A stretch of DNA of 56,997 nt from a virus: IMG/VR virus record IMGVR_UViG_3300044655_000346, positions 1 through 56,997 of that record; one strand, 5' to 3'. Each line of letters starts with the position of its first letter. Within the stretch, counting starts at the first letter, position 1. The notes below the pieces were generated by a model. That model was not told the origin of the DNA. It worked only from the letters and a program-made list of their open reading frames with translations, and did no database searches. This document shows positions 1 to 56,997 of the stretch, piece by piece. A program made the translations under genes and the position numbers.

Positions 1-2
1 AG

Positions 3-626
3 ATCGCCAAGCGCGGCTCTGAGTTGAAGCGTGACCAAGAATTCACATTCTTGAATGGTGCAGTTGCTGCCGCTGGTAACACCACCACAGCACGCGCTAC
101 TGCCTCTTTGGGTGCGTTTGTCAAGACCAATACCGACAAGCAAACCAACGGCGCTGACCCAAGCTACACCACATTGCCAAACAATGCGCGTAGTGACGGT
201 AATGTGCGTACTTTCACTGAAACCATTCTCAAGAATGTGATTCAGAAAGTATGGACACAAGGCGGCACACCAAAAATCCTAATGGTTGGTCCTGTCAACA
301 AGCAGCGCGTGTCCGGTTTCTCTGGCATTGCATCTTCACGCTTCAACATCAACGGTGGCGAAAAGCCTGCCGTGTTGATCGGTGCAGTTGACATCTATGT
401 CAGCGACTTTGGTAATGTGGCCGTTATCGCTAATCGCTTCCAGCGCGAGCGTGATGGTTGGGTCATTGATCCTGAGTACGCAAAGATGACCGTCCTGCGT
501 CCTTACCAACAATTAGAGTTGGCGAAGACCGGTGACGCTGAGAAGCGTATGTTGTTGATCGAATTCGGCCATAAAGTCTTGGCTGAAAACGCTCACGGCC
601 TTTGCGCTGACTTGTCTACTTCTTAA
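3..626 (+). CDS. Major capsid protein, SU10-like (DUF5309), 5'-truncated
   Basis: The reading frame is open from the window edge (codons begin at base 3), so only the C-terminal ~208 residues are present; a TTG at 24 is not a credible start. Motifs recognised from the SU10-type capsid family include RGSELKRDQEF near the visible start, SGFSGIA, the stretch around DIYVSDFGNVAVI, RDGWVIDPEYAKM, and LAKTGDAEKR near the end. The protein builds the icosahedral head. It is unrelated by eye to the capsid protein at 36976-37977, one reason to think two phages are joined here. It belongs to the left arm of phage A. The family call is from memory of the motif pattern; confidence is good but no search was run. 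Confidence 0.85.
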   Translation: MAKRGSELKRDQEFTFLNGAVAAAGNTTTARATASLGAFVKTNTDKQTNGADPSYTTLPNNARSDGNVRTFTETILKNVIQKVWTQGGTPKILMVGPVNKQRVSGFSGIASSRFNINGGEKPAVLIGAVDIYVSDFGNVAVIANRFQRERDGWVIDPEYAKMTVLRPYQQLELAKTGDAEKRMLLIEFGHKVLAENAHGLCADLSTS

Positions 627-671
627 TCGACTGAGAGGAATAGGGGGAGGAGAAATCCTCCCCTTACTTAT

Positions 672-986
672 ATGGAAAAACGATTTTTTGATGCAAACCC
701 CGAAAAAGGGATCACGCGCACTTGGCACTACAACGAGGACACTGATGAGGCAACGATTCAGACAACTCAGGATTTGACTGCTGTCATTGAGGCCAACAAG
801 CGCGACTTTGCCACCATCGACAACAAAGCAAACTGGAAGGGTGAATGGCATCATGTTGCCAGCATTCCTGAGTCGGTTTACTTTCAGTTGAAGGCCGAGG
901 GCAAGATTGATGATCCGGAATATATGAAGCGTTGGCTCAACGACAGTGACAATCGATTTTTCAGAGTGAGGCCAGGGAAAGTTTAA
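672..986 (+). CDS. Small phage protein downstream of capsid gene
   Basis: 104 residues, acidic, no membrane segment. It begins with MEKRFFDANPEKGITRTWHY, has many charged residues and ends in FRVRPGKV. It lies 45 bp after the capsid gene and its stop overlaps the next start (TAATG). Small proteins of this kind often follow the capsid gene in short-tailed phages, so a head-completion or virion role is possible, but I do not recognise a family and assign no function. The upstream stretch GGGGGAGGAGAAATCC looks like a strong but distant ribosome-binding site. Confidence 0.75.
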   Translation: MEKRFFDANPEKGITRTWHYNEDTDEATIQTTQDLTAVIEANKRDFATIDNKANWKGEWHHVASIPESVYFQLKAEGKIDDPEYMKRWLNDSDNRFFRVRPGKV

Positions 987-1450
987 TGCCAAGACCAAGA
1001 ATTCCTCTTTTTGACAAGATAGAAAGAAACATAACCCGAATACCAGAATCTGGTTGTTGGATATGGATGTCCACAATTGAAAAAAGCGGATATGGCAGAG
1101 TTTGCTCTGGCAAAAAACCTTTTTATGCACATAGAGTGTCATACGAGCAAAAGCATGGCCCTATACCTAATGGAATGATGGCCTTACATCATTGCGATGT
1201 AAAGTGTTGCGTAAATCCAGATCATATTTTTGTAGGAACACAACAAGATAATATGACTGACAAAGTGCGTAAAAATAGACAAGCCAAAGGCATAAATCAT
1301 GGCAATGCGAAACTAACAGAAGATCAAGTGCGTGAAATTAAATCTAGCTCTGAGACATCTATAAAGTTATCCGCTAAATTTAATTATTCTGCATCAATGA
1401 TTCGTGCTATTAAAAATGGCTACATATGGAAACATTTGGAGAAAGTATGA
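986..1450 (+). CDS. HNH homing endonuclease (HNH_3 type)
   Basis: 154 residues. The nuclease core is visible as ESGCWIW (21-27), Y47AHRVSYE, A67LHHCD, C74CVNPDHIFVGTQQDN; the HH pair (68-69), Cys70/74/75 and NPDH fit the HNH_3 family. The C-terminal ~50 residues, with LTEDQVREIK and a SASMIRAIKNG stretch, look like a DNA-binding helix-turn-helix. Such free-standing genes cut allelic intron-less sites and spread by repair. The gene sits between late structural genes, is AT-richer than its neighbours (AAA/ATA-rich codons), and overlaps the next gene by ATGA, suggesting a recent insertion into the phage A late operon. Confidence 0.85.
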   Translation: MPRPRIPLFDKIERNITRIPESGCWIWMSTIEKSGYGRVCSGKKPFYAHRVSYEQKHGPIPNGMMALHHCDVKCCVNPDHIFVGTQQDNMTDKVRKNRQAKGINHGNAKLTEDQVREIKSSSETSIKLSAKFNYSASMIRAIKNGYIWKHLEKV

Positions 1451-2100
1451 AATACATTGCAGTCTGCACGCCAGCGCGTGACATGGTACATACGCAGTAC
1501 ACATACTGTATGGTTAATGCTGTCGCGTATCACACGCTCAACACCACTGACGCTGTGAGCCTCAAGATACTGCAAGGCACGCTGATTCAAAACCAGCGTG
1601 CTGATTTGTGTCTGGACGCAATGCGTGAAGGTTGCAGTCACATACTGTTTATCGACTCTGACATGACTTTCCCACAAGACATGATTCAGCGTTTGCTGGC
1701 GCATGATGTGGACATCGTGGCTACAAACTGCGCCAGACGCAGAATGCCCACAGGTCCAACGGCACAGAATTACGATGAGAACGGCAAGCGCCAACAGGTT
1801 TACACCATGCCTGAATCCACCGGATTAGAGGAAGTTGGCTCAGTCGGCACTGGCGTGATGTTAATCAAGCGCGAAGTGTTTGAGGGTATGACTGAGCCAT
1901 GGTTTGATATGCCGTGGCAGACCGGCACTCGCGGCTACATGGGCGAAGATGTCTTCTTCTGCAAGAAGGCGCAGGAGCTGGGTTTCAAGGTGTATATTGA
2001 CCATGATGTCTCGAAAGAAATCGGACACATTGGCACATTTGAATTCCGACATGAACACACATGGGTGATGAAAGAACAGCTCGAAAAAGAGGCAGTCTAA
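1447..2100 (+). CDS. Glycosyltransferase, GT-A fold phage type
   Basis: 217 residues from the ATG at 1447, which overlaps the previous stop (ATGA) and has GGAG six bases upstream; an in-frame ATG at 1426 lacks this. Hallmarks: MKYIAVCTPARDMV (nucleotide-sugar entry strand), NQRADLCLDAMREGCSHILFIDSDMTF split over 50-80 with the DSD metal motif, an acceptor-side loop GSVGTGVMLIKREVF, and MGEDVFFCKKAQELGFKVYID. The protein probably transfers a sugar to a virion protein, phage DNA or host envelope glycan; the substrate is not evident. It has the same overall plan as the glycosyltransferase at 18998-19744 in phage B but is a different gene. Confidence 0.82.
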   Translation: MKYIAVCTPARDMVHTQYTYCMVNAVAYHTLNTTDAVSLKILQGTLIQNQRADLCLDAMREGCSHILFIDSDMTFPQDMIQRLLAHDVDIVATNCARRRMPTGPTAQNYDENGKRQQVYTMPESTGLEEVGSVGTGVMLIKREVFEGMTEPWFDMPWQTGTRGYMGEDVFFCKKAQELGFKVYIDHDVSKEIGHIGTFEFRHEHTWVMKEQLEKEAV

Positions 2101-2730
2101 ATGGCATTGACCACCTACACAGAATTGAAGACATCGCTGGCCGATTGGCTTAATCGGTCTGATCTGACTTCAGTTATTCCTGACTTCATCAGTCTGGCCG
2201 AGGCACAGATTGAGAGACAACTACGCACCCGCCAAATGATTGTGCGTGCCACTGCATCCTTTGCGGCGGCTGCTGAGTACGGCACAGTGCCTGATGATTT
2301 CTTGGAAGCCAAGGCCATCAAGCTCAACACCAATCCAGTGACCAATCTGACATTTCAGACGATTGATGCCATGGATTCATTGTCGAACACCACTTACTTG
2401 TCCAGCGGCAAGCCACTGTATTTCAGCGTGGTGGGCAACCAATTCAGACTTTTGCCGATACCTGATGGCGCATACACGGCAGAGTTGGTCTATTACGCAA
2501 AGTTGACAAAGTTGTCATCGACTGTCGCTACAAACTGGCTGCTGACACAAGCGCCTGATGTTTATTTGTACGGTGCACTTTTACAGGCTGCGCCATACTT
2601 GCAAGACGATGCGAGAATCACTGTGTGGTCATCGTTGTATGCCGCTGGTTTAGAGCAGTTGCAGGTTGCTGATGATCGTGGCTCAACCTCTGGCGGCGCG
2701 TTGATGGCGCGTGCAAGGACATTCGGATGA
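2101..2730 (+). CDS. Head-to-tail adaptor protein (SU10 adaptor-like)
   Basis: 209 residues. It starts MALTTYTELKTSLADWLNR, then LTSVIPDFISLAEAQIERQLRTRQM, VPDDFLEAKAIKL, the strand GNQFRLLPIP and AELVYYAKLTKLS, ending in a helical tail. This is the pattern of short-tailed phage adaptors that sit under the portal ring and join it to the tail; gene 39084-39923 of phage B has the same N-terminal plan ([29 protein letters not shown]). It follows the glycosyltransferase stop directly and overlaps the next gene by ATGA. One such gene per phage is expected, matching the two-phage interpretation. Confidence 0.8.
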   Translation: MALTTYTELKTSLADWLNRSDLTSVIPDFISLAEAQIERQLRTRQMIVRATASFAAAAEYGTVPDDFLEAKAIKLNTNPVTNLTFQTIDAMDSLSNTTYLSSGKPLYFSVVGNQFRLLPIPDGAYTAELVYYAKLTKLSSTVATNWLLTQAPDVYLYGALLQAAPYLQDDARITVWSSLYAAGLEQLQVADDRGSTSGGALMARARTFG

Positions 2731-2918
2731 TGATCACCACCACCAAAGGCGACATGGACGAGTCCTTGTTGCAAAAATCTGTTGGCTCAACTGAGAGCGA
2801 CAAAGAGATCATCAGTTGGGTTGAATATCGTTTGGATGACGAACTGGTACACAGATCAGTCCATGTTGTGTTGAAACAAAGTGTCGCGGCCGATGGCGTT
2901 GCGGCAGCAATAGGATAA
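2727..2918 (+). CDS. Small hypothetical phage protein
   Basis: 63 residues, translationally coupled to the adaptor gene through ATGATGA. It has a polar N-terminus with TKGDMDESLLQ and ends in KQSVAADGVAAAIG. No membrane segment and no family recognised. Position between adaptor and tail genes suggests a minor late or tail role, but this is only context. Confidence 0.65.
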   Translation: MMITTTKGDMDESLLQKSVGSTESDKEIISWVEYRLDDELVHRSVHVVLKQSVAADGVAAAIG

Positions 2919-2928
2919 GGAATAGATC

Positions 2929-3384
2929 ATGGCCAATACTCAGGCGATGTGCACCAGTTTCAAAGGTGATTTGCTGACCGGCATTCACAATTTCGGCACA
3001 GGCGTTGTGCGTGCATCGACAGCCGCTGACACTTTCAAGGCGGCTCTGTACTTGGCTTCTGCCACTGTCAATGCCTCTACAGCGGCTTATTCGACTACTG
3101 ATGAGGTATCAGGTACAGGATACACCGCAGGCGGTGTCACCGTCACATTTGGCACTGCACCGAGCACCAGCGGCACGACAGCGTTTGTCACGCCAAGCGC
3201 CAGCATCACATATGCCGCAGTTACCTTGTCAACCGCATTTGATTGCGTGTTGATCTATAACTCAACCCAATCAAACAAAGCGGTTAGCGTTCATACATTT
3301 GGCAGTCAGACCGTGACTGCTGGGACATTCACGCTGACCATGCCCACCAATGACGCAAGCACCGGCCTGATCCGGTTGGCTTAA
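2929..3384 (+). CDS. Putative virion structural protein, Ala/Thr-rich
   Basis: 151 residues with a composition typical of beta-rich phage structural proteins (Ala, Thr, Ser, Gly, Val; almost no Cys or Trp). Features include an N-terminal TSFKGDLLTGIHNFG, a middle with SGTGYTAGGVTVTFG, and a C-terminal SQTVTAGTFTLTMP. It sits 10 bp after the preceding stop with AAGGAAT before the start. A tail or decoration role is likely from context; no specific family is assigned. Confidence 0.7.
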   Translation: MANTQAMCTSFKGDLLTGIHNFGTGVVRASTAADTFKAALYLASATVNASTAAYSTTDEVSGTGYTAGGVTVTFGTAPSTSGTTAFVTPSASITYAAVTLSTAFDCVLIYNSTQSNKAVSVHTFGSQTVTAGTFTLTMPTNDASTGLIRLA

Positions 3385-3399
3385 CCGAGGAGCAGCGGC

Positions 3400-3924
3400 A
3401 TGGCTGCTTATGGAACAGGCTACTATGGACTTGGTGTCTATGGCATAGGCAATGTCGTCATCAGTGGCAATCAGGCGAATCTCGCCATTGGTACGCTGCT
3501 GGCCAGCCGATCAATTCAAGAAGATGGCACGATTGCCACCGGCAATGTAGGCACAGTCGGCATCAACAGAACTGTGGCCATTACTGGCAATTCAGCCACT
3601 GGCGCTGTCAACTCTCTATTTGCCTCACCGATCATCACAGGCAATGCGGCCACTGGTGCTGTTGGAACGGTGATCGGCGCGGTTGTCACATTCCAAGACA
3701 TCACAGGCGTTGAAGGCACAGGGGAAGTTGGCACAATCACTTTCAGTAGCTCTGTTGTTTTGGAGATTAGTGGTGTGAGCCTCGCTGGATCGGTTGGCAC
3801 AATAACTGGATATGGGTGGGGCGTAGTGCCTGATTCCTCAGAATCTTGGACACCAGTTTCAGACACCTCAGAAAACTGGTCTGATTTAGCAGACAATTCA
3901 ATCACTTGGCAAGAAGCCGCGTAA
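3400..3924 (+). CDS. Gly/Thr-rich repeat structural protein
   Basis: 174 residues built from short repeats of the form ITGNxATGAVGTV (around 39-110) alternating with hydrophobic strands, suggesting a beta-solenoid or stacked strands. The N-terminus is Gly/Tyr-rich (AAYGTGYYGLGVYGIG). The C-terminus changes to an acidic, aromatic tail with repeated xxSESWxPVSDTSENWSD. The Trp repeats WTP, WSD, WQE may be a capping or docking tail. Likely a tail or spike component; exact role unknown. RBS CGAGGAGC precedes the start. Confidence 0.68.
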   Translation: MAAYGTGYYGLGVYGIGNVVISGNQANLAIGTLLASRSIQEDGTIATGNVGTVGINRTVAITGNSATGAVNSLFASPIITGNAATGAVGTVIGAVVTFQDITGVEGTGEVGTITFSSSVVLEISGVSLAGSVGTITGYGWGVVPDSSESWTPVSDTSENWSDLADNSITWQEAA

Positions 3925-3936
3925 GGGGATTTAAGA

Positions 3937-4440
3937 ATGGCAGATACCACGACAAGCAACCTATTGCTGACAAAGCCAGAAGTTGGTGCAAGCACTGATA
4001 CCTGGGGAAGCAAAATCAACACCGATTTGGATAGTGTTGATGCCGTTTTCGCTGCCGCAGGCACTGGCACATCAGTTGGCTTGAACATTGGCGCAGGCAA
4101 GACATTGGCGGTGGCTGGTGTATTGAATGTCTCAGCAACCGATGCCATCAAGATTGCGTCAGGCACTACGGCACAGCGGCCAGGCTCACCGGCAGCCGGT
4201 CAACTCCGATACAACACCAGCCTGAACAAATTTGAAGGCTACAACGGCACTGTGTGGTCTTCAGTCGGTGGCGGTGCAACTGGTGGCGGTGCTGATACGG
4301 TGTTCTATGAGAACACGCTCACCGTGACCACAAACTACACACTCAGCTCTTCCAACAACGCGCACAGTGTTGGCCCTATTTCTATTAATAGCGGGGTAAC
4401 GGTTACTATTCCGAGCGGTGCAAGGTGGGTGGTTTTGTAG
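3937..4440 (+). CDS. Tail fibre protein, short (phage A)
   Basis: 167 residues. The N-terminus ([19 protein letters not shown], then [12 protein letters not shown]) is a widespread virion-attachment start of phage fibres. The middle carries the motif [18 protein letters not shown] and [15 protein letters not shown], shared in modified form with the phage B fibre at 41924-42868 (GTTAQQPTGVAGSLRFN, FEGYNGTAWSAVGGG). Both end in GxRWVVL. It is shorter than B's fibre, lacking B's Asn/Val/Thr repeat shaft. The distal parts are probably the following separate genes. Confidence 0.78.
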
Positions 4441-4455
4441 ACCTAAAGGAAAAAT

Positions 4456-5202
4456 ATGTCATCAGTGGTTTATTGGATAGCGCATAAAAGCCATACTGAT
4501 ATGTTCAGTCATGGCTATATCGGCGTGTCCAACAACCATACGAAGCGTTGGTACGCCCATAGCTGGAAAACCGAAAATGTCCATTTTTTCAACGCAATTA
4601 AAAAATATGGTTGGGATAACTTGGACAAAAAGGTCATATTGATTGCTGAAGATGACTATTGTTTAGACATTGAAAAGAAATTAAGACCATCAAAAAATAT
4701 TGGCTGGAATATAGCGGTGGGTGGGGGAAAACCGCCATCGTCTTTGGGTAAAAAGTTTGGCCCTATGTCTGATGAAATAAAAGCGAAAGTCAGTGCATCA
4801 AAAAAGGGCTTCAAACACACGCCAGAGATTGAAGCAAAAGTGACGCAAAACCTGATAATTCATGGCGCACCAACACGATTCAAAAAGGGTCAATCTGCTT
4901 GGAACAAAGGTAAACCGATGCCGTCTCATGTAACCGAAGCAGTTGTAAAAGCCAATACTGGTCGTGTACATTCGATAGAGGAAAGACAAAAGCGGTCAGA
5001 AAGATTGAAGGGTCATGCGGTTTCAGATTACACAAGGGAGCGTATGCGTATTCTTGGTTTAAGAAGTGGTGAGTTTAATAAAGGTCGTGCACACACAAAA
5101 GTTGAATGTCCTCATTGCCATAAGATTGGTGGAATAACTGGTATGGCAAGATGGCATTTTGACAACTGCAAAGAAAAGGAAGAAACCAATGTCATCTCTT
5201 AG
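4456..5202 (+). CDS. GIY-YIG homing endonuclease with NUMOD3 repeats
   Basis: 248 residues. The GIY-YIG core is visible as VYWIAHK (5-11) and GYIGVS (20-25), followed by a basic linker with NUMOD3-like segments (SLGKKFGPMSDEIKAKVSAS, FKKGQSAWNKGKPM, GRVHSIEERQKRSERLKG) that contact DNA. The C-terminus has a CPHC...H...C zinc-finger-like knuckle. The gene lies exactly between the fibre gene and its distal-fibre partner, where phage B has no insert, and overlaps the downstream gene by 14 bp. It is strongly AT-rich compared with its neighbours, supporting lateral arrival. Confidence 0.88.
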   Translation: MSSVVYWIAHKSHTDMFSHGYIGVSNNHTKRWYAHSWKTENVHFFNAIKKYGWDNLDKKVILIAEDDYCLDIEKKLRPSKNIGWNIAVGGGKPPSSLGKKFGPMSDEIKAKVSASKKGFKHTPEIEAKVTQNLIIHGAPTRFKKGQSAWNKGKPMPSHVTEAVVKANTGRVHSIEERQKRSERLKGHAVSDYTRERMRILGLRSGEFNKGRAHTKVECPHCHKIGGITGMARWHFDNCKEKEETNVIS

Positions 5203-5773
5203 TCTGGCTGGTGATACCAGCGGAAATATCACAGTATCAGCCCCTGCTGTTGCTGGTACAAATACGCTGACGCTTCCAGCATTAACTGGAACTGTTCTTA
5301 CAAACAAAACGGCAGGGACTGTGTTGCAAGTTGTTAGCGTCGCCAAAACCAATGTTTTTACCACGACAAGCACAACTCTTGTTGATATTACTGGGTTAAG
5401 CGTAAGCATAACTCCAACTTCTGCAACAAGTAAAATTTTAGTGCTGTGCAGCTTATCTCTAAATGTGACCAATGGAAATTACATGGCTCAAGCAGTATTG
5501 TTTAGTGGGGCAACAAGAATCTCTGTTGGCGATGCGGCTGGTAGTAGAACTCGGTCTTCTGCTTATGCAACAATTAATGGAGATAGAGGCCGTAGTCCAT
5601 TTTCAATTACTTTTTTAGACTCTCCAGCAACCACATCATCTACAACCTATAAATTTCAAGGTTTAGTAGAATCTGGTGGGACACTTTATATAAACCAAAA
5701 CGCAAGTGATGCAGATAACGCAAATAATGGCCGCAACGCATCGACAATAACACTTATGGAGATAGCGGCATGA
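5189..5773 (+). CDS. Distal tail fibre / receptor-binding protein (left copy)
   Basis: 194 residues starting MSSLSLAGDTSGNITVSAP with RBS AAAGGAAG; an upstream in-frame ATG at 5159 lies inside the endonuclease gene and is unlikely. The N-terminal GDTSGxITVSAPAVAGTNT segment is a common fibre stem module; the remainder is a beta-rich globular domain. From base 5318 to the stop it is identical to the gene at 42878-43462, while the first 40 residues differ at scattered sites, so this copy looks like A's 5' end joined to the shared sequence. The stop overlaps the next start by ATGA. Confidence 0.8.
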   Translation: MSSLSLAGDTSGNITVSAPAVAGTNTLTLPALTGTVLTNKTAGTVLQVVSVAKTNVFTTTSTTLVDITGLSVSITPTSATSKILVLCSLSLNVTNGNYMAQAVLFSGATRISVGDAAGSRTRSSAYATINGDRGRSPFSITFLDSPATTSSTTYKFQGLVESGGTLYINQNASDADNANNGRNASTITLMEIAA

Positions 5774-5927
5774 ATCACGATGCAATATATGCTCTTTACC
5801 CGCAAGTTGTCTCTGTTGATGATGGCACAGGTGCTTTTGATGCACAAGGGAACAAAGTTGAAATTGACTTAGATGCAGTCAATGCTTGGATTGACCCAAA
5901 CGCATACAAAGCCAAACGAGCATCAGA
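5318..5927. repeat. 610-bp direct repeat, left copy
   Basis: By line-by-line comparison this segment is identical to 43007-43616 with a constant offset of 37,689 bp. Homology continues at lower identity on both sides (67 identical bases at 5227-5293; patchy similarity through 7163). It covers most of the distal fibre gene and the first two thirds of the 86-residue gene. It is the probable junction between phage A and phage B sequence. Confidence 0.9.
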
Positions 5928-6030
5928 GTACCCATCATTTGCAGACCAATTTGATTTGTTGTTTCATGGCGGCATGGACGCATGGAAAGACGCAATTCAG
6001 GCAGTCAAAGCTAAATATCCAAAGGTTTAA
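5770..6030 (+). CDS. Tail-fibre assembly-like small protein (left copy)
   Basis: 86 residues. The N-terminus reads MNHDAIYALYPQVVSVDDGT and the C-terminus has the pattern RASEYPSFADQFDLLFHGG followed by DAWKDAIQAVKAKYPKV. That C-terminal pattern is frequent in small genes beside phage fibre genes that are thought to act as fibre chaperones. The gene overlaps the fibre gene by ATGA. It differs from the copy at 43459-43719 only at a few residues near the C-terminus. Confidence 0.72.
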   Translation: MNHDAIYALYPQVVSVDDGTGAFDAQGNKVEIDLDAVNAWIDPNAYKAKRASEYPSFADQFDLLFHGGMDAWKDAIQAVKAKYPKV

Positions 6031-6032
6031 CC

Positions 6033-6629
6033 ATGTCAATACTTGCTTTAACTTCTGACACGCTGATTGGTACACCAGCCACAGGAAACATTGAATACAA
6101 CGGTCAATTCTTTGGGACTGACAGCAATGCCGCCAGAGGGCAGTTGCAGAGGATTACTCAAACTACTGCTGTTGCGTCAACATCTGGAACTTCGGTTGAA
6201 TTTACCGCCATCCCTGCGTGGGCAAAAAAGATCACCGTGATGCTTAACGGGGTTAGTTCGGCTAGTACAGGTATTATTCAAGTCCAGTTAGGTACTGGCT
6301 CCACTTCGTACACCATATCTGGTTACTTAGGAGCAACCATAACAAACGCGACTATTGCAAACATTACAACAGGATTTGCTGTTAATGTTTCAGCGGGAAG
6401 TGCAGCAGCGGGAATAATTCATGGGTTAATGACTATCACCAACGTAACAGGTAATACTTGGGTTGCATCTGGAACATTTGCTCAAAGTCAAGCAGCAAAC
6501 GTTTCTTATATGGCATATTCTGTTCCACTTGGCGCTGCTCTTACAGCGGTGCGTGTTATTGCAAGCGCAACTGGATCGCCATCAGACACCTTTGACGCTG
6601 GCAATATCAACATTTTGTACGAGGGTTAA
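6033..6629 (+). CDS. Receptor-binding beta-protein, paralogue 1 (B)
   Basis: 198 residues. An N-terminal leader (LALTSDTLIGTPATGNIEYN) is shared with 43722-44300. The core has TTAVASTSGTSVEFTAIPAW, KKITVMLNGVSS and the C-terminal DTFDAGNINILYEG. Core edges are conserved with the next gene, while the middle (about 85-150) is unrelated, as expected for host-range determinants. It is probably a terminal fibre or tip subunit. Contains GATC at 6230 and 6574, unlike the rest of phage B. Starts 2 bp after the previous stop. Confidence 0.72.
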   Translation: MSILALTSDTLIGTPATGNIEYNGQFFGTDSNAARGQLQRITQTTAVASTSGTSVEFTAIPAWAKKITVMLNGVSSASTGIIQVQLGTGSTSYTISGYLGATITNATIANITTGFAVNVSAGSAAAGIIHGLMTITNVTGNTWVASGTFAQSQAANVSYMAYSVPLGAALTAVRVIASATGSPSDTFDAGNINILYEG

Positions 6630-6632
6630 ACT

Positions 6633-7163
6633 ATGTCCGTAATAATCGATGGATCAGCAAGCGTCACAATCAACTCAGGTGTGGTACTGGGGATTACCTC
6701 TGGCACTGCTGTTGCCAGCACATCAGGTACAAGCATTGACTTTACTTCTATCCCATCATGGGTGAAGCGGATTACAGTGATGTTTAGTGGAGTAAGTACA
6801 AGCGGAACATCTATTGTTCAAATTCAACTTGGTTCTGGTTCGGTAACAACAACGGGATATACCGCAAGTGCTTCCTACGGTACAACAGTTGGTCAATTTG
6901 GGGATGCTACAACTGGATTTGTTATTGAACCTTCTGCGTCTGCGACAGCGGGAGCTGTGCGTTATAGCTCTATTATTTTTTCATTGTTGTCTGCCAACAC
7001 TTGGGTTTCACAAGGCAATCTTTACACCACATCAACCAATCCAAATGTAACAAATGTTGGGAAAATTTCTCTGTCAGGCGTTCTTGATCGAGTACGCATT
7101 ACCACAGTAAACGGCACTGACACCTTTGACGCTGGAACAATCAACATTCTTTATGAAGGATAA
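6633..7163 (+). CDS. Receptor-binding beta-protein, paralogue 2 (B)
   Basis: 176 residues, a tandem paralogue of the preceding gene. It opens MSVIIDGSASVTINSGVVLG, then GTAVASTSGTSIDFTSIPSW, VKRITVMFSGVSTSG, and ends DTFDAGTINILYEG. The first ~60 and last ~30 residues match 44304-44846 closely while the centre differs. GATC occurs at 6652 and 7086. The gene is 3 bp after its neighbour. Role inferred from position and family style: fibre-tip or decoration subunit contacting the host. Confidence 0.72.
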   Translation: MSVIIDGSASVTINSGVVLGITSGTAVASTSGTSIDFTSIPSWVKRITVMFSGVSTSGTSIVQIQLGSGSVTTTGYTASASYGTTVGQFGDATTGFVIEPSASATAGAVRYSSIIFSLLSANTWVSQGNLYTTSTNPNVTNVGKISLSGVLDRVRITTVNGTDTFDAGTINILYEG

Positions 7164-7166
7164 AAA

Positions 7167-7361
7167 ATGACACACAGAACAGTAGTTAACTGCGAAACAG
7201 GCGTAGTCACACAAGTCGAGTACACACCTGAAGAACAAGCCGTGCATGATGCGGCAGTAGCGGCACAAGCTGAAGCGCAAGCACTTGCAGACGTTGAAGC
7301 AGCAGCACAAACATTAGCGGAGCAGGAGTACCCTAGTAATGGACAACCAACAAATATTTAA
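7167..7361 (+). CDS. Small Ala/Glu-rich phage protein
   Basis: 64 residues. It starts MTHRTVVNCETGVVTQVEYT followed by a helical stretch rich in Ala, Glu and Gln. A homologue at the same place in phage A is 44850-45026 (MTHRIVVNVETG). Both follow the receptor-binding pair and precede a one-span membrane gene. No function is known to me; conserved position suggests a fibre-assembly or lysis-edge role. It overlaps the next gene by 23 bp. Confidence 0.7.
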   Translation: MTHRTVVNCETGVVTQVEYTPEEQAVHDAAVAAQAEAQALADVEAAAQTLAEQEYPSNGQPTNI

Positions 7362-7563
7362 TGTGGTAGTCGGCATTGCTGGCTTTCTTGCTGTTTATGT
7401 TTTTAACAACACGACAAGACAGATACAAAAACTGGAGGACAAGATAAATGAATTACCTAAAGAATATGTGGCAAAAGATGATTACCGCTCTGACATCGCT
7501 GAAATCAAAGATATTCTCAAACAAATCTTCAACAAGCTAGACGCAAAGGCAGACAAACCTTGA
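7339..7563 (+). CDS. Single-span membrane protein with coiled coil
   Basis: 74 residues. An N-terminal membrane segment (FNVVVGIAGFLAVYVF) is followed by a charged helix with heptad-like spacing (TRQIQKLEDKINELPKEYVA and onward) and a Lys/Asp-rich tail. A topological analogue in phage A is 45023-45178, where the helix precedes the membrane span. Lysis accessory or holin-regulator roles are possible, but the sequence alone does not decide. RBS GGAG lies 11 bases upstream. Confidence 0.68.
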   Translation: MDNQQIFNVVVGIAGFLAVYVFNNTTRQIQKLEDKINELPKEYVAKDDYRSDIAEIKDILKQIFNKLDAKADKP

Positions 7564-7607
7564 ACATGGTGTTACATTCTCATATGTTAAATACACAGGA
7601 GAGTGTT

Positions 7608-8096
7608 ATGCCTATGCCTTTTCAAGATAAAACTGGTTTGCGTTTTGGCAGGTTGGTTGTCAAAGAGTTGATTTCTAAAAAACCTGTTGCAAAGTGGACT
7701 TGTGTTTGTGATTGCGGTAATAAGACTCAGGTTTGGGGTGGTCATTTAAGGAGTGGTGTCACTCGTTCTTGCGGTTGTTTATTGACTGATTCAAACAAAG
7801 AGAAAAAAACAACTCATGGTTTGACTAAAACAAGAACGTACAAATCATGGCGTTCAATGAAGATGAGATGCACATTACCTTCTATGCCTAGCTACAAGAA
7901 TTATGCGGGCAAAGGTATTGGGTTTGATGAATCATGGAATGACTTTAATAAATTCTATGAGGACATGGGTGAACGTCCAGAAGGCATGAGCTTGGACAGG
8001 ATTGACAACAGCAAGAGCTACAACAAAGAAAATTGTCGTTGGGCAGATGCAAAAACTCAAGCAAATAATCGTATTCAAAGGAAATCAAAAGTATGA
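7608..8096 (+). CDS. HNH-type homing endonuclease with zinc ribbon
   Basis: 162 residues from the ATG at 7608, chosen because AGGAGAG precedes it by 4 bases; an earlier in-frame ATG (7566) lacks this. N-terminal GxRFGRLVVKEL and a CVCDCGNKT...SCGC four-cysteine ribbon, then TYKSWRSMKMRC, a basic middle, and the catalytic-region pattern MSLDRIDNSKSYNKENCRWA. This architecture is common in free-standing phage homing endonucleases. It interrupts the B late region and is AT-rich. Its last codons overlap the next start (ATGA). Confidence 0.8.
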   Translation: MPMPFQDKTGLRFGRLVVKELISKKPVAKWTCVCDCGNKTQVWGGHLRSGVTRSCGCLLTDSNKEKKTTHGLTKTRTYKSWRSMKMRCTLPSMPSYKNYAGKGIGFDESWNDFNKFYEDMGERPEGMSLDRIDNSKSYNKENCRWADAKTQANNRIQRKSKV

Positions 8097-8431
8097 ATAT
8101 GGAAAGTTTGAGCTATGTAAAGTTCGGTGACAAAGACGGACTGGGAGAGTTTTTGTTTGAGAACGGGATGCAACACCAGTTGTTCTACGACATCCTTGGG
8201 GACAATGGTATTGCTGTTCAAAAGTATCCGTTGTCAGAAGCTGACCCTGATAACTTGGATGACTGGCTGTTTGTCCATAACCAAGAGCATCAGAGGCTGG
8301 CTAGTATTTTGGGGTTGGACAATCCTTTCCAATTGTTGGACAGTGATTGGAACGTGGAAGAAGATTTTTATGACTGGCTAGGTGTGCACCAAACCATTCA
8401 TCAACAGATAGCAACAGCTTTAGGAGTGTGA
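8093..8431 (+). CDS. Three-repeat helical protein of unknown function
   Basis: 112 acidic residues with three similar units: around 15-36 (GLGEFLFENGMQHQLFYDIL), 53-74 (LDDWLFVHNQEHQRLASILG) and 90-111 (FYDWLGVHQTIHQQIATALG). Each has an aromatic/acidic start, a conserved H-Q and a short hydrophobic helix. No membrane span. It stands just before the internal virion cluster. I do not recognise a named family; the internal triplication suggests a scaffold or protein-binding role. Confidence 0.72.
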   Translation: MNMESLSYVKFGDKDGLGEFLFENGMQHQLFYDILGDNGIAVQKYPLSEADPDNLDDWLFVHNQEHQRLASILGLDNPFQLLDSDWNVEEDFYDWLGVHQTIHQQIATALGV

Positions 8432-8432
8432 T

Positions 8433-8864
8433 ATGGCAGATGTGATGCAAACAATGAGGAAGCAGACTGTTGCTGAAGATATACCTATGCTTGATATTCT
8501 GAAGAATGAAGCAAAACAAAGAGGTGTTAACTTCAACAATTTGCATGGGATGCTCAAGAGTGACATAAAGAGCGGAAAGACAAGAATCATGCGTTCTGGC
8601 AACACTTTGTTGATATATGACATCATGCAACCTGGCTTTGCTGAAGTGCATATTGCTACTATGGATTCTCCTGACAAACTTGTTGTTGCTGTCAAAGATT
8701 TGTATCAAGCTATGAAAAAGTCAGGTTATAAAACACTTATGGCTATAACTGACAATTCACAGATTGCAAGAGTTTTAAATGCGGCAAAAGTTCCTGTCTC
8801 TGTTCGACAAATACCAAGCAAAGACGGCAAGGCCGAGTATCAATTAACCATACAGGTGCAATGA
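8433..8864 (+). CDS. Virion-associated protein preceding ejection proteins (T7 gp13 position)
   Basis: 143 residues. The N-terminal helix contains MQTMRKQTVAEDIPMLDIL; a central alpha/beta region includes GNTLLIYDIMQPGFAEVHIA and a C-terminal YKTLMAITDNSQIARVLNAA. The fold looks GNAT-like, as reported for small proteins at this position in T7-like and related phages, but no acetyl-CoA motif is clear. Gene 49464-49832 is the phage A positional equivalent. It overlaps the next gene by ATGA. Confidence 0.65.
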   Translation: MADVMQTMRKQTVAEDIPMLDILKNEAKQRGVNFNNLHGMLKSDIKSGKTRIMRSGNTLLIYDIMQPGFAEVHIATMDSPDKLVVAVKDLYQAMKKSGYKTLMAITDNSQIARVLNAAKVPVSVRQIPSKDGKAEYQLTIQVQ

Positions 8865-9916
8865 TGGGTAAAAAAATTACGCAAGCAGCTAATTGGGTTA
8901 ACAAAGAAGTTGTTCAACCAGTCGGTAATTTTGTTGGTGAAACAGTAGAGGCTATTGTTAATGACCCCCTACCATTTATTGCAACCGTTGCCCTGACATC
9001 AGTAGGTGTTCCTCCTGCTCTTGCATCTGCTGCCGTTACCGCAGCTAGAGGTGGAAGTATGGAAGATATTGTTGTTGCGGGAGTAGCAACCTATGCTGGA
9101 GGTGAAGTTGGTAAAGCGGCTGGTGCTAGTGCTACAAGTGCGGGAGCATCTGCTACGACTGCAAAAATTGCCGCTTCTGCTGCTGGCGCATCTACCGCTG
9201 TTGTTGTTGCTGGAACTGCTTCTGGTAAATCATTAGAAGAGTCTTTAAAAGACGGGTTGACTGCTGGTGCGTTGGCTGGTGCAACTACTGGCGTAATTGA
9301 ATATGGAAAAGAAGCTCTTACACCTCCTGAAACAGGTCAGGGTATCAAAGCTGTACCAGGCAAAGGCACTGAGCTTTTTGGTGACCAAACCAAAGTCAGT
9401 GGTACTGGATTAACCGAAAAAGTACCTACAGGTGGTGGACAAGGATTGACTGTTGATACTAGTGCCATTCTTCCAACTTCTTTGAAAAAATACGACACGG
9501 ATAAAAGTAGAGTCAGAGGAACAGAGGAGGGTGGTTTACAACCAGCTTACACCTCTGCGGCTGATACGTTAACTCCGCCATCTTTTGATAAGTCACTTGC
9601 ACCTGATGTTGGGTACAAAGAGCCAAGAACAGTCACAGAAGTTCCTGAACCACCTATTTCAAGGACAACAGAACAACTTGCAAGACCAATTGTTTCTGGT
9701 GCGTTGTCAGAGTTGTTTGGGCTTGGCCCTAAAGTTCCAGGCGCACCGTCTGCTGGTGACTCTTCTGTGGTTGCTCAAACTGCCACAACAGGCACTACCG
9801 TAGGCTTGACAGGAGCGGGTGGAGCGGGTGAAATTGAAAGTAAAGAGTCTGGCAAGAAACGTTCAAGCGTGTGGAATGAAGAGTCTTTACGACTCAAAGA
9901 TGCACTAGGAGTGTGA
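8861..9916 (+). CDS. Internal virion / ejection protein candidate 1
   Basis: 351 residues. The N-terminal third (residues 20-130) is rich in Ala/Gly/Val with small-residue hydrophobic stretches such as LPFIATVALTSVGVPPALAS and ASTAVVVAGTASG, consistent with membrane-interacting glycine-zipper helices of ejection proteins. The remainder is a low-complexity, Pro/Thr/Gly-rich linker ending in ESLRLKDALGV. In short-tailed phages such proteins are packed in the head and injected to build a channel. Role inferred from order and composition. Confidence 0.65.
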   Translation: MMGKKITQAANWVNKEVVQPVGNFVGETVEAIVNDPLPFIATVALTSVGVPPALASAAVTAARGGSMEDIVVAGVATYAGGEVGKAAGASATSAGASATTAKIAASAAGASTAVVVAGTASGKSLEESLKDGLTAGALAGATTGVIEYGKEALTPPETGQGIKAVPGKGTELFGDQTKVSGTGLTEKVPTGGGQGLTVDTSAILPTSLKKYDTDKSRVRGTEEGGLQPAYTSAADTLTPPSFDKSLAPDVGYKEPRTVTEVPEPPISRTTEQLARPIVSGALSELFGLGPKVPGAPSAGDSSVVAQTATTGTTVGLTGAGGAGEIESKESGKKRSSVWNEESLRLKDALGV

Positions 9917-9917
9917 T

Positions 9918-11057
9918 ATGGCAACATTAAAAAAGATGACCCGTGTAGGTGCAGATGTGCGCCAGATTGCTCGTTTGCTACAAGCAAAAGCACCTGAAAA
10001 CCACATGCTTGCTTACATCACCCCTGAAGAAGCAGAGTTGCTCAAATCCAGAGGTGGTAGCGGTATGCCTGACCCACAGACAGGTATTCCTACCTACTAT
10101 GTTCCTGACCCTGAATATGTTGACCCATATGCTCTTATACATATGCAGTATCCTCAACAAGAAAGTGGATTCGACCCTAGCGCAAGTACAGTTCCTGTGT
10201 CTCAAAGTGATATTGCTTCTTATACTGGTTATACTTTGCGACCCACAAATTCGGGAACAGGCACTGTTGCAAGTGATTCTTTGGGCGGGGAAAGTCAACA
10301 ACAAACTGCATCTTCATATTACACAGGTGGTTCACCTAGTGCGTATGGACAGCCTGGTGCTTTTTCTACTCTTGACCAAGTAAATCAACAAGAAACTGCC
10401 CCTTCATATTACATGGGTGGAACACCTTCAGCATACGCTAGAGCCGAATATCCAGCAGACTTAGGTTTACCACCTGTTGATATTAGAGATGTCGCCGCTC
10501 CACCTATTGACACCACTCCAAGCAAAACTATTGGAGAAAGATATTCTGACCTAGCAAGGAGCTTGGGTGTTAAAGAAGACACCTTGTCTCGTATAGGTTT
10601 GGCTGGTTTGCAAGTTGGTTTAGGTGCTAGACAAGCTAGATTAGCAAGAGAAGAGGCTAGAAAAGCAAAAGAAGAACAACAAAGACTTGCCTCACCATAC
10701 CAAGCAAAAGGTGCAGAATTACAGCGTCAAGCACAGGCTGGAGAGCTTACCCCTGCGGGAAGGCAACAATTGCAGACAGTGCAAGCACAGGCAGCACAAG
10801 CGGCTTCTTCCCGTGGCGGTGTAGGCGCACAGCAAACTGCGGCAAGAGTAGAAGCTATCCGAGGCCAGTTACTGCAACAACAGTATGACTACGGATTGAA
10901 GCTGTCAGGTATTGGTGACCAAATACTCTTGGGTTCTATCAGAACAGGATTGGAAGCTGACAGGTATGTCAATCAGTTATCTAACACTTACTTTACAAAC
11001 GTTGCAAGAACACTTGCAGGTTCACCCACAGTTATCCAATATGGAGTGCCAGCATAA
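9918..11057 (+). CDS. Internal virion protein candidate 2 (gp14-like)
   Basis: 379 residues. After an N-terminal helical part comes a Pro/Tyr/Ser/Gln-rich middle with near-repeats SSYYTGGSPSAYG and PSYYMGGTPSAYA. The C-terminal third is a long Ala/Gln/Arg helix (RQARLAREEARKAKEEQQRL, then QTVQAQAAQAASSRGGVGAQ). The phage A gene 49842-50657 has a related Ala/Gln helix with a GSRAGVQSAL motif. Likely ejected with the genome. Overlaps the next gene by ATGG/TAATGG context. Confidence 0.62.
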   Translation: MATLKKMTRVGADVRQIARLLQAKAPENHMLAYITPEEAELLKSRGGSGMPDPQTGIPTYYVPDPEYVDPYALIHMQYPQQESGFDPSASTVPVSQSDIASYTGYTLRPTNSGTGTVASDSLGGESQQQTASSYYTGGSPSAYGQPGAFSTLDQVNQQETAPSYYMGGTPSAYARAEYPADLGLPPVDIRDVAAPPIDTTPSKTIGERYSDLARSLGVKEDTLSRIGLAGLQVGLGARQARLAREEARKAKEEQQRLASPYQAKGAELQRQAQAGELTPAGRQQLQTVQAQAAQAASSRGGVGAQQTAARVEAIRGQLLQQQYDYGLKLSGIGDQILLGSIRTGLEADRYVNQLSNTYFTNVARTLAGSPTVIQYGVPA

Positions 11058-12511
11058 TGGTTGATTCTGCACTTAAAGACATAACAAAACTTTCGGTCAT
11101 GCCAGCCTTGCCAAAAACAAGAGCGGTAATGCAACCGAAACCAACACCGTCTGGAATGATTGGTGCGTCTGAACTTGGCCCTGCATTAAGTGAATTAAGT
11201 GAGGCTGAAAGGCAATCATCAATGAGAGTTGGTGAAGCTGACATTGCTATAGAAGAAGCAAAAAGACAGGAAAAAGGACAAGAAGCAGAACTAAGACAAG
11301 AGCTAGTTGGTCGTATGGCAACAGAAGCAAGAAATTTGCCAGAACGTCAAGCATTGACTGCTGCAAGGACTGAGTTTGGCAATATGGCTTTTGTGCCTAC
11401 AAAAGAGACTACGCAAGACTTGGCGGGAATCTTCTCTCTTATGAGCATTGTTGGTATGGTTGTTGGCAAAGGTAATGCACAGCTTGCCATGTCTTCTATG
11501 AATGGCATGTTGGAAGGCTACCAAAAAGGCAGAGCAGACCTTTACAAAAAAGAACTTACACAGTTTGATAAGAACTTCAAAGCCATGCAAAGCAAGGTAC
11601 TGACTCTTGAAAAAGAGCTTTCCGAAGCGATGGAGTTGAAAAAACTTGACAGGGAAAAAGGTGACCTAGGAATTACTATGGCTTTGGCAAAAGGAGAGTC
11701 TCCATTGCTTGGTGCTATGCGTAACAAGTTAGGTGATGTTGCTGTTTTGAATGCCGTTAAGGATACTAAAAACACGTTAAATACTCTTGTTACCCTGAAC
11801 AATGACTTACGAGCAAAAGCTGATGCTAGAGCAGATGCCGCAGAACGTGAAAGACGAGCAGATGAGAGAGCAAGGCTTGCTAGACAACAAGCATTAGATT
11901 TAGCAAATGCAAAAGCCAAAGAAGGTGGTTTCTTAAAACCTGGCGCAAAAGTAACAGAAGGTTATGTTGCAGATGTAATCTTGAAAAATGATTTACAAGG
12001 CTTGGTACAAGATTTAAAAAATCCAAAGCTCATACAGCAGTTGAAACAATACCGAGTTGAAGCCTTCTTGACTGAAGAAGGTAAAGTATTGAATCAGCTT
12101 CTGGCTTCAGAAATACCTCCTGATTTGCTACAGTTTTTGACAAAAGTCAGAGACATTCGTAACAACTACTATCTGAACATATCTGGTAAAGCTGTGACAG
12201 GTGGAGAGGCTTTGCGTAGTTATGGTGCTGTTCCACAGCCAGGTGATGATGCACAGGGTATGCTTAATAAGGTTGGCGGTATGGCTAGTAGGATTGAAAA
12301 CTCTATTAACCTCAAACGTCAGTTGTATGGTTACCCTGAATTAAATTTACAAGGAGGCACAAAAACAAACTTGGCTCCTGGTGAAGACTACACAAGAGAT
12401 GATTCACAAACTCAACGTAGGAGTTTTGCATCTACCGCAGAAGCAGAAGCAGCCAATCTTCCAAAAGGAACAAGAATCACCATTAACGGCAGAAATGCTA
12501 CTGTGGAGTAA
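11057..12511 (+). CDS. Internal virion protein candidate 3
   Basis: 484 residues, mostly helical. Coiled-coil-prone stretches lie at about 50-90 (EAKRQEKGQEAELRQELVGR), 165-200 and 250-285 (RADAAERERRADERARLARQ). A short hydrophobic patch (GIFSLMSIVGMVVG) occurs near 125-140. The C-terminus ends in a small Gly/Asn-rich domain, KGTRITINGRNATVE. The pattern fits phage ejection-machinery proteins. No enzyme motif seen. Starts at the last base of the preceding stop codon. Confidence 0.62.
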   Translation: MVDSALKDITKLSVMPALPKTRAVMQPKPTPSGMIGASELGPALSELSEAERQSSMRVGEADIAIEEAKRQEKGQEAELRQELVGRMATEARNLPERQALTAARTEFGNMAFVPTKETTQDLAGIFSLMSIVGMVVGKGNAQLAMSSMNGMLEGYQKGRADLYKKELTQFDKNFKAMQSKVLTLEKELSEAMELKKLDREKGDLGITMALAKGESPLLGAMRNKLGDVAVLNAVKDTKNTLNTLVTLNNDLRAKADARADAAERERRADERARLARQQALDLANAKAKEGGFLKPGAKVTEGYVADVILKNDLQGLVQDLKNPKLIQQLKQYRVEAFLTEEGKVLNQLLASEIPPDLLQFLTKVRDIRNNYYLNISGKAVTGGEALRSYGAVPQPGDDAQGMLNKVGGMASRIENSINLKRQLYGYPELNLQGGTKTNLAPGEDYTRDDSQTQRRSFASTAEAEAANLPKGTRITINGRNATVE

Positions 12512-12513
12512 TC

Positions 12514-15093
12514 ATGGCAATTAAATTTGAAGATGAGGCTCCCAAAACAACTATTAAATTTGAAGACGATGTTTCTGCCCAGCCTCTTTCTGACAAAAAA
12601 GAACCAGGTCTTTTAGAAAAGGGAACAGAAGTAGGCCGTCAAGGTTTGATAGGTGGTATCACTGGGGCGGTGTTTCCTGAGATAGCAGAAACAACAGGCA
12701 AGGTTATACGTAAGGGTGAGTTTTTGCCTGGCCCTGTTGGAAGAGTGGCTAAATATGTAGGCACAGGTTTAGAGTTGGCTGGTACAGCAATGAAGTCATC
12801 ACGCCCTGCGGCAATGGCAACAGGTGTTGTGGGTGGCGTAACTGGAGAAACTGGCGGTCAGATTTATGAATCTCAGTATGGCCCTGGTCTTGGTGCTGAA
12901 TTAACTCGTTTGGTAACCAGCACAATCGCTCCTGTTCCTGTTCAGTATTTAGGCACAAGAGCAGGTGGATTGGTTTCTGCTTTAGGTACAAAGATGGGCA
13001 TACCTGGCTTTTCTACAGGTAGAACTGTAGGACAGTTGTTGCAAGAGCAAGGTATTGCTGCACCTAATCTTTCAGGAGAACAACGTGCGTTCATCCAAAG
13101 AAAATTAGATGATATTCGTGGTGGTCAAAGCAGCATAGAAGCAGAAAAAGAAATTATTGAGATGCTCAAGAAGGATGTTGCCCGTTTGCGTAGTACAGCA
13201 GCAACAGATGCTAACGCAATAGAGTCGCAAGCCGCAGCACAATCAAAAAGAATATTGGACGATGCAACAAACCGTGCAAATGAAATCAGAGCTAGAGCAA
13301 GGTCAGAAAGCCCTGCTATAAGACAACTTGCAGAGACAGATGCAAAAGATATTCTCAGTAAAGCTCAAGTTCAAGTTCAACAACTTGAAAAACAAACTCG
13401 CACTCAGATTGCAAACTTGAGACAACAGTCGGGTAAGTTGAGCCAAAGAAGTGAGCAAAACATTGGCAAGGCTCAAGCTGAATTACAGACTGTTGGAAAA
13501 GATAAGCCATTAACAGATGTATTTACGCCTGTGCAAGAAACCACCTTGGCAAGACAAAAAGCCATCATTGATGAAAGAGATGTGCTTGATAAGACTCTGC
13601 GTCAAGAACAAGCAAGGATTGTTGCGGCAAATGAAGCTAATGGCGTAAAGCTGTCTGACATGGATTCGTACAAGCAGATAGAGACTCTTACACGACCTTT
13701 TGACCCAGCCACATCACCAACAGTGCGTAAGGTTACAGACCCTGGTGTGCTTGCCTTTTACAAGCGTATTCGTGACTCTGTGATTGACCAACGATATGAG
13801 TTGAATGAAGAGCAAGCAAAGGCAGCATCAAACCTTGGTTTTTCTGTGCAACAAGAGGGAGGCAAGTTTTATAGAGTTTTTAACTCATCTTTTGAAGCGG
13901 CTGATGATGCCCGTAGGTTTGCTGGCACAGTGTTCAAGAACCCGCCTGAAGGCTATGAAGCAGTCAGAGGACAAGTTCAGCAAAATGCTTATGCCTTGCT
14001 GAAGAAGTTGCAAGAGGATTATGTTGGTCAAGTACAGCGCAAAGCCTTGCAAGACAACTGGGCACAAGCTACAAAGCGTTTAGAACTGTTTGAGACAAAG
14101 GCAGGTAAATCCCTGACTGAGATAGAGCAAGGCACAGCAGATGTGTTAAAGCCACCCGCTGAACTGGCAAATGTATTTTTTGGTAACAGGACAGGGGTTG
14201 ACAGGCTAATCACCCAAACAGGAGATGAGCGTTTGGTAAGACAAACTGCTGGTGACTATGTTGCAAGTCAGCTTAGAGGAATGAACGCTCAACAGGCAAG
14301 CTCTTGGTTAAACCAAGCAAAGAATAGAGACTTCTTGTCTCATCCATCTTTGTCTGACTTGCAAGCAAAAGCTCAAGCATATGTTGCCAACCTTGCTAGG
14401 GCTGAAGGATTTGGTGCGGCAAGAGGAAAACTTGCTACAGCTTTGCGTACAGAAGCGCAGGGTTTGCCAGAGATTCTTACAAAACAAACTCCAAAAATTA
14501 CTTCTGAAGCTGAGAAACAAGCGGCAAAAGTCAAACTCAAAGCTCAACAAGATGAAGAAAAGGCATTGAAATTACAAGATAAAGCGGCTTCTGATGTTGA
14601 GTCTGCTGCAAAAAAAGAAGTAAGCGCACTTGCAAAACAGGCTGGAACAGAAGCATCAGCAGTTAGGCAAGCCGCAGAAGATAAAGCAAAAATTATCCTT
14701 GCTGGCACAACAGACTCAAAGCGTGTGCGAGACATTATTCTTGGCAAAAACCGTGCTGAGTTTGAAGAGATGTCCCGTATTGTTTTGGCAGAGACTGGTG
14801 GCAAAGAAAAATTTGCTAAAGCTGTCGGTCAAGTTATTGCTGACAAAGCAGGGAGTAGCTTAAAGGGAGCAATTAACGATTGGAAATACATCAGTGATGA
14901 CTTGGTGTCATATGGCTTGATGACCAAATCTCAGACAGATGCTATCGCCTCAAAGTTGAATGAAATCTATGTAGCCCCTGCTTCATTGGCAGACAAGATG
15001 TCAATCACACAAAGACTGATAAACAATGCAATCTTGGGATATGCAATTCCAAGACCTGTGGGTGCAATCGTTGAAACCGTAACTGGAGAATGA
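12514..15093 (+). CDS. Large internal virion protein candidate 4
   Basis: 859 residues, the longest gene of phage B. The N-terminus repeats a short peptide twice (IKFEDE at 3-8, IKFEDD at 13-18). Gly-rich hydrophobic segments follow at about 40-170. From ~210 to the end it is dominated by long charged helices with coiled-coil potential (for example EIIEMLKKDVARLRSTAATD, and Lys/Ala/Glu helices near 650-740). No lytic transglycosylase or peptidase motif was recognised. The phage A equivalent by position is 52878-54980. Probably ejected into the host envelope. Confidence 0.65.
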   Translation: MAIKFEDEAPKTTIKFEDDVSAQPLSDKKEPGLLEKGTEVGRQGLIGGITGAVFPEIAETTGKVIRKGEFLPGPVGRVAKYVGTGLELAGTAMKSSRPAAMATGVVGGVTGETGGQIYESQYGPGLGAELTRLVTSTIAPVPVQYLGTRAGGLVSALGTKMGIPGFSTGRTVGQLLQEQGIAAPNLSGEQRAFIQRKLDDIRGGQSSIEAEKEIIEMLKKDVARLRSTAATDANAIESQAAAQSKRILDDATNRANEIRARARSESPAIRQLAETDAKDILSKAQVQVQQLEKQTRTQIANLRQQSGKLSQRSEQNIGKAQAELQTVGKDKPLTDVFTPVQETTLARQKAIIDERDVLDKTLRQEQARIVAANEANGVKLSDMDSYKQIETLTRPFDPATSPTVRKVTDPGVLAFYKRIRDSVIDQRYELNEEQAKAASNLGFSVQQEGGKFYRVFNSSFEAADDARRFAGTVFKNPPEGYEAVRGQVQQNAYALLKKLQEDYVGQVQRKALQDNWAQATKRLELFETKAGKSLTEIEQGTADVLKPPAELANVFFGNRTGVDRLITQTGDERLVRQTAGDYVASQLRGMNAQQASSWLNQAKNRDFLSHPSLSDLQAKAQAYVANLARAEGFGAARGKLATALRTEAQGLPEILTKQTPKITSEAEKQAAKVKLKAQQDEEKALKLQDKAASDVESAAKKEVSALAKQAGTEASAVRQAAEDKAKIILAGTTDSKRVRDIILGKNRAEFEEMSRIVLAETGGKEKFAKAVGQVIADKAGSSLKGAINDWKYISDDLVSYGLMTKSQTDAIASKLNEIYVAPASLADKMSITQRLINNAILGYAIPRPVGAIVETVTGE

Positions 15094-15094
15094 G

Positions 15095-15235
15095 ATGCCA
15101 CTCAAACAAGGTAGTAGTCAGAAAACCATTTCTGCCAACATTCGCAGAGAAATGAAGGCGGGTAAACCGCAAAAGCAAGCAATTGCTATTGCACTCACAA
15201 CGGCACGAAAAGTCAAAAGAAAGGCAAGAAAATGA
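15095..15235 (+). CDS. Small basic phage protein (DUF6496-like)
   Basis: 46 residues: begins MPLKQGSSQKTISANIRREM and continues KAGKPQKQAIAIALTTARKV with a Lys/Arg tail. This sequence pattern recurs in many phages as a tiny gene near internal virion or packaging genes; function unknown. Its start is one base after the previous stop; the stop overlaps the next start (AATGATG). Confidence 0.75.
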   Translation: MPLKQGSSQKTISANIRREMKAGKPQKQAIAIALTTARKVKRKARK

Positions 15236-15411
15236 TGAATAAAGAATACGGCAAGCAATCTATGGGTAAGGCCACACAAGCTGATATTGACCGCATGGCT
15301 CGACAAGGTGGTGAGAATGAGGTTCGTGCTTCTGAGGACTACAACCGTCAGATGATGAAGATGCAAGCCAAACCAATGACCCGCACTGCGCCTCGCAAGA
15401 TGAAGCGATGA
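15232..15411 (+). CDS. Small hypothetical phage protein
   Basis: 59 residues, polar, Met-rich (MMNKEYGKQSMGKATQADID ... QMMKMQAKPMTRTAPRKMKR). It lies in a chain of overlapping small genes: its start overlaps the preceding stop and its stop overlaps the next start by ATGA. The basic C-terminus may bind nucleic acid. No family recognised. Confidence 0.68.
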   Translation: MMNKEYGKQSMGKATQADIDRMARQGGENEVRASEDYNRQMMKMQAKPMTRTAPRKMKR

Positions 15412-15620
15412 GTAGGAAGAAGGCTGAAAAGGGTATCAACCCTGCGCTAGAGAAAGCTATCAACGAACTGCTTGCTCAAGTAATGGTTGACCCTACCGCT
15501 ACCCTGACAGACAAAGCAAAAATCATTGACCGTGCCCTGAAGCTAGAGGCTCTGAAAATGAAGGATGCTGATGAAGGGTATGGCGCAGGGTTATTTGGTG
15601 ACGATGACGAGGAGACATGA
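15408..15620 (+). CDS. Small phage protein with acidic tail
   Basis: 70 residues. Helical core (GINPALEKAINELLAQVMVD, AKIIDRALKLEALKMKDADE) and a C-terminal GDDDEET tail. Coupled to the previous gene by ATGA. A DNA-packaging or head-related role is possible from similarity in style to small terminase-associated proteins, but no firm family call can be made. Confidence 0.68.
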   Translation: MSRKKAEKGINPALEKAINELLAQVMVDPTATLTDKAKIIDRALKLEALKMKDADEGYGAGLFGDDDEET

Positions 15621-15655
15621 TAATATGGTTATTCCGTTATTAGAGAAGGAAAATC

Positions 15656-15877
15656 ATGGAGCCAACCGCAATCATTCGCCTAGCGTTAAAGGTCATCTCA
15701 GACCGCTTAATTACCATTCTTGCTCTGCTCACCTCTTTTGGTCTGGGCTGTTGGGTAATGTGGGAGCCAAAGTGGGAGAGAGTGACAACTCTTGCAATTT
15801 ATGTAATATTCAGCTATCTGCTGGTGAGGATAAAGGAGAAAAAACATGGACATGATTCCGAAGGTCAAGACAACTAA
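15656..15877 (+). CDS. Holin-like two-span membrane protein
   Basis: 73 residues with two predicted membrane segments, about 19-37 (LITILALLTSFGLGCWVMW) and 45-59 (TTLAIYVIFSYLLVR), and a charged C-terminus (KEKKHGHDSEGQDN). Size and topology suit a class II holin; RBS AGGAAA lies upstream. The next gene starts inside its 3' end (32-bp overlap). Two other small membrane proteins (17100, 17609) compete for the holin role in phage B. Confidence 0.62.
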   Translation: MEPTAIIRLALKVISDRLITILALLTSFGLGCWVMWEPKWERVTTLAIYVIFSYLLVRIKEKKHGHDSEGQDN

Positions 15878-16061
15878 GCTACAGGCTCAAGTAGGCACTG
15901 GTATCACACAGAACAAGCTGTGTATGCCTGGTGAATTTACTCCTGGCAAACTTCCCGCAGGTGGCTTCCAAGCTGTGTGGAACTTTAAAAACAACGAGCC
16001 TAACGATTACTTCACTCGTAAACAATCGCCTACCTCTGGTGGCGGTGGAAAGGTCTACTGA
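15846..16061 (+). CDS. Small hypothetical late protein
   Basis: 71 residues, soluble. Contains KVKTTKLQAQVGTGITQNKL, PGKLPAGGFQAVWNFKNNEP and a Gly-rich end (SPTSGGGGKVY). The start ATG has GGAG nine bases upstream inside the preceding gene. Its stop shares a base with the next start. No family recognised; late-operon position suggests a virion component. Confidence 0.66.
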   Translation: MDMIPKVKTTKLQAQVGTGITQNKLCMPGEFTPGKLPAGGFQAVWNFKNNEPNDYFTRKQSPTSGGGGKVY

Positions 16062-16411
16062 TGGCTAACAATATACCTTTTCAAGTTCAAGGTAAGACAA
16101 CACGTATTAACGTAACTACTGCGGCTAATACGGTTTCTATCCTTGCTGACAGCCCTTGTAATCAACTCAGAATACACAACGGTACAGCCGCAGAAGTGTT
16201 TATCCGTGTGGGCACAGAAAGCACGGATGCTGCTGTCATTCCTGTTGCGGGTACTCCTGCATATGGAACAGTTTTGCACAACAATCAAACAATCATTATT
16301 ACTTCACCCAAGCAAGCTGCAAACACTGCCGCTAATTCTGTTTATGTCTCAGCCATCGCACCCACAGGCACAGCAATCGTGTATGTAACCCCTGGCGAAG
16401 GCATGGCATAG
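16061..16411 (+). CDS. Putative beta-rich virion protein
   Basis: 116 residues, Ala/Thr/Val-rich. Motifs such as GKTTRINVTTAANTVSILAD, RIHNGTAAEVFIRVGTES and a C-terminal GTAIVYVTPGEGMA suggest a compact beta-sandwich, as in small phage decoration or appendage proteins. No membrane span. Its stop codon TAG supplies the first bases of the ribosome-binding site for the ATT-started gene that follows. Confidence 0.66.
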   Translation: MANNIPFQVQGKTTRINVTTAANTVSILADSPCNQLRIHNGTAAEVFIRVGTESTDAAVIPVAGTPAYGTVLHNNQTIIITSPKQAANTAANSVYVSAIAPTGTAIVYVTPGEGMA

Positions 16412-16420
16412 GGGTTGTAA

Positions 16421-16960
16421 ATTGACCCGTTCACCGCCGCCCTAGCTGCTATTGCTGCAATAAAGCAAGGGGTTGCCCTTTATAAGGACATAAAACAAAC
16501 TGGCGGTGAACTTCACAAGATAACCAAAGAAATCTCTGGTTATATAGGTCAGTTCTTTGAGGCCAATGAAGAGGTCAAAAAGGAGGCGGAAGAGCAAAAG
16601 CGTAACCCTCCTAAATCAAAATCTCTAAAGACGCAAGCACTTGAAAATGTCTTTAACCAGATAGAGTTAGAGCGTCAAGCTGTTGAGTTACGTGAGTTTC
16701 TCATCTATCATGTAGACCCTGCTCTCGGTGCGGTGTGGACAAGATTTGAAGAAGAGTATGCTCGGCTGCGGGAAGAAGAGGAAAGAGAGAGGGGAGAGCA
16801 AGAAGAGAAGGATAGGAGAGCGGCATGGCAACGAAGGCAAATGCTAAACAAACTCCAAGACAAAGCTCTGTTAATCGGAGCAGTCCTCCTAGTTACTATA
16901 TACCTCCACCTCCTCCTATGGTCAATAAGTCTGATGAAGAAGACAACACAAGACTATTGA
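16421..16960 (+). CDS. ATT-initiated membrane/coiled-coil protein (B)
   Basis: 179 residues if started at ATT 16421-16423, six bases after AGGGG (16410-16414). The frame reads (I/M)DPFTAALAAIAAIKQGVAL, then a charged helix to ~145 (YARLREEEERERGEQEEKD), then a C-terminal membrane segment (ALLIGAVLLVTIYLHLLLW) with a short tail. No ATG/GTG/TTG occurs in frame before GTG 16733. The phage A homologue 45188-45886 uses the same ATT-GAY-CC start in the same context. The last 136 bp are overprinted by the next gene. A lysis-region role is likely; mechanism unknown. Confidence 0.75.
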   Translation: MDPFTAALAAIAAIKQGVALYKDIKQTGGELHKITKEISGYIGQFFEANEEVKKEAEEQKRNPPKSKSLKTQALENVFNQIELERQAVELREFLIYHVDPALGAVWTRFEEEYARLREEEERERGEQEEKDRRAAWQRRQMLNKLQDKALLIGAVLLVTIYLHLLLWSISLMKKTTQDY

Positions 16961-17103
16961 TTGTTTTGGTTTGCCTGATGCTTGTTCTTCCCTTGTTTTT
17001 GTATTTGCTTGCATCTATGTATTTTGATATGCTGTTGCTCAAAGAAGAAATAAAACAACAGCAAGCAATCATCCGCAGGTTATTGATTAAGGATGCCAAA
17101 TGA
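16825..17103 (+). CDS. Overprinted membrane protein (B)
   Basis: 92 residues in a different frame over the 3' end of the preceding gene (136-bp overlap); AGGAG lies 6 bases before the start. It has a Ser/Pro-rich N-terminus (PRQSSVNRSSPPSYYIPPPP), a strong membrane span (LLIVLVCLMLVLPLFLYLLA, ~44-63) and a short helical tail (KEEIKQQQAIIRRLL). The phage A counterpart 45763-46050 has the same layout and YIPP motif. It could be a spanin-like or holin-regulating partner. Overlaps the next gene by ATGA. Confidence 0.75.
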   Translation: MATKANAKQTPRQSSVNRSSPPSYYIPPPPPMVNKSDEEDNTRLLIVLVCLMLVLPLFLYLLASMYFDMLLLKEEIKQQQAIIRRLLIKDAK

Positions 17104-17612
17104 TTCCTATTGTTGCCTCTTTGCTAGGTAGCCTTGCCCAAAATGGACTAGGGTTGCTGTCTTCTGCTATTCAAGCAAAAGGCAAAGACGTTGTAGAAAA
17201 AACACTTGGCGTAAAGATTCCTGACAACCCTACACCAGAAGATGTCGCTAAGTTGCGAGAGCTTCAATATGACCATGAAGAACGCCTGTTAGAGCTTGGC
17301 ATAGAGAAAGCCAAGATGGAACTGGCTGAGTTGGATATGTTGGCAAAAGCCGCTCAAAGTGACGCAGATAACGTGACAGACCGTTGGCAAGCAGATATGT
17401 CATCTGACTCTTGGCTGTCCAAGAACATTCGCCCCATGTCTCTTATTGCCATATTTTCTGGGTATTTCCTGTTTGCCATGATGTCTGCCTTTGGTTATAA
17501 CGCCAACGAGTCTTATGTATCCTTGCTCGGACAGTGGGGGATGCTGATAATGGGTGCTTACTTTGGTGGCAGAACCATTGAAAAACTAGCCGAAATGAAA
17601 GGCAGAAAATGA
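17100..17612 (+). CDS. Holin, GTA_holin_3TM-like
   Basis: 170 residues. N-terminal hydrophobic amphipathic segment (PIVASLLGSLAQNGLGLLSS), helical middle with LRELQYDHEERLLELGIEKA, then the family-typical DRWQADMSSDSWLSKNIRPM followed by two membrane spans (SLIAIFSGYFLFAMMSAFG; LGQWGMLIMGAYFGGRTIEK). This matches 3-span holins first described in gene-transfer agents. It would permeabilise the inner membrane to release the endolysin encoded 730 bp downstream. Confidence 0.82.
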   Translation: MIPIVASLLGSLAQNGLGLLSSAIQAKGKDVVEKTLGVKIPDNPTPEDVAKLRELQYDHEERLLELGIEKAKMELAELDMLAKAAQSDADNVTDRWQADMSSDSWLSKNIRPMSLIAIFSGYFLFAMMSAFGYNANESYVSLLGQWGMLIMGAYFGGRTIEKLAEMKGRK

Positions 17613-17833
17613 AAGCCAAGCTGACTTTCCTTGTGACCTTGATGGTTAGCTTTACTCTGTGCATTGTTGTCGTTGGTATGGTTGGCGTTCTAATGTCTGG
17701 ATTGTTTGACGAAAAAGTTGACAATGCAGAAATCTTCAAGCTCATATCACCAGCGTTCCAGACCATTGTTGGCGGCTTTATTGGCTTGCTGGCTGGCGTG
17801 AAGCTGTCTCATGGTGAAACGGAGGAAAAATGA
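17609..17833 (+). CDS. Small two-span membrane protein, holin/antiholin candidate
   Basis: 74 residues with two spans, about 6-32 (FLVTLMVSFTLCIVVVGMVG) and 47-64 (SPAFQTIVGGFIGLLAGVK), and a short acidic end. It overlaps the upstream holin and the downstream endolysin by ATGA each, so the three are translationally coupled. It may be a second holin or a regulator of the first. Confidence 0.7.
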   Translation: MKAKLTFLVTLMVSFTLCIVVVGMVGVLMSGLFDEKVDNAEIFKLISPAFQTIVGGFIGLLAGVKLSHGETEEK

Positions 17834-18171
17834 GCCTCAACACAGAACAAGCCGCATTTTTGCTGGACATGTGTAAGTTGATTACCTACTCTACAGAACA
17901 AGGGTTTGTCGTTACAGGTGGGGAACTTGCCCGTACACCTGAACAACAGGCCATTTATTTCAAGACAGGTCGGTCTAAGACCATGAATTCCATCCACCTG
18001 AAGAGGTGCGCCATAGACTTGAACTTCTTCAAGAATGGAAAGATAATCTGGAGCAAGGAAATCATTGCGCCTTTGGGTGCATACTGGGAGTCCTTGCACC
18101 CTAAGAACAGGTGGGGAGGTAACTTCAAGTCGCTTGTTGACTGCCCCCATTTTGAGAGGAATGTAGGATGA
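17830..18171 (+). CDS. Endolysin, M15 family peptidase (phage B)
   Basis: 113 residues. Zinc-peptidase motifs of the M15 family are visible: S54IHLKRCAIDLN (His56, Asp63 ligands), W86ESLHPKNRWGGNF and D104CPHFER (His107 ligand). Such enzymes cleave peptide bonds in the peptidoglycan stem. The protein is short for the family and has no cell-wall-binding domain or signal peptide, so it needs the adjoining holins. Phage A has a different M15 subtype at 46842-47309. Confidence 0.88.
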   Translation: MSLNTEQAAFLLDMCKLITYSTEQGFVVTGGELARTPEQQAIYFKTGRSKTMNSIHLKRCAIDLNFFKNGKIIWSKEIIAPLGAYWESLHPKNRWGGNFKSLVDCPHFERNVG

Positions 18172-18401
18172 AAAAGAAGTTCCCTAACTTATCTGTTGGC
18201 AGAGGAGAGAAGCTCTCTGTGAAGAAGGGTGCGGGACTGACAGCCAAGGGTAGGGCAAAGGCAAACAGAGCCACAGGTAGTAACCTCAAGGCTCCAACCA
18301 AAGATACATCTAATCCTCGCCATAAATCTTTCTGCGCTAGAAGCAGTGGATGGACTGGAGAGCGTGGCAAGGCAGCAAGAAAGAGATGGGGGTGCAGATA
18401 A
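18168..18401 (+). CDS. Small basic Cys-containing phage protein (DUF6321-like)
   Basis: 77 residues, strongly basic. Pattern AGLTAKGRAKANRATGSNLK followed by KDTSNPRHKSFCARSSGW and a Lys/Arg tail. This composition and the GLTAKGR...NRATGSNLKAP pattern are recurrent in phage genomes as a short late protein of unknown function. Coupled to the endolysin by ATGA. Nucleic-acid binding is plausible from charge alone. Confidence 0.75.
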   Translation: MKKKFPNLSVGRGEKLSVKKGAGLTAKGRAKANRATGSNLKAPTKDTSNPRHKSFCARSSGWTGERGKAARKRWGCR

Positions 18402-18547
18402 TGGCATACACACCAAAAGCCCAACGTGGCTTGTACTTCAACATTAACCAACGTAGAGCAGCAGGGTTGCCTCCCAAGCGTCCAGGCATGGCGGGTTACC
18501 CCACCAAAGAAGCGTTTATCAGGTCAAAGAGAACCGCTAAACGCTGA
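18401..18547 (+). CDS. Small basic late protein, last of rightward operon
   Basis: 48 residues: MAYTPKAQRGLYFNINQRRA, then GLPPKRPGMAGYPTKEAFIR and a basic tail. The start at 18401 shares a base with the previous stop (TAATGG); an upstream in-frame ATG at 18350 lies deep in the previous gene and is rejected. Its 3' end overlaps the convergent methyltransferase gene by 11 bp, marking the switch from late (rightward) to early (leftward) genes with no room for a separate terminator. Confidence 0.66.
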   Translation: MAYTPKAQRGLYFNINQRRAAGLPPKRPGMAGYPTKEAFIRSKRTAKR

Positions 18548-19001
18548 CCTTCTCTAGCTCTGCTATCAGGTGAGGGCCGTGGTAACGCATGTTTAGAATG
18601 CGGAACTTTCCCTTAAACCCGTACATTTTTGCCCAAGTCTTCTCGTCATCAAAATACTCTGCAAAGGTCAGAGGCGTGATGATGTTGACATGGGTAGGGT
18701 CTTGGAATGCTGGCGCATGTGGAAACGCTGGTGTCGAGGACAAGAACTTACCGCCCACCTTCATCACCCTGTAAACCTCTGACATAAGCTCTACAAACGG
18801 GTATCTACGTTGTGGGACATACAACAGTCTGGGAATGTGTTCCAGAAAGTCATAGGCAGTTACAAAGTCAAAATGGTCATCAGGATGAGGGATAGGCTCA
18901 ATAGCCAGGTCAGCGTCCTGAATATCAAGTCCTATCACCTGATTGGCTTGGTAAGGGTTGCGGATGGTTTCACCGCACCCAAGGTCAAGAGAAATGGTCA
19001 C
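18537..19001 (-). CDS. SAM-dependent methyltransferase (class I)
   Basis: 154 residues. Motif I is LDLGCGE (6-12), followed by VIGLDIQDAD, the post-I acidic region, and FDFVTAYDFLEHIPRLLYVP, typical of Methyltransf_11-like enzymes. It is short (no substrate domain) and lacks the DPPY/NPPF motif of N6-adenine DNA methyltransferases, so DNA methylation is not supported. It overlaps the adjoining glycosyltransferase by ATGA, pointing to a joint role in building or capping a glycan. Confidence 0.82.
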   Translation of the reverse strand: MTISLDLGCGETIRNPYQANQVIGLDIQDADLAIEPIPHPDDHFDFVTAYDFLEHIPRLLYVPQRRYPFVELMSEVYRVMKVGGKFLSSTPAFPHAPAFQDPTHVNIITPLTFAEYFDDEKTWAKMYGFKGKFRILNMRYHGPHLIAELEKVSV

Positions 19002-19744
19002 GGTGCAGGTATCAAGCCACCTTCAAACAGGTAGCTTCCAAAATGGCCTAGAACCACCCACGGTGCAGCGTAAATCTTGTACCCATGTCTACGTGCTTCT
19101 TGGCAGAAATAGTAGTCCTCTGACAGCAGTCTGCCCACACCCTCTTCAATAGCACATGCAAAGAACTCCACAATCTTGTCTTGCTTGATTTCGCCAGACA
19201 GGAAAGTAACGTCATTGATATAACTAGGCATCTTAGTAGCAAGGTCTTCTAAACAACTACGCTTTATAAGCATGAAACCTGTACCGCCATTAAAGATTTC
19301 CACAGGCTCATGTGCTGGTACTGTGACTGTGCCTTGATAGTCTTTGAGATTAACCACCAAGCTACCTGTACGGGTCTTCAGCTTGTCAACTTCCACACCC
19401 TCTTTGACTGCCTTTTCTACCTCATGCCAGTTGATTTCCTTCTTAGGGTAAATACCACAGATGATGTCTTTGTCAACCTCAATCATAGGCACGATGTCAG
19501 CGGGATTCCACTTAATATCTGCGTCAATGAACATCAGGTGAGTAGCTTCCTTCTTGTTGAGAAACCCATGTGCAAGAGCGTTTCTGCCCCGCTGAATGAG
19601 GGATTCGTTAAACATGCAGCTAAAGCTCATGTCTATATCGTTTCCCCGCATAACTGTTGTCATGTTGACCAGTGACTGACAGTAGTAGCCTGTGGTCATG
19701 CCACCATACATAGGGGTTGCCACGAAGATGTGTGCCTTGCTCAT
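18998..19744 (-). CDS. Glycosyltransferase, GT-A fold phage type (B)
   Basis: 248 residues. Opens MSKAHIFVATPMYGGMTTGY, then NESLIQRGRNALAHGFLN, THLMFIDADIKWNPADIVPM with the DAD metal motif, NGGTGFMLIKRSCLEDLATK, and LLSEDYYFCQEARRHGYKIY. Plan and motifs parallel the phage A enzyme at 1447-2100. It lies in the early leftward operon between a 62-residue helical protein and the methyltransferase, overlapping both, so a coupled glycan-modifying cassette is likely; acceptor unknown. Confidence 0.83.
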   Translation of the reverse strand: MSKAHIFVATPMYGGMTTGYYCQSLVNMTTVMRGNDIDMSFSCMFNESLIQRGRNALAHGFLNKKEATHLMFIDADIKWNPADIVPMIEVDKDIICGIYPKKEINWHEVEKAVKEGVEVDKLKTRTGSLVVNLKDYQGTVTVPAHEPVEIFNGGTGFMLIKRSCLEDLATKMPSYINDVTFLSGEIKQDKIVEFFACAIEEGVGRLLSEDYYFCQEARRHGYKIYAAPWVVLGHFGSYLFEGGLIPAP

Positions 19745-19929
19745 TGTTGTTGACCCCTGTCTGTCTTCATAATTGCCTGTGCGTCTTCAAAGCCAGCTTG
19801 GTAGGCAATGTTCCACAGTTGTTGCAAAGACATGTTGACCAGGTTGACTGCGTAGTTGATAGAGTTGCCAGCTTTCTTCATGCTGTCTTCACTCATTTGG
19901 ATTTGTTGGGCTTGTTGAACTTCACTCAC
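19741..19929 (-). CDS. Small helical protein
   Basis: 62 residues, Gln/Met-rich helices (MSEVQQAQQIQMSEDSMKKA; NLVNMSLQQLWNIAYQAGFE). No membrane span. Coupled by ATGA overlaps to the nuclease-like gene upstream and the glycosyltransferase downstream. Function unknown. Confidence 0.62.
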   Translation of the reverse strand: MSEVQQAQQIQMSEDSMKKAGNSINYAVNLVNMSLQQLWNIAYQAGFEDAQAIMKTDRGQQQ

Positions 19930-20249
19930 GATATATCCTCAATTCTTAAAACATATTTGTTGGTCTTTGCTGACTTGCGCCAGCCATGAACTTCAATTCT
20001 GATTCCAGCATCCCTGACAAGAGCAAGCGTGTCAGAGGCCATAATCTTTTTTATACGGTCACTGACAGCAGAGGCGGTAACCTGCACTGCCAGAACCTCA
20101 CCCTTCCTGATAGCAAGAAGGTCAGCCCACCCCCACAGGTCTTTTCGTTGTTTGGTGAAACTGTTCCACTTCTCAACTACTTCAACGTGGTAGCCCAACT
20201 CACGAAGGTGAGCCAAGCTACGCTGTGTGGGAGAGACTTTCGTTGCCAT
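19926..20249 (-). CDS. PD-(D/E)xK-like nuclease, VRR-NUC style
   Basis: 107 residues from the ATG at 20249, which overlaps the upstream stop (TGATG). N-terminal helices SPTQRSLAHLRELGYHVEVV and then KDLWGWADLLAIRKGEVLAVQVT: D-x(~12-15)-hydrophobic-x-Q-V-T resembles the catalytic beta-hairpin of restriction-like/Holliday-junction nucleases, with Gln in place of the usual Glu and no following Lys. Hence nuclease activity is uncertain. Sits with recombination genes in the early operon. Confidence 0.62.
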   Translation of the reverse strand: MATKVSPTQRSLAHLRELGYHVEVVEKWNSFTKQRKDLWGWADLLAIRKGEVLAVQVTASAVSDRIKKIMASDTLALVRDAGIRIEVHGWRKSAKTNKYVLRIEDIS

Positions 20250-20398
20250 CAATAGCAGTTGGTGTTGCAGTTATTGCCGTAACAGCAGGTGGTGCAAGTC
20301 ACATACCGACCATCTTGTGAGTAGGTGTGTGTTGTACATGCCGCCCAAACCAAAGAACTAGAAACAGAAAGCCAAGCCGCAATTAAAAAATTTTTCAT
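20249..20398 (-). CDS. Exported Cys-rich mini-protein
   Basis: 49 residues. A clear signal peptide (MKNFLIAAWLSVSSSLVWAA, cleavage after AxA-like WAA/VWA) precedes a ~29-residue mature peptide with six cysteines, including the cluster CTTCCYGNNCNTNCY at the end. A strong RBS AGGAGA lies 5-6 bases before the ATG and the stop overlaps the nuclease start (TGATG), so the gene is real in context. The mature product should be a disulfide-rich periplasmic peptide. No family known to me; envelope-directed or superinfection roles are speculative. Confidence 0.7.
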   Translation of the reverse strand: MKNFLIAAWLSVSSSLVWAACTTHTYSQDGRYVTCTTCCYGNNCNTNCY

Positions 20399-20413
20399 TT
20401 TTCTCTCCTGTGA

Positions 20414-20725
20414 TTAAAAGGGTACATCTTCATCGTCATTACGAGCGGGTCTGCGGTTGTAGGATGGCACAACCTCTTTGTCTCCCCGTTCTTCCTCTCT
20501 CTTCTTCTTGCTCCAGTTATCTTCTTTCAAAGCAAGCAAGCTGTGCCCTCGGCTGGTTGGCTTTTGCCAAGCTGCTATTTTCAACTTCTCACCCGCTTTG
20601 TAGTCCATCTCTAGAACAATGAAGCCCTTAAAGTCTGGCCCTTTGGGAGACTTACGCATCTCCTCTTCTTCCCAGTACATCACGCCTGAACCAGGCATTT
20701 CTTTGTGTGCATTTCCTGTTGACAT
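20414..20725 (-). CDS. SSB-like protein with acidic C-terminal tail
   Basis: 103 residues from ATG 20725, selected for its AAAGGAAAGAA leader; in-frame codons further upstream overlap another gene. Contains GFIVLEMDYKAGEKLKIAAW and a Lys/Glu-rich middle, ending RPARNDDEDVPF. The final acidic D-x-D-V-P-F resembles the protein-docking tail of bacterial and phage ssDNA-binding proteins (DDDIPF). A clear OB-fold signature is not visible, so the call rests on the tail and on the neighbouring RecT and exonuclease. Confidence 0.58.
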   Translation of the reverse strand: MSTGNAHKEMPGSGVMYWEEEEMRKSPKGPDFKGFIVLEMDYKAGEKLKIAAWQKPTSRGHSLLALKEDNWSKKKREEERGDKEVVPSYNRRPARNDDEDVPF

Positions 20726-20735
20726 TTCTTTCCTT

Positions 20736-20900
20736 TCAGAGTGTGTACTTTGCGTACTTCTTGCCATTTTCATTAACCATGTGCGTAAAGATTCTGTGTC
20801 CGTCTTTACGAAGACTTTCGATATGTGCTGCAAGCCTGAAACAACCGAATTCATTTAATGCCTCCATTGGTGTCAGGCTTCTCCCGTTTTGCAACCACAT
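20736..20900 (-). CDS. Small winged-helix/HTH protein
   Basis: 54 residues: MWLQNGRSLTPMEALNEFGC, then FRLAAHIESLRKDGHRI and a beta-wing ending NGKKYAKYTL. The LNxFGxxRLAAxIxxLRxxG pattern is the HTH_39-like family found in many phages and bacteria. The start overlaps the RecT stop as TGATG, indicating translational coupling; a shorter start at Met12 is also possible. Likely DNA-binding; may regulate early genes or act in recombination. Confidence 0.72.
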   Translation of the reverse strand: MWLQNGRSLTPMEALNEFGCFRLAAHIESLRKDGHRIFTHMVNENGKKYAKYTL

Positions 20901-21760
20901 CAAAACGTTTGCTCGTTGAGTCCCGAATCGGGAAGTGGTTGGGACTTGTCGGGCTTTGGGGATACTGTTCCTCCTGATTCAACGATGGCTCCTTTGAGTT
21001 TGACTTTATCCATTGTTGAGAAGTTTTCTGTAACAACCTTGTTGCACTCGGCAAGAGAGGAGAGCTTGTCTGCCTTTTCCTCCAGAGAGTATTTTGGGCT
21101 TGCTGTGATGCGTCCGACCATTTGTGCATACCCGTCTATCCATTCCTGTACGCTTGCGTAGCGTTTGTAGGGTTGGTCAGAGTTCGGGACATATAGCGCA
21201 AACGCTCCGTCCTCAACCAGTTCGACAATCTCAACTTCTGGTATGTCTTGAACCCGCTCAACATTACCCATGAACTTTTCTTTGGGAGTTTCAAAATCCT
21301 GGACTTCCTCAGGCGTATAGACTCCGACAACACAGCCTGGAAAGACGGAACGAATGCCCTCGCTAATGACTCTCGCCCTGAGCATTGCTCTTGGATAGTT
21401 CTTCCAATTATCCTTCGTGGCAATCCCAATTTTCTTGGCTTGAGCCAGTGTCCACGTAAGCTCAAGAGTTCCCCCCGAAGGATGCGAAAACACGCCTGTG
21501 ACCTGCTCATCTGTATATTCCTTCCAGTTAACTGAACCACCAGCTTGCTGAAATCTTGCAAGCATTGCGTCTGCTTTAAGTGCTGGTCTGCCTTGGATGA
21601 CATGAAAGTCACGCATAGCTACTGCGGGGTGTAGGTTCTCGGCTTGGCACAAGAGCATGATTGCCATTGCTTCCTGTGTGTTCTTGAAACCAAACATCTT
21701 GCTACCAGCGGCAACCTCTGCCATCTGCTGCATGTCGTTAAAAGCTACGATATTACTCAT
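20900..21760 (-). CDS. RecT-family ssDNA-annealing protein
   Basis: 286 residues. Family-typical run: AMAIMLLCQAENLHPAVAMR, DFHVIQGRPALKADAMLARF, then FSHPSGGTLELTWTLAQAKK, KDNWKNYPRAMLRARVISEG and IRSVFPGCVVGVYTPEEVQD. The C-terminal ~100 residues are variable and acidic. It would anneal complementary strands produced by the YqaJ-like exonuclease 400 bp upstream, supporting recombination-dependent replication and mosaic exchange. Start follows AAGGAAG. No gene symbol assigned as the subgroup is divergent. Confidence 0.82.
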   Translation of the reverse strand: MSNIVAFNDMQQMAEVAAGSKMFGFKNTQEAMAIMLLCQAENLHPAVAMRDFHVIQGRPALKADAMLARFQQAGGSVNWKEYTDEQVTGVFSHPSGGTLELTWTLAQAKKIGIATKDNWKNYPRAMLRARVISEGIRSVFPGCVVGVYTPEEVQDFETPKEKFMGNVERVQDIPEVEIVELVEDGAFALYVPNSDQPYKRYASVQEWIDGYAQMVGRITASPKYSLEEKADKLSSLAECNKVVTENFSTMDKVKLKGAIVESGGTVSPKPDKSQPLPDSGLNEQTF

Positions 21761-21959
21761 TGGGAACTTCCTTTCTTTGTTTCATCATTAACTGTGCTAC
21801 CTCGTAAGAGTCTTTTACATCATCTGCAAGCAGGGTGCGTTGTCTAGCAATAAAGGTTTGCATGGCAAGACCAGCGAACCAGTCTAGTAAATCCATTCCT
21901 CCGCTCTCTGTTGTCTGACCAGAGGTAGGGTGTTTGTGCATGTAGGGATAGGCTTTCAT
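21753..21959 (-). CDS. Small hypothetical early protein
   Basis: 68 residues with DLLDWFAGLAMQTFIARQRT and a helical tail. The (D/L)DWFAGxA pattern is frequent in small phage and prophage genes of unknown role. The start at 21959 overlaps the upstream gene by ATGT/TGA; a shorter start at Met22 (MDLLDWF) is an alternative. Overlaps the RecT start. Confidence 0.66.
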   Translation of the reverse strand: MKAYPYMHKHPTSGQTTESGGMDLLDWFAGLAMQTFIARQRTLLADDVKDSYEVAQLMMKQRKEVPNE

Positions 21960-22156
21960 GTTGTCACCTTCTTGTGTGGTCTGCCTATCTTCTTGCGTGG
22001 TTGACCGTCTTTGTTGACACCGTTTGGATAGGCTTTCATCAACGCATCTATGCGTGTTGTTTGAATTTCTAATCTACCTGTCAAAAATCCAATATCCCTA
22101 TACAAACATTCAATGTGATGTTGCATAACAGCTTTGTCTTTGCTTGTAAAAAACAT
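21956..22156 (-). CDS. Small basic early protein
   Basis: 66 residues; helical N-terminal part (KDKAVMQHHIECLYRDIGFL, GRLEIQTTRIDALM) and a basic C-terminus (PRKKIGRPHKKVTT) resembling an AT-hook core (GRP). It sits directly after the exonuclease gene. DNA binding is plausible; no family recognised. Confidence 0.64.
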   Translation of the reverse strand: MFFTSKDKAVMQHHIECLYRDIGFLTGRLEIQTTRIDALMKAYPNGVNKDGQPRKKIGRPHKKVTT

Positions 22157-22163
22157 GTGAACC

Positions 22164-23057
22164 TCACTTTAAAAGGAATCTACGAGAACCAGGCATGTCA
22201 CGCATGAACTGCTTGTGAATGTCGGGCATGGCTTCTTGGAACAACTTGGCATCGAACTTAATGCTTGACTTGGCTGACTTCCAAGTGGCAAGGACTTTGC
22301 CATCTATGGTGGTCAGTGTGTCCTTGTCTTGCATGTAACCTCTGACAAGGGTGTCGTACTGCTCTTCCTGTGCTTCTAAAGCCTTGATGTTGGCCTTGAT
22401 TTGGGCAAGGGCCATGCAAGCCTGTTCGACACTGGCTGAAGCTGTTTTAATGCTTTCTGTGCTTGTAGGGTAAAGCAGCTTGACTTGCTCAAGGTCTTCA
22501 GGTGGGAGGGTAGTTTGAGCTTGGACATGTCCCCAGATGACTGCCATTTGCTTGATAAGGTCTTCCTTCTGTTCTTCTGTGATGTTGAAGGGAATGAGGA
22601 GGAATTCCTGACCACCGAATAGTACGGCGAGATAAACCATATCGACAGAGAATACAGCTGCTTCGTGTACCAGTTGAGCCATGTCTGCTGGAGGACAGAC
22701 CCCCGCAATATCGAACTTATTGCGAGTTGCTGCGTTGTAGTTCTTAGCTTCAACGAGAAATGTCTTACCGCCTTGTTTACCAGCAAAGTCAAAATGAGAC
22801 TTAAACCAAGGGTGTTTGGCATGTGTGAGACTCTCCTCAATTTTGGTTAACTCTACGCCTAGCTTGGCCTGTGCGAGTCTGCCGATTACAGGCTCCATGA
22901 CATGACCCATCTGAACTGCTTCAACGTGGGAGATGTCTTCTATTTCCATCTTGCCTTGCTTTGTCAGGATGACTTCGTTGGCTTTGCCGCTGGCTACCTT
23001 GCGAGAGTCCCCTGACCATATGGCAGAGTTACGGGTTTCTGGTGTGAAGTCAGACAT
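22164..23057 (-). CDS. YqaJ-like viral recombinase / exonuclease
   Basis: 297 residues. Lambda-exo/YqaJ PD-(D/E)xK core: SDFTPETRNSAIWSGDSRKV at the N-terminus, Glu55 in GHVMEPVI, Asp90 in SHFDFAG, and Glu103/Lys105 in FLVEAKNYN. The C-terminal third is helical (QIKANIKALEAQEEQYDTLV). The enzyme would resect double-strand ends for RecT. Order exonuclease-small genes-RecT-HTH-SSB-like reproduces a typical phage recombination module. RBS region lies in the overlapping upstream gene. Confidence 0.84.
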   Translation of the reverse strand: MSDFTPETRNSAIWSGDSRKVASGKANEVILTKQGKMEIEDISHVEAVQMGHVMEPVIGRLAQAKLGVELTKIEESLTHAKHPWFKSHFDFAGKQGGKTFLVEAKNYNAATRNKFDIAGVCPPADMAQLVHEAAVFSVDMVYLAVLFGGQEFLLIPFNITEEQKEDLIKQMAVIWGHVQAQTTLPPEDLEQVKLLYPTSTESIKTASASVEQACMALAQIKANIKALEAQEEQYDTLVRGYMQDKDTLTTIDGKVLATWKSAKSSIKFDAKLFQEAMPDIHKQFMRDMPGSRRFLLK

Positions 23058-23307
23058 ACTTGGCCTCCTTGAGCATGAGTTCTTCTTCTTCTGGAGTCAT
23101 CACATGGTCAGCAGCTTCCCAGTTTTCTGCTTCAGGCTTACAACGCCCTGTATTGCGTCTTTCAAGCTCGGCAAAGGGGCGAGTATCCCTTTCCCGAAAT
23201 GAGCCTGTTACAAGGCTTATAGTGAGGTCTTGCCCGCATCTAGCGTTATCGTCTATCTTCCCTGACAAAGAGGGAATTACATACTTGCAGTTTTTGCACA
23301 GCTTCAT
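23050..23307 (-). CDS. Small zinc-knuckle-like protein
   Basis: 85 residues from ATG 23307 (a GTG two codons earlier is possible). Starts MKLCKNCKYVIPSLSGKIDD with a CxxC pair, a third Cys in NARCGQDL and a fourth in TGRCKPEAE, spaced like a small zinc-binding unit. The C-terminus is acidic (MTPEEEELMLKEAKYV). Coupled to the exonuclease gene by overlap. Function unknown. Confidence 0.66.
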   Translation of the reverse strand: MKLCKNCKYVIPSLSGKIDDNARCGQDLTISLVTGSFRERDTRPFAELERRNTGRCKPEAENWEAADHVMTPEEEELMLKEAKYV

Positions 23308-23383
23308 GGTCACGAACCTTTCAGTTAAATGTTGAGGATTAGATTATAAGCACAGTTAATTAGATGATGCAACAGTTATTTTT

Positions 23384-23893
23384 TCATGTGTTCTTCTCCT
23401 TGAGTTTTGCTTCAATGGCATCAAACGCAGGTTTACCAATCATCATTTCGCAATAGTCTTCAATGTCATTGCGTTCTTGTTCCGTCAGCCCTACCCATGC
23501 GGATGGCTTGCCAGACGATTCGCTGCGCTGTGGTGGGGTACAAGTGTGAATGTCCTTTGTGCGTTTGCCGCATCGTGAGCAAAAGTTGCGTTCTTCTAGC
23601 TGTGGTGGGGTAGTGCGAGTTAGATGCTTCAGCCAATCAGCCTGATGCCACTCATCTTGACCGTTGATACGCAACTTGATGTCAGTCATGTGTGCGTGTC
23701 TTGCTCGGTCAATCAAGCGTTGAATTGAATCCACTTGAAGGCTGTTGATTTTTTCATCTGTAATAAGCCACGCCACAGGCTCTTGCGTCTGTGCCAAGGC
23801 TTCTTTGACTGCATCACGGGCTTTCTGCCACTTCATTAGGCTTGCTCTATCCTCCAACGCATCAAGCACCAACTTTAATTCATCTTGTGTCAT
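23384..23893 (-). CDS. Hypothetical early protein with Cys motif
   Basis: 169 residues. N-terminal helical unit MTQDELKLVLDALEDRASLM with WQKARDAVKEALAQTQEP (a common start of phage early proteins), middle WHQADWLKHL, a CSRCGK...HTC zinc-ribbon-like motif near 103-117, and a C-terminal helix LTEQERNDIEDYCEMMIGKP. Probably a nucleic-acid or protein-binding accessory factor. The 76-bp gap to the next gene downstream is AT-rich and may hold a promoter. Confidence 0.64.
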   Translation of the reverse strand: MTQDELKLVLDALEDRASLMKWQKARDAVKEALAQTQEPVAWLITDEKINSLQVDSIQRLIDRARHAHMTDIKLRINGQDEWHQADWLKHLTRTTPPQLEERNFCSRCGKRTKDIHTCTPPQRSESSGKPSAWVGLTEQERNDIEDYCEMMIGKPAFDAIEAKLKEKNT

Positions 23894-24102
23894 CGGGATT
23901 CTCCTTCCAAGTCTTGTAAAGCAATATCAGGCATATAGGGGCTATCGTCAGGACTGAGCCGAGTGTGAGCAGCAGAGTCCAGGCTAGAACATTTGTCATG
24001 TATGTCTCCAGTGATGGTTAGGGCTTTTATGATGGCAGAGGGGGGGTGCAATATGCCACCTCTGACTTGGTTTAAGAGTTGATTTGCTTCTTGTCTGTTC
24101 AT
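23890..24102 (-). CDS. Small hypothetical early protein
   Basis: 70 residues, polar, no membrane span: MNRQEANQLLNQVRGGILHP, then SAIIKALTITGDI. Coupled to the downstream gene by ATGA. First gene after the 24.1-24.5 kb non-coding stretch, so a promoter for the recombination genes should lie upstream of it. Function unknown. Confidence 0.6.
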   Translation of the reverse strand: MNRQEANQLLNQVRGGILHPPSAIIKALTITGDIHDKCSSLDSAAHTRLSPDDSPYMPDIALQDLEGESR

Positions 24103-24404
24103 GGTTACTTTCTTTTAGACAATACAAGGGCTACGGTAGGGATGATGATTAGTCAATGTCCTACTTTCAGCCTTGGGGCTGTCCTGTATGGGGCTTACAC
24201 CCGTATACAGTTCTGCTGCTTTATTTATCGACCCAACTATTCCGTAGTTGCCACGGTTGACTATCAGCCTACATGGTCGTTTATCACTTGGGGCAGAACC
24301 CTCGTGCAGCCGTCCCCCTTGGGTCAAGCTGAACCGCTTTGCTTCCACGCTGCCACAGTCGGGGGCACTTACTATCGTGTGGAGTACGGTTGACGTAGTA
24401 GGGG
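24103..24404. other. 302-bp stretch without a credible gene
   Basis: A minus-strand frame is open across 24115-24519 and a plus-strand frame across 24079-24393, but neither has an RBS and both have Cys/His/Pro/Arg-heavy compositions typical of non-coding frames. Because it follows a minus-strand terminator and precedes the recombination genes, it is a candidate promoter/regulatory region. I see no convincing -35/-10 pair. Confidence 0.45.
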
Positions 24405-24480
24405 CAAAAAAAATCCACTTACAACTGCCCTCGGTGAGAACCCTAAAGTAAATACCAAGGGCGAGAGCATGTGTAAGTGG
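24405..24480 (-). terminator. Nested-stem terminator or small structured RNA
   Basis: On the minus strand CCACTTACA (24480-24472) pairs with TGTAAGTGG (24423-24415). Inside, GCCCTTGGT (24462-24454) pairs with ACCGAGGGC (24435-24427) with one G-U. The structure is followed directly by a run of eight U (A's at 24406-24413). It lies about 50 bp after the acetyltransferase stop, so it probably ends that operon; the nested shape is larger than an ordinary terminator. Confidence 0.78.
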
Positions 24481-24531
24481 ACTAATTCTGTCGCTTCTCA
24501 CGGCAACGGGGTAAATCATAACATCAAACCT

Positions 24532-25119
24532 TTATTCTTTGTCAATGACTATTTTTCGGTAGTCTGTCAAAGCCTTTCCTCGGCTGAATCCAGTTATCAA
24601 ACCAGTAGATTTATTCTTTCTCCACAACGTAGAACTGGTCTTACCAACAGCGGGTTCTAATGCTAATGTTTCAAATAGTTCGGGGGCTAATTGTTTGCGC
24701 CACACGTTGATTTTCCGCATACGCCTTGCGCCTCCGTCCACAATGCTTACGCACTCGTAGCCTAGAGACTTCCAAAATCTATTAGCGTCAAGGTCAAAGC
24801 CACAGCGTAGTGAAACAGATGTAGCCCTGCCTTCGTTGGCGTATTCCTCCATCGCTGACACAAGGGCAGCACCGTAGTGCCGTAACCTTGCGTCATACTG
24901 GATGCAGACTTGATGGCACTTCACATGGTCACCTTGTGCGCCCATGTAGATGTAGCCGCATGGCTCGCCATTGAGTAGCCCTAAAAACAATCTACCCTTT
25001 TCTAATTCTCTTTCAAATACTTGTGTGGGGTAAAACGATAGGGCTTCTGCGTTAAGCCTTTGCAGTTTGTCCACGTACAAAAGAAAGTCAGGGTGTTGCT
25101 GAACTACGACAAAATCCAT
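24532..25119 (-). CDS. GNAT-type acetyltransferase
   Basis: 195 residues. The GNAT core is suggested by LFLGLLNGEPCGYIYMGAQG, HVKCHQVCIQYDARLRHYGA (acetyl-CoA loop position R/Q-x-x-G-x-A), ALVSAMEEYANEGRATSVSL and FWKSLGYECV. The C-terminal ~60 residues are basic. Targets are unknown; phage GNAT proteins may modify host proteins or nucleobases. It ends the short-gene part of the early operon and is followed by a strong terminator. Confidence 0.72.
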   Translation of the reverse strand: MDFVVVQQHPDFLLYVDKLQRLNAEALSFYPTQVFERELEKGRLFLGLLNGEPCGYIYMGAQGDHVKCHQVCIQYDARLRHYGAALVSAMEEYANEGRATSVSLRCGFDLDANRFWKSLGYECVSIVDGGARRMRKINVWRKQLAPELFETLALEPAVGKTSSTLWRKNKSTGLITGFSRGKALTDYRKIVIDKE

Positions 25120-25120
25120 A

Positions 25121-25303
25121 TCAATAGCCTGAAGTAATAAGGGCAGTCAAATACCCTGCCACAAAGCAGCCAAGGTATATCACTACCCTGTCCGACAATG
25201 GGGGCTTTTCTTGCCATTCTGGGCTAGATGGGAAAGCATCCCGTAGGGTACGTGGGTACTTGCGTGGGGTGTCGTTCAAGTATTCGGGCTTGAATTTAAT
25301 CAT
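25121..25303 (-). CDS. Small tail-anchored membrane protein
   Basis: 60 residues. Soluble N-terminus with YLNDTPRKYPRTLRDAFPSS, then a C-terminal membrane span (VVIYLGCFVAGYLTALI). Start uses the AGAGGATATAGCCCC leader also seen before the next two upstream genes. ATGA-type overlap with the gene at 25300. Function unknown. Confidence 0.62.
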   Translation of the reverse strand: MIKFKPEYLNDTPRKYPRTLRDAFPSSPEWQEKPPLSDRVVIYLGCFVAGYLTALITSGY

Positions 25304-25494
25304 GGGGCTATATCCTCTGTTACTTTGATAAGGGCATCAAAAGCAATTTTTGCTTCCTTTGTTCTATGGGGCGGGAATTGCAGCTTTTGCTCTTCCGTGT
25401 ATTTTTCCCAATGGGGCGGGTAATGGGTGCCTGTTTGCTCTATTTCACGCAAAGCCTTGAAAAGCATAGATATTGTTTGTTCTTGCTGTGTCAT
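25300..25494 (-). CDS. Small hypothetical early protein
   Basis: 64 residues: helical N-terminus MTQQEQTISMLFKALREIEQ, then HYPPHWEKYTEEQKLQFPPH, then a helix. Leader AAAAGGAATAGCCCC precedes the ATG; start and stop overlap both neighbours (ATGA). No family recognised. Confidence 0.62.
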   Translation of the reverse strand: MTQQEQTISMLFKALREIEQTGTHYPPHWEKYTEEQKLQFPPHRTKEAKIAFDALIKVTEDIAP

Positions 25495-25655
25495 GGGGCT
25501 ATTCCTTTTAAGGCTTCAATTTGGGCTATTTCACTAGTAAACCATTCGACGTGAACAATATCGTCCCCGCCTTCATCGTTGGAATACTCCACTCCCCATT
25601 TGTGCGTGGGGTGTGAATCGTCATAACAGGGGAATTTGTATTGTTGGTCAATCAT
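25491..25655 (-). CDS. Small acidic early protein
   Basis: 54 residues: MIDQQYKFPCYDDSHPTHKW, then GVEYSNDEGGDDIVHVEWF and a short helix. Leader AAAGGATAAGCCCC precedes the ATG, and the stop overlaps the next start as ATGA. The net charge is strongly negative, a feature of some phage host-takeover or DNA-mimic proteins, but nothing specific supports that here. Confidence 0.66.
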   Translation of the reverse strand: MIDQQYKFPCYDDSHPTHKWGVEYSNDEGGDDIVHVEWFTSEIAQIEALKGIAP

Positions 25656-25660
25656 GGGGC

Positions 25661-25972
25661 TTATCCTTTCTCAATAAGGGTTAAAAGGGCTTTAATTGTG
25701 CGTTCTAAGTCTTTGGCAACATGGGGCTTATAGCAAGGGTCTTCGCTTGCATCTTCGATAAAGGGCAAACACTTGTAAAGCAATTCGAGCATATCGGGGG
25801 CAGCAGCCATAAGACGGGCATTTGCATACCCTTGTGCGTCATAGTCGGGTTGCTTTTTAAGGCTTGGGGCTTTTAAAATGGTTGCGTTGCCGATACTTGG
25901 GCCATCATCAGCGGGGACAATGTAGCGGCCTTGTGTGTGCCAAGGGCCAGGGGTTGGTTGTGTGTGTGTCAT
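25661..25972 (-). CDS. Conserved phage/bacterial hypothetical protein
   Basis: 103 residues. Starts THTQPTPGPWHTQGRYIVPA and contains YANARLMAAAPDMLELLYKC, a signature I associate with a very common phage protein (GPW...NARLIAAAPDLL) of unknown function. Leader AAAGGATAGTATCC before the ATG. Part of the short early operon after the terminator at 26139-26162. Confidence 0.74.
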   Translation of the reverse strand: MTHTQPTPGPWHTQGRYIVPADDGPSIGNATILKAPSLKKQPDYDAQGYANARLMAAAPDMLELLYKCLPFIEDASEDPCYKPHVAKDLERTIKALLTLIEKG

Positions 25973-25998
25973 GGATACTATCCTTTCAAAGGTTGGGT

Positions 25999-26118
25999 TT
26001 AAATTAAGTCTTGCAAAATGTCATATAAAACATGGGCGGGCAAGCCTGTAATTTCAAGCAAATCAGCCCAGGTCAACTCGTTACTTTCAAATTTATCTCG
26101 CATTGTTTGAACATTCAT
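25999..26118 (-). CDS. Tiny early protein
   Basis: 39 residues: MNVQTMRDKFESNELTWADL then LEITGLPAHVLYDILQDL. GGAG lies nine bases before the ATG. The pattern L-T-W-x-D-L...T-G-L-P resembles a small helix-turn-helix-like recognition unit. It is the first gene after the 26139-26162 terminator. Confidence 0.55.
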   Translation of the reverse strand: MNVQTMRDKFESNELTWADLLEITGLPAHVLYDILQDLI

Positions 26119-26138
26119 GGTCACGGACTCCAAAGGTT

Positions 26139-26162
26139 AAAAAAAGGGGCATACAAGCCCCT
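26139..26162 (-). terminator. Rho-independent terminator, early operon
   Basis: Minus strand AGGGGC-TTGTAT-GCCCCT followed by a run of seven U. It begins 9 bp after the stop of the gene at 26171 and separates the clamp-side early genes from the group at 24.5-26.1 kb. Confidence 0.8.
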
Positions 26163-26170
26163 ACAAGGGG

Positions 26171-26458
26171 TTATCTCAATTCTTTTGCGGGTATGTAGCC
26201 ATGCTCGGCCATAAATTCTTTTACGGTCAAATGCTTGGCCTTGTACGTATCGCCATACTTGGTGAAACAGGCATAAACGGCTTCGCCCTTTTCGTTATGG
26301 TCGTTGGCCTCGCCTACTAGGAAATTTTGCCCTAGCATTTTTATGGGCGGTACTACTTCTAACATCTGCCAATACATGGCTTCGGTTGTTGGTATCCAAG
26401 CATCGGGGTTTGCGTCCATTGCATCCCACAATTCTTTCCATTCGAGGGGCTTATTCAT
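26171..26458 (-). CDS. Hypothetical early protein
   Basis: 95 residues. N-terminal MNKPLEWKELWDAMDANPDA (similar starts occur in phage proteins of unknown role), then TEAMYWQMLEVVPPIKMLGQ and YACFTKYGDTYKAKHLTVKE, ending AEHGYIPAKELR. Overlaps the upstream gene by ATGA and is followed by a terminator. No catalytic motif. Confidence 0.66.
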   Translation of the reverse strand: MNKPLEWKELWDAMDANPDAWIPTTEAMYWQMLEVVPPIKMLGQNFLVGEANDHNEKGEAVYACFTKYGDTYKAKHLTVKEFMAEHGYIPAKELR

Positions 26459-26730
26459 GCTGTCACCTCTTCTTTTTTGGTCAATTCATTGATACGCTTG
26501 CATAAATCTTGCAAGTTGTAGCACTGAAACACAATGCCACCGCCATATTTTTTATTGTGAAACCGTTTGCCGCCTAGGGTACGGGCAAGTGATACCGCTA
26601 GGTTATACCGTTGCGATAAATCAATACCCGAATGCATGCCGTGTACGTCCAAATGTAGGAAATGGCAAACATAGCGAGGGTTCCCGTTAACGTCATTGAT
26701 AACACGGGTAAAATCAGATGATTCAATCAT
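26455..26730 (-). CDS. Hypothetical early protein
   Basis: 91 residues. Contains RYVCHFLHLDVHGM, SQRYNLAVSLARTLGGKRFH and YGGGIVFQCYNLQDLCKRIN. No membrane span or known motif. Start preceded by AAGGAAG. A GATTATC...GATAATC palindrome begins 29 bp upstream of the start, the same distance as for the clamp gene, suggesting shared regulation. Confidence 0.66.
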   Translation of the reverse strand: MIESSDFTRVINDVNGNPRYVCHFLHLDVHGMHSGIDLSQRYNLAVSLARTLGGKRFHNKKYGGGIVFQCYNLQDLCKRINELTKKEEVTA

Positions 26731-26758
26731 AGGAACTTCCTTTTCAAGTTGATTATGT

Positions 26759-26776
26759 GATTATCGAATGATAATC
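26759..26776. promoter_or_regulatory. Palindrome GATTATC-N4-GATAATC
   Basis: Perfect 7-bp inverted repeat with 4-bp spacer, located 29 bp upstream of the start codon at 26730. A second copy with a 6-bp spacer lies 29 bp upstream of the clamp gene start. Likely a repressor operator or RNA hairpin; the T-run expected of a terminator is missing. Confidence 0.6.
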
Positions 26777-26809
26777 CCTATGCCCACATAATGAGCATAG
26801 AAGTATCAC

Positions 26810-27445
26810 TTAGGCTGCTACGGGTTCAATTGTTGCAACTTTAGGCCGTGAGCACCACGTAGGCACGTTAACGCTACCATGTTCCCTCATAGGCATGATA
26901 ATTCCTACGAATAACGGTTCACTGTCAATATTGACAACGCCGCTATCGTTACCCCGTTGCTTAATTTGAACGGATATACCCGTTGACTTATGCCCTCTTA
27001 AATCGTTTGCACAATCGTAAAAGGCTTGTATGTATTCGGGGTTATATGTACTTGGTTCAATACCGCTATCACTTGTCAGCTTAGGAATAACACGGTCACA
27101 ATCAGGAAATTTACCCTCTACGGCTTGAAATACCATGCTACTACTATCGGGGTTGATAACGGTAATTTTTACCCCGTCAACCGTAAAGCATAATGATTCA
27201 TTACCTTTTTTACCCGTTGCTGCTAAGGTTTTCACGCTATCAAGCGGCAAAATAACGCTACAAGGGTTTGCTATCGGTGTTTCATCTACAAGCAAACGGC
27301 CTAGCATATGCCCGTTCGTTGCTTCGATATACGTGCCCCTGTTATCTTGCACTACGTGCAAACCGTTCAAATAATAGCGAATGTCTTTTGTCGCTGCAAT
27401 GCGTGACATGCCTTTGAGTTGTTTACGTTGAATTGAAAATTGCAT
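26810..27445 (-). CDS. Sliding-clamp-like (DnaN fold) protein
   Basis: 211 residues. Beta-clamp patterns: MSRIAATKDIRYYLNGLHVV, then GTYIEATNGHMLGRLLVDET, CSVILPLDSVKTLAAT, VFQAVEGKFPDCDRVIPKLT and a C-terminal beta region. These match strand order and the A-T-(D/N)-G-H-x-L and FPD(Y/C)xxVIP motifs of DnaN. At 211 residues it is two thirds of bacterial DnaN and close to the two-domain T4-type clamp. No phage polymerase is seen, so it may engage host polymerase or mismatch-repair proteins. Confidence 0.72.
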   Translation of the reverse strand: MQFSIQRKQLKGMSRIAATKDIRYYLNGLHVVQDNRGTYIEATNGHMLGRLLVDETPIANPCSVILPLDSVKTLAATGKKGNESLCFTVDGVKITVINPDSSSMVFQAVEGKFPDCDRVIPKLTSDSGIEPSTYNPEYIQAFYDCANDLRGHKSTGISVQIKQRGNDSGVVNIDSEPLFVGIIMPMREHGSVNVPTWCSRPKVATIEPVAA

Positions 27446-27473
27446 ACTATGCTCGCTTTCATTTGAAGTTGAC

Positions 27474-27493
27474 GATTATCACTATTGATAATC
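27474..27493. promoter_or_regulatory. Palindrome GATTATC-N6-GATAATC
   Basis: Second copy of the inverted repeat, 29 bp upstream of the clamp-gene start at 27445, with spacer ACTATT. No U-run follows on either strand, so an operator is favoured over a terminator. Confidence 0.6.
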
Positions 27494-27527
27494 CTACAAA
27501 GCCCTGTAAACAAGGCCTTGTAAGGTA

Positions 27528-27719
27528 TCACAATGGTTCAAAGCCTAAGCCATATCCCGCATACCCTAGAGTTGTACAACCCGCAAACCATGTCTCTAGG
27601 TCATAATCGCTTGCAACATGATAAGCCCCATCATCGAATACAACCCAATAATCATCGCTATGAGTGTTTGACATGCGAATAGCGGCCTTTGCTGCATCAT
27701 TAAAAGTTGAATAAGCCAT
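27528..27719 (-). CDS. Small hypothetical early protein
   Basis: 63 residues from ATG 27719, with AAGGGG eight bases upstream; an earlier ATG at 27761 has no RBS. Contains MAYSTFNDAAKAAIRMSNTH, DDYWVVFDDGAYHVASDYDL, ETWFAGC. The pattern resembles small phage proteins with an N-terminal A-A-K-A-A helix followed by W-V-V strands. Unknown function. Confidence 0.66.
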   Translation of the reverse strand: MAYSTFNDAAKAAIRMSNTHSDDYWVVFDDGAYHVASDYDLETWFAGCTTLGYAGYGLGFEPL

Positions 27720-27729
27720 TGTTTGCCCC

Positions 27730-27906
27730 TTAATCGTTATAAGGTAAGTTGTTAGCTTCAAACAAGCTATAAAAGCCTGTAAACAAGCTAAACAAGAAAA
27801 CAGCTAATAACTCTAATTCTGTAATGGCTGCTATGCCAAAGCAGTACATGCTAAACATGATTAACAAGAATGAACCTATTGCATTGCATACTAGAATTGT
27901 TTTCAC
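27730..27906 (-). CDS. Small two-span membrane protein
   Basis: 58 residues with a GTG start at 27906, AAGGGG nine bases upstream. Two hydrophobic stretches: VCNAIGSFLLIMFSMYCFGI and LELLAVFLFSLFTGFYSLF. It ends before the adjoining gene's leader. An early inner-membrane protein; superinfection exclusion or host-membrane targeting are possible but unsupported beyond topology. Confidence 0.6.
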   Translation of the reverse strand: MKTILVCNAIGSFLLIMFSMYCFGIAAITELELLAVFLFSLFTGFYSLFEANNLPYND

Positions 27907-27991
27907 GGTTACTAACCCCTTAAAGTTGATTGATTGATTGATACGCTAAAGCATATCGCATAGCCTACGTTATAGGCTATACGCTAGGCTT

Positions 27992-28363
27992 TTAATCCAT
28001 ACGTGACTCTACGTATGCTTTGATACCATGCTCTGCTAGTACGCTAGCAAACGCATACGCATACGCTTCTTTTTTAGTCAACGATTGATTGAAGTCACGG
28101 ATTGACATGCTAACCCCTCCGTTATAGGCTTTGCGGCCTAAGCCGTTTGCTACTAAAAACTTAGCGAATTTACTGTTAGCGGGTTTGACGTTAACGCTAG
28201 CAAACCCGCATACACCGTCATTCACTAAGTATTGACGGATAACCTTAGATTCGTCATTAAGAGGGTTTTCACGTTGTTGCACTACCATAGGTGTAACGGT
28301 AGTCATTTGAACGGCTGCATTACCTTTGTAATGCGCTTCACTGTATATCGCTTCTAATTGCAT
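27992..28363 (-). CDS. First gene of leftward early region, hypothetical
   Basis: 123 residues from ATG 28363 with AAGGGG seven bases upstream; an in-frame start at 28444 would run through the AT-rich leader. Sequence: MQLEAIYSEAHYKGNAAVQM, QQRENPLNDESKVIRQYLVN, a helix-rich C-terminus YAYAFASVLAEHGIKAYVES. The leader GCATAGTATGCAATT is shared with the clamp gene start. Downstream, an inverted repeat (27960-27980) may slow transcription. Function unknown. Confidence 0.64.
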   Translation of the reverse strand: MQLEAIYSEAHYKGNAAVQMTTVTPMVVQQRENPLNDESKVIRQYLVNDGVCGFASVNVKPANSKFAKFLVANGLGRKAYNGGVSMSIRDFNQSLTKKEAYAYAFASVLAEHGIKAYVESRMD

Positions 28364-28478
28364 ACTATGCCCCTTGTTGTTGTTGATAACTCTACTTTGC
28401 ACCGTGCTAGTAAATGTCAACGATAAATATAATGCACGTATCATGCCAACATATAAACCCTTGATTTACTTGAATTCT

Positions 28479-28528
28479 ACAATTTACCTATGCACCACAA
28501 TTGCACAATTTACTAATAGTATGCACCA
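28479..28528. repeat. Two-part direct repeat ACAATTTAC + TATGCACCA
   Basis: ACAATTTAC occurs at 28479-28487 and 28505-28513; TATGCACCA follows each at 28489-28497 and 28520-28528 with spacers of 1 and 6 bp. A third TATGCAC is at 28589. They flank the DnaA box on one side, like iterons or operator repeats. Confidence 0.65.
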
Positions 28529-28571
28529 TAACTAATCACATAATCACCATAACAGTGCATCCTGTTAACAG

Positions 28572-28580
28572 TGTGGATAA
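28572..28580 (-). promoter_or_regulatory. DnaA box TTATCCACA
   Basis: Plus strand TGTGGATAA equals the perfect consensus DnaA box on the minus strand. It adjoins a 10-bp palindrome (CTGTTAACAG, 28562-28571) and AT-rich repeats. A host DnaA-dependent origin or DnaA-controlled promoter is inferred. Confidence 0.6.
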
Positions 28581-28752
28581 CTCTAGCTTATGCACAGGCC
28601 TGTTAATAACTTAGTTAAGACACCTGTAATAGACTAGGGTTAGACTATAGAGTATACTAATTCTATTCTAGGTGTGTTATGTAATAGGTTATCTAAGGGG
28701 TAGCTACACAATTTGTAGGGGTAGAAAAGGGGTTATCACATCCCGCTCTAGC

Positions 28753-28783
28753 CCTGTAGCTATTATCCCCTACATGCTACAGG
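28753..28783. repeat. Inverted repeat CCTGTAGC / GCTACAGG
   Basis: Perfect 8-bp arms at 28753-28760 and 28776-28783 around a 15-bp loop. No U-run follows on either strand. Could form a cruciform or RNA hairpin in the intergenic region. Confidence 0.6.
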
Positions 28784-29046
28784 CATAGCCTTTAAAAAGG
28801 GGTAAGGGTTTGTTGATACTTTGCGTGAGCTTTCCCTAGCTCGCTTGCCCGCACTATTGGGTCTGAGGGTCTGAAAAGGCGTGCACCCCACTTCTCGCCC
28901 CCCCATAAAAAAATTAGTTTTTCTGGTGGAGTTGGTTTTCCAAGACGCATGGGGATTGTCACTAGGTACTATTGGTAATAGTCACCAGCCGTGTTGGTGT
29001 ATATTGGCGTTGCTGTTGGTTCTCGGATGCTCCAGCGGTTGCCTTT

Positions 29047-29086
29047 AGGGTTGGTCAGGGGTTACTTCTTGACTAACCCTTTTTTT
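29047..29086 (+). terminator. Rho-independent terminator, plus strand
   Basis: AGGGTTGGTCA (29047-29057) pairs with TGACTAACCCT (29070-29080), one G-U, followed by a T-run to 29086. No protein gene ends upstream on this strand, so it must end an untranslated transcript or insulate the late operon from upstream reading. Confidence 0.82.
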
Positions 29087-29095
29087 GCCTATACT
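29069..29095 (+). promoter_or_regulatory. Possible late promoter
   Basis: TTGACT (29069-29074) and TATACT (29090-29095) are near-consensus -35/-10 elements, overlapping the terminator, 26 bp before the first rightward gene. The 15-bp spacer is shorter than ideal, so this is tentative. Confidence 0.35.
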
Positions 29096-29121
29096 ATGGA
29101 GTTATTGGTAGAGGGGAAGAG

Positions 29122-29346
29122 ATGATGATTACTGCGATAGATGTTGAAGTAGGCGTACCTGCACCCAAGATGAGGGTGGTGTATGCGTACCCGTATGAGG
29201 AGATGGATGTGGGGGATAGCTTCTGTGTACCGCTAGGGGCTAGGGCGAAGGTGTTGAATGCCAACTACAGGGCTGGTAAGCGGTTGGGTAGGGTGTTTAC
29301 GGCAAAGACCGAGGGTGAGACTGTAAGGGTGTGGAGAACGATGTGA
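29122..29346 (+). CDS. Small phage protein (DUF7303-like)
   Basis: 74 residues. Pattern YPYEEMDVGDSFCVPLG, a basic helix LNANYRAGKRLGRVFTAKTE and a terminal VRVWRTM. The (Y/F)P(Y/F)xxMxVGDSF...GRxF...VRVWR arrangement is common in small phage proteins whose function is unknown. RBS GGGGAAGAG. First gene of the rightward operon; its stop overlaps the next start. Confidence 0.74.
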   Translation: MMITAIDVEVGVPAPKMRVVYAYPYEEMDVGDSFCVPLGARAKVLNANYRAGKRLGRVFTAKTEGETVRVWRTM

Positions 29347-29558
29347 ATGAAGTGTTCTGGATGGATGAGGAGGAATTGCGGGGTGCGTATGCTGACCTGC
29401 TGACTAAACTTGTCCGTACAGAGCAGATGATGGTGATGATGGCGATAAGTATTGAGAAGGCTGTGGAGTATGGGTACAGAGTTGGATACGAGGATGGCTC
29501 TACGGGAAAGTCGTATTCAGTTGAAGCAAGACATTTGGAGAGCCTTGTCTTGCACTAG
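29343..29558 (+). CDS. Small helical protein, GTG start
   Basis: 71 residues from GTG 29343, six bases after GGAG and overlapping the previous stop. Helical: WMDEEELRGAYADLLTKLVR, MMVMMAISIEKAVEYGYRVG. The next gene starts inside its 3' end. Function unknown. Confidence 0.6.
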   Translation: MNEVFWMDEEELRGAYADLLTKLVRTEQMMVMMAISIEKAVEYGYRVGYEDGSTGKSYSVEARHLESLVLH

Positions 29559-29694
29559 CAAGAAGCAGAAGTTGGCGTTGGTGGCAGAGTGGAAGGGTAA
29601 GTACTGTGCAGACCATGTAAAGACGCTTATCAACTGTGCGAAGAACAAACGTGCAGCGTGTGAAATCCTTGAATGGAAAGATGAGGAGTTGTAA
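29470..29694 (+). CDS. Small basic protein, overlapping start uncertain
   Basis: 74 residues if started at ATG 29470, or 66 from ATG 29494. Core: ALRESRIQLKQDIWRALSCT, KQKLALVAEWKGKYCADHVK, LINCAKNKRAACEILEWK. Overlaps the preceding gene by ~90 or 65 bp in another frame. The conserved-looking helix pattern (IQLKQDIWRAL) supports a real gene. A small terminase-partner role is possible from position but unproven. Confidence 0.58.
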   Translation: MGTELDTRMALRESRIQLKQDIWRALSCTSKKQKLALVAEWKGKYCADHVKTLINCAKNKRAACEILEWKDEEL

Positions 29695-30237
29695 ATGGAA
29701 GAAATTGACAAAGATGTTATGGGTCAGATGTTGTTTGAGAAAGCAAAGACAGATTACCCTTACTTGTCTGACAAAGACATTTCTTTTAAATACTCTCCTA
29801 ACCAAGGCCGAGGGTTTTTGGAGTTTTATCCTCCTGACGAACCTGGCTCTCCTGAGTACCCACGCCCGAAAGAGTTGCCTATGGGTAAGGTTGGTATAGA
29901 GGTGTTTGACCCATCTACAAAGCCTTTGGATATTCTTGCTGACTATGTGAGTCATTATGGTGTTGAGTCTGACCCATACCTGTCTGAGCGTTATCAGAAC
30001 TTTGTAAAGTCTATGACACCAGACCAAACCCAACGGTTACAAGAACAATATAAATACTACCAAGAACATCCAGAATATAAAGAACAACGTGCTTTTGAAG
30101 ACTGGGCAAAGGCAAGTGGGTTGCCTGGTTACTTCCGTGGATACACATTTAACCAATGGCCTGACTCCACACAGATGTACACCCCTGAACAACTGAATAT
30201 GCTTAACCAAGTCCGTAGCTACTTGGGAATTAAATGA
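29695..30237 (+). CDS. Protein preceding large terminase, unknown
   Basis: 180 residues, acidic and aromatic. Contains DYPYLSDKDISFKYSPNQGR, FLEFYPPDEPGSPEYPRPKE, IEVFDPSTKPLDILADYVSH, and a C-terminal FEDWAKASGLPGYFRGYTFN. No HTH typical of small terminase is evident. It overlaps the large terminase by ATGA, so a packaging accessory or an LPD-type domain is possible. Not recognised with confidence. Confidence 0.66.
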   Translation: MEEIDKDVMGQMLFEKAKTDYPYLSDKDISFKYSPNQGRGFLEFYPPDEPGSPEYPRPKELPMGKVGIEVFDPSTKPLDILADYVSHYGVESDPYLSERYQNFVKSMTPDQTQRLQEQYKYYQEHPEYKEQRAFEDWAKASGLPGYFRGYTFNQWPDSTQMYTPEQLNMLNQVRSYLGIK

Positions 30238-31988
30238 ACTTTGACCTGAAGAAGTTTTACAAGTTCTGTTCTGAACTCAAAATTGAGACTAAGGAAGAGG
30301 GTTTGAAGAAGATGGGTAACCTTCTGGGGACTCAGACCTATGTCATGCAAGAGATACAGAAAGGTTTAGATGAAGACGTTCACTTCTTCGTTATTCTTAA
30401 AGGCCGTCAACTTGGTATTACAACCATTTCGCTTGCGCTTGATTTATATTGGCAGTTCACACACCCTGGCTGGCAAGGCACACTTGTGGCAGATACGGAA
30501 GAAAACAGGGACATGTTCAGAAGTACCCTTGGAATGTACATTGAGGGTTTACCGAAAGAATATAAGATACCTCTAGTAGCCCACAACAGAAACCAGATGG
30601 TGTTGAAGAACAGGTCAAGACTGTTCTATCAAATTGCGGGAAACAAGTCTCGTCTGGGGCAAGGTAAAGCTATTACTTACCTTCACGGTACAGAAACCGC
30701 TTCATGGGGTAACGAAGAAGGATTAGCCTCATTGATAGCTTCTCTTGCTGAAAAGAACTCAGAGAGGCTGTACATGTTTGAGAGTACTGCCCAAGGCTTC
30801 AACATGTTCCACGACATGTACAAGACTGCCAAGCGAGCAAAGACTCAACGTGCCATCTTCTGCGGTTGGTGGAGGAATGAGTATTACCAAGTCCCTGCTG
30901 ACTCCAACATCTACAAGGTGTATTGGGATGGCAAGCTGACAGGCGAAGAGAAGGAATGGCACAAAGACATTAAGAAGCTCTATGGCTTTGAGATTAACAG
31001 CAGACAAATGGCTTGGTGGCGTTGGAAGATGGCTGAAGGCATCAAAGATGATGCGCTTATGTACCAAGAGTTTCCACCCACTGAGGACTATGCCTTTGTG
31101 ATGACTGGCACATCCTTCTTCTCGCACACACGTTGCACAGAAGCCGCCAAGAAGAGCAAGACCACGGACTGCGACTACTACAGGTATTCGTTTGGTCAAC
31201 TCTTCCAAGACACTGAAGTGCTGAAATCCACAGAAAGACTAGGTACTCTCAAGGTATGGGAAGAACCCATAGACTCAGCCTACTACGTGATAGGTGCTGA
31301 CCCCGCCTATGGAAGCAGTGACTGGGCAGACAGATTCTGTATTCAGGTCTACCGCTGTTATGCAGATGGCCTAGACCAAGTAGCAGAGTTTGCAACCTCT
31401 GAACTCAACACCTACCAGTTTGCGTGGGTGATAGCGCACCTTGCAGGTGCATACAAGAACTCTACCCTGAACTTGGAAGTGAATGGCCCAGGTCAGGCTG
31501 TGATTAACGAGTTGCGGAACTTAAAACGCTTGGCAACCTCTATGGGCGGGGCTACAGGGCGTGACTTGATGGATGTGTTGGGTAGCATGACAAACTACAT
31601 CTGGAGGCGTAATGACACCCTTGGTGGCCTCTCCAACAGTATTGGCTACCTCACTACTGCCAACAGCAAAGAACGCATGTTGCAGTACATGAAAGACTAT
31701 TTTGAGCGGGGCATGATGGGCATTCTCAGCATGGATACCCTAGAAGAAATGAAAGGTATCGTGCGAGAAGGTGGCTTCTTAGGCGCACCTGGTCGTGGTA
31801 AAGATGACCGTGTGATTGCCTCTGCCCTTGCTGCCGTTGCCTACGCAGAACAGATTCAACCTAGATTGATAGCCCACAAGTTGTCTCGCAATGTGAGCGC
31901 AGCACAAGAGTCCTACAGCCCTGAACAAATCGCTGTAGGCAGAAATGTCAGCGACTACTTGAAAAGAATAGGAATGTATGGTGCATGA
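30234..31988 (+). CDS. terL: Terminase large subunit
   Basis: 584 residues, usual length for the family. The ATPase has a Walker A-like loop LKGRQLGITT (55-64) with TLVADTEENRDMFRS and a central KGSR-type region GNKSRLGQGKAITYLHGTET. The nuclease begins at VIGADPAYGSSDWADRFCIQ with the first metal Asp, followed by LNLEVNGPGQAVINEL and a C-terminal LGAPGRGKDDRVIASALAAV with the final acidic pair. It pumps DNA into the procapsid and cuts it. Overlaps the next gene by 11 bp. Confidence 0.92.
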   Translation: MNFDLKKFYKFCSELKIETKEEGLKKMGNLLGTQTYVMQEIQKGLDEDVHFFVILKGRQLGITTISLALDLYWQFTHPGWQGTLVADTEENRDMFRSTLGMYIEGLPKEYKIPLVAHNRNQMVLKNRSRLFYQIAGNKSRLGQGKAITYLHGTETASWGNEEGLASLIASLAEKNSERLYMFESTAQGFNMFHDMYKTAKRAKTQRAIFCGWWRNEYYQVPADSNIYKVYWDGKLTGEEKEWHKDIKKLYGFEINSRQMAWWRWKMAEGIKDDALMYQEFPPTEDYAFVMTGTSFFSHTRCTEAAKKSKTTDCDYYRYSFGQLFQDTEVLKSTERLGTLKVWEEPIDSAYYVIGADPAYGSSDWADRFCIQVYRCYADGLDQVAEFATSELNTYQFAWVIAHLAGAYKNSTLNLEVNGPGQAVINELRNLKRLATSMGGATGRDLMDVLGSMTNYIWRRNDTLGGLSNSIGYLTTANSKERMLQYMKDYFERGMMGILSMDTLEEMKGIVREGGFLGAPGRGKDDRVIASALAAVAYAEQIQPRLIAHKLSRNVSAAQESYSPEQIAVGRNVSDYLKRIGMYGA

Positions 31989-32784
31989 CCAATTAACAAT
32001 TGTCTCCGTCTATGGTCACAACAACGGAGCATCTGCCATACCCTCCATAGTCAAGTCTATGAAAGAGTTGCCAGACAGTAAAGGCTTACTCATTTCCATA
32101 GAAGAACCCCCAAACTTGCCAAGCAATGTAGTTTGGAAGCGTTGCCACAACATAGACTACTTAGGGTATTCCCTGTTTATGATGCACAGCCTGTATGCGT
32201 TTATAGAAACAGACTACTGCCTCATTGTCCAAGACGATGGGTGGGTGCTTAACGGTAAGAACTTCAAGCCTGAATACTATGATTACGATTACATAGGCGC
32301 ACCCTCACACTGCGCTTTTGGTAACGGCACTCTGTACCTGAACTTTCAGTGGACACAGGCAACAGAGCCTGTAAGCGTTGTACAGAATGGTGGCTTCTCT
32401 TTGAGAAGTAAGAGATTCCTAGAAGCCTGTAACAAGCACGGCATCGTGCACTTGAACAGCAATGAGATACACGGGTGGAACGAAGATGCACAGTTGTCTG
32501 TCATCTTAAAGCCTGTACTAGAGAGCTACGGCTACAAGTATTGCCCTATCGACATTGCCAAACACTTCAGCATGGAGTATGTAGGGCACGGTTTACACGA
32601 AGACAGCTTTGACTTTAGCGGGTTGCTAGGTCACCATGCTCAGACAAGAAAGCTAAAAACCAATAACCACATCGTTGTTCCCGCTGACCCTACCAAATCG
32701 TATGGGGAAGTTAAGTTTATGTTGTGGTTGCAAGACCAAGGTTACACAGTGGAGTACCAATATGAGTCCGTTAAGCAAGCGTGA
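31978..32784 (+). CDS. Glycosyltransferase-like protein (DUF5672)
   Basis: 268 residues. Pattern DQLTIVSVYGHNNGASAIPS, CLIVQDDGWVLNG with the QDD metal motif, YDYIGAPSHCAFGNG, and NGGFSLRSKRFLEACNKHG, then WNEDAQLSVILKP. These are hallmarks of DUF5672 enzymes, thought to add sugars. It is set between terminase and portal, so it is expressed late, perhaps decorating virions or modifying surface polysaccharide. The third glycosyltransferase in the window. Confidence 0.85.
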   Translation: MVHDQLTIVSVYGHNNGASAIPSIVKSMKELPDSKGLLISIEEPPNLPSNVVWKRCHNIDYLGYSLFMMHSLYAFIETDYCLIVQDDGWVLNGKNFKPEYYDYDYIGAPSHCAFGNGTLYLNFQWTQATEPVSVVQNGGFSLRSKRFLEACNKHGIVHLNSNEIHGWNEDAQLSVILKPVLESYGYKYCPIDIAKHFSMEYVGHGLHEDSFDFSGLLGHHAQTRKLKTNNHIVVPADPTKSYGEVKFMLWLQDQGYTVEYQYESVKQA

Positions 32785-33151
32785 ACTGACAAAACACATG
32801 CAACGCTTCTATGCAGACAAGGATAGAGGCATCTCTATAGCCCTTTTTGCCGAACTTGCAGGGATAAGTCATGGTCATTTCCATGATGTATTCATCTATA
32901 ACGAAGAGCCACTGACAGAAAACGTGCAAAAACGGGTCAGTAAAGCCTACCAACAGTGGAAAGCGGGTAACGTAAAGGTTATGAAACGCATAGATAACAC
33001 CCGCTATGTGGACTACAGGAAAGAATCTCAACCCGTTTTTAAGCCAAAAATGGGTCTGCAAGTGACCTCAGATGGCATAAAAATCAAAGTTGGGATGGCA
33101 AACAGGCACGATTACAGCGAAATTTCACTTGACGAAGCACTTAGGGGGTAA
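32762..33151 (+). CDS. HTH-containing late protein
   Basis: 129 residues from ATG 32762 (GGAG seven bases upstream; overlaps the preceding gene by 23 bp). An HTH is visible as ISIALFAELAGISHGHFHDV followed by a recognition helix and ENVQKRVSKAYQQW. The C-terminal half is basic (KPKMGLQVTSDGIKIKVG). It may regulate late genes or assist packaging. Confidence 0.68.
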   Translation: MSPLSKRELTKHMQRFYADKDRGISIALFAELAGISHGHFHDVFIYNEEPLTENVQKRVSKAYQQWKAGNVKVMKRIDNTRYVDYRKESQPVFKPKMGLQVTSDGIKIKVGMANRHDYSEISLDEALRG

Positions 33152-33153
33152 AA

Positions 33154-33651
33154 ATGGGTATTTTGAGAGACTATTACTGCACAAACCACGGCATTTTTGA
33201 GGCATGGGAGGCTACATGCCCCATGAAACATTGCAAAGGTGAGTTATCTGTCGTTCACTTGAAGCCTGTAGGCACAAGGTCGGCAAAAACCTCTGCAACC
33301 GACAATAATTTGAAACAACTTGCTATTGAGTACGACATGACGGACATTAAGTCCACAAAAGCTGGTGAACACCAGACTGGGTACATGAAACGCAAGAATA
33401 AGCTCACTGACAAACAGTTTGCCGAGGCTACAGACGCAATTCAGTCCAATAATCAAAGACAAACCCGCCCTGGTGACTCCGTTATCTGGGGTGGAGGCGG
33501 CAATATCAACATGAAATCTGTTATGGGTGGACAATTTAAGTCTGTTAACGGAGAATCTGTAGGCATAAATCCCAAAGCAGCGGGTGACCTGCAAGGGCCG
33601 AGAACCGCCAGCTACATGGCAGACCCAGATAACTTACAGGTGAGAAAATGA
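33154..33651 (+). CDS. Hypothetical protein with N-terminal zinc ribbon, before portal
   Basis: 165 residues. N-terminal YYCTNHGIFEAWEATCPMKHC gives a possible Cys/His zinc site; the middle LTDKQFAEATDAIQSNNQRQ is helical; the C-terminus is Gly/Asn-rich (WGGGGNINMKSVMGGQFKSV). Proteins of this kind are common just upstream of portal genes in environmental podoviruses. Role unknown. ATGA overlap with the portal gene. Confidence 0.68.
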   Translation: MGILRDYYCTNHGIFEAWEATCPMKHCKGELSVVHLKPVGTRSAKTSATDNNLKQLAIEYDMTDIKSTKAGEHQTGYMKRKNKLTDKQFAEATDAIQSNNQRQTRPGDSVIWGGGGNINMKSVMGGQFKSVNGESVGINPKAAGDLQGPRTASYMADPDNLQVRK

Positions 33652-35294
33652 GAATACCTAAAGAACCCGTAGCCAGAGAACAGTTCTATCTTGACTTGAT
33701 AGAAAAATGCCTTGTCAGTCGTGAACAACGCAAGGTTGACTACGCTTCTTTGCGTTCTTACTACCTGTTTGGCAATGCGCCTGATGACGTTCCCGCCATC
33801 TATAACAAAATCTACCCGCACATTGACCAACTGACCTCGTTCCTGTACTCAGCAGAAACCACCAAGTTCTCTATCCACACAGGCGCGTCTGTCCCAGAGC
33901 AAGAACAAATCAAAGTACCAAGCCTGAGTAAGGCTTTGCACGATGAGTGGCTCAACAGCAACGCTGACCAAGTATTCTCAACCGCAGTTACTTGGTCACT
34001 TTGCTACAACACCACCTTTGTCAAGCTCGTCATCAATAACGGCATCCACCCCTACATGGTAGAACCCGCCTGTATAGGCGTGTTGCGTGAAGACAGTGCC
34101 TACACTGACAGACAAGAAGCCATTGTCCAAACCTACTACATCACCAAGTCTGAGTTGTATGACAGACTCTACAGTCATCCCCAAAGAGACTCTATCGTCC
34201 AGCGGGTAATGACTACACAGCATGAGCGTACAGAGATTGCCAACGGCATTCAACGCATCATCTTGTCGCAGTCCAACCCCACCATGTACGGCAACATCAA
34301 CCTTGACTTGACAGGTAACCCGAACTACAAGGCGCAAGTCTCTGAAGAGACTATAGAAATGGTCGAGTTGTGGGTCTGGAATGATGAGACTAAAGACTAT
34401 CAGGTGGTCACAAAGGCTGACCCCAACGTCATCATCTATGACCGTACAGGCGAGTCCATGTTCTTGAAAGGCGAGTTGCCTTTTGTCCAAATCTGCCCCA
34501 ACCCGCTCTACGATTACTACTGGGGGGCGTCCGAGGTACAGCGTCTAATCTACCTCCAGCAGTTACGCAACAAACGCATGACCGAAATCTTGGACATGCT
34601 TGCCAAACAAGTCAGCCCACCTACCGCCCTGATTGGCTTTACAGGTATTCTTGATGAGAAGAGCTTTGCGCTAAACCGTGCGGGTGGCTTACTGGCAACT
34701 GATATGCCAAACGCCAAAGTAGAGAAGTTAGCACCTACTATCCCACCTGATTTATTCCGAGAAATTGGTGAAGTTGACCTGATGTTTGAGGAAGCCTCTG
34801 GCATTGTTTCTGTACTGCAAGGCCGTGGCGAAGCAGGTGTTCGTTCTTCAGGACATGCCTCACAACTTGCTCGACTAGGCTCAAGCCGAGCAAAGAAACG
34901 TGCCCTTGTCATTGAGGACAGCTTGGAGAAGATGGCAACCTTGTATCTCAAGTGTATGCAGGTCTATGACAACACTCACTACACAGACACAAAAGGAATC
35001 AAGTTCATTGCCGAACAGTTCACCAAAGACTTTGTGGTGAAAGTAGATGCTCATTCAAATTCACCCATCTTCATGGAAGATAGCCGCAAGATGGCGTTTG
35101 AGTTGTTCCAGGCTGGCGTGATTGACAAAGAGTCCTTGCTTGACATGATTGAGCCTCCAATGAAACAATTGTTGTTGGATAGGCTCAGAAAAGCAGAGGA
35201 AAAGCAAGCTGCTCAACAAGCTATGGAGCAACAAGCGCAGCAAATGCAACCTCCAAAGGCAGAAGGTAAACCAGACTTGAAAAAGGTGGGATGA
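33648..35294 (+). CDS. Portal protein
   Basis: 548 residues. Portal-like features: YDLIEKCLVSREQRKVDYAS at the N-terminus, PHIDQLTSFLYSAETTKFSI, a beta wing with IEMVELWVWNDETKDYQVVT, PFVQICPNPLYDYYWGASEV, then ALIGFTGILDE and a stem helix, with a C-terminal Gln-rich crown helix (EKQAAQQAMEQQAQQMQPPK). It forms the 12-mer DNA gate at one vertex, binding terminase and adaptor. Coupled to the next gene by ATGA. Confidence 0.88.
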   Translation: MRIPKEPVAREQFYLDLIEKCLVSREQRKVDYASLRSYYLFGNAPDDVPAIYNKIYPHIDQLTSFLYSAETTKFSIHTGASVPEQEQIKVPSLSKALHDEWLNSNADQVFSTAVTWSLCYNTTFVKLVINNGIHPYMVEPACIGVLREDSAYTDRQEAIVQTYYITKSELYDRLYSHPQRDSIVQRVMTTQHERTEIANGIQRIILSQSNPTMYGNINLDLTGNPNYKAQVSEETIEMVELWVWNDETKDYQVVTKADPNVIIYDRTGESMFLKGELPFVQICPNPLYDYYWGASEVQRLIYLQQLRNKRMTEILDMLAKQVSPPTALIGFTGILDEKSFALNRAGGLLATDMPNAKVEKLAPTIPPDLFREIGEVDLMFEEASGIVSVLQGRGEAGVRSSGHASQLARLGSSRAKKRALVIEDSLEKMATLYLKCMQVYDNTHYTDTKGIKFIAEQFTKDFVVKVDAHSNSPIFMEDSRKMAFELFQAGVIDKESLLDMIEPPMKQLLLDRLRKAEEKQAAQQAMEQQAQQMQPPKAEGKPDLKKVG

Positions 35295-35473
35295 TGGCTA
35301 CAAACAATACAGGTATGACACAACCTACGGCTGACCAACCAAGGGTTGACACCGCTTCTTTGAAACGCAATGAGGCCGCACCTAACTTGACTTTGCGTCA
35401 AACAGGGTATAAAACCTCATACGGAAGAAGCCAACGTGACTTCAACCGTAAACAAACTGGAGGAATGCGATGA
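35291..35473 (+). CDS. Small polar late protein
   Basis: 60 residues, Thr/Gln/Asn-rich: MMATNNTGMTQPTADQPRVD, AAPNLTLRQTGYKTSYGRSQ, basic end. Overlaps the portal stop (ATGATG). Possibly intrinsically disordered, perhaps virion-associated. No family. Confidence 0.6.
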   Translation: MMATNNTGMTQPTADQPRVDTASLKRNEAAPNLTLRQTGYKTSYGRSQRDFNRKQTGGMR

Positions 35474-35511
35474 ACATGAAGCCAAAAAGCGGTCGTAAGT
35501 GCCGCCGTTAA
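35470..35511 (+). CDS. Tiny basic ORF (13 codons)
   Basis: MNMKPKSGRKCRR, with the excellent RBS GGAGGAATGCG immediately upstream and an ATGA overlap with the previous stop. It may be a genuine mini-protein or a translational-coupling leader. Very short, so low certainty. Confidence 0.35.
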   Translation: MNMKPKSGRKCRR

Positions 35512-35579
35512 TCAGGATTCCGTGAGGAATGGGTATGGCTGCCTCCCCTTTGTAGGTGGCCTTGTAAAAGGAAATTATC

Positions 35580-35654
35580 ATGATGTACGGAAAAGCAAAA
35601 ATGGCTCCCAAAATGGCTCGTATGGGACGCAAAGCCCGTAAAGGCCGCAAGTAA
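35580..35654 (+). CDS. Tiny basic protein (24 aa)
   Basis: MMYGKAKMAPKMARMGRKAR, then KGRK. Eight or more Lys/Arg and five Met. GGA lies eight bases before the ATG. It may bind nucleic acid during packaging. Its length limits certainty. Confidence 0.42.
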   Translation: MMYGKAKMAPKMARMGRKARKGRK

Positions 35655-35661
35655 TGTCTAC

Positions 35662-35686
35662 AGAGGGCTGACAAAAAATGCCCTCT
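35662..35686 (+). terminator. Hairpin without U-run before scaffold gene
   Basis: AGAGGGC (35662-35668) and GCCCTCT (35680-35686) form a perfect 7-bp stem with an 11-base loop. No T-run follows, so it may attenuate or process rather than terminate. It directly precedes a good -35 element. Confidence 0.5.
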
Positions 35687-35691
35687 ACCTA

Positions 35692-35720
35692 TTGACAAGA
35701 TGTTTGTAAGTGGTTACAAA
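35692..35720 (+). promoter_or_regulatory. Sigma70-type promoter candidate for head genes
   Basis: Perfect -35 TTGACA (35692-35697), 17-bp spacer and TACAAA (35715-35720, four of six matches). It lies 18 bp before the scaffold-side gene at 35738, after a hairpin, and could give extra expression of scaffold and capsid. Confidence 0.5.
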
Positions 35721-35737
35721 CACGGCAAGGAGTGATT

Positions 35738-36202
35738 ATGAGTGTTCCACCAGATAAGTTGATGGAGTTAATGCGAGGTAGCCAAGCGGCTGCGGGTGCA
35801 CCGACCCCTAACGAAAAGGAAGAACCAGAAGAAATGGACACAGAGGCTCCAGAGCCTCCTCCAATGGCTTCTCCTATGTCTACTCCAGAACCCAAGATGG
35901 GAAATAAAGAAGCCGCACTTATCAACATAAGTATGGCTATCGACTTGCTTGAGCAATCTCTTCCCGCTTTTGGCTCAGTTTCTGAGGAGGGGAAGAAAAC
36001 CCTCAACGCTATTCGTGCACTCAGTGGGTTGATTGGTCAGAAAAAAGGCAAAACTGACGAATTACAGCAATCTGAGATTCTTCAGTTACTGCAAACCTTG
36101 CCACAGGCGGGTGGTGCTACCCCTGAAGGCAGAGCAATGGCTCAAGCACCTATCCCTGGTATGCCTCCCGCTGGCGGTATGCCTTCTCCTCCCCCAATGT
36201 AA
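35738..36202 (+). CDS. Pro/Met-rich protein between portal and capsid
   Basis: 154 residues from ATG 35738 with AAGGAG upstream. Acidic Pro-rich N-terminus (PNEKEEPEEMDTEAPEPPPM), a helical middle (EAALINISMAIDLLEQSLPA; SEEGKKTLNAIRALSGLIGQ) and a Pro/Gly/Met-rich end (GMPPAGGMPSPPPM). Such proteins occur beside the scaffold in several podovirus lineages. A scaffold cofactor role is plausible. Confidence 0.66.
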   Translation: MSVPPDKLMELMRGSQAAAGAPTPNEKEEPEEMDTEAPEPPPMASPMSTPEPKMGNKEAALINISMAIDLLEQSLPAFGSVSEEGKKTLNAIRALSGLIGQKKGKTDELQQSEILQLLQTLPQAGGATPEGRAMAQAPIPGMPPAGGMPSPPPM

Positions 36203-36211
36203 GGAATCAAA

Positions 36212-36394
36212 ATGGAACTCTTTAAGCCCAGAGGCGCAGCTGCACCTCGCAAACCAACAGACAACAACCAACAAAATGGCGTTGTCACCAACACTCCACG
36301 TTTTTCTCAGTTCGGTGGCTTGAGTGGCCCGAACAAATTGAACAAATCAAGCATGGCTCTCCAAAAGCCAGGTGATGGTAAGCGTGTCATTTAA
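36212..36394 (+). CDS. Small disordered head-region protein
   Basis: 60 residues, Pro/Asn/Lys-rich: MELFKPRGAAAPRKPTDNNQ, FSQFGGLSGPNKLNKSSMAL. RBS AAGGAATC. Between the portal and scaffold genes; unknown role. Confidence 0.62.
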   Translation: MELFKPRGAAAPRKPTDNNQQNGVVTNTPRFSQFGGLSGPNKLNKSSMALQKPGDGKRVI

Positions 36395-36415
36395 TCGTAT
36401 AAAGAGGGTAACTTT

Positions 36416-36946
36416 ATGTCACTAGAAAATCTTTCCTTAGAAGCCCGTGATGAGTTGGCTGCACTTGCTCAAACTCTTGCGGAAAACCCTGATACTCGCA
36501 AAGACTTCTTGCGTATGACTAGAAAGGTCAAACCAGACCTTCCTATTCCTGAACTCGACATTGAAGACTACACACACAGAGCGGTCAGCCGTTCTGAAGA
36601 CCGTGTGCAAGCCTTAGAAGCCAAGTTGCGTGAGAAAGAAGCGATTGAAGAACTTAACAATCGCAGACAGAGCTTGATGAAAAAGGGTTTGATTTCTAAC
36701 GAATCAGAAGTTGGTGACGTAGAAAAAATCATGTTGGAGCGTGGTATCACAAATCACGAAACAGCAGCCGAATACCATCAGTGGATGAAGAAAGCCGCAG
36801 TGCCTACTTCATCTGGATACAACCCAAGTGCTGTCAAGCAATTTGACTTGAACAAGTATTGGAAGAATCCAGCAGCCGCTGCTCGTAATGAGGCAATGAA
36901 TGCGCTCAATGACTTGCGTAAACCGCAACGTCCTATTGGGTTGTAA
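36416..36946 (+). CDS. Scaffolding protein candidate
   Basis: 176 residues, highly charged helices: LSLEARDELAALAQTLAENP, SRSEDRVQALEAKLREKEAI, EELNNRRQSLMKKGLISNES, and a basic C-terminus with NPAAAARNEAMNALNDLRKP. Position directly before the capsid gene and coiled-coil composition fit a scaffold that shapes the procapsid and leaves before maturation. A run of eight T follows the stop (36955-36962) without a stem. Confidence 0.72.
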   Translation: MSLENLSLEARDELAALAQTLAENPDTRKDFLRMTRKVKPDLPIPELDIEDYTHRAVSRSEDRVQALEAKLREKEAIEELNNRRQSLMKKGLISNESEVGDVEKIMLERGITNHETAAEYHQWMKKAAVPTSSGYNPSAVKQFDLNKYWKNPAAAARNEAMNALNDLRKPQRPIGL

Positions 36947-36975
36947 GAGGGTAGTTTTTTTTCATAGGAGGCCTT

Positions 36976-37977
36976 ATGGCTATTGGCGGCGGCATCCTAC
37001 CAGCAACAGGGTCAGCACAGTTCAACGAACTGACTTACGTTACTCGTAGAGCCTTCATCCCCAAGCTGGTTGTCCAGCTTTATAACTCGACACCCCTCAT
37101 GGCGGCTCTGATTGCCAACAGTCAGTCAGCCTCTGGTGGCGTGTCTTCCGTAACCGTTCCCGTCCAAGGCGCACAGTTTGTGAACGCTCAATGGTCTGAC
37201 TACAGTGGCTCTTTTGCCCAACCGTCAGTCCAGCAAGGTGCTTACAACGCTGAGTTCGACCTGAAACTGATGATTTCTCCTGTACCGTTCCTCGGTATGG
37301 AAGGCGCAGTTCAGCAAGATGCTGCCATTATTCCGTTGATTGAAGCTCGTATGAACGATGCAACCAACGTGATGATGGATGCAATGGCAACCGCTTTGTA
37401 CACCAACACCACCAATACACAACAGTTCATCGGTTTACCCGCTGCTGTTGCGAACTCAGGTACTTACGGCAACATTGACCGTAGCACCTACACTTGGTGG
37501 AAGTCTTCACAGTATGCCGCTGGCTCTGTGAACCCAACCCGTCAAAACATTCTGCAATACATTTCTGGCACAGTGAAAGCTGGTGCTGAAATGCCTAGCT
37601 TTGGTGTTTGCGGTTTTGGCACTTGGACACTGTTGGCTCAAGACTTTGTAGGTCAAGAGCAATACGTTATCACCCCAGGCGCAGGTTTTGATGGCGAAAC
37701 CAATGGCCCTCAAGCTGCTTTCCGTGCCTTGATGGTTGCTGGCGTACCTATCTATCCAGACCCTTACTGCCCTGAAGGTACTGTGTACTTCCTGAACACC
37801 AACTACTTGTCTCTGTACATCCATGAGCAAGGTTCGTTTGTGTTTACAGGCTTTGAGTCCACACTTCCTAACTGGCAAATTGGTTATGTTGGCGCAGTTT
37901 TGATGATTGCCGAATTGGTGAACGTCAAACCTAAGTCAATGACCAAGGTGACGGGTTACAACTACCTTTCACTGTAA
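36976..37977 (+). CDS. Major capsid protein (phage B)
   Basis: 333 residues with strong RBS AGGAGG. Starts MAIGGGILPATGSAQFNELT, then RRAFIPKLVVQLYNSTPLMA, VTVPVQGAQFVNAQWSDYSG, a spine helix around PLIEARMNDATNVMMDAMAT, and a C-terminal GYVGAVLMIAELVNVKPKSM. The plan is that of a HK97-fold coat protein of the type found in environmental podoviruses. It does not resemble the SU10-type capsid at 3-626, so the window holds two unrelated capsid lineages. Confidence 0.86.
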   Translation: MAIGGGILPATGSAQFNELTYVTRRAFIPKLVVQLYNSTPLMAALIANSQSASGGVSSVTVPVQGAQFVNAQWSDYSGSFAQPSVQQGAYNAEFDLKLMISPVPFLGMEGAVQQDAAIIPLIEARMNDATNVMMDAMATALYTNTTNTQQFIGLPAAVANSGTYGNIDRSTYTWWKSSQYAAGSVNPTRQNILQYISGTVKAGAEMPSFGVCGFGTWTLLAQDFVGQEQYVITPGAGFDGETNGPQAAFRALMVAGVPIYPDPYCPEGTVYFLNTNYLSLYIHEQGSFVFTGFESTLPNWQIGYVGAVLMIAELVNVKPKSMTKVTGYNYLSL

Positions 37978-37989
37978 GGAGAAAAAGTC

Positions 37990-38313
37990 ATGGCTTTAGC
38001 AATGAACAAAATCATTCTGGCGAATGCAACCACCAACACTGCTGGTGCGTACTTCTCCAACGTATCACTGACTGCCGCTAACGCAGGTACTGTGATTCCC
38101 GCAGGTACTTACATGGTGTTTCCCGCAGCTAACGTAATTGTTACTGCAAATAACGGCTCATCCATCGCAACCTTGCTTGCCAATAACACTGGCGGCATGA
38201 TTTTGTCTGATGGCGTGAACGTGTTTGCACAGTCAATTATTGCTGGCGCAGGTTCTGCTGTTGCTCTTACCATCAATGGTGGTATCAACGCAAACAGCAC
38301 CTACACAAGTTAA
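37990..38313 (+). CDS. Capsid decoration/stabilising protein candidate
   Basis: 107 residues, Ala/Asn/Gly/Thr-rich, beta-type: NATTNTAGAYFSNVSLTAAN, VIPAGTYMVFPAANVIVTAN, GAGSAVALTINGGINAN. Starts 12 bp after the capsid gene with AAGGAG. Small beta-proteins here often decorate capsids; the function is inferred. Confidence 0.65.
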   Translation: MALAMNKIILANATTNTAGAYFSNVSLTAANAGTVIPAGTYMVFPAANVIVTANNGSSIATLLANNTGGMILSDGVNVFAQSIIAGAGSAVALTINGGINANSTYTS

Positions 38314-38322
38314 GGAGACAGT

Positions 38323-38733
38323 ATGAACGCAAACCATGTAGGCGCACTGTATCCCGATAGTTTTGGTAATGTTTTGATTGGGCACACCTCTACTCCCTTA
38401 GGTTTGGGAAGCACAGGTAATGCACGAGCAACTATTCCAACAATCGGTACAAACTACATTGTTCGCCGTATTACTGTCCAAAATGCCAATGGAAGTGTTG
38501 CGCTTGCCAACGTCACCATCATTAACAGCAGTGATGGTGTCGTCGCAAACGCAGTTTCTAACGCAGTTGTATTGGGAAATATCACAGCAACAACAAAGTA
38601 TCAGGATTTAGGGTTGACGGCAAACACTGCCACAACAATTTATTCTGGTTCTTTGTTTGTGTGTGTCAATACAGCCGCTGCCGCAAACAACACAGTTGAC
38701 ATCGCAGTGTACGGTGACGTTGTAACTCTATGA
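38323..38733 (+). CDS. Small beta-rich virion protein
   Basis: 136 residues: NANHVGALYPDSFGNVLIGH, GTNYIVRRITVQNANGSVAL, then a Val/Ala/Thr-rich C-terminus. Probably a head or appendage protein. Similar in composition to the gene before it. ATGA overlap with the next gene. Confidence 0.65.
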   Translation: MNANHVGALYPDSFGNVLIGHTSTPLGLGSTGNARATIPTIGTNYIVRRITVQNANGSVALANVTIINSSDGVVANAVSNAVVLGNITATTKYQDLGLTANTATTIYSGSLFVCVNTAAAANNTVDIAVYGDVVTL

Positions 38734-39071
38734 CAGAACTCGTTTATGTAACTAACCATACCGATAAAGACCTGTACGCTGAGTACAACTATGTCGGTTA
38801 TGACTTTCCTATTGGCAAGACAGTTGAGTTGACTGTCCCTGCTGCTAGGCACATGCTTGGTTACGAAGATGAGGACAAGGAGAAGTATCTTGTCCAGTTG
38901 GGTTTGATACGACTTCACAGCGAACTTGAAGAAGCAACGGAAAAATTCAGGGGTGTTCAAATTTCTGAAGAGTCTCCCAAAAAGAACAGCTCGTTACCCT
39001 CGGCTGTTGGCGTAGTACCCTTACGGCTTGAGAGAGCCGTGGGGGGAAAGTCCAATCAGAGGGTTGCATAA
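38730..39071 (+). CDS. Head-completion-type hypothetical protein
   Basis: 113 residues: LVYVTNHTDKDLYAEYNYVG, DFPIGKTVELTVPAARHMLG, DKEKYLVQLGLIRLHSELEE. The IGKTVELTVPAARHMLG pattern occurs in phage proteins located between capsid and adaptor genes. The last ~25 residues are basic. Likely a virion or head-tail component. Confidence 0.68.
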   Translation: MTELVYVTNHTDKDLYAEYNYVGYDFPIGKTVELTVPAARHMLGYEDEDKEKYLVQLGLIRLHSELEEATEKFRGVQISEESPKKNSSLPSAVGVVPLRLERAVGGKSNQRVA

Positions 39072-39083
39072 CATGAAGGTAAC

Positions 39084-39923
39084 ATGGCAACTCTCTCTTC
39101 CTACATCACGGAAGTACAGCGTTTATTGCATGATGCAAACTCTGTCTTCTGGACAACCTCGGAGCTAACGGACTACATCAACGATGCCCGTGAGCGAGTA
39201 GCGAGAGATACTGGGTGCTTACGCACCCTTCAAATTACTGCCACCCCAATTTCTAACACAGGCGTACCCGCAACCGTATGGACTGCGGGTGCTACTGTTA
39301 CTGCTGGCGAGTTTGTATTCAATAACATTTTCATTTACGAAGTAACTGTCAGTGGTGTGTTAAGTAGTACAGCCCCGCCTTATCCAGCTTCTGGCTACAC
39401 TTTTCCGCCTTCTACTCCATTCACAGATGGCACTGCCACTTTACAATATTCTGGCCCTGCGGAAATTATTCCCTATGCCACTATTGCCACAGGCACGACA
39501 CTAGACATTCTGAACGTCAACGTTTACTGGGGCAACAGCCGTATTCCTTTGCGGTACTTGCCCTGGTCAAACTTCAACGCACAGCTACGCTACTGGCAAA
39601 ATTATGTAGGTAGACCCGTGTGTTTCTCTGTTTATGGTCAAAACAATATCTACATTGGCCCTGTTCCAGACCAAGCCTATGTGGTGGAGATAGACAGCAC
39701 TATCTTGCCTACGCCATTGAGCTTGAACACGCCCAACGCTAATGACCAGATACAAGACCCCTACACCACTCCTGTAGCTTTTTATGCGGCTTACAAAGCC
39801 AAGTACAAGGAGCAGAGCTATGGGGAAGCTGAAATATACAAACAAGAATATGCCAAGCAGGTTCAAGCAGTGCTGAACTCTGTGTATACCCGCAGAATCC
39901 CTGACCCCTATAGCACGTTCTAA
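39084..39923 (+). CDS. Head-to-tail adaptor protein (phage B)
   Basis: 279 residues. N-terminal [40 protein letters not shown] is the typical adaptor start; the beta-rich centre ([20 protein letters not shown]) is an insertion relative to 2101-2730; the C-terminal part [20 protein letters not shown] and the helix [20 protein letters not shown] match the SU10/P22-style adaptor plan. It bridges portal and tail. Confidence 0.8.
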
Positions 39924-39925
39924 TC

Positions 39926-41923
39926 ATGGCAGCAGCAGAACAAAAGAAATCTTATGCTGTCTATAAGAATTTCAAAGGCCTGAATACCAAGGCCAATAGA
40001 ACAGCTATTGATGAGGAAGAGTTTTCGTGGATAGAAAATGCCATGCCTATCGGGTTTGGCAACATCAAGATTGTTCCAGCCCAAGTAACTGTTAAAGATG
40101 GTGGTAATAACGCTATCTCGTTTGGAAACACGGTAACAACGCTTGTCAATACAAATTTAGAGTTGTCTGACTATTTGTTGGCTTTCCAAGAAGATGGTAG
40201 AGGACAGTACGTCATCATAGACACAGGTACTGTAGGCAATGTTGGCGTGACAGGTACATTCTCTTCTGCAAATATATCTATCGCACAGTGGAAGAATGAA
40301 GAGGTATATATAGGTGACCCCAACAAAGGACTCTTTTCTTGGGATGGCACGAACCTACTTAATGTTGGTGGTGTAGGTCAGATAGGGATTACAAACAGGG
40401 GGTCAGGATATATTTCTGCGCCAGCAGTTACCATCTCTGCCCCTAACCAGGCAAATGGCACACAGGCCACAGCAGAGGCAACAATCACTGCAAATGCCGT
40501 GTCATCCATCGCTATTACTGAAGGCGGTAGCGGGTATACCGCTGCACCTACCGTAACAATTACAGGCGGTGGCGGGAGCGGTGCTACTGCTATTGCTGAA
40601 ATCCTTACCTTTACAAAAGGTGCGTTGTTTGTTCAAGTTACAAACGGTGGTTCTGGTTATAACCCTGCATCTCCTCCCGCTGTAACCATCTCTGGTGGTG
40701 GTGGAGCAAATGCCGCTGCTACTGCTATCGTATTTGGCAATGCAGTAACACAAGTCATCATGTCAAATGTGGGCAACAACTTCACAAGTGTGCCTACAGT
40801 CACGATAGCTGCTCCTCCTACTCCTACGGGAAATGCAAATGCCACTGTAATAGGTGTGCCTAACCTAGAAGAGATAGCAAGTGTTTCTACCTTTTCTGGT
40901 CGGGTATGGGTTGCTACAGGTCGTACAGTTACCTTTTCCTCTGCAACTAGTCCTACTGATTTCACTTCTCTTTCTGCGGGGTCAGAGACAATTACAGACT
41001 CTACCTTGCGTGGCAACATACAAAACATGGTGTCTGCCAACAACTTTCTGTACATTTTTGGTGAAGACAGCATCAACGTGTTCTCAGATGTGCGGATTAC
41101 AAACACAGGGGATACCCTATTTACGAACACAAACGTGTCTGCGTCTGTAGGCAGTAAGCTCAAGTACGCTGTTTACCCTTACTTCCGTTCTGTGCTGTTT
41201 ATGAATAACTACGGGGTGTATGCCCTAGTTGGCTCAACAACAAGCAAGATTTCTGACCAACTAGATGGCATCTTTCCCTATATTGACTTTACCAAACCTG
41301 TGACTGCTGGTCAGGTCTTGCTAAACAACATTCTCTGCGCTGCATTTAACTTCTACCTGAATTCCAGTTTTCCTACCACCACGGGAGACAGGTTTGTACA
41401 GTGCGTGTTTTTTGAGAAGAAATGGTTTGTGACAAGCCAGGGTGCGTTGCGGTATGTGTCATCTGCCCCTGTAGGTGGCTTGATTAACTTGTATGGGGTA
41501 ACAGAGACTGCTCTTTTCAAGCTGTACGGGGATGCAACTGCAAATATCTCTTCTGAGATACAGACATCTTTGTCTCCTATGAAAGACCCTATTAGAACCA
41601 AACAAGCCTTGAAGTTTGGTATTGAAGCAACATTGTCTAATTCTGCCACCTTTACTGTTACTGTTGATAGTGAGTACGGAAGTAGCCCCCCTTACACTTT
41701 AACCAACGGTGCGGTTAATTGGATTAACAACAGTTCAGTTGTTATTCCTTGGACAAACAGTTTTAGCGCAATTATTCCTTGGCTGTCTTCTGGTGGATAC
41801 AACTTGTATAAATCAGATGCACAGCAATACGGCAAATATCTGGGTTTGACCATGACATCAACAGACCCCGCTTTTGTCGTAAACACATTTGAGTTTGAAC
41901 ATGAATTGAGAGTGAGGTTTTAA
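39926..41923 (+). CDS. Tail stabilisation protein with GSGY tandem repeats
   Basis: 665 residues. The first ~150 ([37 protein letters not shown]) and last ~350 ([40 protein letters not shown]) resemble P22 gp10-type tail hub/needle-side proteins, as does the phage A gene 47986-49467. Between ~150 and 305 lie four tandem units such as [40 protein letters not shown]. These repeats are absent from the A protein, suggesting a domain insertion, perhaps carbohydrate-binding. Confidence 0.75.
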
Positions 41924-42868
41924 ATGGCAGTTCCGTATACCTTTCAATCGGCAACGGGTTCTATTCCGCTGTCTCAGCTTGATAGCAACTTCGCTACCGC
42001 TATTACTATTGGTAATACGGCTGTTGTCCTTGGTGACTCTATAAGCACCATCAACAATTTAAGTCTTGCCAACGTCAGCATATCTAGTGTTTCTACTGCT
42101 TTTCCAAATGGATACTTGGCAAACAGCAATGTAATTGTGGGAACAACCACACTGACACTTGGCAGCACTGTTAGCACTATAGATGGCTTAACTTTAAGTA
42201 ATGTCACTATTTCAAGTGGAAATGTGACTATCACAAACGTGTCTGTTACTACAGCAAATGTTACTACTGCTAACGTAGGTACGTTAATAGTTAGCCAAAA
42301 TGCAACTGTTAATGGAAACGTGTCTGTTATTGGTAATGTCAGCATGAACGTGGCTACCATCACAACTGCAAATGTGAGTGGCACTGCAAATATATCCACA
42401 CTTGTAGTAACTGGGAATGCAAGTTTTACAAGCACAGGAGCTGTGTTGTTGGCAAAAGGTACAACTGCACAACAACCCACAGGTGTGGCTGGTTCGTTAA
42501 GGTTTAACACTGACACAAATACATTTGAGGGCTACAACGGCACTGCATGGTCTGCTGTAGGCGGAGGGTCAACATTATCAAACGACACGACTACAGCAAC
42601 AAACTTGTATCCAATATTTGCAGCCGCAACCACTGGAACACCAACAACCGTATACACAGGTAACGCTAAACTACTTTATAAACCAAGCACAGGCGAATTT
42701 ACATCTTCTGTGCTGACGGCAGGTAACGGCATTGTGGTAAACAGTCAGTCAGTGGCAACAAGCTATACGATTGCGGTGGGGTACTCAGCAATGTCATCAG
42801 GGCCAATCACAATTGCCTCTGGTCAAACGGTCACAGTATCTAGCGGTTGTCGCTGGGTTGTTCTGTAA
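41924..42868 (+). CDS. Tail fibre protein (phage B)
   Basis: 314 residues. N-terminal PYTFQSATGSIPLSQLDSNF is a fibre attachment motif. A repetitive shaft rich in Asn/Val/Thr/Ser follows (about 30-165; LTLSNVTISSGNVTITNVSV, TTANVTTANVGTLIVSQNAT). Then GTTAQQPTGVAGSLRFN, FEGYNGTAWSAVGGG, and a C-terminus ending GCRWVVL as in the phage A fibre at 3937-4440. Probably trimeric. Confidence 0.8.
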   Translation: MAVPYTFQSATGSIPLSQLDSNFATAITIGNTAVVLGDSISTINNLSLANVSISSVSTAFPNGYLANSNVIVGTTTLTLGSTVSTIDGLTLSNVTISSGNVTITNVSVTTANVTTANVGTLIVSQNATVNGNVSVIGNVSMNVATITTANVSGTANISTLVVTGNASFTSTGAVLLAKGTTAQQPTGVAGSLRFNTDTNTFEGYNGTAWSAVGGGSTLSNDTTTATNLYPIFAAATTGTPTTVYTGNAKLLYKPSTGEFTSSVLTAGNGIVVNSQSVATSYTIAVGYSAMSSGPITIASGQTVTVSSGCRWVVL

Positions 42869-42877
42869 AGGAAAAAT

Positions 42878-43462
42878 ATGTCCTCAGTAATTATTTCAGG
42901 AGACACCAGCGGGGCTATCACAGTATCAGCCCCTGCTGTTGCTGGTACAAATACGCTGACGCTTCCAGCATTAACTGGAACTATTCTTACCGATAAGACC
43001 GTGGGAACTGTGTTGCAAGTTGTTAGCGTCGCCAAAACCAATGTTTTTACCACGACAAGCACAACTCTTGTTGATATTACTGGGTTAAGCGTAAGCATAA
43101 CTCCAACTTCTGCAACAAGTAAAATTTTAGTGCTGTGCAGCTTATCTCTAAATGTGACCAATGGAAATTACATGGCTCAAGCAGTATTGTTTAGTGGGGC
43201 AACAAGAATCTCTGTTGGCGATGCGGCTGGTAGTAGAACTCGGTCTTCTGCTTATGCAACAATTAATGGAGATAGAGGCCGTAGTCCATTTTCAATTACT
43301 TTTTTAGACTCTCCAGCAACCACATCATCTACAACCTATAAATTTCAAGGTTTAGTAGAATCTGGTGGGACACTTTATATAAACCAAAACGCAAGTGATG
43401 CAGATAACGCAAATAATGGCCGCAACGCATCGACAATAACACTTATGGAGATAGCGGCATGA
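42878..43462 (+). CDS. Distal tail fibre / receptor-binding protein (right copy)
   Basis: 194 residues. Starts MSSVIISGDTSGAITVSAP; preceded by AAAGGAAAAAT, the same leader that precedes the endonuclease gene in phage A. From base 43007 to the stop it is identical to the left copy 5189-5773. Here no endonuclease separates it from the fibre gene, so this is the uninterrupted arrangement. Confidence 0.82.
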   Translation: MSSVIISGDTSGAITVSAPAVAGTNTLTLPALTGTILTDKTVGTVLQVVSVAKTNVFTTTSTTLVDITGLSVSITPTSATSKILVLCSLSLNVTNGNYMAQAVLFSGATRISVGDAAGSRTRSSAYATINGDRGRSPFSITFLDSPATTSSTTYKFQGLVESGGTLYINQNASDADNANNGRNASTITLMEIAA

Positions 43463-43616
43463 ATCACGATGCAATATATGCTCTTTACCCGCAAGTTGTC
43501 TCTGTTGATGATGGCACAGGTGCTTTTGATGCACAAGGGAACAAAGTTGAAATTGACTTAGATGCAGTCAATGCTTGGATTGACCCAAACGCATACAAAG
43601 CCAAACGAGCATCAGA
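43007..43616. repeat. 610-bp direct repeat, right copy
   Basis: Identical by eye to 5318-5927, offset 37,689 bp. Covers the distal fibre gene from its 43rd codon or so and most of the 86-residue gene. Probable right junction between phage B (left of it) and phage A (right of it). Confidence 0.9.
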
Positions 43617-43719
43617 ATACCCACCATTTGCAGACCAATTTGACTTGTTGTTTCATGGCGGCATGGACGCATGGAAAGCCGCAATTCAGGCAGTCAAAGA
43701 CAAATATCCAAAGGCTTAA
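43459..43719 (+). CDS. Tail-fibre assembly-like small protein (right copy)
   Basis: 86 residues, the partner of 5770-6030; differs in PPFADQ versus PSFADQ, DAWKAAIQ versus DAWKDAIQ, and KDKYPKA versus KAKYPKV. The C-terminal YP-x-F-A-D-Q-F-D...DAWKxAIQAVK pattern suggests a fibre chaperone. ATGA overlap with the fibre gene. Confidence 0.72.
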   Translation: MNHDAIYALYPQVVSVDDGTGAFDAQGNKVEIDLDAVNAWIDPNAYKAKRASEYPPFADQFDLLFHGGMDAWKAAIQAVKDKYPKA

Positions 43720-43721
43720 TC

Positions 43722-44300
43722 ATGTCAATACTTGCTTTAACTTCTGACACGCTGATTGGTACAGCTGCCGCTGGCAACATTGAATACAACGGTCAATTCT
43801 TTGGGACTGACAGCAATGCGTCACGGGCGCAGTTGCAGAGGATTGTGAGAGGTACTGCTGTTGCATCTACTAGCGGAACATCAATTGATTTCACTGGCAT
43901 CCCTGCGTGGGTTGAACGCATCACTGTAATGTTTAGTGGTGTCAGTGGAAGTGCAACAAGTAATTTTTTGCTTCAAATAGGCGATGCTGGCGGTATTGAA
44001 AACACAGGATATTCTGGTGGTAGTTTTAACGCTGGCGCAACAGCTAATAGCACAGCAGGTTTTGATTTAACTGCTCAAAATGCCGCCGCCCAAGTATGGG
44101 GAGGCTCAATAACGCTGACAAATTTAAGCGGAAATATTTGGTGTCAGTCTGGCGTTATTAGTGGCACAAGCGCTGGCTACATTGGTGCAAGTGGCGGTGC
44201 AAAAGAACTTTCCGCAACTCTTGACCGAGTCCGCATCACCACCGTAAATGGAACGGATACTTTCGATGCCGGAAGCGTAAATATCATATATGAAGGATAA
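43722..44300 (+). CDS. Receptor-binding beta-protein, paralogue 1 (A)
   Basis: 192 residues from ATG 43722 (an in-frame ATG at 43671 lies inside the previous gene). Shares the leader LALTSDTLIG with 6033-6629, the core GTAVASTSGTSIDFTGIPAW and the end DTFDAGSVNIIYEG. Its centre (LLQIGDAGGIENTGYSGGSF) is unlike the left copy but resembles the next gene (LIQIGDSGGIENTGYNSTSA), hinting at gene conversion within this locus. Confidence 0.72.
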   Translation: MSILALTSDTLIGTAAAGNIEYNGQFFGTDSNASRAQLQRIVRGTAVASTSGTSIDFTGIPAWVERITVMFSGVSGSATSNFLLQIGDAGGIENTGYSGGSFNAGATANSTAGFDLTAQNAAAQVWGGSITLTNLSGNIWCQSGVISGTSAGYIGASGGAKELSATLDRVRITTVNGTDTFDAGSVNIIYEG

Positions 44301-44303
44301 ATC

Positions 44304-44846
44304 ATGTCAACAGTAATCGATGGTTCAGCAAGCGTCACGATCAACAATGGTACGGTACTGGGGATTACCTCTGGCACTGCTGTTGCCAGCACATCAGGTG
44401 TAAGCGTTGACTTCACAAGCATCCCATCATGGGTGAAGCGAATTACTGTGATGTTTCAAAATTTAAGTGCCGCTGGAACTAATTCTCGACTGCTAATACA
44501 AATTGGGGACTCTGGCGGTATTGAAAACACAGGATATAACAGCACTAGTGCTTACTCTACTGGTGCGGCTGGTGGATCAAACTCAGAGACTACTGGTTAT
44601 GTTATGGACAATGGTGGTGGGCAACCATCACTGTTTGTTACAGGTACTGCTGTTATCACTTTATTAGATGTATCAACAAATTTGTGGGTTATGACACACA
44701 TGGCAGAACTGGTTTCTCCTTCTTACACAATGTTTGGCGGTGGTAGAAAAACACTCTCAGGCACACTTGACAGAGTACGCATCACTTCTATAAACGGCAC
44801 GAACACATTCGACTCTGGCAGTATAAATATCATGTATGAAGGATAA
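44304..44846 (+). CDS. Receptor-binding beta-protein, paralogue 2 (A)
   Basis: 180 residues. Start VIDGSASVTINNGTVLGITS, core GVSVDFTSIPSWVKRITVMF, centre LIQIGDSGGIENTGY, end NTFDSGSINIMYEG. The 5' part is nearly identical to 6633-7163, the centre is different. The first GATC after the 37-kb gap (44339) lies here. Confidence 0.72.
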   Translation: MSTVIDGSASVTINNGTVLGITSGTAVASTSGVSVDFTSIPSWVKRITVMFQNLSAAGTNSRLLIQIGDSGGIENTGYNSTSAYSTGAAGGSNSETTGYVMDNGGGQPSLFVTGTAVITLLDVSTNLWVMTHMAELVSPSYTMFGGGRKTLSGTLDRVRITSINGTNTFDSGSINIMYEG

Positions 44847-44849
44847 AAA

Positions 44850-45026
44850 ATGACACACAGAATCGTAGTTAATGTAGAGACAGGCGTAACCTCAATCGTT
44901 GAGTACTCACCTGAAGAACAAGCCATCCATGATGCGGCAGTAGCGGCACAGCAAGCAGAGGCGCAAGCACTTGCAGATGCGGCAGCAGCGGCAGCACAAC
45001 CAGCGCCTACTGAGACAGCAACATGA
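44850..45026 (+). CDS. Small Ala-rich phage protein (A)
   Basis: 58 residues: MTHRIVVNVETGVTSIVEYS, then an Ala/Gln/Glu helix ending in QPAPTETAT. Homologue of 7167-7361, with the same neighbours on its left, but the genes to its right differ. ATGA overlap with the next gene. Confidence 0.7.
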   Translation: MTHRIVVNVETGVTSIVEYSPEEQAIHDAAVAAQQAEAQALADAAAAAAQPAPTETAT

Positions 45027-45178
45027 CACCAGTTGAAGCACGATTAGACACGCACGAACAAGTGTGCGAGTTTCGCTACGACAGCATCAACGCTCGACTC
45101 AAGCGCATTGAGCAGATATTGATAGGGTCATGCGCTGCCATCATTGGTATGCTGTTGACGCTGGTGCTGAAGCTCTAG
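45023..45178 (+). CDS. Small tail-anchored membrane protein
   Basis: 51 residues: a soluble helix VEARLDTHEQVCEFRYDSIN, RLKRIEQI, then a C-terminal span LIGSCAAIIGMLLTLVLKL. Its stop TAG is the start of the AGGAG ribosome-binding site of the following ATT-started gene. Holin regulator or virion-edge role possible; unknown. Confidence 0.66.
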   Translation: MTPVEARLDTHEQVCEFRYDSINARLKRIEQILIGSCAAIIGMLLTLVLKL

Positions 45179-45187
45179 GAGCTGTAA

Positions 45188-45886
45188 ATTGATCCGATCA
45201 GCATCTGTCTGCTTGCCGCTGGGTTGGTTAAGAACATCCAAGCCGGATGCGAGCTGTACAAGCAAGCCAAGGAATCCTTTGTTGAGATCAAAGCCACTGC
45301 TGATGAAGTCATCGCAATTGGCAAAGAGGTTCATGGATTTTGGAATCAACTGCTGTCATTCTTTGGTGGCAAACAAAAGCCAGCCGCCAGTGCAAAGCCT
45401 CTGGCGAAAAAGAAGCAAGCCTATGTCGCAGTTGATGAGACTCAAGTCAAGATTGACATTGTCAGAAGCCTGACCGAGTTTTTCAAGCTACAAGAACAAC
45501 TGGCCGCGCACATCAGGGAGGAAGAAGAGAAAAGCCAAACTGTCTATGACCCTGATCAAAACCTCATGGAAGCTGCCTTAAAGCGTGTGATGGCGCAACA
45601 AGAGATGGACAGGCTGGTGATTCAAATCCGAGAGACTATGGTGTATCAGTCACCGCCAGAGATGGGCGCACTGTACTCCGAAGTCTTCAAGATGCGCGAA
45701 GTCATCTCAGAGGAACAGGAAAAAGCTAGACTCAAGGAGGAGGCGAAGAAGAGGCAAGACAGATGGCTACACCGTCAAGAGGAAAGAAACCTGCAAGCAA
45801 AGCTGGCGGGAGTAGTGGTGACTTTTATATTCCTCCTGTACCTGTGGCTGTGGCTGTGGTTCGTAAGTCACTGGGGGAAGAGATGA
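45188..45886 (+). CDS. ATT-initiated membrane/coiled-coil protein (A)
   Basis: 232 residues from ATT 45188-45190, exactly six bases after AGGAG (45177-45181). Reads (I/M)DPISICLLAAGLVKNIQAG, then charged helices (EKSQTVYDPDQNLMEAALKR; VFKMREVISEEQEKARLKEE) and a C-terminal span LAGVVVTFIFLLYLWLWLWF. The nearest downstream alternatives (CTG 45209, TTG 45224) would remove residues aligned with the B homologue 16421-16960. The last 124 bp are overprinted by the next gene. Confidence 0.75.
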   Translation: MDPISICLLAAGLVKNIQAGCELYKQAKESFVEIKATADEVIAIGKEVHGFWNQLLSFFGGKQKPAASAKPLAKKKQAYVAVDETQVKIDIVRSLTEFFKLQEQLAAHIREEEEKSQTVYDPDQNLMEAALKRVMAQQEMDRLVIQIRETMVYQSPPEMGALYSEVFKMREVISEEQEKARLKEEAKKRQDRWLHRQEERNLQAKLAGVVVTFIFLLYLWLWLWFVSHWGKR

Positions 45887-46050
45887 TCGGATGGATTGCG
45901 GCTTGCGTACTGATTGCCCTGCTATTGCCTTTGATGGCAATACTGTATCTAGATGTGCTGGAAGTGAAGAACGAGTCCAAGCAGCAGATCGAAAAGGTGG
46001 AAGCATTGCGTAAAAAGATCGAGCAAAAGGAAAGGGACAAAGATGAGTAA
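45763..46050 (+). CDS. Overprinted membrane protein (A)
   Basis: 95 residues: basic Ser/Gly-rich N-terminus (MATPSRGKKPASKAGGSSGD) with YIPPVPVAV, a membrane span (WIAACVLIALLLPLMAILYL, ~43-62), then a charged helix (KNESKQQIEKVEALRKKIEQ). Layout and the G-S-S/YIPP region match 16825-17103. Its first 124 bp overlap the preceding gene in another frame, so two membrane proteins are encoded by the same DNA. Confidence 0.75.
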   Translation: MATPSRGKKPASKAGGSSGDFYIPPVPVAVAVVRKSLGEEMIGWIAACVLIALLLPLMAILYLDVLEVKNESKQQIEKVEALRKKIEQKERDKDE

Positions 46051-46369
46051 GCAACTGGAAAAAGATTCTGAATTCAACAAGTTTGATACTGACCATGATG
46101 GCGTTGTGACTGACAGCGAACTAGCACGGTCCGAGCGCATGATCACCATTGAGAACATGGACAAGATGGCAGACCAGCAACGCATCATGGCGTGGGCTGC
46201 CTTGGTTTTTCCTCCCGTCATCATTGCGTACATGGCTTCCGAGCTAGTGACGCTGGAGAAGGTTAATGCGCTGAACGGTTTGGCCACCACCTACTGCGCC
46301 GCCATGGGAACGATTGTGGTGGCATTCATGGCGGCACAGGCGTATGTCAGGGGCAAGGCTGAGTCATGA
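46043..46369 (+). CDS. EF-hand-containing two-span membrane protein, putative holin
   Basis: 108 residues. An apparently canonical EF-hand loop is at 15-26: D15-T-D17-H-D19-G20-V-V22-T23-D-S-E26. Two membrane spans follow (IMAWAALVFPPVIIAYMAS; ATTYCAAMGTIVVAFMAAQA). Size and location between the overprinted pair and the spanins suit a holin; the calcium-binding motif before the membrane domain is unusual. A lone EF-hand would be cytoplasmic or periplasmic depending on topology. Confidence 0.68.
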   Translation: MSKQLEKDSEFNKFDTDHDGVVTDSELARSERMITIENMDKMADQQRIMAWAALVFPPVIIAYMASELVTLEKVNALNGLATTYCAAMGTIVVAFMAAQAYVRGKAES

Positions 46370-46845
46370 CGATATTTAACCCTTGGGTGATTCTTGGCTT
46401 TGTGCTGGCCATGGGCACTGCTTTCAGCGGTGGATACTACAAGGGTAAAGATTCAGAGTACCAGCGCCAGCAAATAGAGATTGCCGAGTTAAACGCCAAG
46501 GCGCGTGAGACTGAGCAAGCGATGGCAAAGGTAGCGCAGACATACGGTGACACATTACGAAAGGCGAACAATGTTGCAAAGGCTAAAGAAAATCAGTTGC
46601 GTGCTGATCTCAGCAGTGGTGCTCTCAAGCTGCGGCTTCCTGTCAAAGCGCCCAACTGCGCCGTTCCAGTGTCCGAAACCGCCACCGCTGCCAGCGGAAG
46701 TGACAGCGGAGAAGCAAGAGCCGAATCTAGTGGATCGGTTGATGTCGCTGCCGATCTTCTCCAGATCGCAGCCGATGGAGATGCCGCCATCAGAAAACTC
46801 AACACCTGTCTTGAATCCTACGAAACCATAAGGAACACCAAATGA
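46366..46845 (+). CDS. i-spanin (Rz-like)
   Basis: 159 residues. N-terminal signal-anchor (WVILGFVLAMGTAFSGGYYK), then a long periplasmic helix (YQRQQIEIAELNAKARETEQ ... KAKENQLRADLSSG), a Pro/Val region with a Cys (PVKAPNCAVPV) and a C-terminal helix (AADGDAAIRKLNTCLESYET). This is the plan of Rz inner-membrane spanins. A lipoprotein o-spanin is nested in another frame. Coupled to holin and endolysin by ATGA overlaps. Confidence 0.82.
   Translation: MTIFNPWVILGFVLAMGTAFSGGYYKGKDSEYQRQQIEIAELNAKARETEQAMAKVAQTYGDTLRKANNVAKAKENQLRADLSSGALKLRLPVKAPNCAVPVSETATAASGSDSGEARAESSGSVDVAADLLQIAADGDAAIRKLNTCLESYETIRNTK
46571..46831 (+). CDS. o-spanin (Rz1-like lipoprotein), nested
   Basis: 86 residues wholly within the i-spanin gene in another frame. 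Signal peptide MLQRLKKISCVLISAVVLSS with lipobox LSS-C21, then a Pro-rich mature part (CPKPPPLPAEV) typical of Rz1. AAGG lies 6 bases before ATG 46571. It is anchored to the outer membrane and pairs with Rz to fuse the two membranes at lysis. Confidence 0.8.
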   Translation: MLQRLKKISCVLISAVVLSSCGFLSKRPTAPFQCPKPPPLPAEVTAEKQEPNLVDRLMSLPIFSRSQPMEMPPSENSTPVLNPTKP

Positions 46846-47309
46846 ACTTATCAGCAAATTTCACTCTGAAAGAACTCACAAAGTCTGAGACAGCGACACG
46901 CTTGGATATTGACAATACGCCAAATGAAGAGCAGATCGAGTCATTGCGTTTGCTCTGCGAAAACATCTTGCAACCAGTGCGCGATCATTTTGGCAAGCCT
47001 GTGAAGATTTCATCTGGGTTCAGATGTAGTGCTTTGAATCAGGCGGCTGGAGGCTCTGCTACCTCGGACCATTGCAAGGGCCAAGCCTGCGATTTTGAGA
47101 TTGATGGTGTACCCAATCCTGAGTTGGCAGCGTGGATCGAAAGCAATCTGAAATTCACTCAATTGATATTAGAGTTTTACACGCCAGGCGGTGATCCAAA
47201 TGCGGGGTGGGTGCATTGCTCATATTCGCCATCAAACCTTAAATCTCAGTCACTCACCGCCACCAAGGTTGCCGGTAAGACTACCTACTTGAATGGCTTG
47301 GTGGCATAA
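46842..47309 (+). CDS. Endolysin, M15A-type peptidase (phage A)
   Basis: 155 residues. Begins MNLSANFTLKELTKSETATR, continues ILQPVRDHFGKPVKISSGFR, then SDHCKGQACDFE (His77, Asp84) and GWVHCSY (His125), the zinc ligands of Peptidase_M15_3. Lacks a signal peptide, so it depends on the holin. Differs from the B endolysin by subtype and length. Confidence 0.9.
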   Translation: MNLSANFTLKELTKSETATRLDIDNTPNEEQIESLRLLCENILQPVRDHFGKPVKISSGFRCSALNQAAGGSATSDHCKGQACDFEIDGVPNPELAAWIESNLKFTQLILEFYTPGGDPNAGWVHCSYSPSNLKSQSLTATKVAGKTTYLNGLVA

Positions 47310-47312
47310 ACC

Positions 47313-47978
47313 ATGGCACTTAACCTTGATCAGCAGATAACACCACCAACACCGCCAAACCTTGGCGCGGCTGATGTTGCCTACGATCAGGGTTTCTTCA
47401 CACAATCCTTTGGCGGCTTGAATACCTACTTCAGCAAGCTCGCAGCGTTGTTTTCAGCGTTGTTCGGCAGGCGTGGTGGCAAGTGGATCAACAATCCCTA
47501 TGGCGGCTTTCAGGACTCCACAGACCAGACTGCGGCCAACACCACCACAGCCTACGCCGTCACCTTTAACACCACCGACTTCAGCAATGGCGTTACCTTG
47601 TCGAATTCGTCAAGGCTCAATGTGGCGCAGGCTGGAATCTACAACTTGCAATTTAGCATTCAGTTTAAAAACACCACCAATGACGGCCAAGATGTAGATG
47701 TATGGTTTCGCAAGAATGGCACAAACATTGACAATTCAAACAGCAGATTTCACCTTACACAAAGAAAATCTAGTGGCGATCCATCTCACTTAATTGCTGC
47801 GCTTAACTTCTTTGTCAGTCTGGCGGCCAATGACTATGTAGAAATCATGTGGCGAACAACAAATACTAGCGTCAGCATTGAGCATTTTGATGCCAGCAGC
47901 TCGCCAACCAGACCGGCAGTGCCGTCAGTAATTGCCACTCTTTCATTCGTGTCCAATCTGTCAGTAGAAACCGCATAA
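47313..47978 (+). CDS. Jelly-roll receptor-binding/structural protein
   Basis: 221 residues. N-terminal helical part with YDQGFFTQSFGGLNTYFSKL; C-terminal domain with SRLNVAQAGIYNLQFSIQFK, DVDVWFRKNGTNIDNS, LNFFVSLAANDYVEIMW, FDASSSPTRPAVPSVIATLS. These strands resemble C1q/TNF-like jelly rolls common in phage fibres. Located after lysis genes but before the stabilisation protein, so a tail protein of phage A. Confidence 0.72.
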   Translation: MALNLDQQITPPTPPNLGAADVAYDQGFFTQSFGGLNTYFSKLAALFSALFGRRGGKWINNPYGGFQDSTDQTAANTTTAYAVTFNTTDFSNGVTLSNSSRLNVAQAGIYNLQFSIQFKNTTNDGQDVDVWFRKNGTNIDNSNSRFHLTQRKSSGDPSHLIAALNFFVSLAANDYVEIMWRTTNTSVSIEHFDASSSPTRPAVPSVIATLSFVSNLSVETA

Positions 47979-47985
47979 TTCAGCC

Positions 47986-49467
47986 ATGGCACTCATTCCT
48001 CTCAAAATCCCTGCTGGCGTGTACCGTAATGGCACAGAGTATCAGTCTGCTGGCCGCTGGTATGACGCAAATCTTGTGCGTTGGTACGAAAACACCTTGC
48101 GTCCCATTGGCGGCTGGCGTAAGAAGTCGGCCACCGCACTGACAGGCAAGTGCCGTGGAATATTGACTTGGAAGACAAACTCCGGTGCGCGGTACATTGC
48201 CGCCGGTACGCAGTCCAAGCTCTACGCCATGGACGAAAACAATGTGATCAAAGAGATCACGCCAACAGGTATTGCCTCTGGCCGCGCTGATGCCGTCAGT
48301 GGCACAGGCTATGGCTACAACACTTACGGCTCATTTGCTTATGGCGTGGCGCGTCCTGACGCTGGCGCAGTAGCGCCTGCCACCACATGGAGTCTGGACA
48401 CTTGGGGCGAGTATCTGGTGGCTTGTTCCGACTCTGATGGCAAGCTCTACGAATGGCAGTTGGGATTCACAACGCCAACCTTGGCGGTGGCCATCACCAA
48501 CGCGCCAACCGGCTGTGCGGCCTTGCTGTCTACTGCCGAGCGATTCTTGTTTGCTTTGGGTGCGTCCAGCAATCCGCGTTTGGTGAAGTGGTCAGACCAA
48601 GAGGACAACACGACATGGACGGCGGCAGCCACCAATCAGGCCGGTGACTTTGAACTGAACACGGTTGGCTCACTCAAGTGCGGAAAGCGCGTCAGGGGCA
48701 TCAATTTGCTGTTCACTGATGTCGATGTCCACACCGCGACTTATGTCGGCCTACCCTATGTCTATTCGTTTGAGCGTGCCGGTTCAGGCTGTGGCGTGAT
48801 CTCAAGTCAGTCTGTGGCGGCCATCGACTCTGCCGCCATGTGGATGAGCAGATCAGGATTCTGGGTATTTGACGGTTATGTCAAGCCATTGCCTTGCGAT
48901 GTCTCTGACTATGTGTTCAGCAACATGAACTACAACCAAGCCAGCAAAGTCTATGCTGTACACAACAGCAAATACGGTGAGGTGTGGTGGTTCTACCCAT
49001 CAAGCTCAAGCAATGAAGTTGACTCCTATGTCATCTACAACTACCGCGAAGGCCATTGGAATATTGGCACTTTGGGGCGCACTGCTGGCGTAGACCGTGG
49101 CGTGTATCTCAATCCCATCATGGTGGACGCATCAGGCTACATCTATGAGCATGAGGTGGGCTTTGGCTATGACGGCGGCTCTGTCTATGCTGAGTCTGGA
49201 CCATACGAGATTGGTGTGGGAGAGAACATCATGTCGGTGCGTCAAGTGATACCAGACGAGATGGCGCTTGGCGAGGTGCAGATCAGTTTCAAGTCTCGGA
49301 TGTATCCGACATCAGTGGAAACGACACACGGACCGTATTCAGCGTCACAGCCCACAGATGCGCGGTTCTCTGGCCGTCAGGTCAAGATTCGCTACACAGG
49401 CGCTGTGCTGGAAGATTGGCGTGTTGGCGTGACCCGAGTTGACGCTGTTGCGTCAGGTAAGCGTTGA
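47986..49467 (+). CDS. Tail stabilisation protein (P22 gp10-like)
   Basis: 493 residues. Begins ALIPLKIPAGVYRNGTEYQS, AGRWYDANLVRWYENTLRPI, GGWRKK; later LYAMDENNVIKEIT, RFLFALGASSNPRLVKWSDQ, MSRSGFWVFDGYVKPLPCDV. These blocks are characteristic of gp10-like proteins that plug the tail below the adaptor. It lacks the GSGY repeats of the B protein 39926-41923. Phage A's left arm has no such gene, so this completes A's tail set. Confidence 0.82.
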   Translation: MALIPLKIPAGVYRNGTEYQSAGRWYDANLVRWYENTLRPIGGWRKKSATALTGKCRGILTWKTNSGARYIAAGTQSKLYAMDENNVIKEITPTGIASGRADAVSGTGYGYNTYGSFAYGVARPDAGAVAPATTWSLDTWGEYLVACSDSDGKLYEWQLGFTTPTLAVAITNAPTGCAALLSTAERFLFALGASSNPRLVKWSDQEDNTTWTAAATNQAGDFELNTVGSLKCGKRVRGINLLFTDVDVHTATYVGLPYVYSFERAGSGCGVISSQSVAAIDSAAMWMSRSGFWVFDGYVKPLPCDVSDYVFSNMNYNQASKVYAVHNSKYGEVWWFYPSSSSNEVDSYVIYNYREGHWNIGTLGRTAGVDRGVYLNPIMVDASGYIYEHEVGFGYDGGSVYAESGPYEIGVGENIMSVRQVIPDEMALGEVQISFKSRMYPTSVETTHGPYSASQPTDARFSGRQVKIRYTGAVLEDWRVGVTRVDAVASGKR

Positions 49468-49832
49468 TTGATTGGGAAGAGTTTGAGAGACTGCGCCATC
49501 ATGTGGCTGCGGCACTAGAATACTCTGGAGGCAGTCACGCAGTTGAGGATATTGCTGAAGGCATTGGAAAAGGGCATTTTCAGCTCTGGCCAGGTCTTGA
49601 TTCAGTAATAGTGACAGAGATCATTGTCTACCCGCAGTTAAAGGATTTGCACTTCTTCCTTGCTGGCGGCGACCTAGATGAACTCCGATTGATGCAACCT
49701 ATCATCGAATCGTGGGGGAAGAGTGAAGGTTGCAGCCGAGTGTCTCTCGCTGGCCGTAAGGGTTGGGAGAGATCATTTTTAAGAGACAGGGGATACGAGC
49801 CAAAGTGGTTCGTAATGTGCAAAGACTTATAG
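49464..49832 (+). CDS. GNAT-like virion protein preceding ejection proteins
   Basis: 122 residues with a TTG start overlapping the preceding stop. Pattern GIGKGHFQLWPGLDSVIVTE, LKDLHFFLAGGDLDELRLMQ, ESWGKSEGCSRVSLAGRKGW, ERSFLRDRGYEPKWFVMCK is a GNAT-like fold known from phage gp13-type proteins. No catalytic evidence. Same position as 8433-8864 in phage B. Confidence 0.72.
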   Translation: MIDWEEFERLRHHVAAALEYSGGSHAVEDIAEGIGKGHFQLWPGLDSVIVTEIIVYPQLKDLHFFLAGGDLDELRLMQPIIESWGKSEGCSRVSLAGRKGWERSFLRDRGYEPKWFVMCKDL

Positions 49833-49841
49833 GGGTGACTT

Positions 49842-50657
49842 ATGTCTAAGGGTGGAAAACCACAAGTACAAAATCAATCACAAACGCAGAATCAATCGCA
49901 AACTACGATGATTGATCCAGAGTCTCGGGCGGCATATTTACAAAATCTAGGCTTGGCGCGATCTACTGCTGGCGGTCTTGGTGTTCAGCAATTTGCTGAC
50001 TTTGATCCGCGCTATGTGGCTGGAGAAAAGGCGCTTTACGAAGCAAGCATGAAGCCCTTTGGCGCTGAAGATATTGAGGCTTTTCAAAATCCTTTTGAAT
50101 CTGAAGTAGTCCAACAGTCTTTGAGAGACATTGAGCAATCCAGACAAATGGCGGGTTTGCGTGACGCAGAGAGAGCCACTGCCGCCAAAGCCTTTGGTGG
50201 CTCACGCGCTGGTGTTCAGTCAGCGTTGACCGATGAAGCGGCCTTGCGCGAAGCATCACGCACTGCATCAGATTTGCGTTATCGTGGATTTAATACAGCG
50301 GCAGAGTTGGCAAAGGCAGCACGCGGCATAAATATGCAAGGCTTTCAAAACGCCATGAATCTTGGATTGACCAGACAGCAATACGCACAGTTAGCGTTGG
50401 ATGCACAGCGTAATCTGCCGCTGCAACAGTTGGCTATTCAGCAGGCTGCAATGGGCGCACAACCCGCCAACCTTGGGTCAACTATGACAGGTACAAGCAC
50501 AAGCACTGGCAGATCAAGTCAGCCAACAAGTCGCAATGTTGCGTCAGGCGCATTGGGTGGCGCATTGGCTGGCGCACAGCTTGGATCAATCTTCCCAGGC
50601 GTTGGCACAGCGATTGGCGCAATTGGCGGCGGTCTGCTTGGAGGCTTATTCGGATGA
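49842..50657 (+). CDS. Internal virion protein candidate (gp14-like, A)
   Basis: 271 residues. N-terminal Gln/Asn-rich repeat (QNQSQTQNQSQ), then helices with VVQQSLRDIEQSRQMAGLRD, AKAFGGSRAGVQSALTDEAA, and a C-terminal glycine-zipper (GGALAGAQLGSIFPGVGTAI, GAIGGGLLGGLFG), typical of membrane-inserting ejection proteins. ATGA overlap with the next gene. Confidence 0.7.
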   Translation: MSKGGKPQVQNQSQTQNQSQTTMIDPESRAAYLQNLGLARSTAGGLGVQQFADFDPRYVAGEKALYEASMKPFGAEDIEAFQNPFESEVVQQSLRDIEQSRQMAGLRDAERATAAKAFGGSRAGVQSALTDEAALREASRTASDLRYRGFNTAAELAKAARGINMQGFQNAMNLGLTRQQYAQLALDAQRNLPLQQLAIQQAAMGAQPANLGSTMTGTSTSTGRSSQPTSRNVASGALGGALAGAQLGSIFPGVGTAIGAIGGGLLGGLFG

Positions 50658-51049
50658 ACTACTTAACGAACTTATTTGGCGGTGGCAATGCCGCAGGCGG
50701 TATGCGTAAACCGTCAATGGGTACTGGCATGGATTTGTATGGTGGTCAGCCAAGCATGAATCTTGGTATGACTATGCCAAGAAATACATATGCTGATTCA
50801 GCAACCGGCACAGGCATGATGCCACCATCATCGTTTGGTCAGATGCCTACTAGCGGCATGAATATGCAAACTGCACTTGGCGCAATGCAAGCCTTGGGTG
50901 GGCTTATGGGCAAACCAGAGCAACAAGCGCCAATGCCGCAAATGGAAATGACACCAATGCAGGCAGCTCAGTTGCCCATGGGCGGCAATCAGAGCTATGA
51001 AGACTTGATGAAGATGTACGGTGTACGCAGTGGCGGCTTACTTGGATGA
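50654..51049 (+). CDS. Met/Gly/Gln-rich protein in ejection cluster
   Basis: 131 residues, about one sixth Met, with Gly/Pro/Gln-rich low complexity (GGGNAAGGMRKPSMGTGMDL; MPQMEMTPMQAAQLPMGG). A short ordered C-terminus SYEDLMKMYGVRSGGLLG. Probably an unfolded cargo or assembly factor of the internal virion proteins. Confidence 0.62.
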   Translation: MNYLTNLFGGGNAAGGMRKPSMGTGMDLYGGQPSMNLGMTMPRNTYADSATGTGMMPPSSFGQMPTSGMNMQTALGAMQALGGLMGKPEQQAPMPQMEMTPMQAAQLPMGGNQSYEDLMKMYGVRSGGLLG

Positions 51050-51057
51050 GGTGACAT

Positions 51058-52878
51058 ATGACTAATGAAGAATTGCAACAGATGTTTGCTGAAACTGCAA
51101 GGATTAGAGAACTTGCTAATCCAGCGGCAGTGCCTTACTCCGACTTCCAAGTGCCAGCATCAAATGTCGCGCCATCATCGTTTGCATCAAACCTTGGCGG
51201 CTTACTGTTTGGCGGTGCTGACTCAGGATTGAACGAGTACCTGTCAAGGGAGCAGCAAAAGCAGATGCAGTCTCAGGCACTGATGAGTGCGGCCATGTCT
51301 CTTCTTAGATCAGGCAGAACAACCACTACGCCAATTGGATTGGGTGAAGCACTCGGCAGCGCGTATGAGGCTGGCACTGCTGGCTACCAAGGCGCACAGA
51401 AGAATGCTATTGAGCAATTGATGACCAAGCAGAAGTTGGATGAAGCAAGGAGAGAGGCAAATCTCCAAAAATTCTTCATGGATCGCTTGTCTGGCGCAGC
51501 ACCAAGCGCGGCAGTTACTCCATCGTTGCCAGTTTCGGGACAACCATTGACAGCAATGCAAGCAGCGGCATTGCCTACGCCAGTTTACGGCGTTGGCCCG
51601 ACACCGCAACGCGCAGCGATGATTGGACAAACATTGCCTACTGAACCAGGAACAATATCACCAGTAACTGTTACTGCAAGACAAAGACCTGACATTTTTT
51701 CTTCATTGACTCCAGATCAATTAATGATTGCTGCACTTAGTCCTAAAGCAGCATTGCCAAAATTATTTGAAGAAAGTTTGAAAACAGAGAGCTTTGAAAC
51801 TATTACTGGTCAAAATGCTGCCGACCTTGGACTCGATCCTCGCGGAAAGTATCAGATCAACAATAGAACAGGTCAGGTAAGTACAGTGCAAGCGCCTAGT
51901 GATGAGTACGAGATTGTTACTGGTGCAAATGCCGTTAAGGTTGGTTTGCCTGGCGTTGGTACTTACCAGTTGAACAAAAATACAAGACAAGCCACATTGG
52001 TTGGAACTGCTGAAGGACCATTCGGTGGCGGCACAACTGGTGCTGCTTACAACATACTGCTGACCGAAGACCCAAGCAGCGCCAAATATGCTTTGGCGTA
52101 TCGTGAGTTGAGTAAGCCAGTGCCAACCGAACAGGTTCAGCCTGATGGTTCTACGCGAATTGTGTACACACAACCTGCACCTATTCCACCATCATTTGCA
52201 AAGCCAAGCTACAAAGGCAAAATTGCTACGCCATCAGCAACAACAGCGCCAGCAACTATTGTTCAGCCAAGTGCTGTCAGTGCGCCTGCGCCAGCTAGAA
52301 GTGCGGTAACACCTCCAGTTGCCGCGCCTGCTGATGGTGCTGTTGCTATTCCATTGCCTGCTGGAGTTAAATCAACTCCACTTGCGCCAAGACCAGAAGA
52401 GATTACAGCATCAAGATCAGCAATAAAAGCTGCCGTTGACTTTGTTGCTGCGCTTGAAAAAATAGAAAATGTTGTTTCTCAAGAAGGAATGCAACTTGGT
52501 GGCATTGGATCGAAAGGCGCTACACAAACAGCAATTTATGAAGATTTGCTGACCAAAGCAAGAAAAGCGGCAGAGCTTGGCGTATTAAACAAAGAAGATT
52601 TACCAAGATTGCAAGCCCAATTAAGTGACCCAACAAACCTTTCAACATACATAAAAGGTCTTGGCGGTCCAAGCTATTTCTTTGCTCAAACAGGTGAAAT
52701 GAAAGATCGCATGATTCAAGAAGCAATGCGAACAAATTTGCAATTTGGTTTCCCAATCATGCAGCTGCCCCAATCATTTACGAAAAAACCACCTCCTCCA
52801 ATTCCAACCACAACTGCAATCAAACCGCCACCAATAATTCAACAAATACTTGAACAATATCCATCAAGGAAGCAATAA
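51058..52878 (+). CDS. Internal virion protein candidate 2 (A)
   Basis: 606 residues. N-terminal helices (EELQQMFAETARIRELANPA; LSREQQKQMQSQALMSAAMS), a Pro/Ala/Thr-rich middle around 390-445 (ATPSATTAPATIVQPSAVSA), and a helical C-terminus (AIKAAVDFVAALEKIENVVS). A repeated strand pair GQNAADLGLDPRGKYQINNR and GANAVKVGLPGVGTYQLNKN appears at about 250-315. Role inferred from gene order. Confidence 0.65.
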   Translation: MTNEELQQMFAETARIRELANPAAVPYSDFQVPASNVAPSSFASNLGGLLFGGADSGLNEYLSREQQKQMQSQALMSAAMSLLRSGRTTTTPIGLGEALGSAYEAGTAGYQGAQKNAIEQLMTKQKLDEARREANLQKFFMDRLSGAAPSAAVTPSLPVSGQPLTAMQAAALPTPVYGVGPTPQRAAMIGQTLPTEPGTISPVTVTARQRPDIFSSLTPDQLMIAALSPKAALPKLFEESLKTESFETITGQNAADLGLDPRGKYQINNRTGQVSTVQAPSDEYEIVTGANAVKVGLPGVGTYQLNKNTRQATLVGTAEGPFGGGTTGAAYNILLTEDPSSAKYALAYRELSKPVPTEQVQPDGSTRIVYTQPAPIPPSFAKPSYKGKIATPSATTAPATIVQPSAVSAPAPARSAVTPPVAAPADGAVAIPLPAGVKSTPLAPRPEEITASRSAIKAAVDFVAALEKIENVVSQEGMQLGGIGSKGATQTAIYEDLLTKARKAAELGVLNKEDLPRLQAQLSDPTNLSTYIKGLGGPSYFFAQTGEMKDRMIQEAMRTNLQFGFPIMQLPQSFTKKPPPPIPTTTAIKPPPIIQQILEQYPSRKQ

Positions 52879-54980
52879 TGGCAGACCCAACTATTGACGA
52901 TCTGTATAAATCGTTGCAAGCTGCTCACGCGGCTGGTGATACGCAATCTGCTCAAGCCTTGGCCGACTACATCAGGTCACTGCCAGCACCAACGCCAAGC
53001 GAAAAGCAGATTGAGATGACTACTGGTGCGCCACTTAGTGTGAGGGCAGCAGTGGGTTCTTCTACCACAATGCAGGACAAATTGGCAACGCTGAAGAAGT
53101 TTTTCCCTGACGCGCAACCATACGACAAAGACAACTTCATCTATACCGATCCAAAAACTGGACGGCCAACATTGATGAATGAAAAGAATCCTGTATTCTT
53201 TGGCGTGCCTTTGCCAACCATGGGTGATATTGCTGGCGCTTTGCCAGAGATTTCAGAGTTTGTTGGTGCTGGTACTGGAGCTGCGGCAATGTCACCTTTT
53301 GGACCGCCAGCTATGGTTGCAGGCGCTGGAGCTGGTGGAGCTGCATTCAAGAAGCTGTACGAGATGGGTATGCAGTATGGCGGCCCATCAGTTGAAACCA
53401 GAGGCGGCACAGAGCAAGCGGCTGGCGTGACAAAAGATATTTTGATCAATGCATTAGGGCAGCGAGGTGGGCAACTTGCTGAGAAGTATCTGCCGCAATT
53501 GCTGACACCAATTCAACAGCAATTGATGGGACTGCGCCAAGGCATACCGCAAGCAGCATCAAGACTTGGTATCAAATTACCTGCTGGTGTGGCTACGCAA
53601 AGTCCTGCTGTTCAGCGTTTAGAAGCTGGACTCGCACAAACGCCTGGCGGTGCTCAAGTCATTGCCCCAAAGTACGAATTGATGCAAGAGCAGATGGGTA
53701 CTGCCGCAAGAAATATTGCTGAAGATATTTCACAAGTTGGCAAAACTCCAAGCGTTATACCTACACCACCATTCAAAGAAAAAGGTGGACTTGGACAGTT
53801 TATTCAAAAAGGCGCAGAGGCTGCTGGGAAAAGATTTGAAGAAAGACGCGAGCAACTTGATGATATTGTGGAAAGCGCTGTCGGATCAAACAATAGATTC
53901 CCAGCAACAAACACAGCTCAATTGGTTGCACAACTCCAAACTGAAATTGCCAAAAGCCCACAAACACTTGGTCCAATTTATCAGCCAGTTATTGATCGCG
54001 CCATGCGTGTTGTGTCTGATGCCCAATCTGGGTTTGGTGGCGTTCCATTTGCTGCGCTTAGAAAAGAGCGAACAAGCATTGGAAAAGATTTAGCTCGACC
54101 AGATATTTCTGGCCTTTCAGATACATCAAATTTTGCGCGTTTATATGACGCATTGCGTAAGGATGTATTGGCTGCGGCTAATCAGTCTGGAAACATCGCA
54201 AGCCGAGCAATCAAATTGCATGATCGATATGTAAGGTTCAATCGTGAAGTGAATTTGCCTGCACTACAAAAAATTGCAGATCAAAATCTTGATGTGAATG
54301 CCGTCAACTATGCAATGGCAGGCACAAAAGATGGCATGGGTAGACTCCAACTATTGGTGCGTAATTTCAAGCCAGAAGAGAGAGACACATTGGCTGCATC
54401 AGTTTGGCAACAGTTGGGCAATGCAAAAGCTGGAATGAAAGAAGGCGCAGATGTTGGTGTTGACAGTTATGAATTCAACGCCAATACATTCTTGACTAAT
54501 TGGAATAATTTAAGCGACAGCGCCAAGCAAGTATTGTTTGGCGGTGAGAGATACCGCAACATTATTCCTGCCATCAATGATTTGGTAAAGGTAACAACTG
54601 GTGCGCGTGAAGCTGGCAAGGCCGTCAATGTATCAAACACTGGTGGCGCTCAGATGGTCACATCAGCTCTATTAGGCGCTAGTGGAGCGATTGGCGGTGG
54701 AATTGGTGGAGACATGACACAAGCACTGCTTGGTGGCGCAGGAGCTTTAAGCGGTCTTGTTTTATCTAGCAACTTGGCGGCTAAACTTCTTGAAAGTCCA
54801 AGATTTATTCGCTGGGTATCAGACACCAGTAGAGCTGTTGTGAATAATCCGAACTCACTGACAACTCAAATCGCAAAACTGTCAGCAATTGCAACGGCAG
54901 AGCCAGGCATGAGCGATGCGATTGAGGCTTACTATACGCAGATCAAACCATTTGCAACAGAAATTCGCAGAGCGAGGTAA
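52878..54980 (+). CDS. Large internal virion protein (A)
   Basis: 700 residues. N-terminal LYKSLQAAHAAGDTQSAQAL (a common phage repeat-like helix), PYDKDNFIYTDPKTGRPTLM, then a small-residue hydrophobic run (FVGAGTGAAAMSPFGPPAMV) and long helices. The C-terminus holds a glycine-zipper (SALLGASGAIGGGIGGDMTQ) and SPRFIRWVSDTSRAVVNNPN. These traits match podovirus ejection proteins. Phage B's counterpart is 12514-15093. Confidence 0.7.
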   Translation: MADPTIDDLYKSLQAAHAAGDTQSAQALADYIRSLPAPTPSEKQIEMTTGAPLSVRAAVGSSTTMQDKLATLKKFFPDAQPYDKDNFIYTDPKTGRPTLMNEKNPVFFGVPLPTMGDIAGALPEISEFVGAGTGAAAMSPFGPPAMVAGAGAGGAAFKKLYEMGMQYGGPSVETRGGTEQAAGVTKDILINALGQRGGQLAEKYLPQLLTPIQQQLMGLRQGIPQAASRLGIKLPAGVATQSPAVQRLEAGLAQTPGGAQVIAPKYELMQEQMGTAARNIAEDISQVGKTPSVIPTPPFKEKGGLGQFIQKGAEAAGKRFEERREQLDDIVESAVGSNNRFPATNTAQLVAQLQTEIAKSPQTLGPIYQPVIDRAMRVVSDAQSGFGGVPFAALRKERTSIGKDLARPDISGLSDTSNFARLYDALRKDVLAAANQSGNIASRAIKLHDRYVRFNREVNLPALQKIADQNLDVNAVNYAMAGTKDGMGRLQLLVRNFKPEERDTLAASVWQQLGNAKAGMKEGADVGVDSYEFNANTFLTNWNNLSDSAKQVLFGGERYRNIIPAINDLVKVTTGAREAGKAVNVSNTGGAQMVTSALLGASGAIGGGIGGDMTQALLGGAGALSGLVLSSNLAAKLLESPRFIRWVSDTSRAVVNNPNSLTTQIAKLSAIATAEPGMSDAIEAYYTQIKPFATEIRRAR

Positions 54981-54983
54981 ATC

Positions 54984-56381
54984 ATGGCAGACAACCTACA
55001 AGCCACACCGCGCAACGAGTTGCTGGGACTCTTATCTGATGCCATGTATGGCGGCATCAATTACATGAAAGACCCGCGCAGATCGCAGCAGATGCAAGGC
55101 TTGGCGGGTTTGCTGGAGTCTACAGGCATACCGCAAACCACTCAGCGCATGGCGTATGGTGAGCCACTCACCAACATTGGCCGCGCCAATGTGCCATTGC
55201 TCAAACCTGAGACTGCTGATGCCATGATGAATGTTGCGCCATTTGCGCCAGCAGTGGGTAGATTGGCGAGTCGTGCTATTCGTGCCACTGAGGGTATGCC
55301 TGTTGGGATGGGGATTAAACCGATTAATCTCAACAAGGGTATTTATAAGCCTGAGTTAACAATGGAGGAAATGCTCAAAGTAAAAGACATTCCTACTGTT
55401 GATAGGGTAAAGCAATCTATTGATCTTGTTGGTGAAAAAGAATTTGAGAAGATGGTCAATGCTCAATATAAAAAGTACAAACCATCAGATCAAGATCAAG
55501 AGGCAATGCTTGTTGAATCTGTAACTCTTGACATTCTTGGCAAAGCACAAAGATCACCTTATCCACAACAATCCGCATTAGACCTTGCACAGCAACGAGC
55601 CGCATTGCCTGTTGAGCAAGGTGGTTTGGGTTTGCTTGCGAACAATACTGCAATGGATAGAGCCAAGGCGATGGGGTTTGAAACATCAGCGTTGCATGGT
55701 AGTGGGACTCCTGACATCAATGCGTTTGATCCTAATTTAGTTGGAACAAAAGCTGGCAATGCATTTGATAACTATATGTGGTTTACATCTAGTCCTGAAT
55801 CTGCTAGTGGATATGCACTAAATACAAATCAGTTTGCGTTGATTCCTGATGTAAAGGCACTAAACAATCAAATCAACCAAATAGGTAAAGATATATCAAG
55901 CGCATACACCAATAAAAATATGGATAAGGTTGGTGATTTGCGTAAAGAATTATCAGTCTTAATGAAGCAAAAATCTGATATTTATAAAGATTTTGAGATG
56001 GGTAAGTATATTTCTGAAGGCTCTACTACATATCCTGTTTTATTAAAAAGTAATGAATTTATGCCTTATGAAGCTAACAATCAAAATTGGATGAAAGCCA
56101 ATAGACCAGCAATTGAAGAATCACAAAGTCGTGGATTCCAAGGTGTTGAAATTAAAAATGTCAAAGACAATCCAAATCCAAGTATTGGTAGCGTAATTTC
56201 AAACACCTACGCAACAGAAAATCCTGACTTGATTCGCTCACGCTTTGCCGCCTTTGACCCATTCCGCAAGGATGTAGCAACGGCCACCGCAATGGGTGTT
56301 GCAGCACCTGATTTGCTGGCGGCAGAGCCTACACCAGAAGAATTGCAGCGCCGTCAGTCAGCGTCCTTGCTATTCCCATAA
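54984..56381 (+). CDS. Internal protein with ART-PolyVal-like (ADP-ribosyltransferase-like) domain
   Basis: 465 residues. The N-terminus (ELLGLLSDAMYGGINYMKDP) fits the ejection cluster. From ~200 a phage ART-like pattern appears: PVEQGGLGLLANNTAMDRAK, A236LHGSGTPDINAFDP, Y264MWFTSSPESASGYA, and near 407-426 NTYATENPDLIRSRFAAFDP. These are typical of ART-PolyVal-like domains of injected phage polyproteins. The DNA of ~55.32-56.22 kb is clearly AT-richer than its ends, suggesting a domain insertion. Overlaps the convergent regulator gene by 28 bp. Confidence 0.72.
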   Translation: MADNLQATPRNELLGLLSDAMYGGINYMKDPRRSQQMQGLAGLLESTGIPQTTQRMAYGEPLTNIGRANVPLLKPETADAMMNVAPFAPAVGRLASRAIRATEGMPVGMGIKPINLNKGIYKPELTMEEMLKVKDIPTVDRVKQSIDLVGEKEFEKMVNAQYKKYKPSDQDQEAMLVESVTLDILGKAQRSPYPQQSALDLAQQRAALPVEQGGLGLLANNTAMDRAKAMGFETSALHGSGTPDINAFDPNLVGTKAGNAFDNYMWFTSSPESASGYALNTNQFALIPDVKALNNQINQIGKDISSAYTNKNMDKVGDLRKELSVLMKQKSDIYKDFEMGKYISEGSTTYPVLLKSNEFMPYEANNQNWMKANRPAIEESQSRGFQGVEIKNVKDNPNPSIGSVISNTYATENPDLIRSRFAAFDPFRKDVATATAMGVAAPDLLAAEPTPEELQRRQSASLLFP

Positions 56382-56734
56382 AACGCAGCCACCAGCGGAT
56401 CGCGCCTCGGCTTTAACCTCTTACCTCTTTCCCTTGCCAAGCGGAAAGCCTTATCGTCCAATGTCTCGCGCTGCCTAAACCTACGCAACCTCTCCACTGC
56501 TGTCAGTGGTGGAGGTTTGACGGCATCAGTGCCGATGCCATAGCGGTACACCGCCACCAGCACTCTGCCCGATCTGCGCCACTCTTGGATGTGGACCGTG
56601 CCAGCGAGTCGCAGACGGTTGATCATCTGCTGCGCTGACCTCTCGGTGCAGTACACCTTGGCCGCCAGCTCTGGCGCTGTGCAGGCTGTGCGCTGAAGCA
56701 GATCAATTACTCGCGGGAGTCTTGCGGATTTCAT
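56354..56734 (-). CDS. Winged-helix DNA-binding protein
   Basis: 126 residues. N-terminal MKSARLPRVIDLLQRTACTA, PELAAKVYCTERSAQQMINR (HTH), LRLAGTVHIQEWRRSGR (wing), and a basic tail (RETLDDKAFRLARERGKRLK). GC-rich compared with the window. Likely a transcription regulator in A's leftward early operon. Confidence 0.75.
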   Translation of the reverse strand: MKSARLPRVIDLLQRTACTAPELAAKVYCTERSAQQMINRLRLAGTVHIQEWRRSGRVLVAVYRYGIGTDAVKPPPLTAVERLRRFRQRETLDDKAFRLARERGKRLKPRRDPLVAAFYGNSKDAD

Positions 56735-56876
56735 TTCTCTTTACTGCACTCTCAATCAAATACTTTCGCAGCCACAGGCCGCCGCCCAGTTTGCGCCATT
56801 CCTTAAATTGCTCCTGCGTCAACCGCGCCCCTATGATTTTGGCGTTGGTGGTCAACTCTGTCTTTGGTCTGGGCAT
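56703..56876 (-). CDS. Small phage DNA-binding-like protein
   Basis: 57 residues: MPRPKTELTTNAKIIGARLT, EQFKEWRKLGGGLWLRKYL, then a basic end. The RLTxEQxxEWxxLGGxxWLR pattern recurs in small phage/prophage ribbon-helix-helix-like regulators. It overlaps the winged-helix gene by 32 bp and follows the membrane peptide gene. Confidence 0.7.
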   Translation of the reverse strand: MPRPKTELTTNAKIIGARLTQEQFKEWRKLGGGLWLRKYLIESAVKRNEIRKTPASN

Positions 56877-56987
56877 TCACTTATCCTCGGTCTGGTCCAA
56901 CAAAAATTTGATGACGCAAAAGATCACCAGTAGCGTGATGGTGATGGAGAGCACCGCCACCAGCAAGAAGTTGATTATGGTTTCCAT
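56877..56987 (-). CDS. Single-span membrane peptide
   Basis: 36 residues: METIINFLLVAVLSITITLL, VIFCVIKFLLDQTEDK. One membrane span, acidic end. Starts 10 bases from the window edge so its RBS is only partly visible. Two bases separate... its stop from the next start region; likely co-translated. Function unknown. Confidence 0.55.
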   Translation of the reverse strand: METIINFLLVAVLSITITLLVIFCVIKFLLDQTEDK

Positions 56988-56997
56988 ACGCGCAGCA

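What the first reader, a model, noticed from the sequence alone, without database searches (positions are those of the whole stretch)
5318..43616. A complete 37.7-kb phage genome appears inserted into a second phage through a shared 610-bp fibre segment
Identical 610-bp direct repeats lie exactly 37,689 bp apart. The DNA between them has one of each essential gene (terminase, portal, scaffold, capsid, adaptor, stabilisation, fibre, lysis, recombination). The arms outside together lack duplicates: the left arm has an SU10-type capsid and adaptor, the right arm has the stabilisation, lysis and internal proteins. That is the product of one crossover between a circular genome B and genome A. The same structure arises when an assembler walks once around a loop in its graph, which I consider more likely. 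Either way it implies recent sharing of a receptor-binding segment between phages with unrelated capsids.
Basis: partly seen in the sequence, partly recalled or inferred. Interest (0 to 1): 0.85.

Follow-up and report, generated by a model that had tools for sequence, protein, structure and literature searches.

The report
Two phage genomes misjoined at fibre
This stretch of DNA looks like two different freshwater phages that an assembly program stitched together at a 610-letter piece of a host-recognition gene that both carry, so the 'inserted genome' is probably not real, but the sharing of that gene piece between phages with different shells probably is.

Summary
The repeat is real: 5318-5927 equals 43007-43616 exactly (610 bp, 37,689 bp apart), inside a 1,048-bp, 94% match. 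The contig holds two genomes. The arms (A, SU10-type capsid) are colinear with a 37.2-kb A-type phage in which they adjoin; they make up about half of it, and A's scaffold, portal and terminase are absent here. The middle (B) is a full B-type genome whose ends adjoin in relatives, including a complete circular GenBank phage of 35.6 kb. Tetranucleotide profiles split the contig the same way. No other A- or B-type record tested carried both, and none exceeded 40 kb. The best explanation is an assembly path that entered and left a circular B genome through the shared segment; no reads were available, so an in vivo cointegrate is not excluded. What survives is biological: A and B share a fibre cassette. 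Its core gene has a predicted TNF-like-lectin fold, is 99.2% identical in A-type phages from other metagenomes whose capsid regions are 88-97% identical, and has diverged relatives in at least four other capsid or connector lineages. A complete B-type GenBank phage carries a diverged version. This is a new example of known receptor-binding-module exchange.

The parts
1..5317 (+). A left arm: SU10-type capsid (3-626), SU10-type adaptor (2101-2730), A fibre 1 (3937-4440), A homing endonuclease, start of the fibre gene
   Evidence: phrog_1328/PF17236, phrog_2941/PF24175; colinear with G015 and G018
5318..5927 (+). Repeat copy R1: exact 610-bp shared core of the fibre gene and the small gene after it
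   Evidence: exact self-match
43007..43616 (+). Repeat copy R2
   Evidence: exact self-match
5210..6257 (+). Extended homology around R1 (94% to 42899-43946)
42899..43946 (+). Extended homology around R2
5928..7338 (+). 3' half of the cassette assigned to B: genes 6033-6629, 6633-7163, about 7167-7358; closest relatives mostly outside both A and B
   Evidence: the last gene overlaps the start of B gene 7339-7563
7339..42423 (+). B genome body: conserved cassette-end gene (7339-7563), holin relative (17208-17603), RecT/RecE-like genes (minus strand, 20.9-23.1 kb), terminase (30234-31988), portal (33648-35294), capsid (36976-37977), adaptor (39084-39923), closure protein (39926-41923), fibre 1 N-terminus (41924-42423)
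42424..43006 (+). 5' half of B's cassette: fibre 1 C-terminal domain found in non-B phages, and start of the shared fibre gene
42878..43462 (+). Shared fibre gene (194 aa), predicted TNF-like-lectin jelly roll
   Evidence: phrog_6942 hit for the R1 copy; model pLDDT 67.6; PDB fold matches
43617..45185 (+). 3' half of A's cassette, ending in a gene closest to A-type phages
45186..56997 (+). A right arm: spanin, endolysin, stabilisation protein, internal proteins
   Evidence: colinear with G015 and G018
4456..5202 (+). GIY-YIG-type homing endonuclease at the start codon of A's fibre gene
   Evidence: phrog_314 and phrog_5123; site uninterrupted in L033 and L003
7560..8096 (+). HNH homing endonuclease at the 3' edge of B's cassette
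   Evidence: phrog_374; site uninterrupted in L080, L082, L084, L089

Best explanation
The record is a chimeric assembly. Two phages of about 37 kb lived in one sample. A has an SU10-type capsid; B is circularly mapping with an unrelated capsid sequence. Both carried the same 610-bp receptor-binding segment inside their fibre cassettes. With short reads that segment forms one node with two ways in and two ways out, so the assembler walked A-left, segment, once round B, segment, A-right. Shown: the exact repeat, the two gene sets, the colinearity of each part with relatives, the composition split, and the absence of both genomes together in any other record tested. Inferred: that the switch happened in the assembler rather than in a cell. 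The shared segment itself is most likely a mobile receptor-binding module that spreads between phages by recombination (inferred from its distribution and identity).
For: Repeat. A arms are colinear and adjoin in G015 (37,176 bp) and G018; the missing half of A holds scaffold, portal and terminase. B's ends (..42022 and 7339..) adjoin through other 1-4 kb cassettes in L080, L082, L084, L088, L089, L095, run on in G001 and G004, and in the circular complete genome MW202753. Tetranucleotide correlation: A-left/A-right 0.83, B segments 0.83-0.87, A against B 0.52-0.68. Of 569 loci typed by marker proteins, none carries both A and B core markers. In whole records, none of the A-type records has B's terminase and no B-type record has A's stabilisation protein (positive control); the largest A- and B-type records are 38.3 and 39.7 kb. 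Assemblers of related data appear to have run round circular genomes into other strains: inexact end overlaps in G015 and G005. De Bruijn assemblers cannot tell which upstream contig joins which downstream contig at a conserved region (PMC11443906).
Against: No reads or coverage were available. Many assemblers would break at a 610-bp repeat rather than pass it. R1 with both flanks (5240-6077) resembles the L003/L004 haplotype more than R2 does, which could mean R1 is one unbroken molecule; beyond 6081 the resemblance switches to R2, so phasing is unresolved. The rest of A was not found in the same sample.
Confidence: 0.87

Rival explanations
1. A real cointegrate: one homologous crossover in a co-infected cell joined circular B DNA to A DNA at the shared segment.
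For: The structure is exactly what one crossover gives; B encodes RecT-like and RecE-like recombination proteins.
Against: A full product would be about 75 kb while A- and B-type records are at most 38.3 and 39.7 kb, and complete circular relatives are 35.6 and 36.5 kb, so it should not fit a virion that packages unit length (inference). No other record holds both types.
Confidence: 0.05
2. A different misjoin: two A-type strains, each with its own fibre cassette, were joined to a linear B segment near 7.3 kb and near 42.4 kb, and B never carried this cassette.
For: None of 139 B-type loci carries a close copy of this cassette; both cassettes look A-like in their core.
Against: No sequence shared by A and B was found at those two points; fibre 1 is an in-frame fusion there and the cassette's last gene overlaps B's next start codon. 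The 3' cassette genes on the B side are mostly closest to neither A nor B, while those on the A side are A-like at the border. B-type MW202753 has a diverged cassette of the same layout, and B-type L139 has the same fibre 1 C-terminal domain.
Confidence: 0.06
3. One phage of 57 kb or more with two capsid sets, or a tandem duplication within one phage.
For: A single contig.
Against: Capsids, adaptors and closure proteins are not copies of each other; composition and relatives split cleanly into two genomes; A lacks half its genes.
Confidence: 0.02

Closest known systems
Chimeric contigs in viral metagenome assemblies (PMC3901335, PMC11443906)
   Same: Different viruses joined at a sequence they share, where a de Bruijn graph cannot tell which ends belong together
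   Different: Here one whole circular genome is traversed, so both junctions sit in one contig, and the shared node is a receptor-binding gene rather than a conserved core gene
Shared host-recognition modules of distantly related Alteromonas phages A5, V22 and P24 (PMC10579305)
   Same: A multi-gene fibre module shared by phages with otherwise unrelated genomes
   Different: There sharing is at 35-67% protein similarity in isolated phages; here a 610-bp core is identical, in uncultured phages, with no tested host
Domain mosaicism of phage receptor-binding proteins (PMC10684548)
   Same: Lineage-specific N-terminus fused to an exchangeable C-terminal domain, as in fibre 1 at 41924-42868
   Different: Here two putative exchange partners appear to come from one sample

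Membership tests
Chimeric assembly at a shared repeat | Exact repeat longer than assembler k-mers at both switch points | tested here: met
   610 bp exact
Chimeric assembly at a shared repeat | Each part is separately contiguous in related genomes | tested here: met
Chimeric assembly at a shared repeat | Reads support the unchimeric junctions rather than the assembled ones | not testable with these tools
   no reads held
In vivo phage cointegrate | Both genomes on one molecule in independent records | tested here: not met
   none among A- and B-type records and loci searched
Shared receptor-binding module (Alteromonas A5/V22 kind) | Homologous fibre genes in phages with unrelated capsid and packaging genes | tested here: met
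   related fibre gene with capsid or connector families phrog_1328, phrog_9953 (distant, L009), phrog_21712, phrog_283, phrog_578
Shared receptor-binding module (Alteromonas A5/V22 kind) | Module binds a host receptor | not testable with these tools
   only a predicted lectin-like fold
B-type phage (MW202753 relatives) | Capsid, terminase, portal and tail genes in conserved order | tested here: met
A-type phage with SU10-type head genes | SU10_MCP capsid and SU10 adaptor | tested here: met
   PF17236 1.5e-51, PF24175 6.1e-37; whole-genome kinship to SU10 not tested

The most novel reading that the evidence does not exclude
A real recombinant molecule in which a complete circular phage B was captured by phage A through a shared, highly conserved lectin-like receptor-binding module, caught at the cointegrate stage; with homing endonucleases at both cassettes driving their exchange between capsid lineages.
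Probability: 0.04. Interest if true: 0.75.

Novelty: new member of a known kind. Interest (0 to 1): 0.3.

Why it matters
Left uncorrected, this record enters databases as one 57-kb phage with two capsids. Corrected, it suggests that two phages with different capsids in one sample carry an identical receptor-binding segment, and so perhaps competed for the same host. The misassembly signature (one long exact repeat in a fibre gene, unit-length spacing, doubled head genes) could be searched for across viral contig collections to find recent receptor-module exchange between co-occurring phages.

Tried and rejected
A B-type record (G004) is exactly 37,689 bp, the same as the repeat spacing; it is only about 70% identical with unequal parts, so this is coincidence. 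Phasing A and B across R with L003/L004 was inconclusive because their similarity switches from R1-like to R2-like near 6080. An exact search for the cassette/B junction (39 bases) found nothing in other viral records. Near-identical phages in GenBank: none for window 1-25000 by megablast. B-type loci with a close copy of the cassette: none in 139; L065 and L072 first seemed to be such, but match B only through the 7339-7563 gene at about 40%. That gene is not a B marker, since A-type phages carry it too, so it was dropped from the typing. Pfam gave nothing for the fibre proteins. The search of third-lineage records for the SU10 capsid rang in no control, so it shows nothing.

Full report
OBSERVATION. 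The window is a whole viral record of 56,997 bp with no end repeats. The stated repeat is exact: 5318-5927 equals 43007-43616, 610 bp, offset 37,689. It is the core of a 1,048-bp ungapped match at 94%, with weaker colinear matches up to 7313/45002. Flank divergence is about 8-13%, against which 610 identical bases are not chance.

TWO GENOMES. The outer arms carry an SU10-type capsid and adaptor, spanin, endolysin and a stabilisation protein. The middle carries another capsid, terminase, portal, adaptor, closure protein and RecT/RecE-like genes. Tetranucleotide profiles group arm with arm (0.83) and middle with middle (0.83-0.87), and separate the two (0.52-0.68).

RELATIVES OF A. In G015 (37,176 bp) window 1-4436, a fibre cassette and 44757-56997 are colinear and continuous across the record's ends; G018 agrees. 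The part of G015 missing from the window encodes scaffold, portal, terminase and an exonuclease. The arms are therefore about half of one genome, with the window's two ends about 17 kb apart in it.

RELATIVES OF B. In six close relatives (80-92% DNA identity), B's left side up to about 42,020 and its right side from 7339 or 8093 are neighbours, separated only by a variable 1-4 kb fibre cassette. G001 and G004 show the rest of the circle. MW202753, a complete circular genome of 35,640 bp, has the same arrangement.

NO OTHER JOINT RECORD. No locus among 569 carries both A and B core markers. A-type records, up to 38.3 kb, lack B's terminase, and B-type records, up to 39.7 kb, lack A's stabilisation protein; the only hits were 29-35% identical ones in records of other lineages (control).

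INTERPRETATION. One shared segment, two entries, two exits and one path that uses each edge once gives exactly this contig. An assembler can make that path and so can one crossover. The assembler is preferred because the crossover product would be about twice the unit genome and nothing like it is seen elsewhere. Short-read assemblers are known to be blind at such points (PMC11443906) and to join viruses at shared genes (PMC3901335). Without reads this remains an inference.

THE SHARED MODULE. B's fibre 1 has a B-type N-terminus (up to 83% identical in B-type loci) fused near residue 165 to a C-terminal domain seen in non-B phages. The next gene holds the 610-bp core. The same core has only 5 differences in 610 in A-type contigs L003 and L004 from other metagenomes, while the capsid regions of these and other close A-type phages are 88-97% identical to the window. 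This points to recent spread of the module, though selection for conservation could contribute. Diverged relatives of the gene occur with distant phrog_9953, phrog_21712, phrog_283 and phrog_578 head or connector genes. MW202753 carries a diverged version of the cassette: fibre 1 C-terminus, start of the shared gene, and the small gene after it. So a B-type phage with this kind of cassette exists independently of the window.

FUNCTION. The protein is in a tail-fibre family (phrog_6942). A model of moderate confidence (pLDDT 67.6, shallow alignment) resembles TNF-like lectins (BC2L-C, PLTL; E down to 1.9e-6) and more weakly the cyanophage A-1(L) fibre domain and the lambda central tail fibre. 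Sugar binding on the host surface is inferred, not shown.

POSSIBLE DRIVER. Each cassette has a homing endonuclease at its edge that is absent from close relatives. These could promote local exchange; this was not tested.

VERDICT. Insertion most likely an assembly artefact; two real phages; real sharing of a receptor-binding module of a known kind.

Noticed in passing
4456-5202 and 7560-8096: Homing endonucleases sit at the 5' edge of A's fibre gene and the 3' edge of B's cassette, absent from the same sites in close relatives; L088 has another (GIY-YIG-like) at the B site and L084 one inside its cassette.
   Followed up: partly
7339-7563: A 74-aa gene that ends B's cassette also occurs at about 79% identity in A-type phages (e.g. 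L396, L401), so the cassette border itself is shared between lineages.
   Followed up: partly
G015 and G005 record ends: Inexact end overlaps (476 bp at 87%; 2.2 kb at 89%) suggest assemblies that ran round a circle into another strain.
   Followed up: partly
L570 (CAITMU010000022.1, 36,786 bp) and L571: B-type capsids (87-88%) binned into betaproteobacterial metagenome-assembled genomes: a weak host hint.
   Followed up: no
L411 (PQ492659.1): Limnohabitans phage DC33, a 39-kb genome with tailed-phage-like gene content, is filed in its taxonomy line as Inoviridae, which looks like a labelling error.
   Followed up: no
L437, L440, L492, L535, L546, L556 (viral records of 53-66 kb): Several longer records carry related fibre genes; whether any are chimeras of the same kind was not checked.
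   Followed up: no

Follow-up and report, generated by a model that had tools for sequence, protein, structure and literature searches.

Architecture of the locus

The stretch of DNA analysed here, referred to as the window, comprises 56,997 bases and corresponds to one IMG/VR record. It contains two copies, A and B, of a gene pair whose members, ORF1 and ORF2, encode membrane proteins and share part of their DNA in different frames (Table 1). The coordinates of both genes given in an earlier note on this DNA, as well as its overlaps of 136 nt in B and 124 nt in A, proved exact. The same holds for its account of what is encoded there: in either copy, one frame of the shared DNA specifies the C-terminal membrane span of ORF1 and the other a Ser/Pro/Gly-rich YIPP segment of ORF2. 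The phase is common to both copies, with ORF2 codon position 1 falling on ORF1 position 3.

The note had further placed the arrangement in two phages. Both copies are real, but they lie within a single record, which probably is a composite of two phages with a join near 20000–30000 of window 1–56997. Among terminase relatives, 20–42 kb stay together, and tail segments like window 1857–3591 directly precede the A-type ATT gene in relatives. Late genes accordingly occur twice in the record, one set being B-type and the other A-type. Either misassembly or a real fusion may account for this.

Table 1 Features of the two gene pairs and of the adjoining lysis cassettes in the window
Feature	Position	Strand	Properties
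Ribosome-binding site AGGGG, copy B	16410..16414	+	6 nt before ATT; from sequence and class statistics
ORF1, copy B	16421..16960	+	ATT start, 179 aa; helical cytoplasmic part (predicted) and C-terminal membrane span; kept in 80 loci
ORF2, copy B	16825..17103	+	ATG start, 92 aa; disordered Ser/Pro N terminus (YIPPPPP), one membrane span, charged helix
ORF1/ORF2 overlap, copy B	16825..16960	+	136 nt; ORF2 ATG formed by last base of an Ala codon and ORF1 Trp TGG
Holin-like protein (B)	17100..17612	+	PHROG 3427 holin, E 4e-14; 4-nt start overlap with ORF2 stop (ATGA)
Small hydrophobic membrane protein, B lysis cassette	17609..17833	+	From sequence; no family match
M15-type endolysin (B cassette)	17830..18171	+	PHROG 465 endolysin, E 1e-16; Pfam Peptidase_M15_4
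Ribosome-binding site AGGAG, copy A	45177..45181	+	6 nt before ATT; from sequence and class statistics
ORF1, copy A	45188..45886	+	ATT start, 232 aa
ORF2, copy A	45763..46050	+	ATG start, 95 aa; residues 1–36 disordered, continuous helix 37–94 with span
ORF1/ORF2 overlap, copy A	45763..45886	+	124 nt
EF-hand-like-loop protein with two hydrophobic segments (A holin candidate)	46043..46369	+	8-nt start overlap with ORF2 end
Rz-like i-spanin of A	46366..46845	+	PHROG 2466, E 3e-15
Embedded Rz1-like o-spanin of A	46547..46831	+	Lipobox LSSC, Pro-rich; internal ATG probably the true start
M15 endolysin of A	46842..47309	+	PHROG 894, E 3e-45; Pfam Peptidase_M15_3

Spread and geometry of the overlap

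The overlap is a genuine, ancient, and conserved feature. Five scans of viral contigs with ORF1 queries yielded 320 analysable loci, which fall into clades A, B, B2, C, and D; ORF1 proteins of A and B share ~32% identity and those of other clade pairs 25–30%. The earlier note had proposed looking for the ATT gene and its overlapped partner elsewhere. With 95 nt taken as the minimum length shared with ORF2, the arrangement is present in 271 of the 320 loci, spread over five clades and with lengths of 100–172 nt. Kinship of the loci inflates such counts; independent pairs and a tree served instead wherever feasible. Nearly all loci of A and B2 share a fixed length of 124 nt, and nearly all of B one of 136 nt; lengths in C and D are more variable.

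ORF2 begins with ATG in 256 of the overlap loci and with GTG in 15, and its first base always immediately precedes a Trp codon of ORF1. Across all 198 distinct contexts, this codon reads TGG and the third base of the preceding codon is A or G. Within the first set of loci, the start (ATG/GTG) occupies the same place in every full-length locus except L002, where ORF1 merely ends 9 nt earlier. One sub-clade of C is devoid of the overlap. Herein, ORF1 is C-terminally extended and starts with ATG, and the tree shows a single loss of the overlap. ATG start and overlap loss coincide in this one evolutionary event, which is too few for a statistical coupling.

Constraint on the two reading frames

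ORF1 is under strong constraint along its whole length, with dNN/dSN values in the overlap of 0.29 (A), 0.22 (B1), and 0.28 (B2). Going from the upstream part into the overlap, its third-position differences in clade A decrease from 0.143 to 0.085, and second-position differences increase from 0.020 to 0.043. Compared with its upstream part, ORF1 has a relative synonymous rate in the overlap of 0.60 [0.41–0.81] in A, 0.65 [0.47–0.85] in B1, and 0.88 [0.70–1.09] in B2, the latter showing no depression; in A and B1, it lies below that of every equal-sized upstream window. Measured against a local control, the ratio is 0.44 [0.28–0.65] in D, 0.60 [0.32–0.95] in one subset of C, 1.36 [0.80–2.28] in another (3 pairs), and 0.75 [0.53–1.01] in B.

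For ORF2, dNN/dNS in the overlap amounts to 0.82 (A), 0.56 (B1), and 1.58 (B2), with all intervals including 1. Past the overlap, its dN/dS of 0.34, 0.20, and 0.23 (A, B1, and B2) is that of a protein-coding sequence. Constraint on ORF2 is clear there; at the N terminus it is weak and not found in every clade. Among the ORF1-synonymous changes observed across clades, 21.7 (unweighted) or 25 (codon-usage weighted) would be expected to create a stop in ORF2, and at most 1.5 are seen. Given the ORF1 protein and codon usage, the mean chance of an open ORF2 frame is 0.09–0.30 per sequence depending on the clade (uncorrected for phylogeny), and all 87 dereplicated overlaps are open. Stop avoidance together with the constraint after the overlap shows that ORF2 is a gene and that its long frame is maintained.

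As judged from these substitution patterns, the overlap is dual coding, with the ORF2 frame maintained by selection and its start codon kept. The overlapping part of ORF2, a disordered tail, is held only loosely by selection: its frame has to remain open, but its sequence may vary. The conserved overprinting claimed by the earlier note stands insofar as two real membrane proteins share DNA, ORF1 is constrained, and the ORF2 frame is kept open. In the stricter sense of two constrained frames, it is supported only in part: the synonymous rate of ORF1 is depressed in A, B1, D, and one subset of C, but B2 lacks such a depression and dNN/dNS of ORF2 is not significantly below 1. Constraint on a single frame only, which the note had named as the pattern that would speak against it, was not what the substitution analysis of both frames gave.

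Initiation of ORF1

The start codon of ORF1 in the 271 overlap loci is ATT in 170, GTG in 95, ATC in three, and ATA, TTG, and ATG in one each. The lone ATG is that of L321; a second ATG case, L330, has a TTG start of ORF2. Between the upstream stop and the ATT, an in-frame ATG, GTG, or TTG is absent in 173 of 175 ATT loci, and in 55 loci with ATT, ATC, or ATA, a stop codon directly precedes the start. Asp/Glu-Pro is conserved at residues 2–3 in the ATT frame. The type of start codon changes 19 times on the tree, with just two cases of the ATG state. By these counts, ORF1 avoids ATG across the whole family; the earlier note had seen the ATT start but not this wider pattern. Ribosome-binding sites are good before 76 of 119 ATT starts and, hence, ORF1 need not be very scarce.

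GTG starts lie inside ATGTG in 83 of 102 cases. The product of the AUG frame at these sites is not conserved in length (2–100 codons), so that the AUG seems to compete for initiation and not to open another gene. A start of ORF1 at TTG, in +1 of ATTG, was rejected: in B, this frame runs into a stop after seven codons, and it is the third positions of the Asp-Pro codons, as read in the ATT frame, that vary.

Two further observations concern this region. The ORF1 proteins of L163 and L216 are 99% identical, whereas their upstream sequences are wholly different, with a GTG in ATGTG in the former and ATG-ATT in the latter; this suggests recombination right at the start codon. In addition, the +1 frame at the beginning of ORF1 (window 45189–45473 and its equivalents in clades A and D), a candidate third ORF, is open over 86–109 codons in 24 of 24 clade-A representatives and over at least 80 codons in 18 of 26 clade-D representatives. 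In clade A, three stop-creating changes occur in this frame, compared with 30–33 expected unweighted and 7.1 when weighted by codon usage, so that the apparent depletion of stops becomes smaller upon weighting.

Protein anatomy and relatives

The C-terminal membrane span of ORF1 covers residues 149–167 of 179 in B and 208–226 of 232 in A. It is the strong span of the protein, the N-terminal stretch reaching only 1.3 on the hydropathy scale. The AlphaFold2 single-chain model (mean pLDDT 80) consists of five helices, the last of which is 75 residues long and ends in the span. Lys and Arg flanking the span average 3.95 before and 1.57 after it, an imbalance that predicts the N-terminal part to be cytoplasmic. 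The ORF2 model (mean pLDDT 70) shows a disordered stretch (1–36) and one helix (37–94); with 1.62 Lys and Arg before its single span and 2.94 after, the topology is ambiguous.

A lipobox pattern occurs in 25 of 112 ORF2 representatives. The ten matches listed all lie at residues 45–53, in or adjoining the span, so that none of these ten has the N-terminal lipobox of an outer-membrane lipoprotein. A lipobox within the first 40 residues, as in unimolecular spanins, is found in none of 61 ORF1 representatives. ORF1 also does not follow the i-spanin plan of an N-terminal span and a periplasmic coiled coil.

Searches of Pfam, PHROGs, PADLOC, and PDB sequences gave nothing convincing, with phrog_32327 (function unassigned) at E ~1e-4; ORF2 had no PHROG match. 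Foldseek gave no match in the PDB and only unnamed homologues in a viral library. No relative was found in GTDB genomes and, hence, no clue to the host; in INPHARED, no cultured phage with the pair was found. Across these databases, no named family or solved fold matches the pair. Homologues of ORF1 by fold or sequence are uncharacterised proteins of uncultured Caudovirales (e.g., A0A6J5SJA7 and A0A6J5L7T4) and of the Manatee Spring phages MW202462 and MW202484. In the GenBank entries of the latter two (L162 and L163, respectively), both ORF1 and ORF2 are misannotated: ORF1 starts 20–27 nt late and ORF2 has ~46 aa, which hides the overlap. At L321:5865–6371, downstream of ORF2, lies a further protein built much alike, with an MIDP start, a helical body, and a C-terminal span; it has relatives in Manatee Spring phages.

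Genomic context

The pair sits in the late operon with tail-type genes just upstream. Within 6 kb downstream, Rz is present in 60 of 61 clade-A loci, a holin-like gene in 22 of 23 B and 27 of 30 B2 loci, and a GH19-type enzyme (annotated as chitinase A) in 14 of 21 C and 25 of 32 D loci; for loci without the overlap, lysis genes are found within 6 kb in about 2 of 24. Directly after ORF2, 46 B/B2 loci have a holin gene that overlaps it by 4 nt, and about 21 D loci have a holin-like gene. In clade A, the next gene encodes a lipoprotein in 75 loci and an EF-hand protein in 32; for the latter type, the EF-hand matches at 46043..46369 of the window are weak and all under the curated cut-off. Spanin and endolysin genes follow the holin, EF-hand, or lipoprotein gene. 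This pattern of neighbours across clades makes the pair a constant head on exchangeable lysis genes. Both the 6-kb and the next-gene context place lysis genes beside the pair in each of the five overlap clades; the lysis or lysis-inhibition module suspected in the earlier note is a putative one. The small lipoprotein after ORF2 in the 75 clade-A loci (L162:5827–6027, CSDRYRYKCQDP in L162) is separate from Rz1.

Comparison with known systems

A formal parallel is given by overlapped two-component spanins (P2, T5, and Jersey type), which likewise combine two envelope proteins, a lysis cassette, and different frames. Their overlaps measure 116–155 bp and are often missed by annotation (PMC6139136). 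In contrast to spanins, the pair contains no outer-membrane lipoprotein, its first protein has no N-terminal signal or anchor, and both proteins are predicted to reside in the inner membrane. Furthermore, it precedes the holin and coexists with a true Rz/Rz1 in A.

Regarding initiation, infC, the gene of IF3, resembles ORF1 by its conserved AUU (or AUC) start and the lack of an in-frame alternative. It is the classical AUU-started gene, and IF3 represses AUU starts (PMC5472188). The product of ORF1, however, is an unrelated phage membrane protein, and a GUG in AUGUG replaces the AUU in many relatives. Ambiguous AUGUG initiation sites are known from Escherichia coli, where they can feed two frames and where, at intermediate spacing, the AUG is used ~10-fold more than the GUG in vivo (PMC9841429). 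ORF1 shares the ATGTG site and differs by an AUG-frame product unconserved in length.

The holin T of phage T4 is delayed by small membrane or cytoplasmic proteins, the antiholins RI and RIII (PMC8385771). This system is alike in idea only; no family or PDB match of ORF1 points to it.

Putative function

Because of its position at the lysis genes, a role in holin timing is the best guess for the pair. It is tentatively regarded as a two-protein inner-membrane component heading the lysis operon that most likely regulates the triggering of the holin, as a timer or antiholin-like complex, although this falls somewhat short of an even chance. The putative link to lysis is drawn entirely from genomic context. 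ORF1 is predicted to be helical, with its N-terminal part in the cytoplasm and an anchor provided by the C-terminal span that ends the 75-residue helix; ORF2 would consist of the disordered N-terminal tail, one membrane span, and a charged helix. The two proteins may bind each other near the membrane, with their ratio being set by translation. Initiation of ORF1 would occur from AUU, or from a GUG in AUGUG with a competing out-of-frame AUG, and would be weak, so that few ribosomes cross the ORF2 start. ORF2 would initiate at its own ATG inside ORF1 and pass ribosomes to the holin or lipoprotein gene via overlapping stop and start codons. ORF1 may thereby be kept at low levels compared with ORF2 and the holin, which is what a timer sensitive to dose requires. 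The simplest purpose would be to hold the ORF1:ORF2 ratio fixed and low while sparing the ORF2 start from passing ribosomes. The AUU start would moreover render ORF1 sensitive to IF3. A more specific version, a speculative one and rather unlikely in its full form, is a translationally metered lysis timer, in which a tail-anchored ORF1 with a weak AUU or AUGUG start is coupled to its out-of-frame partner and the holin, and the time of lysis tracks host initiation (e.g., the IF3-to-ribosome ratio).

The pair could instead belong to the hole-forming machinery itself, as an accessory or two-component holin in which ORF2 inserts and ORF1 triggers or gates from the cytoplasm. ORF2 is small, single-span, and coupled to the holin gene, and the gene after ORF2 in A is just a holin candidate rather than a known holin. 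A separate holin-like gene nevertheless lies directly downstream in B, B2, and D, and a holin subunit would not usually have a cytoplasmic part as large and conserved as that of ORF1, which makes this reading unlikely, if still a serious competitor.

Small phage membrane proteins often serve exclusion or protection, and a late superinfection-exclusion or membrane-protection complex might merely adjoin the lysis genes. Phage Fc02 has been described as having two overlapping genes and exclusion activity, with a protein that is unrelated and DEDDh exonuclease-like (PMC9936078). The pair, however, keeps its head position while the lysis genes are exchanged, and no defence-family match of weight was found, so that exclusion appears rather improbable.

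The tail-type genes just upstream would suit a virion or ejection component, encoded by the last genes of the structural operon and packaged in few copies; among internal proteins of phages, helical and membrane-active ones do occur. Such an assignment is distinctly improbable given the strong membrane span in both proteins, unusual for a virion protein, and the lysis genes as downstream neighbours.

That there is no true overlap is very improbable. ORF2 would then start at a short site by the ORF1 stop (ATGA in A and TTGA in B), and its upstream extension would be a by-product of ORF1. An ATG or TTG is indeed present there in A and B, the short form is annotated in MW202462, the N terminus of ORF2 is weakly constrained, and B2 is without synonymous depression. 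Against this, most loci of B2 and many elsewhere lack the short start (they read ATAATT, ATAGTT, or GTAGTT) but keep the long ATG or GTG, and a purine always precedes the ORF1 Trp codon, with stops in the ORF2 frame being avoided; the short start was rejected. A degenerate or unusual spanin pair has a negligible likelihood: spanin genes typically overlap out of frame within a lysis cassette (PMC6139136), but neither N terminus has a lipobox, ORF1 carries its span at the C terminus, and a separate Rz/Rz1 is present in A, the last being the ground on which the earlier note had set the pair apart from Rz/Rz1.

The overlapping pair, with holin timing as its preferred role, is probably an undescribed part of lysis control in many uncultured aquatic phages. 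If true, phage lysis regions would harbour, in addition to the spanins, another type of overlapping gene pair. Although frequent in aquatic metagenomes, the pair readily escapes notice, as both ATT starts and long overlaps are disfavoured by gene finders. Its avoidance of ATG through ~19 changes of the start codon represents a natural experiment on the weak initiation of one phage gene.
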